Below, piece by piece: positions 1 through 40,897 of a DNA stretch of 40,897 bases. A program made the position numbers and the translations under genes. This DNA comes from Anaerolineales bacterium (GTDB lineage Bacteria; Chloroflexota; Anaerolineae; Anaerolineales; RBG-16-64-43). Each line of letters starts with the position of its first letter. Within the stretch, counting starts at the first letter, position 1. A model generated the notes under the pieces. The model worked only from the letters and a program-made list of their open reading frames with translations, did not search any database and was not told the DNA's origin. Location: the NCBI GenBank assembly GCA_016932475.1, contig JAFGCU010000085.1:1-40897 (forward strand), in the 5' to 3' direction.

Positions 1-3071
<3,071 letters not shown>

Positions 3072-3176
3072 GAATTCCTCCGGGGATTTTTTCTGCAGGG
3101 TTCCGGTAAACTCCGCCTGGCGGTATTGCGCCGCAGGCGGAGTTGTGGGAGCCCTGGGGATGTTGGATTTCAGGCA

Positions 3177-3182
3177 ATTATA
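3177..3182 (-). promoter_or_regulatory. Possible -10 element for the PFOR gene
   Basis: On the minus strand a perfect TATAAT lies about 105 bases upstream of the PFOR ATG. The hexamer 17 bases further upstream is CTAATT, a poor -35, so this is a -10 match only. No operator is apparent. Confidence 0.35.
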
Positions 3183-3581
3183 AACCTTAACAGAAGGAGA
3201 ATTAGCGCAAATGTGTGTCATTTTCTTATGGGCCGCCGGGTATCCTTTTCGGGTTAGAATCGAGTCGACCGAAGGGATAGAGGGAAAAAAGGACGCCGAA
3301 ACACCGAAAGAATCGTAACCTTTTTCATTGCGGGCGATCCCGCCGCATTCCCCGCGCGCGAAATCTTCGCATCGGAAAAACACCGATGCTCATCGCTCGG
3401 GGGGCAGGGTGCTCAAAGCAGGCTCCGGGAGCGAAGCCACCCCGTGTTCTTTTCGAAAAATGGAGATTGCCCCGGTCGATCACAGGACAGGCTTCGTCGC
3501 ACCGATCTTCGGAATGACAACGCAACCGTTTTATAACCATTGTTCTCCGTGCGCCTAATCCTATTTCTTGATTGGAGAGGC
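3183..3581. other. Noncoding gap with degenerate dispersed-repeat-like sequence
   Basis: About 400 bp between two divergently oriented genes, with no credible gene. Around 3289-3315 it holds a GGACGCCGAAACACCGAAAG stretch. Around 3464-3520 it holds a GAGATTGC ... CTTCGTCGC ... TTCGGAATGACA series. The second resembles the short dispersed repeats common in intergenic DNA of Chloroflexota and other environmental genomes. Both look decayed and neither is repeated exactly in this window. Confidence 0.35.
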
Positions 3582-4571
3582 ATGGGCTCTTTCTGGCAAT
3601 CCGGAATTGACGCCGTGGTCTGGCTGCAGGCCGATCCCGCCGTTCTCACTCCCATCATGCAGGGATTTTCCTTTCTCGGGACGACGGAGTTCCTGCTGCT
3701 CCTGGGCCTGACGGTGTATTGGTGCATCGATGCGCGGATCGGAGTGCGGCTGGGCTTGTTGCTGATATCCGGCGCCGCACTGGGCGGGATCCTCAAGCTG
3801 GCGTTCCATATGCCGCGTCCGTACTGGGTCGACCCGCGGGTTCAGGCGCTGGCGGGCGAAACGGGATACGGGATGCCGTCCATGCATGCCATGAATGCCT
3901 GGTCGATCGCGCCGTGGCTGGCTGGGAGAATCCGGCGCGGATGGGGATTCGGGCTCGGCGTTCTGCTCGCGTTCGGCATTTCCATATCCCGGATTCATCT
4001 GGGCGTCCATTTTCCCGGCGACGTGTTGGCCGGTTTTATTTTCGGGATTTTGGTGTGGTTCCTCGTCGGGGCGGGGCTCCGGCATCTGGGGCCGATTCTG
4101 GAGCGGGCGGGATTCCCGGTGCAATGCCTGGCGGCGGCCGCAGCCTCCATCTTCGTTTTGCTTTCTCAGTCCATCATCCTGGGACGTCTGGCGGGAACGG
4201 CTGATCCGACGGTGTGGGCGGAACATGCGGCCCGGATCAATCTGATCCAGCCCCGCGATCCGAATCCGATTATTTCCCTCGCGGGATTGATCCTGGGAAT
4301 GGGGGTTGGTCTGGCGTGCAAAAATCGCTGGGCGCCGTTCGCGGCCGGAGGCAGCCTGGAAAAACGGTTCCTGAGGTTCCTGCTGGGGCTGTCGGTGATG
4401 CTATTGCTCTATGCGGGTCCGGCGCTTTTATGGAATGGTATCCCATCGCCGCTTGGTCCGGCGCTTCGGTATCTACGCTACGGCCTGACCGGATGGTGGC
4501 TGATTTTCCTCGCGCCGTGGCTATTCCTGCGCTGGGGGCTTGCCGCGCGGGAAACGCCGAAGGGGAGTTAA
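3582..4571 (+). CDS. PAP2-superfamily membrane phosphatase
   Basis: Integral-membrane acid phosphatase, 329 aa, probably acting on a lipid phosphate or polyprenyl pyrophosphate at the membrane surface. The three PAP2 signatures are in order: K72-x6-R79-P80 (KLAFHMPRP), PSMH at 99-102, and S136-R137-x5-H143-x3-D147 (SRIHLGVHFPGD). They lie between hydrophobic segments near residues 34-47, 55-72, 124-136 and 147-164. A further hydrophobic stretch of about 150 residues after the catalytic core makes it longer than minimal PAP2 proteins. The ATG at 3582 has GGAG just upstream (short spacing); an in-frame TTG at 3540 lacks a Shine-Dalgarno sequence. The stop overlaps the stop of the convergent DegV gene. 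Substrate is unknown. Confidence 0.88.
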   Translation: MGSFWQSGIDAVVWLQADPAVLTPIMQGFSFLGTTEFLLLLGLTVYWCIDARIGVRLGLLLISGAALGGILKLAFHMPRPYWVDPRVQALAGETGYGMPSMHAMNAWSIAPWLAGRIRRGWGFGLGVLLAFGISISRIHLGVHFPGDVLAGFIFGILVWFLVGAGLRHLGPILERAGFPVQCLAAAAASIFVLLSQSIILGRLAGTADPTVWAEHAARINLIQPRDPNPIISLAGLILGMGVGLACKNRWAPFAAGGSLEKRFLRFLLGLSVMLLLYAGPALLWNGIPSPLGPALRYLRYGLTGWWLIFLAPWLFLRWGLAARETPKGS

Positions 4572-5437
4572 GAGACTCCCTCGAATACCGCGCGCGGGGC
4601 AAGCACGGCGCCGATCAGCGTGCGGCCGGTATGCGCGGCGAGCACGAGCGAAAGCCGGCTGACGGGCAGCCAGTAGCATGCCAGCTGATCGGTGATGGCT
4701 TTTTGAAGATCCGCCGCGCCTTCCGGATTCAGGGCATGCACCACCTGGCCGCGGTAGGGGCCGGCGGGGTTCAGCCGTTTCTGCATGATCTGCGCCAGGG
4801 CCTGGACGGCTCCGGAGATCGTCCGCGCCTGTCCGAGCTGAGTGTACTTCCCGTCTTCCTTCCCCACGCCGATGATCGGCTTGATATCCAGCACCGTGGC
4901 CAGCAGGCCTTTGATATGGCTGATCCGCCCGCCATGGATGAGGTACTTCAATTCCTTAAGCGTGAAGATCGTTTCGGTCGAGGCGCGGATCCGTTCCAGA
5001 AACGGCATCACCCGCTCCAAGGTCCAGCCGGCCTTGAGCGCGCGCGCGGCGGCCTCCACCATCCAGCCGGATCCGACCGAAAGCGTTTTGGTGTCGAAGA
5101 AGGTCACGTCGGCTTCGGGCACTTCCTTCGCGCCCGCGAGCGCGGAATTCAGAGTCCCGCTCAAGCCTGAGGATATGTGAATCGAGAGGATCGATGCGGA
5201 AGTCTTCGCCAGAGTCCGGTAAAGTTCCGCGAACGTGCCGGCGGACGGCTGCGAGGTGGTGGGCAGTATTCCTCCCGCATCCAGCTTGGAATAAAAGGAT
5301 TCGGCGTCCAGCTGCGGCCCTTCCTGGTATGAATCCTTGCCCAGCGTGACGGTGAGCGGAACCACATGAATGTTCAGTTCCTTGCGCTCTTCGGCGGTCA
5401 GGTTTAAATCGCATCCGCTGTCGGTGACAATGTGCAT
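4568..5437 (-). CDS. DegV family fatty-acid-binding protein (FakB-like)
   Basis: A soluble 289-aa protein of the DegV/FakB family. These bind one long-chain fatty acid and, where a FakA kinase exists, present it for phosphorylation and phospholipid synthesis. Seen here are the N-terminal MHIVTDSGCDL strand-loop, the TTSQPSAGTF motif near residue 60, HISSGLSGT near residue 96, and the central VGSGWMVEAAA and HGGRISH segments. Length is normal for the family. GGGAGG lies five bases before the ATG. It is convergent with the PAP2 gene, their stop codons overlapping in TTAA with no room for a terminator. No FakA homologue is present in the window, so the fatty-acid kinase role is inferred from the family only. 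Confidence 0.92.
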   Translation of the reverse strand: MHIVTDSGCDLNLTAEERKELNIHVVPLTVTLGKDSYQEGPQLDAESFYSKLDAGGILPTTSQPSAGTFAELYRTLAKTSASILSIHISSGLSGTLNSALAGAKEVPEADVTFFDTKTLSVGSGWMVEAAARALKAGWTLERVMPFLERIRASTETIFTLKELKYLIHGGRISHIKGLLATVLDIKPIIGVGKEDGKYTQLGQARTISGAVQALAQIMQKRLNPAGPYRGQVVHALNPEGAADLQKAITDQLACYWLPVSRLSLVLAAHTGRTLIGAVLAPRAVFEGVS

Positions 5438-5529
5438 GGAAAACCTCCCGGATCATACGCGGTCTCGGTTTGTCGGTGCATTGCGAATTATACGGTGATT
5501 TTCCCCGGCAGGCGAATTAAGGTTTAGGT

Positions 5530-5571
5530 AAAAACCCTCGATGCCTTCATCCGCGCAGAGCGCGAAGGCAT
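5530..5571 (-). terminator. Probable terminator of the ino1-DUF6504 unit
   Basis: ATGCCTTC at 5541-5548 pairs with GAAGGCAT at 5564-5571, with additional GCGC pairing in the loop. Read on the minus strand the hairpin is followed seven bases later by a run of five T. It lies about 115 bp after the DUF6504 stop and before the DegV gene. Confidence 0.5.
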
Positions 5572-5686
5572 GCAGACGGAGAGCCGAAATTGGCATTTTC
5601 GCGGAACCGGGAAACCGCCGGTCGGTTCTTGCCGTTTTCCCTTTTGCTTGATGCCCTTTGCGCTCTTGGCGGAAAAGCATCGGCTC

Positions 5687-6058
5687 TCAGGCGCTTGAAT
5701 CAGGCTCCGTCTCCTCGCTCATCAACCACCATTCCCCCGCAGAATCCGCGATGCTGCCCGGGGCGCGGTCGTAATACAGGGTGAAGACCCTGCCGTTTTC
5801 GGTGCGGACGGTGAAGTAATCCCGGCCCACGCCGCGGGATCCGCGCCGCGAGGCGGCCTGGGCGTGCGCGGGCTTCATGTTGAGCGCCATTCGTCCGCGC
5901 CGGGTGTAATCATGCCACTCCGCCGCCAAGCCGGTGACGGCAAACCGTTCTCCGCGCCAGGTGAAAGCAACCGGGCAGCCGGACTTCTTAGTCGGAAGCG
6001 GCTGCCCGGAAAATTCGGTTTGGATCGGTTCGCCGATGAAGCGGCGCTGGTCGGCCAT
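5687..6058 (-). CDS. DUF6504 family protein
   Basis: A 123-aa soluble protein of unknown function. The features recognised are a central VAFTWRGERFAVTGLAAEWHDYTRR segment (a W-rich beta-sheet core), a YFTVRTENGRVFTLYYDR strand pair and a terminal GEWWLM motif. These match the small DUF6504 proteins of Actinomycetota and Chloroflexota, which are often found beside DNA-repair or inositol genes. The ATG follows the ino1 stop codon directly (TAGATG), so translation is almost certainly coupled to ino1. Its own Shine-Dalgarno sequence is weak (GCGGGGAA). The residues after 115 are polar and probably disordered. The family call is from memory of the motif; function is not known. Confidence 0.7.
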   Translation of the reverse strand: MADQRRFIGEPIQTEFSGQPLPTKKSGCPVAFTWRGERFAVTGLAAEWHDYTRRGRMALNMKPAHAQAASRRGSRGVGRDYFTVRTENGRVFTLYYDRAPGSIADSAGEWWLMSEETEPDSSA

Positions 6059-7141
6059 CTATTTCCCCGCGATGTAATCCTCGGTGAGTTGGCGGGCCTG
6101 ATCGTCGGTGTACTGCACCGGCGGAGTCTTCATGAAGTAGGAGGCGGGGGCGTTGATCGGGCCCTTCAAGCCGCGGTCGAGCGCGATCTTGGCGCAGCGC
6201 ACGGCGTCGATCACCACGCCGGCCGAGTTGGGCGAATCCCACACTTCGAGCTTCAGTTCGAGGTTGAGCGGGACGTTCCCGAAGGTGGTGCCCTCCATGC
6301 GGATGTAGCACCACTTGCGGTCGGTCAGCCACGGGACGTAATCGCTGGGGCCGACATGGACGTTGTCGGCCGGGATCTTGTACGGCAGCTGCGAGGTGAC
6401 CGCGTTGGTCTTGGAAATCTTCTTGGATTCGAGCCGGTCGCGCTCGAGCATGTTGAGGAAATCGGTATTGCCGCCGAAGTTGAGCTGGAAGGTCTTGTCC
6501 ATGATCACGCCGCGGTCCACGAACAGCGAGGTCAGGACTCGGTGGGTGATGGTCGCCCCGACCTGGCTTTTGATGTCGTCGCCGATGATCGGCAGGCCGC
6601 GTTCCTCGAACCGCTTCTGCCAGTAGGGGGCGCTGGCGATGAAGACCGGGATGCAGTTGACGAACGCGCAGCCGGCTTCGAGGATCTGCTCGACGTACCA
6701 CTTGGTGGCCATTTCGGAGCCGACCGGCAGGTAGCTCACCACCACGTCGGTCTTGGTGTCTTTGAGGATCCCGACGATGTCGGCGGTGGGTCCCGGCGCC
6801 TTCTTGAGGATCTTGGAGAGGTACAGCCCGAGCCCGTCGTGGGTCATGCCGCGCGCGACGGTGACGCCCGCGTGCGGGACTTCACTGAACTTGATGGTGT
6901 TGTTCGGATAGGCGAACACCGCTTCCGAAAGATCCTTGCCGACCTTCCCCTCGACCACGTCGAAAGCGGCGGAAAATTCGATATCCCGGATGTGATATCC
7001 GCCGAGGTTGACGTGCATCAGCCCCGGAATACGTTCGTCATCGGCGGCGTTCTTGTAGAATTCCACGCCCTGGACGAGCGAGGACGCGCAATTGCCCACA
7101 CCGATGATGGCTACACGGACTTTCTTTTCGGATCCCGACAT
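6059..7141 (-). CDS. ino1: Inositol-3-phosphate synthase (myo-inositol-1-phosphate synthase)
   Basis: Converts D-glucose 6-phosphate to 1D-myo-inositol 3-phosphate using bound NAD+, the first step towards inositol lipids or other inositol compounds. The 360-aa length matches the short actinobacterial/archaeal type (M. tuberculosis Ino1 is 367 aa), not the ~530-aa eukaryotic type. The NAD-binding motif [16 protein letters not shown] is at residues 9-24. The family motif [15 protein letters not shown] is in the middle, followed by an [11 protein letters not shown] segment and the C-terminal [21 protein letters not shown]. The ATG at 7141 has AAGGAGG at ideal spacing; an upstream in-frame extension lacks one. 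It is followed with no gap by the DUF6504 gene and is divergent from the histidine kinase gene. It suggests inositol-containing lipids or osmolytes in this organism. Confidence 0.93.
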
Positions 7142-7301
7142 GTGTGAAACCTCCTTGCGTTTTCTCCCGCTTTTGCGGGATGAGAATTGCTCCGCGGCCT
7201 GCCGCGCTGTTCCTGGCGGTTGAGGTCCTTGATTCCGCGTGCCGACCGCGCGGGTACTCATTTTTTTATGTTGATTTAATTCTTTTCTCGCCATTTCCCT
7301 A

Positions 7302-7310
7302 TGCTATAAT
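7302..7310 (+). promoter_or_regulatory. Extended -10 promoter of the histidine kinase gene
   Basis: TGCTATAAT is a perfect extended -10 (TGn plus TATAAT). No good -35 lies 17 bases upstream, as is usual for extended -10 promoters. The predicted transcript start near 7317 leaves only about 10 bases before the ATG at 7327. Confidence 0.6.
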
Positions 7311-7326
7311 CCGGTCGCTGTTGAAG

Positions 7327-8622
7327 ATGACTGCGCCTCTATATTCCCCCACGGACCGCATCCACCGGTTGGAACGTCTGCTCGAAACCAACCGGGTGCT
7401 TTCTTCTACACTCGACCTGGAACCCCTTCTCCAAACGGTTGTGGACGTCGCTTCCGAACTGACCGACAGCGAGGTGGCCTCGCTGCTTCTGTACGATCCG
7501 GAAATTCAGCAGTTGCGCTTCGCCGCCTCCCCCTGGTTTCAGAAAACTTCCCTTCAATCGATGACGGTTCCGATCGACCGAAGCATCGCCGGGCAAGTGT
7601 TCCGTGAAAAACGGCCGGTCGTGGTTCAGGAGGGCAGCAAGGATCCGCGGCTCTATCGTTCGGTGGGCGAGCAGGTCGGTCTGGCTACCCGTTCAATGTT
7701 AGCGGTGCCGCTCGTTTTCCGGGAGCGGCCGATCGGGGTGCTGGAGGCGCTCAACAAGCGCGGCGGGGTGAATTATACCGGAGAAGACGTATCCATTCTA
7801 GAGACCCTGGCCGCGCAGGCGGCGGTGGCCATCGAGAACTCCCGGCTGCTTTCGCAGGTCCAGACCCAGTACGAGCGGCTGGCCAGCCTGGACCAGATGA
7901 AGGGCGATTTTATCGCCATCGCTTCGCATGAATTGCGCACGCCGCTCGGCCTGATCCTGGGGCATGCGGCCTTTTTGCAGGACGGAGCGACGCCCGATGT
8001 GGCCGAGCATCTCTCGGTCATCATCCGCGGCGCCGAACGGCTCAAAGCCATCCTCGACGAACTTTCCCGCCTGACCCATTCGGACCAGGGCGTGACCCGG
8101 CTCAGCCTGCAGGTGTTCCCGGTGAAGGAACTTCTGGATGAAATCGTGGTGAAATATGCACCGGCTGCCAAGGAAAAATACCTCTCGCTGGATTCGGAAT
8201 GCAAACCGGTCGGGCTGGTGGTGGAGGGGGACCGCCAGAAGCTGCAGGTGGCGCTTGGAAACCTGATTGACAACGCGATCGCCTTTACCGATACCGGCGG
8301 TCATATCCTGGTCGCGGCGAGCACACTGGAACCGGACGGCGTGGAACGCTCCGGGTACGTCGACCTCGAGGTGGTGGACGACGGGATCGGCATCCCTGCG
8401 GCCAAGATCGGGAAGATCTTCGAGCGCTTCTACCAGGTCGAAAATCACATGACCCGCCGCAAGGGCGGCCTGGGGCTCGGCCTGCCGGTGGTTAAATCCA
8501 TGGCCGAACTGCACCACGGCAAGGTCGAGGTGGAGAGCGTGGAGGGCAAGGGCACCCGGTTTTGCATCCGCCTCCCGGCCCGCCAGCCGAAAACCAACGG
8601 CAACGGCCAAAAACCGCATTAA
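7327..8622 (+). CDS. Soluble GAF-domain sensor histidine kinase
   Basis: A 431-aa histidine kinase without membrane segments, so it should sense a cytoplasmic signal. A GAF domain spans about residues 32-172, followed by a short coiled linker and the HisKA dimerisation domain with the phospho-acceptor His201 in SHELRTPLG. The HATPase_c domain shows the N box (GNLIDNAIAF), G1 box (DDGIGIP), F box (IFERFYQVE) and G2 box (GLGLGLPVV). All catalytic motifs are intact. The nearest upstream start codon to the GAF domain is the ATG at 7327. It lacks a clear Shine-Dalgarno sequence and lies about 10 bases after the predicted transcript start, so the mRNA may be nearly leaderless. No response regulator is adjacent, so this is an orphan kinase. 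The ligand of the GAF domain is unknown. Confidence 0.93.
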   Translation: MTAPLYSPTDRIHRLERLLETNRVLSSTLDLEPLLQTVVDVASELTDSEVASLLLYDPEIQQLRFAASPWFQKTSLQSMTVPIDRSIAGQVFREKRPVVVQEGSKDPRLYRSVGEQVGLATRSMLAVPLVFRERPIGVLEALNKRGGVNYTGEDVSILETLAAQAAVAIENSRLLSQVQTQYERLASLDQMKGDFIAIASHELRTPLGLILGHAAFLQDGATPDVAEHLSVIIRGAERLKAILDELSRLTHSDQGVTRLSLQVFPVKELLDEIVVKYAPAAKEKYLSLDSECKPVGLVVEGDRQKLQVALGNLIDNAIAFTDTGGHILVAASTLEPDGVERSGYVDLEVVDDGIGIPAAKIGKIFERFYQVENHMTRRKGGLGLGLPVVKSMAELHHGKVEVESVEGKGTRFCIRLPARQPKTNGNGQKPH

Positions 8623-8630
8623 TCACACGC

Positions 8631-8659
8631 TTGCCGCAATGGTGCCGGACGGATATAAT
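8631..8659 (+). promoter_or_regulatory. Promoter of tRNA-Pro
   Basis: TTGCCG at 8631-8636 and TATAAT at 8654-8659 are separated by 17 bases. The predicted start near 8666 is directly before the mature tRNA 5' end at 8669. The second, broken tRNA copy lacks this element because the duplicated segment starts inside the -10 box. Confidence 0.75.
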
Positions 8660-8668
8660 ACCGGCCTT

Positions 8669-8746
8669 CGGGGCGTGGCTCAGCTCGGCTAGAGCGCACG
8701 GTTCGGGACCGTGAGGTCGGCAGTTCAAATCTGCCCGCCCCGACCA
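8669..8746 (+). tRNA. tRNA-Pro (anticodon CGG)
   Basis: A complete cloverleaf of 78 bases including an encoded CCA. The acceptor stem CGGGGCG/CGCCCCG is perfectly paired, the D stem is GCTC/GAGC, and the anticodon stem CACGG/CCGTG closes the loop TTCGGGA, whose anticodon is CGG (8704-8706) followed by G37, as usual for tRNA-Pro. The variable loop is AGGTC and the T arm is GGCAG-TTCAAAT-CTGCC. The discriminator base is A. It has its own promoter and terminator. Confidence 0.96.
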
Positions 8747-8747
8747 G

Positions 8748-8777
8748 AAAACCTACTTTGTGTAGGTTTTTTCTTTT
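8748..8777 (+). terminator. Rho-independent terminator of tRNA-Pro
   Basis: AAAACCTAC (8748-8756) and GTAGGTTTT (8762-8770) form a 9-bp stem with a 5-base loop, followed by TTTTTTCTTTTT. It starts two bases after the tRNA CCA end. Confidence 0.85.
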
Positions 8778-8792
8778 TGCAATACCGGTCTT

Positions 8793-9015
8793 CGGGGCAT
8801 GGTTCAGCTCGGCTAGAGCGCACGGTTCGGGAGGCAGCTTGCCCCGCTCGGCCAAGTGAGTACAGAGGCATGTGCTAAAAACCAACCCGCCAATTATGCC
8901 GACGGTCAACTTTTCTGAGATCAAGAGCGGGGTTCCCTGGCCTGTCCTGGCGGTCTGGGCCAGCTTGTCCCAGCTTGTTGCGCTGGGAGACAGGCAAATC
9001 TGCCCGCCCCGACCA
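8793..9015 (+). pseudogene. Broken second tRNA-Pro(CGG) copy interrupted by 162 bp
   Basis: The 5' fragment 8793-8832 covers the acceptor 5' strand, D arm and anticodon loop including CGG. The 3' fragment 8995-9015 covers the end of the T stem, the acceptor 3' strand and CCA. The 3' half of the anticodon stem (CCGTG) and the variable loop are gone. The acceptor stem has acquired an A-C mismatch at 8799, and there is no promoter. The intervening 8833-8994 has no coding frame with a plausible product; near its right end TCCCAGC/GCTGGGA forms a 7-bp hairpin. Sequences like GGGAGRCAG occur at both junctions, hinting at recombination. It is not an intron, because splicing would not restore a cloverleaf. 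Confidence 0.85.
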
Positions 9016-9016
9016 G

Positions 9017-9046
9017 AAAACCTACATTACGTAGGTTTTTTCTTTT
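9017..9046 (+). terminator. Terminator copy behind the broken tRNA
   Basis: The same AAAACCTAC/GTAGGTTTT 9-bp stem as the first copy, with loop ATTAC instead of TTTGT and the same T-rich tail. The stem is conserved although the loop has diverged. Confidence 0.8.
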
Positions 9047-9049
9047 TGC

Positions 9050-9180
9050 TCCACGAAGGACATGAAGAAAGACCTGAAGAACACGAAGAGGCAGCAAAAA
9101 GAAAGCGGTCGCGAATTCTTTGTATCTTCGTGACTTAGTGGTAACAATTGCGGATTTGAAATCACAAAGGCACCAAGCCA
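9050..9180. repeat. Degenerate CTTCGTG-type inverted repeat
   Basis: The stretch contains CCACGAAGGACATGAAG on its left and CTTTGTATCTTCGTGACTTA on its right, followed by CACAAAGGCACCAAG. These are diverged forms of the inverted-repeat element seen more clearly in the next two units and again near 22.8 kb. No gene is seen. Confidence 0.55.
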
Positions 9181-9338
9181 CTAAGAACCCCCAGTACTTG
9201 TTTCATTATTCCTTCGTGTCTTCGTGACGTGGCGGCTCTTATTGTTTTTCCAATCCCCGGAAATAGAACCACGAAGGCACCAAGACACGAAGTAAACCAA
9301 ACAATAAATCCGCGCGCGTTTTCGGAGTGTCGCCGACA
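9181..9338. repeat. 158-bp direct repeat, unit A
   Basis: The unit runs from CTAAGAACCCCCAGTACTTG to the end of TTCGGAGTGTCGCCGACA. Inside, CCTTCGTGTCTTCGTGACG and CCACGAAGGCACCAAGACAC face each other around TATTGTTTTTCCAATCC. Unit B follows directly and is nearly identical. There is no coding frame. Confidence 0.85.
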
Positions 9339-9492
9339 CTAAGAAACCCAAGTACTTGTTTTATTTTTCCTTCGTGTCTTCGTGACTTGGCGGATCTTAT
9401 TGTTTTTCCAATCCCGGAAATAGAACCACGAAGGCACCAAGACACGAAGAAAACCAAACAATAGATCCATTTGCATTTTCGGAGTATCGCCT
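9339..9492. repeat. 158-bp direct repeat, unit B
   Basis: A second copy of unit A in the same orientation, directly adjacent, with scattered substitutions (for example ACTTGGCGGATC for ACGTGGCGGCTC). It carries the same internal inverted repeat CTTCGTGTCTTCGTG / CACGAAGGCACCAAGACACG. It ends about 100 bp before the cupin start and just upstream of the cupin promoter. Confidence 0.85.
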
Positions 9493-9523
9493 CGGATTTG
9501 CCGGGGGATTGGGGGAGCGGGGA

Positions 9524-9554
9524 TTGTGCCTTTTCGGGGGCGTGCCTATATAAT
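9524..9554 (+). promoter_or_regulatory. Possible cupin promoter
   Basis: A perfect TATAAT at 9549-9554 lies 40 bases before the ATG. The best -35 is TTGTGC at 9524-9529, with a rather long 19-base spacer. Confidence 0.45.
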
Positions 9555-9593
9555 AAAAGCAATCGTTTTCCGACCCAAAAAGGAGGGTGCTTT

Positions 9594-10013
9594 ATGACAG
9601 GCTATTTTGGTCCGATCGAAAAGCAGACGACCAAGAACAAATTCTTCCGCGAGGTCCTTTACACCGGGAAGTACGCTCAGCTGGTGGTCATGTGCCTGCA
9701 GCCGGGCGAAGAGATCGGCAATGAGGTTCACGCCAAGGTGGACCAGTTCTTCCGGATTGAAAAAGGGAAGGCCAAGTTCATTCTGAACGGCAAGGAGGAG
9801 CACCTGGTTAAGGCGGATGAAGCGGCGATTATTCCGGCCGGAACCTATCACAATATCGTCAACGCCTCAAAGAAGGAGGTGCTTCAGCTGTACACCCTTT
9901 ACTCTCCGCCGAACCATCCGGACGGCACAGTGCACAGGAACAAGGCCGAGGCGGACGAGGCTGAGAAGCACGAACACGAGCAGAAATCCGGCTGGGCGAA
10001 AATCTTCGGATAA
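9594..10013 (+). CDS. Single-domain cupin protein
   Basis: A 139-aa cytoplasmic cupin. Motif 1 is PGEEIGNEVHAKVDQFFRIE, in which the usual HxH is reduced to H-A-K and D-Q follows. Motif 2 is PAGTYHNIVN. This matches the mannose-6-phosphate-isomerase-like small cupins common in anaerobes, whose substrate is generally unknown. The Lys/Glu/His-rich tail (about residues 110-130) is probably disordered. The ATG at 9594 has AAAAAGGAGG seven bases upstream, and a promoter-like TATAAT is near 9549. It is a single-gene unit with a strong terminator 70 bp downstream. Metal binding is plausible because H, D/Q and the second-motif H are present, but no reaction can be assigned. Confidence 0.9.
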   Translation: MTGYFGPIEKQTTKNKFFREVLYTGKYAQLVVMCLQPGEEIGNEVHAKVDQFFRIEKGKAKFILNGKEEHLVKADEAAIIPAGTYHNIVNASKKEVLQLYTLYSPPNHPDGTVHRNKAEADEAEKHEHEQKSGWAKIFG

Positions 10014-10085
10014 TCCGGCCGGGTCCGTCTGATGCGGGAGCATCGGAGTACACGCGCCCGGCAGCGACGACATCCAAGAGGATAA

Positions 10086-10125
10086 AGGACCTGTCAGGTT
10101 TCGTGGCTGATGGGTCCTGTTTTTT
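10086..10125 (+). terminator. Rho-independent terminator after the cupin gene
   Basis: AGGACCTGTCAG (10086-10097) pairs with CTGATGGGTCCT (10107-10118) over 12 bp including two wobble pairs, followed by GTTTTTT. The left arm contains GACCTGTCAGGT, the half-site of the 28-bp palindrome near 26.3 kb. Confidence 0.8.
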
Positions 10126-10144
10126 GCAGGGTTGGCCTGCTGCA

Positions 10145-10188
10145 CCAACCCTAAGGGTTCCGAAAGGTTGCCCAACCCTTAGGGTTGG
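10145..10188. repeat. Perfect 15-bp inverted repeat
   Basis: CCAACCCTAAGGGTT (10145-10159) and its exact reverse complement (10174-10188) are separated by 14 bases. Each arm is itself nearly palindromic (AACCCTAAGGGTT), so it can form either one long hairpin or two short ones. No T run follows, and it comes after the cupin terminator. It resembles a small dispersed palindromic element. Confidence 0.6.
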
Positions 10189-10330
10189 GCAAGGGCGGTT
10201 CATCCAATGCTTTTTTAACGCAGGACGGCGCCGGGGCTGCGTCCCGTGCGCCGGGCGGCCTCACCATAATGGAATTCCCACTCCATATTCGGGAAACGCC
10301 GTCCGGTTGCTCGATCGGCATGAATGGGGG

Positions 10331-10600
10331 GTGGATTTCCGGTTGCGGCATCCCGGGTTGTTGACGCTTTTAAAAGAACTCGGCGAAGTGTTCGAGATCG
10401 ATTTTCGCGATGACAGCCACTACGACGGCAACCGGCCGGAACCGCACCCGCATCTCATCTGCACCCGCTGCCGCAAGATCGTGGATGGATCCATGGATCT
10501 GGAAACTGGCTGGATCCGGAAGATGGAAAGCAAATCGGGTTACCGGATCACCCGTCACCAATTGACATTTTTTGGATTATGTCCGGAGTGCCGGAAATGA
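10331..10600 (+). pseudogene. C-terminal remnant of a Fur/PerR-family regulator
   Basis: Residues from LLTLLKELGEVFEIDFRDD to the end are a clear Fur-family C-terminal half. The metal-site segment PHPHLICTRCRKIVDG and the terminal zinc motif FFGLCPECRK give two CxxC pairs. The winged-helix DNA-binding half (about 55-60 residues, ending in TVYRNL) is absent, and the 150 bp upstream contains no trace of it in any frame. The frame is open further upstream but the added residues are not Fur-like. Without the DNA-binding domain this cannot be a working repressor, so it is called a 5'-truncated pseudogene; the coordinates start at the first in-frame GTG. It sits upstream of two Fur boxes and a damaged Dps-like gene. 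PerR versus Fur cannot be decided. Confidence 0.75.
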
Positions 10601-10623
10601 GGCGCTCTCTTTTTTTCGATGTT

Positions 10624-10656
10624 AATGATAGTGATTATCAAGAGATAATAATTATC
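10624..10656 (+). promoter_or_regulatory. Two adjacent Fur boxes upstream of the Dps-like gene
   Basis: TGATAGTGATTATCA (10626-10640) matches the 7-1-7 Fur consensus TGATAATNATTATCA with one mismatch. GATAATAATTATC (10644-10656) is a perfect 6-1-6 palindrome of the same type. The 18 bases 10624-10641 are identical to 33301-33318 in the promoter of the window's intact fur gene. They lie about 120 bp before the Dps-like start. Confidence 0.8.
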
Positions 10657-10777
10657 TAAATAGGTCTGTGGAATCGCGAAGCATGAGGAGGGAAGGAGGT
10701 GATGGAGACGACGTCCGGTTGCAGATCGACCCGGTTCCGAATGGATATCCGGTTGTTCATGACCCAAGGAGGCCAAA

Positions 10778-11329
10778 ATGGCTAAAGTAGCTCAAGAAAT
10801 GGTCGAGAAGTCCGGAGTGGACCTCAAGTAATTGCTCGAGTTGTTGATCAAAAACGCGTCCGCGGAACTGACCACCTGCTATTACTACACGATCCTGCGC
10901 GCCAATCTGATCGGGCTGGAAGGCGAAGGACTTAAAGAGATCGCAGAAACAGCGCGCATCGAAGACCGCAACCACTTCGAGGCGTTGATGCCGCGCATCT
11001 ACGAGCTGGGCGGGAAGCTGCCCGACAGCATGGTGGATTTCCACAATATCTCCGCCTGCCCGCCGGCGAACTTGCCCAAGGATCCGGCTGACGCAAAGGG
11101 GATCCTGCAGGTGCTGGTCGGAGCCGAGCGTTGCGCGGTGCGCGGGTACACCCACCTATGCAACCTCACCGCCGGCAAGGATCACCGCACGTACGACCTG
11201 TGTCTGGCGATCCTCAACGAGGAGATCGAACACGAATCCTGGTTCTCCGAGTTCCTGGGCGAAGGGCCTTCGGGCCACTTCATGCGCCGCGGGGAGACCT
11301 CCCCCTTCGTGGGTAAATTCCTGCGCTGA
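10778..11329 (+). pseudogene. Dps-like ferritin gene with an in-frame TAA at codon 18
   Basis: Encodes a ferritin-like Dps-related (DPSL-type) protein that would store iron and detoxify peroxide. The original start is well preserved: CAAGGAGG lies before ATG 10778, then MAKVAQEMVEKSGVDLK, then TAA at 10829-10831, and then the family continues as LLELLIKNASAELTT. A single C-to-T change from CAA would explain the stop. Downstream, ferritin metal ligands are intact: AELTTCYYY, ARIEDRNHFEAL (E..H) and EEIEHESWFSEF (E..H). There are Cys residues in SACPP, AERCAV and HLCNL. A TTG directly after the stop (10832) could restart translation and give 165 aa missing only the N-terminal arm. So the locus is either a recent pseudogene, a restarted gene or a sequence error. 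Fur boxes lie upstream. Confidence 0.8.
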
Positions 11330-11351
11330 CGCCCAACCCCATACGGATCGG

Positions 11352-11387
11352 AACCGAAGGGTTTTCCAAAACCCTCCGGTTTTTCTT
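11352..11387 (+). terminator. Rho-independent terminator after the Dps-like gene
   Basis: AACCGAAGGGTTTT and AAAACCCTCCGGTT form a stem with a CC loop and one internal mismatch, followed by TTTTTCTTT. It begins about 20 bases after the stop codon, which suggests the locus was a single-gene unit. Confidence 0.85.
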
Positions 11388-11389
11388 TG

Positions 11390-11598
11390 CCGCCGATATC
11401 CCGGTGAGCCTTCACGCGCTGCGCCCATCCAGAAGCCTTGCGGCGATCGCAAAAAATCCCGCCGCGACCATGATGGCGTCTTGGAAAACGCCGAACTTCC
11501 GAATTTTAATTAGCGGGGGACAGGGAACCGCCCACAGGAGCAAGAGGCGTAGCGTGATCCGATGCAGTTTGGCGTTTCAACGGGGGAGTCCCCAAGGT
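11390..11598. other. Gap without recognised features
   Basis: About 210 bp between the Dps-like terminator and the convergent peptidase gene. I see no gene, hairpin or repeat that I can support. Confidence 0.5.
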
Positions 11599-12774
11599 TC
11601 AGGGTAAATACTCATGCGGATTGACCCGCACGCCGTTATAAATCATTTCGAAGTGCAGATGGGGGCCGGTGGAATTGCCGGTCGTCCCGCCGGTTCCGAT
11701 GACTTCTCCCCATTGAGCGGTCCAGCCGCAACCAACGTCGACCCTATCCAGATGGGCGTATACGGTTTGCCAGCCGTTGCCGTGGTCGATCACTACCAGG
11801 TTCCCGTATCCCCAGACGTTCCATCCCGCGTAAACCACCACGCCGCGATCGGCGGCTCTAATGGGATCGCCGATCGCGACGTACAAATCGATGCCGTGAT
11901 GGTACGCGGTGTATTCGTATCCGCACACCCATTTGCTTGCGGTGGGCCAGGTCCAATAACCCGTCCCTGCCGGGCCGCTGTACGGACCCGTGCTGCATGC
12001 GCCCTCGCCGCCGATGGCCCACTTGGCACCGTCGGTTTTCCGGATGACCGGCATTTCCCATTGCTGGAATTCGCGGTGGCCGCCGGGAATGACCAGCCAG
12101 GCACCGGCCGGAATGGGGGGATTTTGAACGTCGATCGTCGGACTCAGATTGTTGCCCGGCCAGAAGATGATATCCTCCGTCTCGACACCGAAGGTGCCGG
12201 CTACCGTATCCAACCGGTCCCCGGCCTGCCATTGGTAATACACTCCGTCGACCGGAAGGATGAACAGCACCTGCCCCGGCAGCAGCAATTCCGGATTGTC
12301 CTTCAGCACGGTGTAGTTGGAAAAGAGGATGGTTTCCGGCTCGATCTGGAACTTCTCCGCGATCGCGAAAAGGTAGTCGCCCGCTTGCACGGTATACGTG
12401 ATGACATCCAGGCGGAATTCATCCTCTTCCGTGTGGGACGCGATGTCCCGGGCGATGGACAAACCTACGCCGGGCCGGGGGATTTCAGGCAGCGGCCTGG
12501 CGGCTCCCGGCGGCGAATCGGTCGAACCGGTGCCTTCGATGGGAATGATCCCGGCCGGGGCCAGCCGGGAATACACCGCCGATCCCGTGTAGAACACAAA
12601 GGTTGCCACAATACAACCGGCCGCGAGGTACGCGCAAATTCTCCCCCATTTCCCTGAAAGCCGCGCTGTCTCCGGATTCAGCGGCGGTTGGATATTCTGA
12701 GACGCTCCGGACGCGGTGATAGCCGCAGGCTTCTGCGGTTCGGATTTTACCGGTGCCCTGTGTTCCATTCTCAT
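11599..12774 (-). CDS. Membrane-anchored LysM/M23 peptidoglycan endopeptidase
   Basis: A 391-aa cell-envelope protein. A cytoplasmic N-terminus of about 45 residues precedes one transmembrane segment (about 46-66). A Pro-rich linker follows, then two LysM-type domains (about 126-173, TYTVQAGDYLFAIAEKF; and 178-229, YQWQAGDRLDTVAGTF) that bind glycan. The C-terminal M23 zinc metallopeptidase domain (about 290-390) has all ligands: H293 and D296 in HGIDL, and H372/H374 in HLHFE, with H341 in YAHLD. It should cut peptide bridges in the cell wall, or bind them if the wall is atypical. The ATG has AGGA seven bases upstream. It is a single-gene unit, separated by 48 bp from the end of FeoAB on the same strand. 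Confidence 0.93.
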   Translation of the reverse strand: MRMEHRAPVKSEPQKPAAITASGASQNIQPPLNPETARLSGKWGRICAYLAAGCIVATFVFYTGSAVYSRLAPAGIIPIEGTGSTDSPPGAARPLPEIPRPGVGLSIARDIASHTEEDEFRLDVITYTVQAGDYLFAIAEKFQIEPETILFSNYTVLKDNPELLLPGQVLFILPVDGVYYQWQAGDRLDTVAGTFGVETEDIIFWPGNNLSPTIDVQNPPIPAGAWLVIPGGHREFQQWEMPVIRKTDGAKWAIGGEGACSTGPYSGPAGTGYWTWPTASKWVCGYEYTAYHHGIDLYVAIGDPIRAADRGVVVYAGWNVWGYGNLVVIDHGNGWQTVYAHLDRVDVGCGWTAQWGEVIGTGGTTGNSTGPHLHFEMIYNGVRVNPHEYLP

Positions 12775-12822
12775 AAGGTGATCCTATCACAACGGCCGGA
12801 ACGCTTGTTAATCAGGGGTTTT

Positions 12823-15189
12823 TCAGAACAACGACCCGACGCGGTACACCAGCACCCCCACCGTCAGCGAAAGAAGCGTCATCAGCGCGATGCTGAAGAA
12901 AGTCCATTTCCAGGAATGGGTCTCCTGTTTTATGGCGGCCAGCGTGCCCGCGCAGGGAATAAACGTCATCTGCATCATCAGGAAGGCAAACCCCGCCGCC
13001 GGGGTGACGGCGCCGGAAAGTATCTCGGCCAGGCTGCCGCCCGTTTCGCCGACTTGGTAGAGCACGCTCAAGGTTGCCAACGTGTTTTCTTTGGCGACCA
13101 CGCTGGTGAGCAGAGCCATCAGCATGCGCCAGTCCAACCCCAGCACGTTTCCAAGCGGCGTAAACCACCGGCCGACGGCCGCGAGATAACTGGTTTGGAG
13201 TTCACCGGTGGGAAGAAACGAGAGTCCCCAGACCAGCATGGAGATCGCCACAATCACGGTGCCGGCTTTCAGCAGGAATTCCTGTAGATGCTGCCAGACG
13301 TATATGCCGATGGTCCGCCCGTTGGGCGGGTGATACAACGGCAATTCCATGATGAAGGCCGTGTGTTCGCCGCCCAACACCAGTTTGTGCAGCGCATACC
13401 CGACGCCGATCAGGATCAGCAGGTTCAAGCCCAAAACCCCCATGGCGACCCATACCGCCGATGCGCCGAAAAAAACGGGCGCTAAAAACGCCAAAACGGC
13501 GAGCCGCGCCGCGCAGGGCGTGAGCGGGGTGAGCAGGATGGTCAGCAGGCGGGATTTCGGCGAGTCGATGATCCGCGAACAAAGCACACCGGGCACGTTG
13601 CAGCCGAGCCCCAAGCACAGCGGCATGAAGGATTTCCCGTGCAGCCCCATGATGTGCATGAACCGGTCGGTGACATAGGCCGCGCGCGCCATGTAGCCGG
13701 TGTCTTCCAGCATGGCCAAAACCGCGAAGAAAATTGCGAGGACCGGGGTGAAAGTCATGACCGTTCCCGCACCGGCCCACATACCGTCCACCAGCAGTCC
13801 GCGCAGCCACCAAGGCGCTCCGGCCAGGGCCGTGCGCGCCCATTCTGCGCCGGCCTGCACCACATGAAGATCCAGCATCTCCTGCAGGGGGACCCCGATG
13901 CTGAAGGTGAGGCCGAAGGCGGCGCTCAGGATTCCCACCAGGACGAGCAGGCCGCCGAGAGGATGGATGGCCACGCGGTCCAATTTCTCCGTCAGCGTGA
14001 TCAGGCCGAGACGGGGCTTGGTGACCGCAGCCCGGATGATTCGCCCGATCCAGGCGTAGCGTCCGCCGGCGATCGCAACCACGGCATCCTCATGCGCCAT
14101 GAGAATTTTGTTCACCGCTTCCCATACGGCCGGCGGCAGCTGCGCCCGCATCATGTCCGTGATCTCCTTGTCGCCTTCCAGCATTTTCAGCGCCACCCAG
14201 CCCGGCGGATAAGGCGACGGAACAAATTCGGCCGTCAGACGATGGACTTCCTCCCACACCGATTGATGATCGGAGCGGATCGCCGGTCGGTGCGGCTTGA
14301 AGGAATCCGGATTCGCCAGCGACCGCTCAACGGTCTGCACCAGCTCGCGGATTCCCTGGTTCCGGGAAGCCACCATGGGGATCACGGGCAGGCCCAGCGC
14401 CTCTTCCAGCGCCCGGCTGTCGATCTGCAAACCCTGCTGCTGGGCCACGTCCATCATGTTCAATCCCAACACCACCGGGATGGGCAAAGCCAGCAATTCG
14501 CTAAGCAGGTACAGGTGCCGCTCCAGGCTGGCGGCGTTGACCACGGCCACCACCAGATCCGGCCGTGCGCGTACGAGAAAGTCCCTCGCGACACACTCTT
14601 CCAGCGAATTAGCCGAAAGGCTGTAGGTCCCCGGCAGATCGACCACTTTGAGGGTTTGCGAATCCGTATGATGGATGCCGCATTTTTGTTCGATTGTTTT
14701 CCCCGGCCAATTGCCGACATGCTGCGAGAGGCCGGTGAGCAGGTTGAACACTGTGGATTTCCCCGAGTTGGGCTGGCCGGCGAGTGCCACCACCGGCTCC
14801 CGGGGTCGGGAGGCGGGGGGTGGAGGAGTATCCGGATGTGGTTCCGCCGGTGGGATGCCGGGAAGCGTTTTTACCGTGATCCTGGCGGCCGCGCCCCTTC
14901 CCAGCGCGATGCGCGCGCCGCGGATGACCGCCAAGAGCGGCCCGCGCCCCTCGTTCTGCACGACCTCAACTTCCGCGCCGGGCGTGAAGCCCAACGCCGT
15001 CATCCGGGCGATAAAATCCTTTCCGCCCTGCAAACCGGCGACGGAACCGCGGACCCCGGCCTGAATGTCCGCAAGCCGGATCGGTGCGTCTCTGGAATCG
15101 CCGCTGATTTGTTCGAGCTCAGCGGTCCGTCTTCCGCGGAAAAAACGCGGAAAGTGGAAGATCCTGCGATGCGAGTTGCGCCTTTTCAT
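12823..15189 (-). CDS. feoB: FeoA-FeoB fusion ferrous iron transporter
   Basis: Imports Fe2+ across the cytoplasmic membrane. This 788-aa protein fuses FeoA and FeoB. After a basic N-terminus (1-30), an SH3-like FeoA domain covers about 36-109 (ARMTALGFTPGAEVEV). A Pro-rich linker leads to the FeoB G domain: G1 GQPNSGKST at 138-146, switch NWPGKT near 160, G3 DLPGTYS at 184-190, and G4 NMMD at 244-247. The membrane part has two gate repeats with Cys-containing motifs (GLGCNVPG and TPCAARL) and TFIPCAGTLAA near the end. Everything needed for transport is present. GGAG lies six bases before the ATG. It is 90 bp downstream of the small AbrB-like gene on the same strand. No Fur box is seen directly upstream. 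Confidence 0.95.
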   Translation of the reverse strand: MKRRNSHRRIFHFPRFFRGRRTAELEQISGDSRDAPIRLADIQAGVRGSVAGLQGGKDFIARMTALGFTPGAEVEVVQNEGRGPLLAVIRGARIALGRGAAARITVKTLPGIPPAEPHPDTPPPPASRPREPVVALAGQPNSGKSTVFNLLTGLSQHVGNWPGKTIEQKCGIHHTDSQTLKVVDLPGTYSLSANSLEECVARDFLVRARPDLVVAVVNAASLERHLYLLSELLALPIPVVLGLNMMDVAQQQGLQIDSRALEEALGLPVIPMVASRNQGIRELVQTVERSLANPDSFKPHRPAIRSDHQSVWEEVHRLTAEFVPSPYPPGWVALKMLEGDKEITDMMRAQLPPAVWEAVNKILMAHEDAVVAIAGGRYAWIGRIIRAAVTKPRLGLITLTEKLDRVAIHPLGGLLVLVGILSAAFGLTFSIGVPLQEMLDLHVVQAGAEWARTALAGAPWWLRGLLVDGMWAGAGTVMTFTPVLAIFFAVLAMLEDTGYMARAAYVTDRFMHIMGLHGKSFMPLCLGLGCNVPGVLCSRIIDSPKSRLLTILLTPLTPCAARLAVLAFLAPVFFGASAVWVAMGVLGLNLLILIGVGYALHKLVLGGEHTAFIMELPLYHPPNGRTIGIYVWQHLQEFLLKAGTVIVAISMLVWGLSFLPTGELQTSYLAAVGRWFTPLGNVLGLDWRMLMALLTSVVAKENTLATLSVLYQVGETGGSLAEILSGAVTPAAGFAFLMMQMTFIPCAGTLAAIKQETHSWKWTFFSIALMTLLSLTVGVLVYRVGSLF

Positions 15190-15279
15190 TTTTTCTCCAT
15201 TGCCTAAACAAATCCTGCCCGCTTGACATCCGATGGCCGTCCATCCGGTTTGAGTTTTCGGATGGTCAGGCCGCCGTTC

Positions 15280-15678
15280 CTAATCCGCGGAAAATGATTC
15301 CAATTCCGGGTGCTTCAGCGCTTCCTGAAAAATCGGCCCTTGGCGGATGAACCCGAGCGCCAACCCGCTGCCGCGGCCGACGAGAAGACGCTCGCCCGGG
15401 GTAATCCCGGTTTCGAGGGGAAGCTCAACGGTCCCGGCCGGCCCGATTTTTCCACTGCCGAGCGCCCGATTTTCCAACGGTATTTTGGCCGATGCAATTC
15501 TCTCCGGCCGCCCGATGCTGAACCCGCGCGACGTGCGGCTTCCCGCAATAAACATCACGGTTTCCCCTGCTTGAAATCCATATTCGGCGTAGGCCTCCGG
15601 CGGGATGCGGATCTCCCGCCGCGGACTTACGACCACCCACCCGAATACCCATTTCCCGCCTTTTGCCAGTTGCGGCAT
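15280..15678 (-). CDS. Small protein with AbrB/SpoVT-like hairpins, upstream of feoAB
   Basis: A 132-aa protein. The first half (about 15-60, VSPRREIRIPPEAYAEYGFQ followed by AGETVMFIAG) looks like a SpoVT/AbrB swapped-hairpin motif. The second half repeats the pattern (GSGKIGPAGTVELPLE, then GITPGERLLVGRGSGLALGF). Proteins of this shape with a terminal GSGLALGF(I)..GP segment are found beside feo genes in anaerobes, as far as I recall. It could regulate the feo genes or act in a membrane-associated complex. GGGAGG lies upstream of the ATG. It is on the same strand as FeoAB (90 bp downstream), and 62 bp after the stop of the last methyltransferase gene of the large array. DNA binding is only inferred. 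Confidence 0.6.
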   Translation of the reverse strand: MPQLAKGGKWVFGWVVVSPRREIRIPPEAYAEYGFQAGETVMFIAGSRTSRGFSIGRPERIASAKIPLENRALGSGKIGPAGTVELPLETGITPGERLLVGRGSGLALGFIRQGPIFQEALKHPELESFSAD

Positions 15679-15740
15679 TTTTCCTCCCGTTTTTTTCGGT
15701 TAATCTTCCACTGTAGGGTGCCGGCGGATTCCGATGGCCG

Positions 15741-16352
15741 TTATGGCCGCCGGAGTTTTGGCAGATATCTTCCCGTCGACTGTTGGTACTGCCGGTAGGC
15801 TTGACCGTACATCTTCAACAGTTTCTGCTCTTCCTCCAAGGTATGGCCGTACACCGCAACGCAGGTGTAGGCCAACATGGCCAGCGTGATGAGGTTGGGG
15901 ATGATCAGGAAACAACCCAGCCCGACGGCAAAGAACGCCATGTATCCGGGGTGACGGATGTACCGGTACACCCCGGTGGTGACAAGCTTGGCTTCTCCCC
16001 CCGAGGCAAGCGCGGCGCGGATGGATTTTCCGATCGAAACGGTGAACAGAATATTCATGAGGAACGCAAAACACATCAGGGCCGCCGCGGCAAGCTTGAC
16101 CGCCGCATGGTCCAGAAAGGAAAATTTCCACGCCCAATCGGCGCTATTGTAGTGGAAGAAGTAAACCAGGATGACCAGAGTCCATCCCAGGAAGGCCAGG
16201 CCGAAGAACGGAGCCCACCGGGCTTGGATGCCGTATCTGGCCCGGGTGGATCGCTCGTGTTTTTCTTCGACCTTGCCGTAGGTCAGAAGGTAATAGCCCC
16301 AAAAGGCGGTAATCCATATCAGCAGAAAGACTTGCGTGTAATCCATTCGCAT
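15741..16352 (-). CDS. ICMT/PEMT-type membrane methyltransferase 1
   Basis: A 203-aa integral-membrane protein of the isoprenylcysteine/phospholipid methyltransferase superfamily, expected to use SAM. It has hydrophobic segments near the N-terminus, around residues 45-65 and 80-100, and a pair after the signature. The SAM/catalytic C-terminal signature is TTGVYRYIRHPGYMAFF, then EEEQKLLKMYGQAYRQY and GRYLP, complete for the family. The start is placed at ATG 16352, eight bases after AAAGGA; ATG 16370 is an alternative. It is the last gene of the minus-strand methyltransferase array, separated by about 120 bp from the preceding gene. Bacterial members act on lipids, thiols (methanethiol S-methyltransferase MddA) or unknown small molecules; the substrate here is unknown. 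Confidence 0.85.
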   Translation of the reverse strand: MRMDYTQVFLLIWITAFWGYYLLTYGKVEEKHERSTRARYGIQARWAPFFGLAFLGWTLVILVYFFHYNSADWAWKFSFLDHAAVKLAAAALMCFAFLMNILFTVSIGKSIRAALASGGEAKLVTTGVYRYIRHPGYMAFFAVGLGCFLIIPNLITLAMLAYTCVAVYGHTLEEEQKLLKMYGQAYRQYQQSTGRYLPKLRRP

Positions 16353-16469
16353 GCGTAAATCCTTTCCCATAGGGAGATGATGTCGTTCCGTACGGCGCGA
16401 CGGCCGTCTTGCGCCGTACGGACGCCCGGGCAGTCCCGGCGAAACCAGGCATGCCGATAATCGCGGTCA

Positions 16470-17240
16470 TTATTTCTTTCCATACAGGATGCCGATCTCG
16501 CCGACCATAAACGGCAGTTTTAGCCATTTGGGTATGAAATCCAAGTTGTTCGTTTGCGCCAACGCGGCGCTTTCCACCCCATGGGCTTTAACGGCGGCGA
16601 GCAGATCGTCCGGTTCGCCGTATATTTGCTTGACGAGAAACAAGTCCTGAAAAGCAAATACCCCGCCTTTCTTCACCACCCTCAGCGCTTCTTTGACCAA
16701 GTCTCTTTTATTCTTCACGCCGGCGACCTCATGAAACACAAAATTGCTTACGACGGCGTCGAATCTCCCGTCGGGGTACGGCAACTTGGCGGCGCTGGCC
16801 TTCTGGAAGGTCGCGCGGTCGGACACGCCTTCCAGCGCCGCATTTTCCTCGCATACCTTTTGGGAATAATCCCATGCGTTGCCCCAATAATCCATCCCGA
16901 TGACCTTGGCGTTTTTATATTTCTTCGCCATTTCAATCGCGAGAGGGCCGTTGCCGCATCCGATATCCAGCGCTTCTCCGTTCCCATCCCATTTCAAGTA
17001 GTCCAAGACCAAACCCCGGATCCTGGCCTGCAGGTTTCCGCCCCGTGGCGAAAACTGGTATCGCGCATAGGCAAAATAGAAAAAGCATAGGATAAAAAAC
17101 AGCGCAACTATGACAAGAATCGGCGCCCAGAAGGACGCCCCGCCAAACACAACCCCGAGGATGCCGGATATATACAACAGCTTATTCGATACCCAGTTCC
17201 CATAGGCCGGTTTCCGGTTGATGGATTTTCTCATTTTCAT
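16470..17240 (-). CDS. Membrane-tethered class I SAM methyltransferase A
   Basis: A 256-aa protein with two N-terminal transmembrane segments (about 21-38 and 40-59) and a cytoplasmic Rossmann methyltransferase domain. SAM motif I is LDIGCGNGPL at 91-100. An acidic residue at the end of strand 2 (GMDYWG) follows, then the strand-4 region FDAVVSNFVFHEV and a post-strand helix/turn LRVVKKGGVFAFQDLF. It aligns without gaps through motif I with the next upstream gene (motif I at the same residue numbers; shared WDYS, FDAVVSNFVFH, KKGG.F.FQDLF), so the two are tandem paralogues. GGAG lies five bases before ATG 17240. A lipid-soluble substrate is plausible because of the anchor, but unknown. Confidence 0.9.
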   Translation of the reverse strand: MKMRKSINRKPAYGNWVSNKLLYISGILGVVFGGASFWAPILVIVALFFILCFFYFAYARYQFSPRGGNLQARIRGLVLDYLKWDGNGEALDIGCGNGPLAIEMAKKYKNAKVIGMDYWGNAWDYSQKVCEENAALEGVSDRATFQKASAAKLPYPDGRFDAVVSNFVFHEVAGVKNKRDLVKEALRVVKKGGVFAFQDLFLVKQIYGEPDDLLAAVKAHGVESAALAQTNNLDFIPKWLKLPFMVGEIGILYGKK

Positions 17241-17373
17241 GATTTCTCCTCTTTTCGGAAGATAGCACTCTGAAATTTTTCATCCGCCGCCGCATCGCGA
17301 TGCCGGCTGGATGATCCCCTTGGATCCCGTGGCCGATCCGGTGTCCGGTTCCGGCCGGGGGCAGGCCCCGGTT

Positions 17374-18138
17374 TCATTTGGTTCCAAACAGCACGCCGCT
17401 GTTGCCGGCGATATGGTTGATCCGGAGCAGGGGCGGGATCTTGACGTAATCCGAGCTCTTCACAAAATGGACTTCCTGCAAGCCCCAGGATTTCAACTCT
17501 TTTTCCAGGTTCTCCGGAGCCTGGTAAAACTCCGAGTTGAATAAATCCTGGAACGAGAAAGCTCCGCCCTTTTTCAGGATCCGCAACGCTTCCATAAGCA
17601 ATACTCTCCGGTCCGGAACGTTCACGGCGTGAAACACGAAATTGCTGACCACGGCGTCGAAATATCCGTTTGCGAAGGGGATGCCCTCTGCGCCGGCCGG
17701 GATAAAACGGACGCGGTTGCCGACGCTCTCCAGCACGCCATTGGCGACGCAGGAATCCCGTGAGTAATCCCAAGGTTTGCCCCACAAGTCGGTCCCTGTC
17801 ACCTCGGAAGCGGGAAACCGCTTCGCCAGCTCGATGGCCAACGCGCCGTTGCCGGTGCCGATATCCAGGGCTTTGCCGCCGCCGTCCCACGGCAGTCTGT
17901 CCAATACCAGCCGGGTGAATTCCCGCTGCAGCCTGCCATGATCTTTCCCCAGCAAGCAGGAAGCGGATGCCAGGTAGAGAAAGAAAGCCGCGCACAAGGC
18001 GGAGAGAGGATAAAGAATCCACTTCCACGCTGGATGACCCAGTAACAGCCCTGTCAGCAAGAGCAGCATGGAGGCTGTGAGAGACCAGAACAGAACGCTA
18101 TGCGGCATCCAGTTGCCGTAATTCGTTTTCCCGGACAT
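17374..18138 (-). CDS. Membrane-tethered class I SAM methyltransferase B
   Basis: A 254-aa paralogue of the following gene: N-terminal GNWMPH, two transmembrane segments (about 15-34 and 40-60), then a Rossmann domain with motif I LDIGTGNGAL at 91-100. It continues with TGTDLWGKPWDYS, FDAVVSNFVFHAV and LKKGGAFSFQDLF, and ends in the same GNSGVLFGTK-type tail as the neighbour (GEIGILYGKK). The start at 18138 is fixed by GGAG five bases upstream (leader GGAGCAACCATG, shared with two array genes further on). The frame is open upstream but has no Shine-Dalgarno sequence there. It lies 133 bp before its paralogue. Substrate is unknown; duplication suggests related but separate substrates. Confidence 0.9.
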   Translation of the reverse strand: MSGKTNYGNWMPHSVLFWSLTASMLLLLTGLLLGHPAWKWILYPLSALCAAFFLYLASASCLLGKDHGRLQREFTRLVLDRLPWDGGGKALDIGTGNGALAIELAKRFPASEVTGTDLWGKPWDYSRDSCVANGVLESVGNRVRFIPAGAEGIPFANGYFDAVVSNFVFHAVNVPDRRVLLMEALRILKKGGAFSFQDLFNSEFYQAPENLEKELKSWGLQEVHFVKSSDYVKIPPLLRINHIAGNSGVLFGTK

Positions 18139-18259
18139 GGTTGCTCCAAATGTCAGACGTATCGCGCAGGATGTGCCGCGCGGACTACTGGCCGGGAATC
18201 TCCGCAACCCATTGAGCCGCGAGGATTTGCCGGTTGGATTGGAGAGACGGATCGATTTT

Positions 18260-19084
18260 TTATTCGCCCTTCTTTCCCAGGCCTAGATGAATCATGTATT
18301 GCGCCTTCAGCAAATCCGAGACGAGCCCCATCATGCGCGTCCCGAGGGGGAGCCGCTTTTCTCCAAAGTAAAAAATCGTATTCAAGATCCTGAACCTTGG
18401 GTCCCAGGAGAGGATGTCTTCCGTCCGGTTGAGCTCCCAACGCAGGAAAGACCTCTCATCCATCCCCGCCCGCCGGACCACCATGCGGTTGGCGGTTTTC
18501 ACCCCAATCGGGGAGCAGGCGTCAAAGAGCATTTCGCCGCCGGGAAATTCATCCGCCAGAGTCTGGAAGAAGTTCCGGATCTCTTCCTCCCGGAAATAAT
18601 AGAAGACCCCCGCGGCGACAAACAGGACGTTCTCCGCGGGTTGTATTTCCTTCCGCCAGCCTTCTTCCAGAAAAGAGGCGGAAAGGAACTTCCGCCGACC
18701 GCTCTCCGGGATGAATTTCCTCCGCAATGCGATGACATCGGGCAGGTCCAGATCGAACCAATGGAGTTGCCCGTTATCGATCCGGTCGAAGGTGGTATCC
18801 AGTCCGCAGCCGATGTTAACGACGGCCGCCTGCGGATGTTTTTCGAGGAACCGCGTGACCACGCGGTCGGTGCAGATGCTGCGCATGATCCATCCGGCCT
18901 TGCTCAGTTCGCTGATGTTCCCCGCGACGGCGGAAAAATTGAAATCCACCCGGTCGAGGATTTCCAGCGCTTTTTTGTCCACCAAGAGCGGGTCGGCCTT
19001 GCGGGATTCGCAGGCCCGGCCCCACAGGGGCAGAAACAGGGTTTTGGGAACGTCGCCCAATTCCACTTTGATTTTGTCGGACAT
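18260..19084 (-). CDS. Leucine-carboxyl-methyltransferase-like (PF04072) SAM methyltransferase 1
   Basis: A 274-aa soluble protein of the LCMT/Tcmp family, whose members O-methylate carboxyl groups of proteins or small metabolites. Family motifs seen are VVNIGCGLDTTFDRI (SAM site, about 88-102), WFDLDLPDVIALRRKFI (the acidic residue binding the ribose) and LFVAAGVFYYFREEEI. The ATG at 19084 has AGAGGAAAG directly upstream; a longer frame to 19123 has no such signal. It lies between tether-type methyltransferase B and the reductase-like gene. There is 121 bp downstream and 182 bp upstream without genes, so it may have its own promoter, though I could not identify one. Substrate is unknown. Confidence 0.85.
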   Translation of the reverse strand: MSDKIKVELGDVPKTLFLPLWGRACESRKADPLLVDKKALEILDRVDFNFSAVAGNISELSKAGWIMRSICTDRVVTRFLEKHPQAAVVNIGCGLDTTFDRIDNGQLHWFDLDLPDVIALRRKFIPESGRRKFLSASFLEEGWRKEIQPAENVLFVAAGVFYYFREEEIRNFFQTLADEFPGGEMLFDACSPIGVKTANRMVVRRAGMDERSFLRWELNRTEDILSWDPRFRILNTIFYFGEKRLPLGTRMMGLVSDLLKAQYMIHLGLGKKGE

Positions 19085-19266
19085 TCTTTCCTCTTTTCTT
19101 CCGGAGTCCAGTCGATTCCACATCCCAGGTTGGGAGGAGGATGTCGCCGGGTTCAGCCGGTTGTTAAGACTTCTCCGCGCACACCATCTGTTCGATTTCC
19201 GTCACCGGCAAGGCGCACCCGGCCGGTTGCAGGTGCCGCGCGGCGTGCTCCCGGCCGGATGTCGGC

Positions 19267-20331
19267 TTAAAGCAGCCACAGGCCGAGAACGATGAGCGCT
19301 CCGATGACCAAAATCCCCGCGACGACATACAGGAACCGCCAATCGAGCGGGATCTCCGCGCTGCCTTCCGGCAAGGCAGGCGTATCCGGATCGAAATATT
19401 TCTTCAACCCGTCGATGACCGGCGTCGGAATGCCCGCGCGTTCGATCAGCGCATCGAACTCCCCCGCCAGGTGGCGGATTTCGTCCTGCGCGGCGTCCGC
19501 GTGCTCTAGCGTCGCCGTGCGCATCCGCGGATGGGGAAGCAATTTCTGCAGGTACCAGACCAGGATCGGCTCTGGCATCCACTCCATCTGCCGGATGGAC
19601 GACGGGACGACGGGATACCCCAGTTTTCGCACCACGCCGAATCCTTCACGGATGGCGCGGACCGCCAGGACGACCGCGTCGCGGGTGCGGCCCATGCGCA
19701 CGTTATCGCGACCGGCGGCGCGCATCGCCGGCGCAAGCGAGGGCATCAGCAGCGCGACGTGGGTCTTGAGCCAGGCGTCCATGTCGGTGCGGATCTCGCC
19801 GGCGAATCCCGGCATGGAATCGAAGACGGCGGCGATCTCACGGGTGCGGGGTTGAACGCTGCCATCCGCCTCGCCAATCGGGATCTTGACCGGCTTGCCC
19901 GGCCGGCCGCCGAAGAGATAGTGGATCACGTGACCGCGGCGGTACCCGGCCGCCATCGGGAAGCCCATCATCACCCGTTCCGCCCCGAGCGCCTGCACCA
20001 GCGCATCCGGTCCGGCGGCGTTGTTCATCAGGAACAGCACGTTGGGCGTGTGTTTGTTCGCGGCCAGCACCGGCAGGATCTCCAGCGCGCGGTTCTTGCG
20101 CATGACAACCATCACCAGGTCGAAGGCGTCTCCGGGTTCGAGCCGTTCGACGATGGCCGGGCGGGCAACGGTTTCCTTCCCGGTTTCCGTATCCATCAGA
20201 ACGACCCCATGCTCGCGCAGATCCGTCAGCCGCTGCCCGCGCGCCAGCAGGGATACGTCATTCCCGGCTTCGTGCAGGCGGGCGGCAAGAAAGCTGCCCA
20301 GAGGGCCTGCGCCATAGACCAGTATTTTCAT
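19267..20331 (-). CDS. Ketopantoate-reductase-like (PanE/ApbA) protein with C-terminal membrane anchor
   Basis: A 354-aa protein whose first 300 residues are a 2-dehydropantoate 2-reductase-family fold. The NADP-binding GAGPLG is at 7-12 (MKILVYGAGPLGSFLAARL), followed by SLLARG. The central MDAWLKTHVALLMPSLA carries the helix with the conserved Lys of the family. It exceeds PanE by about 50 residues, and the extra part ends in a strongly hydrophobic helix (about 331-353, FLYVVAGILVIGALIVLGLW), which classical PanE lacks. It is therefore probably tail-anchored, and a role other than pantothenate synthesis is likely. GGAGGG lies before ATG 20331. Its start overlaps the stop of the upstream membrane protein by ATGA, so the two are co-translated. 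Confidence 0.82.
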   Translation of the reverse strand: MKILVYGAGPLGSFLAARLHEAGNDVSLLARGQRLTDLREHGVVLMDTETGKETVARPAIVERLEPGDAFDLVMVVMRKNRALEILPVLAANKHTPNVLFLMNNAAGPDALVQALGAERVMMGFPMAAGYRRGHVIHYLFGGRPGKPVKIPIGEADGSVQPRTREIAAVFDSMPGFAGEIRTDMDAWLKTHVALLMPSLAPAMRAAGRDNVRMGRTRDAVVLAVRAIREGFGVVRKLGYPVVPSSIRQMEWMPEPILVWYLQKLLPHPRMRTATLEHADAAQDEIRHLAGEFDALIERAGIPTPVIDGLKKYFDPDTPALPEGSAEIPLDWRFLYVVAGILVIGALIVLGLWLL

Positions 20332-20882
20332 GATGACCCTCCTTTTTTCGAATCCGTCTGCTTCATTTCCACGCCGGCGGATTGCCGCTGTTCTTTGAGG
20401 GGCACCCACAGGAGCAAACACAAGCTAGCCAGGTAAATGACGGCAAAGGATGTGTGGAGCGGGAGATTGATCGAAAGGTAGTATTGCGTCATGGCCGCAT
20501 CCGCGCCGCCGGAGAGGACCGCTTCCTCCGCTTTGTTCAGGAGGGACAGGAAAAAGATGTTGCCGACCCAGAAGGTCGAGAGCCCCGCCACGACGGCGAT
20601 GATCCGGTCTCTTTTCAGGATGCACGCCAGAACTGTCCAGGCAACACCGGACAGGAAGGCAAGATACAACGGGGTGTTATAGAGAACACCCGGTGTATGG
20701 GTCTCGCGGAACACGGTGAACGTTTGGTGCAACAGACCCAGGTTGTCCGATTCGATATACCAGTTGAAGAACCGGCCCAGCATGATCGAATGGGAAACCA
20801 TAAACCCGGCCAGGATGCCCGTCAGGACCGTCGTGGCAAACCAAAAGATCCAAAACAATTTCTGCAATAAAAACTTGTTCAT
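20328..20882 (-). CDS. Four-helix membrane protein of unknown function
   Basis: A 184-aa integral-membrane protein with predicted helices near residues 9-30, 70-88, 93-113 and 140-160. Arrangement and size recall DUF1772/anthrone-oxygenase-like proteins (GFMVSHSIMLGRFFNWY near helix 1; a long polar loop; N-S-x-N-L-P style motif SINLPLHTSF before helix 4). That assignment is tentative. The C-terminal 25 residues are polar. Its last four bases overlap the start of the reductase-like gene (ATGA), implying a joint function at the membrane. It follows LCMT-like methyltransferase 2 by 30 bp on the same strand, so it belongs to the array transcript. Confidence 0.75.
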   Translation of the reverse strand: MNKFLLQKLFWIFWFATTVLTGILAGFMVSHSIMLGRFFNWYIESDNLGLLHQTFTVFRETHTPGVLYNTPLYLAFLSGVAWTVLACILKRDRIIAVVAGLSTFWVGNIFFLSLLNKAEEAVLSGGADAAMTQYYLSINLPLHTSFAVIYLASLCLLLWVPLKEQRQSAGVEMKQTDSKKGGSS

Positions 20883-20912
20883 GTTCCTGCGCCTCGTTTC
20901 AATTTGATTTGT

Positions 20913-21800
20913 TTATTTCATTCCCGCGATACTGATGCAGTGCGTACCGTTGATCCGTCCGAAAGTCGTCCCATCCTCCGCCATGAGGTATTTTTTCTGC
21001 AACTGATCCGGCGTGTAATGCGCGAGAAGCTGAAACCCGCGTTGGGCCAGAAACGCCTTTACTTCGCCGTCTTCCAGGCCGAAGGTCCAGCCCTCGCCCG
21101 CGCGGGCGACGGTTTCGAAGATCTCCCGTTCCCCGTGGAAGCGGTTCTCGCGGCGCAAAACCGATGCGTAGATGTAATCGAACACCACCCGGCTGCCCGG
21201 CGCGGCGTTTTGGCGGACGAATTCCAGGGTCCGGTCCAATGCCTGCGCGGTTAGATACATGGTGATGCCTTCCATAAGGAAGAGTGATTTCCGGCCGAAT
21301 TGAAAACCGGCTTTCGCCAGCGCGGCGGCAAGGTCTTCCCTATCGAAGTTGATCCGCACGAAGGCCAATTCGTCCGGGATGGGGATGCGCTTCCGGCGCA
21401 GGATCTCCACTTTCGGATCCAGCGTGGCCGGGACGTCCAATTCGAAGATCCGCGTGCCCCGGTTGCGGTCCGCGAAGCGCAGCGCGCGGGTGTCGAACCC
21501 GGCGCCCAGCAGAATGATTTGATCGAAACGTGCGTCGATCGCTTCGACGAAGGCCGCATCCAGTTCCTTCGTGCGCGCCAGGACGTACTCGTAGATTCCA
21601 GCCGGGAAGAGCCGGTCCATGAACAATTTTCTCATCCATGGGATACGGACGACGACCCGGGCGGCGGCGGGAAGAATGCTCTCCGCGATATGGTCCGGAC
21701 CTCGAAAGCGCGGATCCTTTTCGCGAGCGGCGCAAGCGCGGCTGAAGCAGGTGTACCCCGCCGTTTGCGAGGCTTTGGTCTCAATTCGTTTTACCGCCAT
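20913..21800 (-). CDS. Leucine-carboxyl-methyltransferase-like (PF04072) SAM methyltransferase 2
   Basis: A 295-aa soluble protein of the same family as LCMT-like methyltransferase 1 but closer to the TIGR00027 subgroup. The SAM motif is IILLGAGFDTRALRF (about 95-109), then IFELDVPATLDPKVEILRR and LFLMEGITMYL. The N-terminal SQTAGYTCFSRACAAREKD is typical for that subgroup. It shares the general fold with gene 18260-19084 but they are not close paralogues. GGGAGACGGGA precedes the ATG. It lies 30 bp before the four-helix membrane protein. In actinobacteria such enzymes methylate carboxylates in secondary products; the substrate here is unknown. Confidence 0.88.
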   Translation of the reverse strand: MAVKRIETKASQTAGYTCFSRACAAREKDPRFRGPDHIAESILPAAARVVVRIPWMRKLFMDRLFPAGIYEYVLARTKELDAAFVEAIDARFDQIILLGAGFDTRALRFADRNRGTRIFELDVPATLDPKVEILRRKRIPIPDELAFVRINFDREDLAAALAKAGFQFGRKSLFLMEGITMYLTAQALDRTLEFVRQNAAPGSRVVFDYIYASVLRRENRFHGEREIFETVARAGEGWTFGLEDGEVKAFLAQRGFQLLAHYTPDQLQKKYLMAEDGTTFGRINGTHCISIAGMK

Positions 21801-21889
21801 TCCCGTCTCCCTTATTCCTTATCCGGCGGGCGAGATTGCGGTCCCACCGATCCGCCGTCCGCTGCAGATCGGGGGCTGTACGAAGTTGG

Positions 21890-22783
21890 TCAGGATTGCG
21901 CCTGCAGGAAGCCATCGATCGCTGCCTGGTATTCAGCCTGGTCCGTTACCGACGTGGTGTGCCCACCCCCGCGGAAAAGCTTCCATTCCGCACGCGGATA
22001 CAGTTCCTTGAATGCGGTTCGCACCCGTTCCGGAGAAGCCGGGTCGTCCTCGGCCAGCACGAGCAGGATCTTCCCTCCCCAGCCGGCCAAATCCTCCGCC
22101 GTCCACGAGCGGCCGTAGAAATCCAAAGTGCGGTCCAGGATCCCCAGGAAATCAGCCTTGGCCAGGTGATGGTCCATGATCTCGCGGAACTGGGCGAGCA
22201 TCAGGAGCATCTCCGGGGAAGAAGCATCCGCCGGCATGAGTTTCCCGAGCATCCGTCCAAGAAGCGCGCGCAGCACCGCCGTCGGAAGCAGGGAAAGCAC
22301 CTTGAGCATCCGGCGCGTCGATTGGCCGCCGGTCGGATCGGGGACGGTGGTGTGCGAAAGGATCAGCGAGCGGGTGACGGCCGGGAAGCGGCGTACAAAC
22401 ACCTGCCCGACGAATCCGCCGTACGAGCCGCCCATCACGTGCGCGCGGCTGATCCCCTCGTGCTGGAGGATCGCCGCGATTCCATCGCTCAGTTCGTCCA
22501 TCGTCCGCACCGCCGGGTAGGCCGGGACAACGATGCGGTATCTCTCCCCGAAGTGGGCGATCGAATTCCAGCTGATATCCGGATGGGTCAGCGCGCCGGA
22601 AAGCATCAGCAGCGGTTCGACGCCGCCGGAGGAGATCAGGTACGGCCAATCGATCCCGCGGTAGCGGATGCTCCGGTAGGGATACGCATCGCAGAAATCC
22701 CGGAACTTCTGAATTACCTCGGATGGGACACCGGCGTAGAGCTTGGCGATTGTCGGATTGGTGAAATCTGCGAGATGGTGCAT
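21890..22783 (-). CDS. Alpha/beta hydrolase
   Basis: A 297-aa alpha/beta-hydrolase-fold enzyme. The nucleophile elbow is GGSYGG at 118-123 with Ser120. The acid is likely the Asp in VLAEDDPASPERV and the base the His in GGGHTTSV near the end, so the catalytic triad is complete. The start at 22783 has GGAGG five bases upstream; the longer frame extends into repeat DNA and is not used. There is no signal peptide. It is preceded by a CTTCGTG-type inverted repeat (22817-22879) that separates it from the next methyltransferase gene. Possible roles are hydrolysis of an ester or thioester made by its neighbours, but nothing in the sequence names the substrate. Confidence 0.88.
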   Translation of the reverse strand: MHHLADFTNPTIAKLYAGVPSEVIQKFRDFCDAYPYRSIRYRGIDWPYLISSGGVEPLLMLSGALTHPDISWNSIAHFGERYRIVVPAYPAVRTMDELSDGIAAILQHEGISRAHVMGGSYGGFVGQVFVRRFPAVTRSLILSHTTVPDPTGGQSTRRMLKVLSLLPTAVLRALLGRMLGKLMPADASSPEMLLMLAQFREIMDHHLAKADFLGILDRTLDFYGRSWTAEDLAGWGGKILLVLAEDDPASPERVRTAFKELYPRAEWKLFRGGGHTTSVTDQAEYQAAIDGFLQAQS

Positions 22784-22816
22784 GGCAACCTCCGGGATCT
22801 GGGTTCCTGATAGCCT

Positions 22817-22879
22817 TTCCTTCGTGTCTTTGTGTCTTCGTGGTATTACTTCCTTAACCACAAAGACACGAAGACACTA
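22817..22879. repeat. CTTCGTG-type dispersed inverted repeat
   Basis: CCTTCGTGTCTTTGTGTCTTCGTGG (left arm) faces AACCACAAAGACACGAAGACAC (right arm) around a spacer of about 10 bases. The arms share the words CTTCGTGTCTT and CACGAAG with the repeats at 9.05-9.49 kb. It lies between two array genes, so it would be transcribed as a hairpin within the mRNA. Confidence 0.8.
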
Positions 22880-22926
22880 AAAAAAATGCTTGGCCTGGAT
22901 GAATTGCTTTTTTTACTGTGCCGGAT

Positions 22927-23613
22927 TCACCAGACGCCCGGCAGCAAACGGAACGCTACGCGTCCGGCATACTCTCGATATCCATCCAACCCAGCTTGGA
23001 GGGCTCTATCCTCCCGCGCCGTGCGGAACGCAATGGCAATAACCGTAACCACCGCCGGGATGAACGCCCAGGCGGATTGCAGGACGAGCGGCGCCGCCAG
23101 GTCGAACACGATCGCGCCCAAATATCCCGGGTGGCGTAAAAACCGGTACGGCCCGGTGTCGCAGACGGTGTGCCCTTGTTCCTTGGCGATCCGGAACACG
23201 CCGTAGAAGAACCGGTTGGCCGCCATCGCCCAGATCGTCAGCGCCGCGCCCGCCAAAGCGACCACAATTCCAGCGATCTGCAGGGCAGGGGTGATTTCCG
23301 GCAACCACCCAAGCCGCAGATCCAGGCCGCCGACGATGCAAATTGCGGCCGGTCCGAAGAGCGCCATGGTGCCGGCAAGCACGCGGTCGAGATCTCGCTT
23401 CCCATTGGAAGCCCGCTCGGCCATCAACCCCGGGTTTTTTACCGACAGAATCGCGGCGGTGACGATCTGCCCGGCCGCGTTGATGGCAAGGAAAATCCAT
23501 CCCGCATCCCAATCCAGGCGTCCGGCGGAAAGGAATAAACACACCCAGAAAAATAATACAAAAAACGCCGTCTGCAATAAGTATCCAGCCATCCCGCGTT
23601 TGACTTCAGACAT
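22927..23613 (-). CDS. ICMT-type membrane methyltransferase 2
   Basis: A 228-aa polytopic membrane protein with hydrophobic segments near 12-30, 38-55, 80-100, 108-130 and 170-195. The family signature is TGPYRFLRHPGYLGA, followed by TAREDRALQAGLDGYREY and a C-terminal FRLLPGVW. Here the usual YG of the second motif is replaced by LDG, but the Glu and the R-H-P are kept. An earlier region with NRFFYG before the signature resembles the isoprenylcysteine carboxyl methyltransferase subgroup with an N-F-F motif. Its first eight bases overlap the end of the upstream methyltransferase gene, giving tight translational coupling. Substrate is unknown. Confidence 0.87.
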   Translation of the reverse strand: MSEVKRGMAGYLLQTAFFVLFFWVCLFLSAGRLDWDAGWIFLAINAAGQIVTAAILSVKNPGLMAERASNGKRDLDRVLAGTMALFGPAAICIVGGLDLRLGWLPEITPALQIAGIVVALAGAALTIWAMAANRFFYGVFRIAKEQGHTVCDTGPYRFLRHPGYLGAIVFDLAAPLVLQSAWAFIPAVVTVIAIAFRTAREDRALQAGLDGYREYAGRVAFRLLPGVW

Positions 23614-24262
23614 TTGAAGGCCTCTTCGAGAGGTATTTTTTCACGGCTGATCTACATCCGATATACCGGGCGGTTGCTTTGCGATAGCTCCGGTATTCCA
23701 CTCCGTATATTTTTTCCAGGTGTTTCTCCTCCTGAAGTATTTGATAGTGCATTCCAAGCGCGACCAGAATCGCGGCGGCCAGAAAGAACAAGGTGCCCAG
23801 GATCAGGAAAGTCCCGAGGAAGAACAGATCCAGCGAGAGGTAGATGGGATTCCGGGAAATCGCGAAAATCCCGCCGGTGGCCAGCTTGCCGGGCGTCTGC
23901 GTGTCCATCCCGACCCGCCAGTCGCTCCCGAAGGAAACCAGGGCCCAGGCGAATAGCGCTATGCTTGCCGGCAGAAGCGCCGCCCCGAGAAGTTTCCAGG
24001 GAGCGGAATCGATCACCATCCGGTCCAAGGGCGGAGGAAAAATCCGAAACGGTGCTTGCAGGGCGGCCAATATGGTTTCCGCAAGCCAGATCAGCAGCCA
24101 AAGGAAGAAACAAATCTCCAGCGCGGCGGGGAGACCGGATTTGCCGGCGCCCAGGACGAATGGACGAACTCCCTGCGTGATCCGCAGGTGGATCGTCCGG
24201 CCGATCGTCAGGGCGATGTAGACGGCGATTCCGATCAACAGGATGCAATCGAAAAAATCCAT
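23606..24262 (-). CDS. ICMT-type membrane methyltransferase 3 (SRNP variant)
   Basis: A 218-aa polytopic membrane protein. The signature reads TGGIFAISRNPIYLSL, with Asn in the place of the His of RHP, then LQEEKHLEKIYGVEYRSY and ARYIG. The Asn variant also occurs in array members 7 and 10 and is common in bacterial PEMT-like proteins. N-terminal helices are near 4-20 and 47-68. The last 18 residues are basic and extend beyond the usual end. AAGGA is nine bases before the ATG. The gene overlaps the next by 8 bp. Substrate is unknown. Confidence 0.87.
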   Translation of the reverse strand: MDFFDCILLIGIAVYIALTIGRTIHLRITQGVRPFVLGAGKSGLPAALEICFFLWLLIWLAETILAALQAPFRIFPPPLDRMVIDSAPWKLLGAALLPASIALFAWALVSFGSDWRVGMDTQTPGKLATGGIFAISRNPIYLSLDLFFLGTFLILGTLFFLAAAILVALGMHYQILQEEKHLEKIYGVEYRSYRKATARYIGCRSAVKKYLSKRPSNV

Positions 24263-24308
24263 CGCAGTTATTCCTTCCGGGCGTACTCGTTCTTTCCGCG
24301 GGCGGGGT

Positions 24309-24983
24309 TCAGCCCGGGGCGGAGAAGTTCAAGGTGTACACCCACAGGCCTCCATACCTCTGCGCCAATCGGAAACCGGCGGATTCCACGAGACGGATGG
24401 TTTCCGGCGCGAACAGGTAATCCGGGTCGAGGAACTCCTCGGTAATGGAGAGCGTCCCGCCGGGCTTGAGCACGCGGCGCAGTTCGCCGAGCGCGCGCGC
24501 CCGGTCCGGGATCTCCGGTAAAACGGTCACCAGAAACGCGCGGTCGACCGAGGCATCCGCGAGCGGCAGATCGTAGGCGCCGGCGACGCGCGTTTCAATA
24601 TTCCTCAGCCCGGCCTCGCGCGCCCGCTGCTCCAATTGGGCGATCATGGCAGGCTGAATGTCCACCGCGATCAGGCGGCCGGATTCTCCCAGCATCCGCG
24701 CGGCATCCAGCGAAAAGGCGCCCGGGCCGGGGCCGAGTTCCAATACGCATTCTCCCGTGCGGATGCCCACCCGGTCGAGAATCGGGCGCATGTAGCGGCG
24801 GCGGACGGGGTTGTTCACGATCCAGCCGAAGGATGCCGGGCAGGGTGGGGAATATCCCTGCCGCGACGCGAGACGGGAAAACACCTTCAGCACGACCAGC
24901 CAGATAAAAGCCAGGCCGGATCCCAGGATCAGGCCGATCCCGAGGATTGTTATCAACGCATTGAAGACAGGATTGTGTGTCAT
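24309..24983 (-). CDS. Membrane-tethered class I SAM methyltransferase C
   Basis: A 224-aa protein with one N-terminal transmembrane segment (about 8-32) and a Rossmann domain. Motif I is LELGPGPGAF (81-90), the acidic strand-2 end is AVDIQPAM, the strand-4 region is VDRAFLVTVLPEI, and the turn is LKPGGTLSITE. It resembles UbiE/PEMT-type soluble methyltransferases; the GPGPG form of motif I is often seen in phospholipid N-methyltransferases of the Pmt type, so lipid methylation is a reasonable guess. It lies between ICMT-type genes, 10 bp after one and 46 bp before the next, on the same transcript. Confidence 0.88.
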   Translation of the reverse strand: MTHNPVFNALITILGIGLILGSGLAFIWLVVLKVFSRLASRQGYSPPCPASFGWIVNNPVRRRYMRPILDRVGIRTGECVLELGPGPGAFSLDAARMLGESGRLIAVDIQPAMIAQLEQRAREAGLRNIETRVAGAYDLPLADASVDRAFLVTVLPEIPDRARALGELRRVLKPGGTLSITEEFLDPDYLFAPETIRLVESAGFRLAQRYGGLWVYTLNFSAPG

Positions 24984-24993
24984 GGCGGATGCC

Positions 24994-25554
24994 TTAGAAG
25001 AACAGAAAATACCGCGGCACGCGCTGCAGGTACTGCCGGTACGGTTCGCCGTATTGCGCCAGGCAGGCTTCCTCCTCCGCCAGAATCCCCCAATGTCCGA
25101 AGAGGTGGCCGAGCGCCCACAGGATCACCGCCGCCCAGGAACCGATTGCGATCGAAGCGCCCAGCAGCACCAACCCCGCACCCACCGCCTGCGGGTGGCG
25201 CGAGATCCGGTACAGCCCGCGCGTCACCGGTTGATCGGGCGGGGTGCGCGCAAAATCGATGACGGATGCGATCACCCCGGCCAGCCCGAGGACGGCCATC
25301 ACGGCGCCGATGACCAAAACCGGCGTGCCGATTTTCAGCGGGGTGAATACGATCAGAATCAATCCGCCGAGCGAGATCAGCTTGCCGATAACGGTGAAGA
25401 TCCTCTGTTTGCGGCTCCACTGCGACCGGTCCCACAGCCGCGCGACGACCGGTTTGGAAAAAGCAAGAAACAGGATGGCATCCGCCAGCACCAGCATCGC
25501 CAGCGCGATCCAGCCATTCAACCAGCCAAGGCGTAATTCTGGAAAGAGTTCCAT
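24994..25554 (-). CDS. ICMT-type membrane methyltransferase 4
   Basis: A 186-aa polytopic membrane protein with helices near 14-33, 55-72, 78-97 and 125-150. The signature is TRGLYRISRHPQAVGA, then AEEEACLAQYGEPYRQY and PRYFLFF. The aromatic Y after HP, present in most members, is replaced by QAV. The gene ends ten bases before class I methyltransferase C. GGA is about ten bases upstream of the ATG, a weak ribosome site. Substrate is unknown. Confidence 0.86.
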   Translation of the reverse strand: MELFPELRLGWLNGWIALAMLVLADAILFLAFSKPVVARLWDRSQWSRKQRIFTVIGKLISLGGLILIVFTPLKIGTPVLVIGAVMAVLGLAGVIASVIDFARTPPDQPVTRGLYRISRHPQAVGAGLVLLGASIAIGSWAAVILWALGHLFGHWGILAEEEACLAQYGEPYRQYLQRVPRYFLFF

Positions 25555-25579
25555 GGGGAGTTTTCCTTGAATGAAAATT

Positions 25580-26269
25580 TCACCAAATATATGGGATCAG
25601 CTTTTTGGTTGTGCGGCAGTACGCATCCCACTCCGGACCGAATTCCTTGCGCATCAAGGCTTCCTCGTCACGGATGCGAAACAGTACGACCGCCATCGCG
25701 AGCAGGGTCATGCCCAACCCGAGCCAGGAGCGGAAGAGCAGGGATTGTCCGATCCCCATCACGGCAATCCCGAGGTAACGCGGATGCCGCACGAGCCGGT
25801 AGGCGCCGCGGGTGATCAGATGGTGGCCTTCCTGCAGCGTCACTTCCTGGCTGTACAACCGGCCGAGAGAAAGCCCGGACCAGAAGATCAGCCCGAGGCC
25901 GAGCGCAGCAAGCAGCAACCCGGACCAGCGCAGGCCGGGATTTTCAGCCATCACCAGCAGGTTGCGCCGGTCGGTGAAGGGGATCAGGACCAGGCCGATG
26001 AACAGCAGGAGCGTTACGGCGATGCGCACGATGCGCTGGCGCGGCACGAATTTCTCGGTTTTCCCGATCCCGCCATGGAAGCTCTCCGGCAGGAGGATCA
26101 TCTGGCAGGCGGCGACCAGCCCAAACCCGGCGATGCTGACCTCGTAGAGGAGCCGTTGCGGCATCGCGAAGAAACCGGCGATGTCGTCGAAGCCCCAGCC
26201 GAGAACGGGCAATCCCGCGTACAAGATGACCGTCCATAGAAATGAAGCAAACCCTTTGAGGTATTTCAT
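25580..26269 (-). CDS. ICMT-type membrane methyltransferase 5
   Basis: A 229-aa polytopic membrane protein with hydrophobic segments near 5-30, 45-58, 80-95 and 110-133. The signature is TRGAYRLVRHPRYLGIAV, then RDEEALMRKEFGPEWDAY and a C-terminal KKLIPYIW. The FG-x-E-W form of the second motif and the IPYIW end distinguish it from its neighbours. AGGAG is eight bases before ATG 26269. It is followed after 25 bp by array member 4 and preceded by a 28-bp palindrome that overlaps the end of array member 6. Confidence 0.87.
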   Translation of the reverse strand: MKYLKGFASFLWTVILYAGLPVLGWGFDDIAGFFAMPQRLLYEVSIAGFGLVAACQMILLPESFHGGIGKTEKFVPRQRIVRIAVTLLLFIGLVLIPFTDRRNLLVMAENPGLRWSGLLLAALGLGLIFWSGLSLGRLYSQEVTLQEGHHLITRGAYRLVRHPRYLGIAVMGIGQSLLFRSWLGLGMTLLAMAVVLFRIRDEEALMRKEFGPEWDAYCRTTKKLIPYIW

Positions 26270-26288
26270 GTTTTTCTCCTGATTTCAC

Positions 26289-26316
26289 ACCTGACAGGTC
26301 TTAAGACCTGTCAGGT
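26289..26316. repeat. Perfect 28-bp palindrome overlapping a gene end
   Basis: The sequence ACCTGACAGGTC-TTAA-GACCTGTCAGGT is a perfect palindrome. It includes the last codons and the TAA stop of the upstream array gene. The half GACCTGTCAGGT recurs exactly at 10088-10099 in the cupin terminator. There is no T run on either strand, so it is not a standard terminator. Confidence 0.85.
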
Positions 26317-26927
26317 CCCATCGCCCGCGGCAGAAAGCGCCCGGTGCGTTCCCGGTAGGCGCGGTATTCCTCTCCAAACTGTCCGATCATCATTCGCTCT
26401 TCCTTCACCGTTACGCGGTAGAAGAAGGGAAGCGTCAGCGCCGCCAGCAGCAGGAGCGGCCAGGCGGCGGAGATCAGCGCCAGGCTGAAAAAGCACACCA
26501 TCAGCGCCGAATACATCGGATGCCGGATCCACCGGTATGGTCCGGCGGTAATCAAGGCATGCGCTTTGCGCAACTGCAGGACGGTGGACCAGTACTCGCG
26601 CAGCGTGTAATGGACCCAGATCAGGTAGAGCAGGCCGAATGCCCCCAACACCACGCCCAAACCACGCAGCCAAACCGGCAGCGGAAGGATCAGCCAATCC
26701 GGCTCTCCCGGGATGAAGGCGTACAGCCCGACCAAAGCCAGCAGGGCAAGGAATCCCAGCGGTCGGAGCAGGATGCTCCATGCGCCTTCCCGCTTGACGG
26801 CCTCCTTTTCGACCGACCAACTGCTTTGGCCCGCCCGGCGCACCATCCAGCCGAAGAATACCCGGATCGCTAAAAGCGCGATGAATTGCGCAAAAAAGAT
26901 TATTTTAAGAACCTGTGCGGAACCCAT
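26301..26927 (-). CDS. ICMT-type membrane methyltransferase 6
   Basis: A 208-aa polytopic membrane protein with helices near 6-27, 50-66, 75-105 and 140-165. The signature is TAGPYRWIRHPMYSAL, then VKEERMMIGQFGEEYRAY and TGRFLPRAMGP, a full match to the family. It shares the leader GGAGCAAC(G)ATG with two other array genes. Its last codons and stop lie inside the 28-bp palindrome, so the final residues GPDRS are contributed by that element. A gap of 83 bp precedes it. Confidence 0.88.
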   Translation of the reverse strand: MGSAQVLKIIFFAQFIALLAIRVFFGWMVRRAGQSSWSVEKEAVKREGAWSILLRPLGFLALLALVGLYAFIPGEPDWLILPLPVWLRGLGVVLGAFGLLYLIWVHYTLREYWSTVLQLRKAHALITAGPYRWIRHPMYSALMVCFFSLALISAAWPLLLLAALTLPFFYRVTVKEERMMIGQFGEEYRAYRERTGRFLPRAMGPDRS

Positions 26928-27010
26928 CGTTGCTCCATTTCAATTTCTTTGAGATTTTTGACAAGACGCCGCCCGGGAATGCAACGGGATCCTCCAGGCT
27001 GCCTGTATGG

Positions 27011-27580
27011 TTATGCCGTCTTCCCTTGCGCCGACATGTTATTCCCGGATCGCCGCCCGCCACCCGGCCGGATCATCGACAGGCCCGCCAGAATCAGACC
27101 GCCGCCAATAAAAGAGATCCACGCCTCCCAACCCAGGAAGCATTCCGCGAAGTGGAACCAGTAATCCTTGTATCCCGGCAGACCTTCCGTCCCGGGGATC
27201 ACCACGAAGGCGGGCTGGATCGTCACAAAGATGAGCCAGTCGAGGATCAACAGGTCCCATACGGCGAAGAAAAACAGGAGCAGCGCACTGTGCGTAAATG
27301 CCTGGAGGAAGGATAGATTTCCTCCGTTATCCCGCCGCAGCCGGCTGTTCGACCAAAGGATCATCCCGAACAGGATGACCGCGGACAGCGCGGCGGAGAT
27401 TACTTTCAAGCCTGCCTGCGCCCCGGCGGAACCCACGGCCGCCTGGATATCCGGCGGATAATCGCTGACCCACGTCACCGGATCAATATAGATGGAACCG
27501 TATATGACGATGGAGAGCAGCGCGCACATCATGGTTCCGTCGATGAGAATGCGCCGGAAAGATGTTTTCCATGCCGTCAT
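27011..27580 (-). CDS. Membrane protein of unknown function inside the array
   Basis: A 189-aa protein with about four transmembrane segments (near 15-32, 55-75, 93-120 and 150-170). It has a DxLxLDWLIF motif in helix 3 and a YKDYWFHFAE stretch between helices 3 and 4. I do not recognise the family. The polar C-terminus (about 171-189) is Gly/Arg rich. Its ATG overlaps the stop of array member 7 by four bases (ATGA), so it is co-translated with it and probably acts with it. The acidic and aromatic residues of the third loop could form a substrate or metal site, but this is speculation. Confidence 0.75.
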   Translation of the reverse strand: MTAWKTSFRRILIDGTMMCALLSIVIYGSIYIDPVTWVSDYPPDIQAAVGSAGAQAGLKVISAALSAVILFGMILWSNSRLRRDNGGNLSFLQAFTHSALLLFFFAVWDLLILDWLIFVTIQPAFVVIPGTEGLPGYKDYWFHFAECFLGWEAWISFIGGGLILAGLSMIRPGGGRRSGNNMSAQGKTA

Positions 27581-28167
27581 GCTGATTTGCCTTTCCGCTC
27601 CTTATTGAGAATCAGATATCGCCCGACCTTCTGCCGATACGCATCGAACGGCGCGCCGTGCTTCTCGGACAGGAAGCGTTCCTCCGCAAGCACAATCCGG
27701 TGATGGACGTATATCCCCGCCAGCCCGCAGGCGATATTCAGCGTATGGGGCACCGCCATCCAGGAGGCCAGCGTGATCAGATAAAACCCCAAATACATCG
27801 GATTCCGGCTGACCCGGAAAATCCCCGTCGTGTACAGGATATTGGATTCCTCGGAAAGGCCGAACCGGCTGTCGGCTCCCAGATGCAGGTACGAAAAAAA
27901 GAGCAGCGGCACCGCCGCTAGCAGCATCGCCGCCGAGACATATTCGAGCGCCGCGGGGACGGAGAAGGGGATTACTCCCACCCCCAGGGCCTGCGCGAAG
28001 AGAAAGCCCCACGAGATGCCCATGGCAAGCTTTCCCGCCGCGAACCACAACGGATGCATGGGGAGTCTGCCCAGCCGCTGGTTTCCCGCGAGCTTCTGGA
28101 TGGCATTGAAGCTCAGCATGAGGATTGCGAGTGCGATGGAGATGATCAAGATCGCGATGCGCGCCAT
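27577..28167 (-). CDS. ICMT-type membrane methyltransferase 7 (SRNP variant)
   Basis: A 196-aa polytopic membrane protein with helices near 4-22, 40-60, 72-95 and 125-150. The signature is TTGIFRVSRNPMYLGFYL, then LAEERFLSEKHGAPFDAY and GRYLIL. Asn replaces His in RHP, as in members 3 and 10. An LHLGADSRFGL motif before the signature is typical of the subgroup with a short N-terminal half. The start at 28167 follows AAAAGGA by nine bases; the longer frame upstream overlaps another gene. It is overlapped by the next gene through ATGA. Substrate is unknown. Confidence 0.87.
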   Translation of the reverse strand: MARIAILIISIALAILMLSFNAIQKLAGNQRLGRLPMHPLWFAAGKLAMGISWGFLFAQALGVGVIPFSVPAALEYVSAAMLLAAVPLLFFSYLHLGADSRFGLSEESNILYTTGIFRVSRNPMYLGFYLITLASWMAVPHTLNIACGLAGIYVHHRIVLAEERFLSEKHGAPFDAYRQKVGRYLILNKERKGKSA

Positions 28168-28186
28168 GAGAACATTTCCTTTTTTA

Positions 28187-28813
28187 TCATCCAGGGATGG
28201 ACGGCTTGACTGCCACCCGGCAGCTAACCTTTTTACCCAGCGCGAACGGCTGGATTTCATGCCGCATGATGATGAGGCCGGCTTCCTCAAGATGCGAGGG
28301 ATAGAGCGTATAGTCCCCCTTGGCCAGCCTGCGCTGCAGGGCGTTGGCCGCCCGCGGGCCGAATTCGGCGGAAATGTAGCGCCCGCCCGGCGCGAGCACC
28401 CGCGCCACCTCGCCGACGGCCCGGCGCTTCTCTTCGAGATCGAGATGGTGGAACAGGATGCTGGTGATCACCACGTTGAAAAATGCATCCGGGTAGGGCA
28501 GCGCGGTGATCGAACCGACTCGAAAGGCCACCGCCAAGCCCCCCCCCTCCGCGCTCTTGCGTGCGGCGGGGATCATCTTGGGCGAGATGTCGACTCCGTA
28601 CATCGCGCAGCCTGGATACCGCTGCGCGATGCGCAGCGCCGTCAACCCCGTACCGCAGCCTGCATCGAGCACTCGCTCGCCGTTTTTCGGAGCGGCCAGC
28701 TCCAGCACGCGCCCGCGGAACGCCTCGTGCGCCTTGCCGATGAATGCGCCGAACAGCCGGTCGTAGACGGGGGTCAGCGCGTCGGTGAAATCCGTAAAGC
28801 GGTGCCGGTACAT
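28187..28813 (-). CDS. UbiE/Erg6-type class I SAM methyltransferase D
   Basis: A 208-aa soluble methyltransferase. Motif I is VLDAGCGTGLTAL (48-60), motif II region YGVDISPKMI, the strand-4 region FNVVITSILFHHL and the turn LAPGGRYISAEFG. The layout matches the UbiE/COQ5 and Erg6 group, which methylates quinone precursors, lipids and natural products. The ATG has GAGG ten bases upstream (leader GAGGCAACAACCATG). It lies 11 bp after array member 8 and 19 bp before member 7, in the same transcript. A quinone or lipid substrate is a guess from subgroup resemblance only. Confidence 0.9.
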   Translation of the reverse strand: MYRHRFTDFTDALTPVYDRLFGAFIGKAHEAFRGRVLELAAPKNGERVLDAGCGTGLTALRIAQRYPGCAMYGVDISPKMIPAARKSAEGGGLAVAFRVGSITALPYPDAFFNVVITSILFHHLDLEEKRRAVGEVARVLAPGGRYISAEFGPRAANALQRRLAKGDYTLYPSHLEEAGLIIMRHEIQPFALGKKVSCRVAVKPSIPG

Positions 28814-28824
28814 GGTTGTTGCCT

Positions 28825-29454
28825 CTACAACAGTTGCGACGCAAGCGGGATGGCGGCCAGGACCGCCGCCAGCAGGATCCACACCCAAAGCGGGCCGAAC
28901 ATCCGGGTCCGCTTCCGGTATTCCTCGTATTGGACGGCGAACCGCACCCCGACGTCGCAGCGTTCCTCCAGGAAAGCCTCCGCGGCGTTCAGCAGAAAGA
29001 CCGCCGGGATCATCAGCAGGCCGTCCCACGTTCCCAGGACGAGCGCCAGCCCCAGGCTCCACCAGATGATGGCGGCATAGATCGGGTGGCGGAAATATCC
29101 ATACAACCCGGAGGTCAACAACCCCGCTTTGACATCCTCTCCGCCCAGCGCCTTTCTCTGCCGGACCGCGGCGAACCAGATGTAGACGGATATTCCGATA
29201 AGGATCAACCCAATCGCGGAGTATCCGATCCGCACCGCCGCTTGCGAGAAGAAGGTCGGCTCCGGAAAGACGTCCGGGTCCGAAGGCAGCCCGGCCAGGA
29301 GGAAGCAAAGCAGGCAATACACGATCACCACAGCCAGGTTGGCCGTCCTGTTTGCAAACAGCCCGGGTAATTTTTTCCGGTTGGACATGAAAAAACCCAT
29401 CGCGGCCACTATCAGAACAAACACCGCCAGAAGAATTAATCGCACGCCCCACAC
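28825..29454 (-). CDS. ICMT-type membrane methyltransferase 8
   Basis: A 209-aa polytopic membrane protein read from a GTG start with GGAGG five bases upstream. Helices lie near 5-22, 35-53, 75-95, 130-160 and 190-207. The signature is TSGLYGYFRHPIYAAIIWW, then AFLEERCDVGVRFAVQYEEY. Here the second motif has an insertion before the Y-x-x-Y, and the end RMFGPLW is followed by an extra C-terminal helix, absent from the other members. It sits 11 bp before methyltransferase D. The open frame extends upstream of the GTG but lacks a better ribosome site. Confidence 0.84.
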   Translation of the reverse strand: MWGVRLILLAVFVLIVAAMGFFMSNRKKLPGLFANRTANLAVVIVYCLLCFLLAGLPSDPDVFPEPTFFSQAAVRIGYSAIGLILIGISVYIWFAAVRQRKALGGEDVKAGLLTSGLYGYFRHPIYAAIIWWSLGLALVLGTWDGLLMIPAVFLLNAAEAFLEERCDVGVRFAVQYEEYRKRTRMFGPLWVWILLAAVLAAIPLASQLL

Positions 29455-29530
29455 ATCAACCTCCGATTGGTTTATTAATTTTTTTTCCGGGGACGCGCGT
29501 GCCGTGCGGCGCCCGCGTCGAACGAATATC

Positions 29531-30136
29531 CTACACTCCCGGCCGCATCCGCGGCAGCAATCTTCCGGTCCGCTGCCGGTAGGCGGTGTACTCACCGCCG
29601 AATAGATCCATCAGGATCTGCTCCTCCTTCGGCATGCGCATCCAGGCCATGACGGAAAAGCCGATGAAGGGGACGAATGCCAGCACCCAATTGCCGGCCG
29701 TCAATCCCCCGCCGAGGTACAGGAGCAGGTAGGCCAGGTAGATCGGATGCCGGATGAGGCGGTACGGCCCGGATTGCACGAGCGCGTGCCTTTCCTTCGA
29801 GCCGACAAACGAAGAGAAGGAAAGCCCGAGGTGGTAGTGCGCCGTTCCCAGAACGACGATACCCGCGGCCAGCAGAACCACGCCGCCCCAGCGTACGATC
29901 ATCGGAAACGGCAGGGCATAGGCGAAGGCGAAAGCGCCGGGAAAGAATATGTATTCGGCTCCGAATACGAGGTTGATGATCGCCGCGGTCCCGCCGAACG
30001 CCAGGCTGACCGCATTTTCCCTGAAAGTGAACTTCGAGGAATCGCGGCTGATTTTCGTTTGGAAATAGGCGCGGATGACGCCGATGAAGACGACGGACAG
30101 GATCAGGATCAGCCGGAAAATCGAATCGGTATTCAT
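29531..30136 (-). CDS. ICMT-type membrane methyltransferase 9
   Basis: A 201-aa polytopic membrane protein with helices near 6-25, 45-75, 82-100 and 130-160. The signature is QSGPYRLIRHPIYLAYLL, then PKEEQILMDLFGGEYTAY and TGRLLPRM, a full match. A YHLGLSFSS segment before the signature resembles the corresponding part of PEMT-like proteins. The leader GGAGCAACCATG is the same as that of methyltransferase B and nearly that of member 6. It follows member 10 by 16 bp. Substrate is unknown. Confidence 0.88.
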   Translation of the reverse strand: MNTDSIFRLILILSVVFIGVIRAYFQTKISRDSSKFTFRENAVSLAFGGTAAIINLVFGAEYIFFPGAFAFAYALPFPMIVRWGGVVLLAAGIVVLGTAHYHLGLSFSSFVGSKERHALVQSGPYRLIRHPIYLAYLLLYLGGGLTAGNWVLAFVPFIGFSVMAWMRMPKEEQILMDLFGGEYTAYRQRTGRLLPRMRPGV

Positions 30137-30152
30137 GGTTGCTCCCGAAAAA

Positions 30153-30599
30153 TTAAATCCAGCGGCGGACGCGGGACCGGTAATCCCGCCAGGCCGGCCC
30201 GAACCGGTCCGCCAGCATCTGTTCTTCGACGGCGATGTACAGCCGGTTGACCAGCAGGACGAACGCCGGCACAACGGCCCACGGTGTCAGCGTCCCCAGC
30301 AAGGCGGCGACTCCGGCCAGGGTCAGGGCGAATCCCAGGTACATCGGGTTGCGGCTGAGGCGGTAGACGCCGCCGGTGATCAGCGCCGAAGACACTTCAA
30401 ACGGCTTGACCGTCGTTCCGGCCTTGTGGAAGGCGCCGTCGGCGGTCAGGTTGACCGCGATGCCGCATCCCAGCGGGATCAGCCCGAGAAGGTTCCACGG
30501 CGGGGGGATGAGCGTCTTCAGCGGCAGGAGGAAATGCCACACCAGCATCACCGCCAGGCAGATCAGGGTGACGCCCATCGGCAAGATTTGGTTTTTCAC
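30153..30599 (-). CDS. ICMT-type membrane methyltransferase 10 (short, SRNP variant)
   Basis: The shortest member, 148 aa, with helices near 6-24, 31-50 and 90-112. The signature is TGGVYRLSRNPMYLGFAL, then AVEEQMLADRFGPAWRDY and VRRWI. It corresponds to the minimal PEMT/ICMT core, like many small isoprenylcysteine carboxyl methyltransferase homologues. The start is a GTG with GGAG eight bases upstream, and it overlaps the stop of the preceding CPBP-like gene (GTGA), so the two are translationally coupled. Array members 3, 7 and 10 share the Asn variant and may form a subgroup. Confidence 0.85.
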   Translation of the reverse strand: MKNQILPMGVTLICLAVMLVWHFLLPLKTLIPPPWNLLGLIPLGCGIAVNLTADGAFHKAGTTVKPFEVSSALITGGVYRLSRNPMYLGFALTLAGVAALLGTLTPWAVVPAFVLLVNRLYIAVEEQMLADRFGPAWRDYRSRVRRWI

Positions 30600-31417
30600 T
30601 GCGCGTTCTCCGTGTGCGAGATCTTGGTCTGCAGCCACCACGCCGCGCGGTACGGCCGATTGCGGCGGCGCAGGTGGAAGACGATCATGTAGGCGAAGAA
30701 GCCGGCCAGGATGACCGCGGCGATGATCAGCATTTCGTCCACCCGGTTGAACAGGGTGCCGTTCACCGCCAAACCCACGCTTCCCACGACGGTATGGATC
30801 AGGGCCGACAGAATCAGATTCTCCGTCCACAGGTACAGCAACAGGTTGGCGGTGAACGAGGCGAACAGGAGGACCTGAAGCAGGGGCGTCAGGCCCGCCG
30901 GGAAATAGTAGAAGCCCGCGAGGTGATACAGCGCGAACAGCGCGGCGGTGCACGCCACTCCGCCGATCAGGCCGCAAGTATTCCGCAGCACCGGCAGCAG
31001 CAGGACCGCGAAAAGCGCGTAATACGAGGCGTGAAAGAGACCGGACGAGATGAAATGGATCAGAAAATCCGCGGCCGGAATCCCCATCGTAAGGAGTTGC
31101 GTGATCGACTGCTGCTGGGTGAGGAAAACATACAGGGCGGCGACGGCCACGCCCGCACGCCAGTTCTTCCCGCGCGGCCAGAAGGAATATTCCAGATCCC
31201 ACCGCCGGGCCAGCCACAACGGCAGGCCGATGCAGAAAACCGGAAAAACCAGGAACCCGAGGATCATCCCGGCGATCGGTTCCATTGTTTCCAGCGTCGC
31301 GTCCCGCTCACCGATGTAGTTAATGTAGTTGGCGGCCAGGAACAGCAGGGTGAACCCCGCATACACAGCCAAGGCGATCGCCAGTGGATGGCGCTTCATT
31401 TTCATGAGGTTTTCCAT
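30596..31417 (-). CDS. CPBP-like polytopic membrane protein, first catalytic motif not seen
   Basis: A 273-aa protein with about eight transmembrane segments. The C-terminal half (SGLFHASYYALFAVLLLPVL, ALFALYHLAGFYY, TENLILSALIHTVVG) follows the layout of CPBP/Rce1-type intramembrane proteases. H-x-x-A-type helices and the late H in LIHTVVGS are present. The EExxxR motif expected in the first core helix is not visible; SGLFHASYY stands in its place, so proteolysis is doubtful. Notably, eukaryotic Rce1 cleaves the same prenylated proteins that ICMT methylates. The gene opens the run and overlaps member 10 by GTGA. The start is uncertain: ATG 31417 is used; ATG 31405 and TTG 31423 are alternatives. 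Confidence 0.65.
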   Translation of the reverse strand: MENLMKMKRHPLAIALAVYAGFTLLFLAANYINYIGERDATLETMEPIAGMILGFLVFPVFCIGLPLWLARRWDLEYSFWPRGKNWRAGVAVAALYVFLTQQQSITQLLTMGIPAADFLIHFISSGLFHASYYALFAVLLLPVLRNTCGLIGGVACTAALFALYHLAGFYYFPAGLTPLLQVLLFASFTANLLLYLWTENLILSALIHTVVGSVGLAVNGTLFNRVDEMLIIAAVILAGFFAYMIVFHLRRRNRPYRAAWWLQTKISHTENAQ

Positions 31418-31427
31418 TTCCAAAGCA

Positions 31428-32753
31428 TTATTTTTCGCCGTTTCCGGCTTCGAACTTCGGATTATTGTTCGTTTGTGACGGATGGTAAACCAGCGAGCGG
31501 CTCATCGTCCGGCGCACGGGCAGGGTTTGCATCCACAGCCTGCGCCTGCCCGCCGGGGAAAGGCGGAGGGAACCGTTTTCTTCCGTCAGCCAGCCCTTGG
31601 CGAACAAGTCGTCCGCCGCCTGTGCGATCTGTTCCTCGTTCTGATCCCGATCGCCTGTCCCGATTTCCCGCAGGACGGGGAATTTTTCGAAGGCCAGCGC
31701 GCGGGCGGCTTCCTCCAGCAGGCCGGCGCCGGTCACCGCCCGGCGGCTGTCCACGAGGTACAGCATCCAATCCCTCAGCTGCGTTTTGCGGAATTCACGG
31801 TACTTCCGGAAAAATTTTTCCGAGTAGCCGGAAAGATCGGCTTCGCCGCTTTCCCAAGACCGGATCAGCCCGACCGCCTGCTCGATCCCGCTGCGCAGGA
31901 TCAACGCCGCGACCAGCACCCCGACGATCGCATCCAACAGCGGGAACCGCAGCAGGGCGGCGATCAATCCGGCGGTGACGCCCACCGCGACCAGGACGTG
32001 ATTGCGCGAGTCGACCGATTGTGTGATCAACGTCAGGCTTCCATTTTGCAGCCCGGCGTAGCGCTGGTAGAGCCCCAGAAAAAGGCAGACCAAAGCCGAA
32101 ACGAGGACCGCCAGGAAAGCGGTCAGATCCGCATCCGGTTGGTGGGGGATGAAAAGACGCCGTGTCGATTCGAAAAGCGTCAGCCCGCCGGTGACCAGCA
32201 TCAGGATCACCAGAAATACATTCGCGGCCCGTTCCTTCTTGAATCGCACTCCGAAGTACACCAGGATGCTGGAAAAACCGTCGAGCAGCGTGTCGATCGA
32301 ATCGTTGAGCAATCCGGCGCTGCCGGAAAGGATGGCGGCCGGGAGTTTGATCGCCGCCAGAGCGAGGTGGACCACGACCGTGATCCGCGAGACCGCTTCC
32401 GGGCGGATCAGGCCCGAAGCCAGCGCCACCGCCCGGCGGATGCCCTTCAGGCGGTTGTTCGCCTGGTCCCGCCCGAGGGTGGTAAGCGCAAATCGATCTT
32501 TCTCGCGGAGGACTTGTCCCTCGGAGATCAACCGGTCCAGATCATGCGCCAATTCCTGCTCGAAGGGCTGTTCGTCCTCCGCGGTCATGCGGTAGATCGG
32601 CGAGAAAATGCCGAACCGGCGCGGGAGGGCGTAGAAATGCTCCTTGATCTCCGGCAGCGTTTGGGCCGAGTCGGAGAGCGCCATCAGGATCATGTCGCGG
32701 TTGTCGTGCCGGCGGCGCCGCCCGCCGGGACCGCGGTGTGTTTTCCCGCTCAT
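31428..32753 (-). CDS. CDF-type metal efflux transporter flanked by winged-helix-like segments
   Basis: A 441-aa protein. Residues 20-100 form a PadR/winged-helix-like segment (RDMILMALSDSAQTLPEIKEH ... LISEGQVLREKDRFALTTLG). Residues about 122-300 are a cation diffusion facilitator core with six helices: helix 2 carries N150-D151-x2-D154-x3-D158 (GLLNDSIDTLLDG), and helix 5 carries D249 and H252 (SVDSRNHVLVAVGV). The usual cytoplasmic CDF C-terminal ferredoxin-like domain is missing. Instead, about 380-425 again looks like a winged helix (AQAADDLFAKGWLTEENGSLRLSPAGRRRL). The ATG overlaps the stop of fur (ATGA), and the promoter has a Fur box, so iron or manganese efflux under Fur control is likely. 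It is an unusual architecture for a CDF protein. Confidence 0.82.
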   Translation of the reverse strand: MSGKTHRGPGGRRRRHDNRDMILMALSDSAQTLPEIKEHFYALPRRFGIFSPIYRMTAEDEQPFEQELAHDLDRLISEGQVLREKDRFALTTLGRDQANNRLKGIRRAVALASGLIRPEAVSRITVVVHLALAAIKLPAAILSGSAGLLNDSIDTLLDGFSSILVYFGVRFKKERAANVFLVILMLVTGGLTLFESTRRLFIPHQPDADLTAFLAVLVSALVCLFLGLYQRYAGLQNGSLTLITQSVDSRNHVLVAVGVTAGLIAALLRFPLLDAIVGVLVAALILRSGIEQAVGLIRSWESGEADLSGYSEKFFRKYREFRKTQLRDWMLYLVDSRRAVTGAGLLEEAARALAFEKFPVLREIGTGDRDQNEEQIAQAADDLFAKGWLTEENGSLRLSPAGRRRLWMQTLPVRRTMSRSLVYHPSQTNNNPKFEAGNGEK

Positions 32754-33202
32754 GGTTTTTCCGCGCACTCCGATCCGGCCGGCCGGCAATGACGGCAATA
32801 CCCGCTGAAGTGCAGGTGAATATCCGTCACCAGCAGACCTTTCTTCTCGCACAAGGATTGAGTCGTCCGCAGAATCTGCGGCGATACGAATTCGACGACC
32901 TTGCCGCACTTGAGGCAGGTGAAGTGAAAATGCGGTTTGGTCTTGTCGACCGCCTCGAAATGACCGTGACCCTCGCCCAGGTTGTGCTCTTCCGCAAGCC
33001 CAAGCTGCTTCAGGAGGGCCAGGGTGCGGTAGACGGTGGCGAAACCGATTCGCGGATCACGTTCCTTCGCCTTGGCGTACACCATCTCCGCATCCGGATG
33101 GCCGCGGCTGCTCTCCAAGACTTCAAGAATCAGCTGGCGCTGACGGGTAAGTTTCATGCCCCGGAGGCGGATTGCGCTGGCAAAGCTTTCGTTGGATCTC
33201 AT
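32750..33202 (-). CDS. fur: Ferric uptake regulator family protein (Fur)
   Basis: A 150-aa metal-responsive repressor with the N-terminal winged helix (about 15-85, LTRQRQLILEVLESSRGHPDAE ... GFATVYRTLALLKQLGL) and the C-terminal dimerisation domain. The metal site HFHFTCLKCGKVVEF and the second CxxC (CRHC near residue 137) make a structural zinc site. All the usual ligands are present, so it should be functional. Fur, Zur or PerR cannot be separated with certainty, but the operator type (7-1-7 Fur box in its own promoter) favours Fur. GGGAGGG lies about eight bases before the ATG. Its stop overlaps the start of the CDF transporter, so regulator and transporter form one autoregulated operon. 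Confidence 0.92.
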   Translation of the reverse strand: MRSNESFASAIRLRGMKLTRQRQLILEVLESSRGHPDAEMVYAKAKERDPRIGFATVYRTLALLKQLGLAEEHNLGEGHGHFEAVDKTKPHFHFTCLKCGKVVEFVSPQILRTTQSLCEKKGLLVTDIHLHFSGYCRHCRPAGSECAEKP

Positions 33203-33294
33203 CTCGATACCCTCCCTGTATTGGAGTGAAAACCGGAAGGCAACGTCCGAACGGGTGGGATGGACCGTGTCTCCGACGCCAATTGATAATCGGA

Positions 33295-33324
33295 TATCTA
33301 AATGATAGTGATTATCAATATCAA
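33295..33324 (-). promoter_or_regulatory. fur-CDF promoter with embedded Fur box
   Basis: On the minus strand TTGATA (33324-33319) and TAGATA (33300-33295) are spaced by 18 bases. The Fur box occupies exactly this spacer: AATGATAGTGATTATCAA at 33301-33318, identical to 10624-10641. Fur binding here would block RNA polymerase, so the operon should be autorepressed by metal-loaded Fur. Confidence 0.85.
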
Positions 33325-33452
33325 ATAATAGACCGCCTTGGACGGGATGTCAAGGGCCAAATGGGAGCTTTCGGGCGGACGGGGAGGCGGAGACGGGAAG
33401 CTCGAGCTTCTTTCTGATCCGGTGATGCGGGAGCGGTTTATCGCGGCTGTTT

Positions 33453-34052
33453 TCAGGATTTCTTGGGGGGAGATTTGTGGTGCAGGGAGGTATAGAGCAG
33501 CCCGGCCATATCTTCCGCGGAATACCGGTTGGGCGTTTCGAGCCACCAACGCACCAGCTGGATAACGGCGCCGGTGATCACCTGGGCCAGGATGTCCACC
33601 GGAACGTGGAATTCCAGAAAGACAGGAACCGGCAGGAGTGCCAGGTCGCGCTGCATTTCCGCCGCGAGGTGATTCTGGACCCGGGCGGTCATCACTCCGG
33701 AACCCTGGCCGCCCAGCATCACTTTGTACAGGTCTTTGTTTTGTTCGGCATGCCGGAAAATATTTCGGTAAGCGTAATATTCCGGCTGAGGAGGGATGCC
33801 GCCGGGGAACTGGCGGTGCGCGTCCGCTTCGGTCGCGTGCAATCCGTCCTCGATCGCGGACCAGACCGCCTCTTCCTTGTCCTTGAAATGGATGTAAAAC
33901 GTTCCGCGGCCCAGGTCCGCCCGGTCGGTGATGTCCTGGATCGTCACCCCTTCGTATCCTTTTTCCAGCACAAGTTGCACGACCGCCTCGATGATTTGCT
34001 TTCGGGTCTGAAGGCGCCTGCGGTCGTGCCGAGAGGTTGGTTTCGAATCCAT
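33453..34052 (-). CDS. TetR family regulator
   Basis: A 199-aa repressor. The N-terminal helix-turn-helix domain (about 10-55: RLQTRKQIIEAVVQLVLEKGYEGVTIQDI, then GRGTFYIHFKDKEEAVWSAIEDGL) is a full match to TetR. The C-terminal all-helical ligand domain (about 60-195) is of the TetR_C family without a clear subgroup. ATG 34052 follows AGGTG; an in-frame ATG at 34070 is an alternative. It is divergent from the ABC exporter genes, and a 22-bp inverted repeat lies between them. By analogy it represses the exporter and itself and is released by a compound the exporter removes; the ligand is unknown. Confidence 0.9.
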   Translation of the reverse strand: MDSKPTSRHDRRRLQTRKQIIEAVVQLVLEKGYEGVTIQDITDRADLGRGTFYIHFKDKEEAVWSAIEDGLHATEADAHRQFPGGIPPQPEYYAYRNIFRHAEQNKDLYKVMLGGQGSGVMTARVQNHLAAEMQRDLALLPVPVFLEFHVPVDILAQVITGAVIQLVRWWLETPNRYSAEDMAGLLYTSLHHKSPPKKS

Positions 34053-34135
34053 CAATAGACACCTGTCCATAAATGAAAGATCCGGGAATTCCGCCAGTGG
34101 AACTGCAACTCACTATCCTTTTCTATCGTATCATA

Positions 34136-34157
34136 TTATTGACAGTAAGATCAATAA
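34136..34157. promoter_or_regulatory. Probable TetR operator between tetR and the ABC exporter
   Basis: TTATTGA (34136-34142) and TCAATAA (34151-34157) form a perfect 7-bp inverted repeat with an 8-base spacer. It contains TTGACA (34139-34144), a perfect -35 for the exporter direction, although no good -10 follows at 16-18 bases. On the other strand TTGATC with TACGAT 18 bases on would be the tetR promoter, so the operator overlaps both. Confidence 0.65.
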
Positions 34158-34278
34158 TAAACAGAGTGTTTAATAAGAAAGGGCATGGAAACAAGCCTTT
34201 CTTAAGCCTGATTGGATCGAAGGCGGACAGTCCGGAAATGCCAAGCGGAAGGCCGGATCCGCCCGAATAGGAGGAAAA

Positions 34279-35001
34279 ATGGAAACTGCGCCCCTCATTG
34301 CAATGCAATCGGTCGGGAAAACTTATCCCATGGGCGACCTGACCGTCCACGCCCTGCGCGGGCTGGATCTGACGATCGCTCGCGGCGAGTTGGTCGTCCT
34401 GCTTGGACCTTCCGGGTCCGGAAAGACAACCACCCTGAACATCCTTGGAGGGCTGGACCGCCCCACCGGCGGGCGGGTGGTCGTGGAGGGCGAGGAGATC
34501 GCCCGCTTTGATGAGAGAAGGCTCACCGCGTACCGCCGTACAAAAGTCGGTTTTGTTTTCCAATTCTTCAACCTGATCCCAACCCTTACCGCGCTGGAAA
34601 ACGTGGAATTCGCCCTGTCGCTGACCGGGCGGGGGAGCTCGCTGATCCGGCGGTCGCGGGAGCTCCTGGCCCTGGTTTCCCTCGAGGACCGCGCCGACCA
34701 CTTCCCCTCCCAGCTTTCGGGCGGGGAGCAGCAGCGCGTGGCGATCGCCCGCGCCCTGGCCAACCGCCCCGCGTTGCTTTTGTGCGACGAACCGACCGGA
34801 AACTTGGACGTGGAAACGGCGCGCCAGGTACTACAGGCGATCCGGGACCTCAATCGGAGGGAAGGAGCCACGGTCATCCTGGTCTCGCATAATGCAAGCA
34901 TCGCCCCGATGGCGGACCGCGTCGTGCGGCTCCACGACGGCTCGGTCGCCAAAATTGAATCCAATCCCCACCCGGCGCCGGTGGGAGAACTGGCCTGGTA
35001 A
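34279..35001 (+). CDS. ABC transporter ATP-binding protein (MacB/LolD type)
   Basis: A 240-aa ATPase of the type VII (MacB/LolD/FtsE-like) ABC group. Walker A GPSGSGKTT is at 43-51, the Q-loop is FVFQFFNLIPTLTALENVEF (Q94), the signature is LSGGEQQ at 145-151, Walker B is LLLCDEPTGNLD with E170, and the H-loop is in VILVSHNAS. The FNLIPTLTALENVE and PTGNLD motifs are typical for this group, which drives mechanotransmission rather than substrate uptake. AGGAGG lies before the ATG. The permease gene starts four bases after its stop. It is divergent from tetR. Confidence 0.95.
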   Translation: METAPLIAMQSVGKTYPMGDLTVHALRGLDLTIARGELVVLLGPSGSGKTTTLNILGGLDRPTGGRVVVEGEEIARFDERRLTAYRRTKVGFVFQFFNLIPTLTALENVEFALSLTGRGSSLIRRSRELLALVSLEDRADHFPSQLSGGEQQRVAIARALANRPALLLCDEPTGNLDVETARQVLQAIRDLNRREGATVILVSHNASIAPMADRVVRLHDGSVAKIESNPHPAPVGELAW

Positions 35002-35005
35002 CCCC

Positions 35006-37381
35006 ATGAAAATCCTTCTTCTTAAGACCCTGCGCGATCTGCGCGCCACGCTGGCCCAATCCGTCGCACTGATTGTGATCGTCATGCTCGGCGTGGCCTC
35101 CTTCGCGGCCACCGTCGCGGCCTACCGCGACCTGGATACTTCCTACAACCGCACCTATGAGGACCTCCGCTTTGCGGATGTGACCTTTGCGGTGCAAGGG
35201 GCGCCGGAAAGCATCGTCGAGGAAATTCTGGTTTTGGAAGGGGTGCGCAACGCGACCGGCCGGCTGGTCATCGATACCGGCATGGAGCTGCCGGAGCGCG
35301 ACGGCGAAACGACGGACCCCATCCGCGGCCGCCTGATCGGCCTCCCGGTTCCGGAGCGCCCGCAGGTCAACGACGTCCTGATCCTGGAAGGCCGCTACTT
35401 CAATTCCACGGACGAGACCTCGATCCTTGCCGATACGCATTTCGCCGAATATTTCCATTTGGGCTCCGGAGACGCCGTCTCGCCCCTATTAAACGGTCGG
35501 CCTGTTGAGTTTCAAATCATCGGGGTTGCGGCCAGCCCGGAATATCTGATGGCAAGCCCCAGCCGGCAGGAGCTCATTCCCTCGGCGCGCAGCTTCGGCG
35601 TTTTCTTTCTGCCCTTGGAGGTGCTGCAGAAACACCTTGGATTGGAAGGGAAAATCAACGACATCGCGATTCGGCTCGAAAATGGGGCGGATGAACAGAC
35701 TGTGGTGCGCCGGGTGCAGGAAAAACTTGCGTCCTTCGGGCTTAGCGCGACCACGCTGCGTGCCGACCAGCCTTCCCACGCCAACCTTACCGCCGACGTG
35801 AATCAATTCCGCGATGTAGCCTATCTCCTCCCCTCGGTGATTCTGCTGGTGGCGGCGATCTCGGTCTACATGATGCTCGGGCGCCATGTGCGCGCCCAGA
35901 CGCCCCAGATCGGCTTAATGAAGGCGCTGGGGTACGCCGACTCGGCCGTGACCGGCCATTACCTTTCCTATGCGCTGGTCATCGGCCTGATCGGCTCGGC
36001 GGCGGGGGCCCTGCTGGGCCTGCCGCTGGGATCCTGGATCACCAAAATGTATGCGGCGGAACTGGGGATCCCGATCATCCAGACTCAGTTCTATCCGGAT
36101 TTGATCCTGGAAGGGGCAGCGCTCTCGCTCGCGGCGACGGTCCTGGCGGGGTTCGCACCGGCGCGCGGCGCGGCCCGCCAGACCCCAGCGCAGGCCATGC
36201 GCTTCGATCCGGCCATCGCGCAGGTCAAAGGGCGTGTTTCCTTCCTCGAACGCGTCATCCATCTTCCGCTCGAGCTGCGGCTGCCCATCCGGAATATCTT
36301 CCGCGTCCGCCGCCGGTCGCTGACCACCGCGCTGGGGATTATCTTCGCGTACATCCTGATCCTGATGGTCTGGGGCCTGCGCGACAGTATCGAGATCATG
36401 GTCAGCCGCAATTACGAGACGGTGGAGCGATGGGACATCTCGGTGTCGTTCGCGTCGCTCCAGACGGATAGCACCGGGAGGGATATCCGCGGGTGGAGCG
36501 GCGTTCAAGCGGCCGAACCCGTGCTGCAGATTCCCGTCACGCTGAGAACCGATACGCGGTCCGAAGAGATCCTGCTGACCGCGTTCGATCCGGGCCAGAC
36601 CATGCATGCCTTGCAGCTTCCCGGAGGCATAACCCCCCGGGAGGCGTTCGCGGGCGGCCGGCTATTAATCTCCACTGGATTGGCCGATTTGCTGGATCTG
36701 TCCGAGGGGGACCGGGTGACCCTGGACACCGCCTTCGGGCCGCAGGAGTTCACGCTTGGCCCGACCACCGACGAGATGATGAACGCCGTCGGGTATCTCC
36801 CGCTGGACGAGATCCAAAAACGGATGGGAACGCCCGCCCTGCCGTACAACGGGCTGTGGCTGGATGTGGACGATTCGCAATCCCGGCGGATAAAAACCGA
36901 CCTGTACCGTCTGCCCGGCACGGCCGGGGTCTTGCGGAAATCCGACCTGGTGGCCGACATTCGCGGGTACATGGGTTTGTTCTATCTGCTGATCGGGATC
37001 ATGATGGCTGTCGCAATTACCATGGCTTTTGCGCTCCTCTTCAATGCCATGATGGTAACCGTCCTGGAACGCAAGCGGGAGTTCGCCACCATGCGCTCGA
37101 TCGGCAGCGAAATCCGCCGGATCGCGATGCTGCTCGTTACGGAAAACCTGCTCCTGTGGCTTCTGACTCTGGCGCCGGGGTTGCTGCTCGGCCATTGGAT
37201 GGCGCTGCAGGTCGGGACCGCCTTCAGCGTGGATCTGTTCACCTTCCGGATCGTGCTGGCGCCTTCCACGTATGTGTTTACGGCCGCTGGGATATTCCTG
37301 ACCATGATTTTGGCAACCTTGCCCGCCATCCGGCGGGTAAGCAACCTCAACCTGGCCGAGGCGACCAAGGTCATGAATTAA
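35006..37381 (+). CDS. Large FtsX-type ABC permease
   Basis: A 791-aa membrane protein, partner of the ATPase just upstream (4-bp gap, no own strong ribosome site, so translation is coupled). One N-terminal helix (about 12-35) is followed by a roughly 220-residue extracytoplasmic domain, then a first FtsX core with three helices (starting YLLPSVILLVAAISVYMML). After the cytoplasmic RVRRRSLTTALGIIF helix comes a second extracytoplasmic domain and a second FtsX core (FYLLIGIMMAVAITMAFALL ... SIGSEIRRIAMLLVTENLL ... AGIFLTMILATLPAIRRV). It ends in NLAEATKVMN, the usual end of FtsX-domain permeases. With two cores, one chain could replace a permease dimer. Likely roles are lipid, lipoprotein or drug/peptide export. 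Confidence 0.92.
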   Translation: MKILLLKTLRDLRATLAQSVALIVIVMLGVASFAATVAAYRDLDTSYNRTYEDLRFADVTFAVQGAPESIVEEILVLEGVRNATGRLVIDTGMELPERDGETTDPIRGRLIGLPVPERPQVNDVLILEGRYFNSTDETSILADTHFAEYFHLGSGDAVSPLLNGRPVEFQIIGVAASPEYLMASPSRQELIPSARSFGVFFLPLEVLQKHLGLEGKINDIAIRLENGADEQTVVRRVQEKLASFGLSATTLRADQPSHANLTADVNQFRDVAYLLPSVILLVAAISVYMMLGRHVRAQTPQIGLMKALGYADSAVTGHYLSYALVIGLIGSAAGALLGLPLGSWITKMYAAELGIPIIQTQFYPDLILEGAALSLAATVLAGFAPARGAARQTPAQAMRFDPAIAQVKGRVSFLERVIHLPLELRLPIRNIFRVRRRSLTTALGIIFAYILILMVWGLRDSIEIMVSRNYETVERWDISVSFASLQTDSTGRDIRGWSGVQAAEPVLQIPVTLRTDTRSEEILLTAFDPGQTMHALQLPGGITPREAFAGGRLLISTGLADLLDLSEGDRVTLDTAFGPQEFTLGPTTDEMMNAVGYLPLDEIQKRMGTPALPYNGLWLDVDDSQSRRIKTDLYRLPGTAGVLRKSDLVADIRGYMGLFYLLIGIMMAVAITMAFALLFNAMMVTVLERKREFATMRSIGSEIRRIAMLLVTENLLLWLLTLAPGLLLGHWMALQVGTAFSVDLFTFRIVLAPSTYVFTAAGIFLTMILATLPAIRRVSNLNLAEATKVMN

Positions 37382-37512
37382 TACCCGGCTGCCAAGCTGC
37401 CAATTGAGTATTCCCGCGGACAACCGACGGGATGAGGTTTTCCCGGATACGGGCGCCGGCGGTTAACCGGGTGGAGCAGAAACCCGAACCTGGGATTTCT
37501 GTCCGGATAGTG

Positions 37513-37559
37513 AAAAGCATCCTCAGTATGGACGCGTCCTCCGAATGGATGCTTTTTTT
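37513..37559 (+). terminator. Rho-independent terminator of the ABC exporter operon
   Basis: AAAAGCATCC (37513-37522) pairs with GGATGCTTTT (37547-37556), and inner GGAC/GTCC pairing adds a second helix. The stem runs into TTTTTTTA. It is 130 bp after the permease stop. The rest of 37382-37685 contains no gene that I can support. Confidence 0.8.
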
Positions 37560-37685
37560 ATTGCTGTACCCCTTTTCCCCGCCCGCACATCCGCGCCGGA
37601 TACCATGTTTTTTTTCAGCATAGGGTAGGGTGGTTTTTATAGACTGTGCCCAGCCTTTCCACCTGTTTTTAACTTTCTGGACCTC

Positions 37686-37732
37686 TTGACTTAATATGAC
37701 ACTAGTGTTATATAACATAAGTATTATATAAT
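37686..37732 (+). promoter_or_regulatory. PadR promoter/operator with three overlapping palindromes
   Basis: TTGACT (37686-37691) is a good -35, and TATAAC (37711-37716, 19-bp spacer) or TATAAT (37727-37732) are possible -10s. Three perfect palindromes overlap here: ACACTAGTGT (37699-37708), GTTATATAAC (37707-37716) and ATTATATAAT (37723-37732). PadR repressors typically bind dyads in their own promoter, so this fits autoregulation. It ends 18 bases before the PadR ATG. Confidence 0.6.
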
Positions 37733-37750
37733 CATCCTGTGAGGTAACTG

Positions 37751-38290
37751 ATGTCACTCAAACACGCGATCCTGGGATTCTTGAGCATCTCGGATAAAAC
37801 GGGTTACGACCTGCAGAAAAAAAACGAGCAGACCATACAGCATTTCTGGCCGTCGACCCAAAGCCAGATTTATCGGACGTTGAAGGAACTCGAGCGCGAC
37901 GGGCTGATCAAGGGGGAAATCACCATCCAGCGGGAAAAGCCGAATAAGCGGCTGTACGCACTAACGCCCGAGGGGAAGCAAGAGCTGGTCGACTGGCTTG
38001 CCGGCCCGCTGGATCCCGCTCCGCACCGGAACCAGTTCCTCGTCCAATTGTTTTTCTCAAAGCACATCTCACGGGATGCGATCTGCGCCAATCTCTCGCA
38101 TTATCGGGCGCGGCTGGAGGCCCGGCTGGAGTATCTGAAGAGCGATGAAGTGCGGACCAAGTTCGCACTCGCCGCCTCGCCCAAAGAGGAGGCGCTCTTC
38201 CGGATCATCGTGGACAACGGCATCCGCCTGCTGGAAGCGGAGATTGGCTGGGTGAATTCTTCCATTTTGAAAATCGAGGAGTTGGAATAA
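37751..38290 (+). CDS. PadR family transcriptional regulator
   Basis: A 179-aa PadR protein. The winged helix (about 1-85: MSLKHAILGFLSISDKTGYDL, SQIYRTLKELERDGLIKGE, NKRLYALTPEGKQEL) is a clear match. The C-terminal helical part (about 95-179) is the Vir-like dimerisation domain of PadR subgroup 2. GAGG is six bases before ATG 37751. Its stop overlaps the start of the alpha/beta hydrolase (TAATG), so it controls and is co-expressed with that enzyme. Ligands of such PadRs are small hydrophobic or phenolic molecules; here unknown. Confidence 0.9.
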   Translation: MSLKHAILGFLSISDKTGYDLQKKNEQTIQHFWPSTQSQIYRTLKELERDGLIKGEITIQREKPNKRLYALTPEGKQELVDWLAGPLDPAPHRNQFLVQLFFSKHISRDAICANLSHYRARLEARLEYLKSDEVRTKFALAASPKEEALFRIIVDNGIRLLEAEIGWVNSSILKIEELE

Positions 38291-39159
38291 TGGGTGACAA
38301 GGAGAATAGCATCATGGAAGCAAGAATCGCGGAGACACCGGTTGGACCGGTCGAATACACCATGGCGGGCGGCGGACCGGCGGTTCTTATCGTGCATGGC
38401 GGGAATGAAAATTGCCACTTGAATCTTCGGCAAGAGGGCTTGCTCCAAGCCGGATACCGGATCCTGATCCCCAGCCGTCCCGGATACGGCAGGACTCCGA
38501 TCACGGCGGGAAAAACCGCCTCGGAACAGGCGGATGCGTTGAACGCGCTCCTGGGTACTCTGCGGATCGAAACCGTCGCTCTGATCGGCAGTTCCGCGGG
38601 CGGTCCAACGGCGCTGGAGTTCGCCCGGCGCTATCCCCGCGCGACTCACTGCCTGCTGTTGGAGGAAGCCATCACGAAATCCTGGGTCCCGCGATATTCC
38701 CCCCAATACTGGGCGATGAAATGGATGATGAGCCCAAGGCGCCAGGCCGGTTTCTGGAGAGGCCAGCGCGAGGCTTTTGACCGCGATCCGCGCGCGAGCC
38801 TGATCGCCCTGGCGAAAATATTTTCCACCCGCCCCCCCTTGGAGGTGGTGGAGCAATGGGACGAAGAAGACATCGCGTTTTACCGGAAGTTGCTGTACGG
38901 CTTGAATTCCGGCTCCGGGTTCACCCATAACATGGACCATCTGGCAACGCGGCTGGAGGAGATTGCGGTTCCCGTTTTCATCACCCATTGCCGGTTCGAC
39001 CGGAATGTGCCCTTTGCGCACGCGCTGCATGCGCACCGCCGGATCAGGGGCTCGGTCCTTTACGAAGCTCCGTCTTTATCCCATCTCATCCTTATGGGGC
39101 CGGGAAAATCGGCGGTGGTTCAAAAGAGGATGGATTTCTTGAAGCAGGCTGGCTGGTAA
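38290..39159 (+). CDS. Alpha/beta hydrolase in the PadR operon
   Basis: A 289-aa soluble alpha/beta-hydrolase-fold enzyme with an HGG oxyanion motif at 36-38. The nucleophile elbow is GSSAG at 100-104 (Ser102), the probable acid is the Asp of THCRFDRNVPF, and the probable base is the His of SLSHLIL. This start has AGGAG eight bases upstream within padR; an internal ATG at 38314 also has AGGAG and could be used instead. It overlaps the PadR stop and precedes the short-chain dehydrogenase by 76 bp. Substrate is unknown. A role in detoxifying or processing the PadR ligand is inferred from context. Confidence 0.88.
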   Translation: MGDKENSIMEARIAETPVGPVEYTMAGGGPAVLIVHGGNENCHLNLRQEGLLQAGYRILIPSRPGYGRTPITAGKTASEQADALNALLGTLRIETVALIGSSAGGPTALEFARRYPRATHCLLLEEAITKSWVPRYSPQYWAMKWMMSPRRQAGFWRGQREAFDRDPRASLIALAKIFSTRPPLEVVEQWDEEDIAFYRKLLYGLNSGSGFTHNMDHLATRLEEIAVPVFITHCRFDRNVPFAHALHAHRRIRGSVLYEAPSLSHLILMGPGKSAVVQKRMDFLKQAGW

Positions 39160-39235
39160 TCCCCGCGATCACTCCGGTGTGGGCTGAGCGGTCGCGGCGG
39201 CGAATCGTAATCCTTATCAACCGCTTGGAGGAAAT

Positions 39236-40036
39236 ATGAAATTCGATCATCAGAACGTGTGCATCACGGGGGCTTCCCGGGGCATCGGGCTGGCTATCGC
39301 CGAGGCATTCGCCCGTGAGGGCGCAACGGTCATCCTTCTGGCGAGGGATCAGGAGCGGTTGAAACGGGAAGCGGCCCGCATTACGGCGGCGGGCGGGAAG
39401 ACCTGGTGGCATCCGCTGGATGTAACCCGCGAGGATTCGGTGAAGAAGGCCGCCGCGGCGATCTTGAAACGGTTCGAGCGCGTGGACGTACTGGTCAACA
39501 ATGCCGGTGTGGCCTGCCAGGGGTTGTTTTGGGATGTCGAGATGCGGAGCATGCAGCAGGAATTCGAGGTGAATTGCATCGGGATGATGCGGGTGACCCA
39601 GGCCTTCCTGCCGGCGATGATCCGCGACCGCCGGGGCGTGATCCTGAACATCTCCTCGATGCTCGGGATGGCGCCGTTCCCCACGTCGGCTTCCTACAGC
39701 GCCACCAAAGCCGCCGTCTTGGCCTTCACCCAGGCGCTGCGCGGGGAAACAGCCGCGTATGGGATTCATGTCGGAGCGTTCATGCCGGGCCACACCAAAA
39801 CGGATATGGGCGGCCGGCTGAGCATGAAGGGCGGACCTCCGCCGGTGTCCGCGCAGATCGTTGCGCAAGCCGTTCTGAAAGCGGTCGCCGCGAAAAAGAA
39901 ACTGGCGACCATCCCGGGGCCGGCCGCAATTCTCGGCCTGCACATGATGCGGCACCTTCCGGGAGCGGCGGAACAGCTGATGACGGGTATCGCCCGGAAG
40001 TCGTGGCCTCCGGAAACCCCAACCGGGACGGTGTGA
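39236..40036 (+). CDS. Short-chain dehydrogenase/reductase
   Basis: A 266-aa classical SDR. The NAD(P)-binding motif TGASRGIG is at 11-18, NNAG at 88-91, and the active site has S141, Y154 and K158 (YSATK) plus N113, so it is complete. The tail after about 205 is longer and more hydrophobic than in minimal SDRs. The ATG has GGAGG at close distance. It follows the hydrolase by 76 bp on the same strand and is probably part of the PadR-controlled unit. The R after the first glycines (ASRGIG, with LLARDQ at the end of strand 2) is compatible with NADP. Substrate is unknown. Confidence 0.92.
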   Translation: MKFDHQNVCITGASRGIGLAIAEAFAREGATVILLARDQERLKREAARITAAGGKTWWHPLDVTREDSVKKAAAAILKRFERVDVLVNNAGVACQGLFWDVEMRSMQQEFEVNCIGMMRVTQAFLPAMIRDRRGVILNISSMLGMAPFPTSASYSATKAAVLAFTQALRGETAAYGIHVGAFMPGHTKTDMGGRLSMKGGPPPVSAQIVAQAVLKAVAAKKKLATIPGPAAILGLHMMRHLPGAAEQLMTGIARKSWPPETPTGTV

Positions 40037-40198
40037 AGCGACCGCGGCTGCCATCCGGATGGGCATGATCCGATCTCCGGTCCGGCCGATGAAGGCACCG
40101 GCAAACCGCCAGGGATCCGGAAAACGCAGGAGGATGTCCAACTTGGAATGACCACCCCCTTTTTTTTCCGCACTCTCGGATCCACTGTCATCGGGGAA

Positions 40199-40230
40199 CC
40201 AAATCGCCCGGCCTACGCCGGGCGATTTGG
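40199..40230. terminator. Strong 14-bp hairpin between convergent genes
   Basis: CCAAATCGCCCGGC (40199-40212) and GCCGGGCGATTTGG (40217-40230) form a perfect 14-bp stem with loop CTAC. It lies between the SDR and the convergent CcdA-like gene. There is no T run on either strand right after it, so it could be a processing or pausing hairpin or a REP-like element serving both directions. Confidence 0.55.
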
Positions 40231-40279
40231 GCCGGGACGAAGCTCCCGTTCCAAAACCAGCGAATCTCGGGTAATAATT

Positions 40280-40897
40280 TTACCGGTTTCCCCGCCGCCT
40301 TGAAGAGGAATGCTTGCGGCGTTTACTGCTGAACTCGCTTCCGATCCGGATCCCCATCCGGGGCAGGATCACCCGGTGCAGGAGCAGCACCAGCAGGACC
40401 GCCGCGAGCGCAATCCCGAAGATGATCAGCGAGCTGCCCAGGTCGTTCATCAGGCTTGGCCGGATCAGCATCACCCCGGCCAGCGTCAGCATCAGCGTGC
40501 CTCCCACGAGTTTCAGGAGCCGGCCGTGTTTTTCCTCTATCCGGCTGGATTGCAGCGAAAACACCGCCGCCGCGAAGATGAAATACGCCTCGACCTGGTA
40601 GACCAGGAGGTACAACAACAGGAGCAGAACAAAGGTGAGCGTTCCGGCGTTCTGCGATACCAGCATGTTGGTCCATATCACCGGGAAGCCCGCCGTGCAG
40701 GAAAACTCCACCAGCGAGGTGCCCGCCGCCAGCAACACCGTCCCGCCCAGCAGGCTCCCAAAGGATAGATTCGGATCCATCAGGTTGCGCATGCGCTGGA
40801 AGATGCCGGGTTTTTTGGAGTCGGAGATCGTTAACGATACGCCTTCCTTGTACCAGAAATAATCCTTGAGGTTGACCAGGCCGAACACCAGCGCCAC
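40280..40897 (-). CDS. CcdA-like membrane protein, N-terminal part beyond the window
   Basis: The visible 205 residues are the C-terminal part of a polytopic membrane protein that begins beyond the right edge. Visible helices: LLGGTVLLAAGTSLVEFSCTAGFPVIW, TLTFVLLLLLYLLVYQ, YFIFAAAVFSL, LLKLVGGTLMLTLAGVMLI and LIIFGIALAAVLLVLLLH. The start GLVNLKDYFWYKEGVSLTI and the EFSCTAGFP motif resemble CcdA/DsbD-type transmembrane thiol-disulfide proteins in which the Cys lies in a membrane helix. The second Cys partner would lie in the missing part. The C-terminus is a basic, Ser/Arg-rich tail (about 185-205). The role in thiol transfer is inferred from family resemblance. Confidence 0.72.
   Translation of the reverse strand: MALVFGLVNLKDYFWYKEGVSLTISDSKKPGIFQRMRNLMDPNLSFGSLLGGTVLLAAGTSLVEFSCTAGFPVIWTNMLVSQNAGTLTFVLLLLLYLLVYQVEAYFIFAAAVFSLQSSRIEEKHGRLLKLVGGTLMLTLAGVMLIRPSLMNDLGSSLIIFGIALAAVLLVLLLHRVILPRMGIRIGSEFSSKRRKHSSSRRRGNR

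Follow-up and report, generated by a model that had tools for sequence, protein, structure and literature searches.

The window analysed here is a stretch of 40,897 nucleotides from an Anaerolineales bacterium. Its minus strand encodes sixteen methyltransferases between positions 15741 and 30599, of which ten are membrane enzymes of the ICMT/PEMT type and six belong to class I. Each of the sixteen genes is a complete open frame, and searches with the PF04191 and class I profiles confirm this part of the original prediction. The profile search finds 17 PF04191 genes in the genome, and 10 of them fall within these 15 kb, a clustering for which chance is excluded (binomial bound about 3e-14). Five further genes that do not encode methyltransferases lie within this stretch or border it: ApbA, an alpha/beta hydrolase, two membrane proteins and a weakly CPBP/Rce1-like gene. 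Although the originally proposed limits of 15741 and 30599 do enclose the sixteen methyltransferase genes, they cut the locus at both ends, as its limits are marked by the TetR and Fur genes at about 34 kb and by FeoB at 12.8 kb, in the order TetR, Fur, CDF exporter, array, AbrB-like gene and FeoB on a single strand. MacB and an ABC ATPase adjoin the locus.

The gene overlaps seen at 23606/23613, 27577/27580 and 30596/30599 are real, and Fur and CDF overlap by 4 bp. The tight packing described before holds for the 5' part of the array, where the spacing from Fur to M02 ranges from -8 to 83 bp, but not downstream of M02, where gaps of 89-182 bp occur. Further promoters are therefore possible in this region, and the later genes as well as FeoB may be missing from a shared transcript. 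A search for RNA elements found only a tRNA. An integron or cassette array was considered and rejected: attC-like repeats were not found, and the repeats present are coding homology or short chance matches.

All ten membrane enzymes score above the curated cut-off of PF04191. ICMT-type are M01 (15741..16352), M02 (22927..23613), M05 (25580..26269) and M06 (26301..26927), while M03 (23606..24262), M04 (24994..25554), M07 (27577..28167), M08 (28825..29454) and the short M10 (30153..30599) are PEMT-type, and M09 (29531..30136) is ICMT/PEMT-type. M02 belongs to the array family found most widely at the loci fetched, M04 has relatives of 62-65% identity at loci L021 and L026 and M07 one of 58% at L018. 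The nearest solved structure to M06 is the M. acetivorans ICMT (4a2n, E 1e-18). Besides M1, the positions that do not vary in the alignment of the ten proteins are G129, R135, P137, E176 and Y191 (numbering of 26301-26927), and in the conserved-residue test (R-(H/N)-P-x-Y, acidic residue, C-terminal tyrosine) R, P, E and the last Y are invariant in 10 out of 10. The catalytic residues were originally said to be retained in every copy; this is correct for the core motifs, but one copy, M04 (RHPQAV), lacks the tyrosine of R(H/N)PxY, and in M02 the EE pair is replaced by ED. The model of the most divergent enzyme, M08 (pLDDT 83), matches ICMT structures (5v7p, 5vg9 and 4a2n on top) with probability 1.00, yet with E-values of only 1e-3 to 2e-2 and TM scores of 0.41-0.44. 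Sterol reductases, NADPH-using proteins of related folds, are also matched by the profile and structure searches. Because sterol and steroid reductases share the fold, the R(H/N)PxY motif alone is no proof of SAM use. Taking Pfam profile, conserved residues and the predicted fold of M08 together, the ten proteins can be assigned to the ICMT/PEMT superfamily.

Among the class I enzymes, C1 (16470..17240) and C2 (17374..18138) each carry two N-terminal membrane helices, C5 (24309..24983) carries one, and these three match Methyltransf_11/25, as does C6 (28187..28813), which has relatives of 67-77% identity at L009, L018 and L032. C3 (18260..19084) and C4 (20913..21800) are PF04072/LCM-type, C4 scoring above the TIGR00027 cut-off. 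C1 looks like a tandem copy of C2, and the two are the only pair of this kind in the window. Outside the ten membrane enzymes, membrane anchors are thus found in three class I enzymes and, at the C-terminus, in the ketopantoate-reductase-like ApbA (19267..20331). We considered ApbA as a unique array marker, which holds only partly, as members of the family are also encountered in other phyla and away from arrays. The alpha/beta hydrolase (21890..22783) has relatives of 46-54% identity at L016, L026 and L040. A four-helix membrane protein without family (20328..20882) has no match in the locus of the sister species, and the nearest relatives of the DUF4199-like four-helix membrane protein (27011..27580) are all encoded inside methyltransferase arrays; a structure search with the low-confidence model of the latter (pLDDT 70) gave no match of value. 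The membrane protein at 30596..31417 resembles Rce1/CPBP only weakly (E 0.0015, below cut-off) and was not found in the sister locus.

Comparison with equivalog models did not identify any of the enzymes with a known one. The best score for isoprenylcysteine O-methyltransferase (NF040696, cut-off 160 bits) is 115.8 bits for M06, for the methanethiol S-methyltransferase MddA (NF045656, cut-off 270 bits) 34.3 bits, for the Leptospira lipid A methyltransferase LmtA (TIGR04571, cut-off 325 bits) 36.5 bits and for the arsenite methyltransferase ArsM (NF008823, cut-off 263 bits) 74.1 bits for C5. Methylation of arsenic or methanethiol was therefore rejected on the ArsM and MddA scores. The same applies to a CAAX-type processing pair formed by M10 and its Rce1-like neighbour, given the sub-threshold Rce1 match, its absence in the sister and the score below the ICMT equivalog cut-off. 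Among ten proteins submitted to PADLOC only the mad2 methyltransferase domain was matched, by three class I enzymes; as this is a generic methyltransferase domain, anti-phage defence was rejected.

The array is framed by metal genes. The predicted operon, like the array on the minus strand, is headed by a Fur-family metalloregulator (32750..33202; PF01475, E 3e-34), followed by a CDF cation efflux protein that is extended by further domains on either side (31428..32753). Against the NCBIfam models for Fur and PerR the regulator scores above no cut-off, so that it may be a Fur, PerR or Zur protein. At the other end lie a small protein which by eye is AbrB-like (15280..15678), without Pfam family but conserved beside FeoB or methyltransferases, and the ferrous iron transporter FeoB (12823..15189; TIGR00437, E 4e-155, above cut-off), whose N-terminus by eye is FeoA-like. 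Upstream of the regulator gene we found a predicted Fur box, GATATTGATAATCACTATC (33304..33322, minus strand), with 17 of 19 positions matching the consensus and 0 such sites expected in shuffles. It follows immediately after the -10 element of the best promoter of the region, a sigma-70-like TTGACA-17-TATTAT (33325..33353, minus strand), the only one matching at 11 of 12 positions where all others reach 9. Directly upstream of this promoter lies a TetR-family regulator gene (33453..34070, minus strand; 78% in the sister). In the whole 3.65-Mb genome only three distinct Fur-box sites with up to 3 mismatches are predicted, and none in the reversed control. The other two precede a Dps-family gene (10778-11329; box at 10621..10639, plus strand) and a Fur-ZupT pair, so by this search Fur-box sites appear specific to metal genes genome-wide.

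In a sister species the order TetR-Fur-CDF-array-AbrB-like-FeoB is kept, and both promoter and Fur box (L009, 1830-1848, 3 mismatches) are conserved. A Fur-box-like site of the sister genome falls within a coding frame, which means that some matches are not functional. Seven genes are absent from the sister and four extra genes are present; most proteins common to both species are 60-85% identical. For most shared array genes dN/dS is 0.12-0.24, compared with 0.19 for FeoB, while the sister's M10 is a decayed copy (104 aa, dN/dS 0.64). Judged from these comparisons, the shared genes are mostly under purifying selection, accompanied by gene turnover between the species. For MacB, PadR and SDR no match was found in the 40 kb of sister contig searched.

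The original prediction explained the array as amplification of one fold, which the phylogeny does not support. The ten membrane enzymes fall into ten separate clades, eight of which have close relatives outside the window, and the window label changes 7 times on the tree compared with 5.6 times for shuffled labels. Recent tandem amplification of the membrane enzymes is thereby rejected, and the array was assembled from old families.

Elsewhere in the class Anaerolineae, PEMT sets of three to four recur in other families together with matching partner genes, and in several families the ApbA-like reductase, the hydrolase and methyltransferases co-occur in arrays. Such enzymes had been expected to occur singly. 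This describes genus g2 of the same family, where PEMT genes are mostly found one per contig, but not the sets in other families; a survey of neighbouring genomes for scattered single genes accordingly gives a mixed picture, since the sister has the same array. The frame of metal genes is repeated in other families as well: at L016, L012 and L035 FeoB is located beside M02, M05, C5 or ApbA, and L031 shows the arrangement Fur-...-C5-ApbA-ApbA-DUF4199-DtxR-FeoA. The 26 genomes searched yielded 35 FeoB genes, distributed over 24 of them; for 12 of these genes a PEMT gene lies no further than 10 kb away, sevenfold more than the 1.7 expected (P 3e-7); without the genus of the array there are 9 compared with 1.4 expected (P 2e-5). 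About half of the PEMT clusters elsewhere (L015, L017, L018, L019, L021, L023, L024, L026) have no metal gene in view, and at the other arrays no Fur box was found except a site with 4 mismatches in L012. MacB-type permeases adjoin arrays in L017, L019 and L054, and L018 encodes methyltransferase-lactamase and DUF4199-ATC-hydrolase fusions.

The position of the array between iron-control genes and behind a Fur site suggests that this enzyme family works in metal homeostasis, and on balance we favour the view that the locus is a Fur-controlled membrane methylation operon serving this purpose. The Fur-family regulator and the Fur-box promoter (33304-33353) would drive the run from Fur and CDF through the array to the AbrB-like gene and FeoB. 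When metal-bound Fur leaves the box, at low iron or, if the regulator is PerR-like, upon peroxide, the array would be expressed, and its membrane-seated enzymes would transfer methyl groups from SAM to amphiphilic acceptors partitioning into the bilayer. The array grew as members of several old methyltransferase families were gathered into it, probably because together they cover several acceptors. A more specific version we regard as rather unlikely: that iron starvation turns on a Fur-controlled programme in which 13 methyltransferases, either membrane-bound or membrane-anchored, chemically alter membrane-soluble molecules (lipids, quinones or a lipophilic metal carrier) and thereby allow the cell to keep or import iron.

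The defence or detoxification repertoire proposed originally stays as a rival, although that proposal was made without regard to the regulator Fur with its box, the cation exporter and FeoB, all of which point to metal homeostasis. Under TetR control, varied methyltransferases, hydrolases and reductases (ApbA, SDR) together with MacB export would cap lipophilic toxins or foreign signals and remove them. We consider this possible but doubtful. The TetR gene heads the locus and is conserved in the sister, but the Fur-box promoter sits downstream of it, before the operon. MacB and the ABC ATPase next door, like the permeases beside the three arrays mentioned above, would provide export; in the sister contig, however, MacB, PadR and SDR are unmatched. 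The hydrolase here, the metallo-beta-lactamase and ATC-hydrolase domains of relatives including the L018 fusions, the quick turnover of gene content and the composition from distinct old families, a trait shared with resistance repertoires, all fit detoxification, which nevertheless does not predict the class-wide association with FeoB.

Two further explanations use much of the same evidence. The joint occurrence of reductase, hydrolase and methyltransferases in several families would also agree with dedicated biosynthesis of one multiply methylated lipid, quinone or metallophore with one step per enzyme, and iron control would suit a metallophore. We hold this to be improbable: as originally stated, no scaffold synthase is present among the annotated genes of the run, the sister lacks seven genes and has four others in spite of the similarity of most shared proteins, other arrays hold only parts of the set, and sixteen methylations on one product would be unusual. 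Old unrelated families, the turnover and the decay of M10 could even reflect accretion without joint function at a permissive site beside FeoB that collects methyltransferase genes. Such accretion appears very improbable, as most shared genes are under purifying selection, every gene lies on one strand, the same partner families occur at unlinked arrays in other taxonomic families and integron-like repeats were not found in the window.

Should the more specific version, with its programme for iron starvation, be correct, it would represent a novel type of metal-homeostasis system, with reduced forms across Anaerolineae and, through ICMT/class I pairs, perhaps in Bacteroidetes. In a comparison of more than 14,000 ICMT-family proteins a bacterial methyl acceptor could be named only for RhlM, the first characterised bacterial ICMT (PMC11069360), and ten ICMT families under a Fur box beside FeoB offer a testable direction for a family with few named acceptors. 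Like the array enzymes RhlM belongs to this family and works on an amphiphile in the membrane (PMC11069360), but it is a single gene of a rhamnolipid cluster without metal link. The archaeal (4a2n) and eukaryotic (5v7p, 5vg9) ICMTs share the fold and the R-H-P-x-Y / E-E core; the eukaryotic enzymes act on prenylated proteins, whereas the array enzymes score well below the isoprenylcysteine equivalog cut-off. No relevant paper emerged from a literature search combining Fur or iron limitation with ICMT genes. Metal links of single ICMT-type genes are known: CzcN/NccN are integral-membrane ICMT-type proteins whose genes share metal-resistance operons with metal regulators and cation efflux genes (PMC7563307, PMC12029693). 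These operons hold one copy each and RND-type efflux systems, whereas the present locus combines Fur, CDF and FeoB with ten membrane and six class I enzymes, and the likeness drawn here is one of gene context. In Alteromonas ICMT genes lie downstream of CopA among metal-handling genes (PMC8478169), but each as a single gene with copper ATPase and plastocyanin-type neighbours. In P. gingivalis starved of iron, ICMT and class I methyltransferase genes increase 2-27-fold, and in P. intermedia 12- and 64-fold (PMC10434189); the P. gingivalis loci PG1461-PG1469 and PG1868/PG1870 combine ICMT-family and class I genes as the array does and are up at low iron, although they are smaller and belong to Bacteroidetes. 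CzcN/NccN, the copper loci and iron-starved Porphyromonas could thus be united by the hypothesis of a role for many bacterial ICMT-type enzymes in metal homeostasis.

The genome holding the window (3.65 Mb, 129 contigs), which its named relatives place in class Anaerolineae of the phylum Chloroflexota, possesses 17 PF04191 genes, ten of which are located in one array at 15741-30599 (chance bound about 3e-14). All called genes in this array lie on the minus strand. The original prediction of ten membrane and six class I methyltransferases on one strand was confirmed, as ten array proteins (M01-M10) carry the PF04191 domain above the curated cut-off in the profile search and six (C1-C6) match class I methyltransferases, C3 and C4 belonging to the LCM type. 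Because C1, C2 and C5 contain N-terminal membrane helices, 13 of the 16 methyltransferases are membrane proteins. The catalytic residues, said to be retained in every copy, are largely so: in an alignment of M01-M10 the key residues are kept in all ten, with the sole exception of the R-H-P-x-Y tyrosine, missing in M04 (24994-25554), and in M02 (22927-23613) ED replaces the glutamate pair. The most divergent member, M08 (28825-29454), still models as an ICMT fold; its predicted structure best matches 5v7p, 5vg9 and 4a2n, although these matches are modest (E 1e-3 to 2e-2, TM 0.41-0.44). Because sterol and steroid reductases share the fold of the array membrane enzymes in profile and structure matches, the predicted use of SAM is only likely.

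The array is found where it was predicted, but the locus is larger. Upstream are genes for a TetR regulator (33453-34070), a Fur-family protein (32750-33202; PF01475, E 3e-34), a CDF exporter (31428-32753) and a membrane protein that resembles Rce1 weakly in the profile search; downstream follow a small protein (15280-15678), AbrB-like by eye and without a family in the Pfam search, and FeoB (TIGR00437, E 4e-155). All of these share the minus strand with the array. From the Fur-family gene through M02 the intergenic gaps range from -8 to 83 bp, including four overlaps, and beyond M02 they reach 182 bp. The Fur-family protein passed no NCBIfam cut-off among the models searched, and therefore Fur and PerR are indistinguishable here. 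Relatives of the AbrB-like protein (57-73% identity) adjoin FeoB, ApbA or methyltransferase genes in four other neighbourhoods (L009, L012, L028, L040).

The gap between the TetR and Fur genes shares one conserved block with its counterpart in the sister genome, G001. This block carries TTGACA-17-TATTAT, the only 11/12 promoter of the region, directly followed by GATATTGATAATCACTATC (33304-33322, minus strand), which matches the Fur consensus at 17 of 19 positions (0 expected in shuffled sequence). Scanning the whole genome with up to three mismatches gave three distinct Fur-box sites, and none in the reversed control. The second (10621-10639, plus strand) lies ahead of a Dps-family gene within the window, the third ahead of another Fur gene with a ZupT-type transporter gene behind it. 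The sister genome has a box in the equivalent position (3 mismatches) and one additional site inside a coding frame, probably a chance match. Codon 18 of the Dps-family gene (10778-11329, plus strand) is an in-frame TAA, so that either the gene is broken and starts further downstream or the assembly is wrong here. Just 5' of the second box, 10307-10600 (plus strand) encodes a Fur C-terminal domain (HPHLICTRC...CPECRK, by eye) lacking the N-terminal DNA-binding half, likely a remnant.

On contig C7 of G001 the order TetR, Fur, CDF, array, AbrB-like, FeoB is the same, and most shared proteins are 60-85% identical. The G001 locus lacks M03, M07, M08, C1, C2, the membrane protein at 20328 and the Rce1-like gene, has one additional copy each of M04 and C4 plus two extra class I enzymes, and encodes a shortened M10. 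Between the two, dN/dS is 0.12-0.24 in most shared array genes and 0.19 in FeoB; M10 (30153-30599) reaches 0.64 and the DUF4199-like membrane protein (27011-27580) 0.30. The array is thus maintained by selection while its content changes. In the sister locus (L009, 9350-10564) a single uninterrupted frame of 404 aa encodes both the DUF4199-like protein and M02, a fusion suggesting that the two work together. Singly scattered genes do occur in neighbouring genomes, as in another genus of the family, where 10 and 14 PF04191 genes are spread out, most of them alone on a contig, whereas the sister keeps the array.

In a tree of 68 membrane enzymes the ten from the window occupy ten clades. Eight group closely with enzymes from outside the window, whether from the sister, from other families of the class or from both; M03 and M10 form long branches of unsure placement. 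The window label changes seven times on the tree, no fewer than with shuffled labels. The amplification of one fold that had been proposed is thus not borne out, and by its phylogeny the array is a collection.

PF04191 genes occur in 310 of 396 genomes of the class; at most 11 candidates per genome were scored, which makes the high per-genome counts lower bounds. Following up 13 of the richest genomes revealed sets of three or four such genes in several families, with the window's gene families recurring as neighbours: FeoB, M02, hydrolase, C5 and ApbA in L016; M04, M02, hydrolase and ApbA in L026; C6, M07 and a DUF4199 protein in L018; M06, M02 and M04 in L021. Scanning GTDB genomes with the ketopantoate-reductase-like ApbA protein (19267-20331) added L031 (Fur, metallo-beta-lactamase, C5, two ApbA, DUF4199, DtxR, FeoA), L040 and L054, the last with one run (1122-13902) of four LCM-type frames, two class I enzymes, one M08 relative, ApbA, MacB and metallo-beta-lactamase. 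Every nearest relative of the DUF4199 protein sits in a methyltransferase array. The L018 contig (6.6 kb) is nearly all methyltransferase array and encodes a DUF4199/ATC-hydrolase-domain fusion (2674-3915) and a PEMT/metallo-beta-lactamase-domain fusion (4511-5674). Close relatives of ApbA (41-54%) are also found without an array in Nitriliruptoraceae, Spirochaetales, Bathyarchaeota, Bacillales and others (L041-L062), which makes this a widely spread reductase family.

Among 24 genomes having FeoB, 12 of 35 FeoB genes lie no more than 10 kb from a PF04191 gene (1.7 expected). Further sets adjoin DtxR, ZnuABC, ArsR with heavy-metal ATPases, or CopC, as identified by eye. At about half of the sets picked by clustering alone no metal gene is in view; therefore the link between arrays and metal genes is strong but not universal. 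In another Anaerolineae family (L022, L025, L010, L020, L011), M06/M09-type pairs or triplets beside DtxR, ZnuABC, ArsR and heavy-metal ATPases place this enzyme family in a further metal context, distinct from the first.

The genes, motifs, promoter with its box, synteny, selection and ancestry, all of which the sequence shows, are best read as a Fur-controlled operon whose membrane methyltransferases serve metal homeostasis. Through putative binding at the box, Fur would control one putative transcript containing these enzymes; their putative activity would be directed at bilayer-soluble acceptors, a putative substrate class, and methylation of these would be part of metal homeostasis, the putative benefit. 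The main rival, a TetR-controlled detoxification repertoire, would account for the hydrolase (21890-22783) and reductase partners, the MacB neighbours and the fast turnover of array genes, but as a full account it has against it the promoter with its Fur box and the association with FeoB. Each of the two readings could hold in part, should cells meet iron stress at the same time as toxic redox-active compounds.

RhlM, reported as the first bacterial ICMT to be characterised, methylates rhamnolipids, and its authors' comparison covered over 14,000 ICMT-family proteins (PMC11069360). ICMT-type genes in metal operons are already known, though unexplained: CzcN and NccN belong to metal-resistance operons (PMC7563307; PMC12029693), and in Alteromonas CopA is followed by ICMT genes (PMC8478169). 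According to PMC10434189, iron starvation of P. gingivalis raises PG1461-PG1469, including ICMT-family and class I methyltransferases, 2-27-fold, PG1868 3.7-fold and PG1870 15.8-fold, and in P. intermedia the rise is 12-fold for an ICMT gene and 64-fold for a class I methyltransferase. In the open-access literature we found no description of an array of comparable size or of Fur control of one; the window locus is real and unusual, and exceeds in size any found here or in the literature compared.
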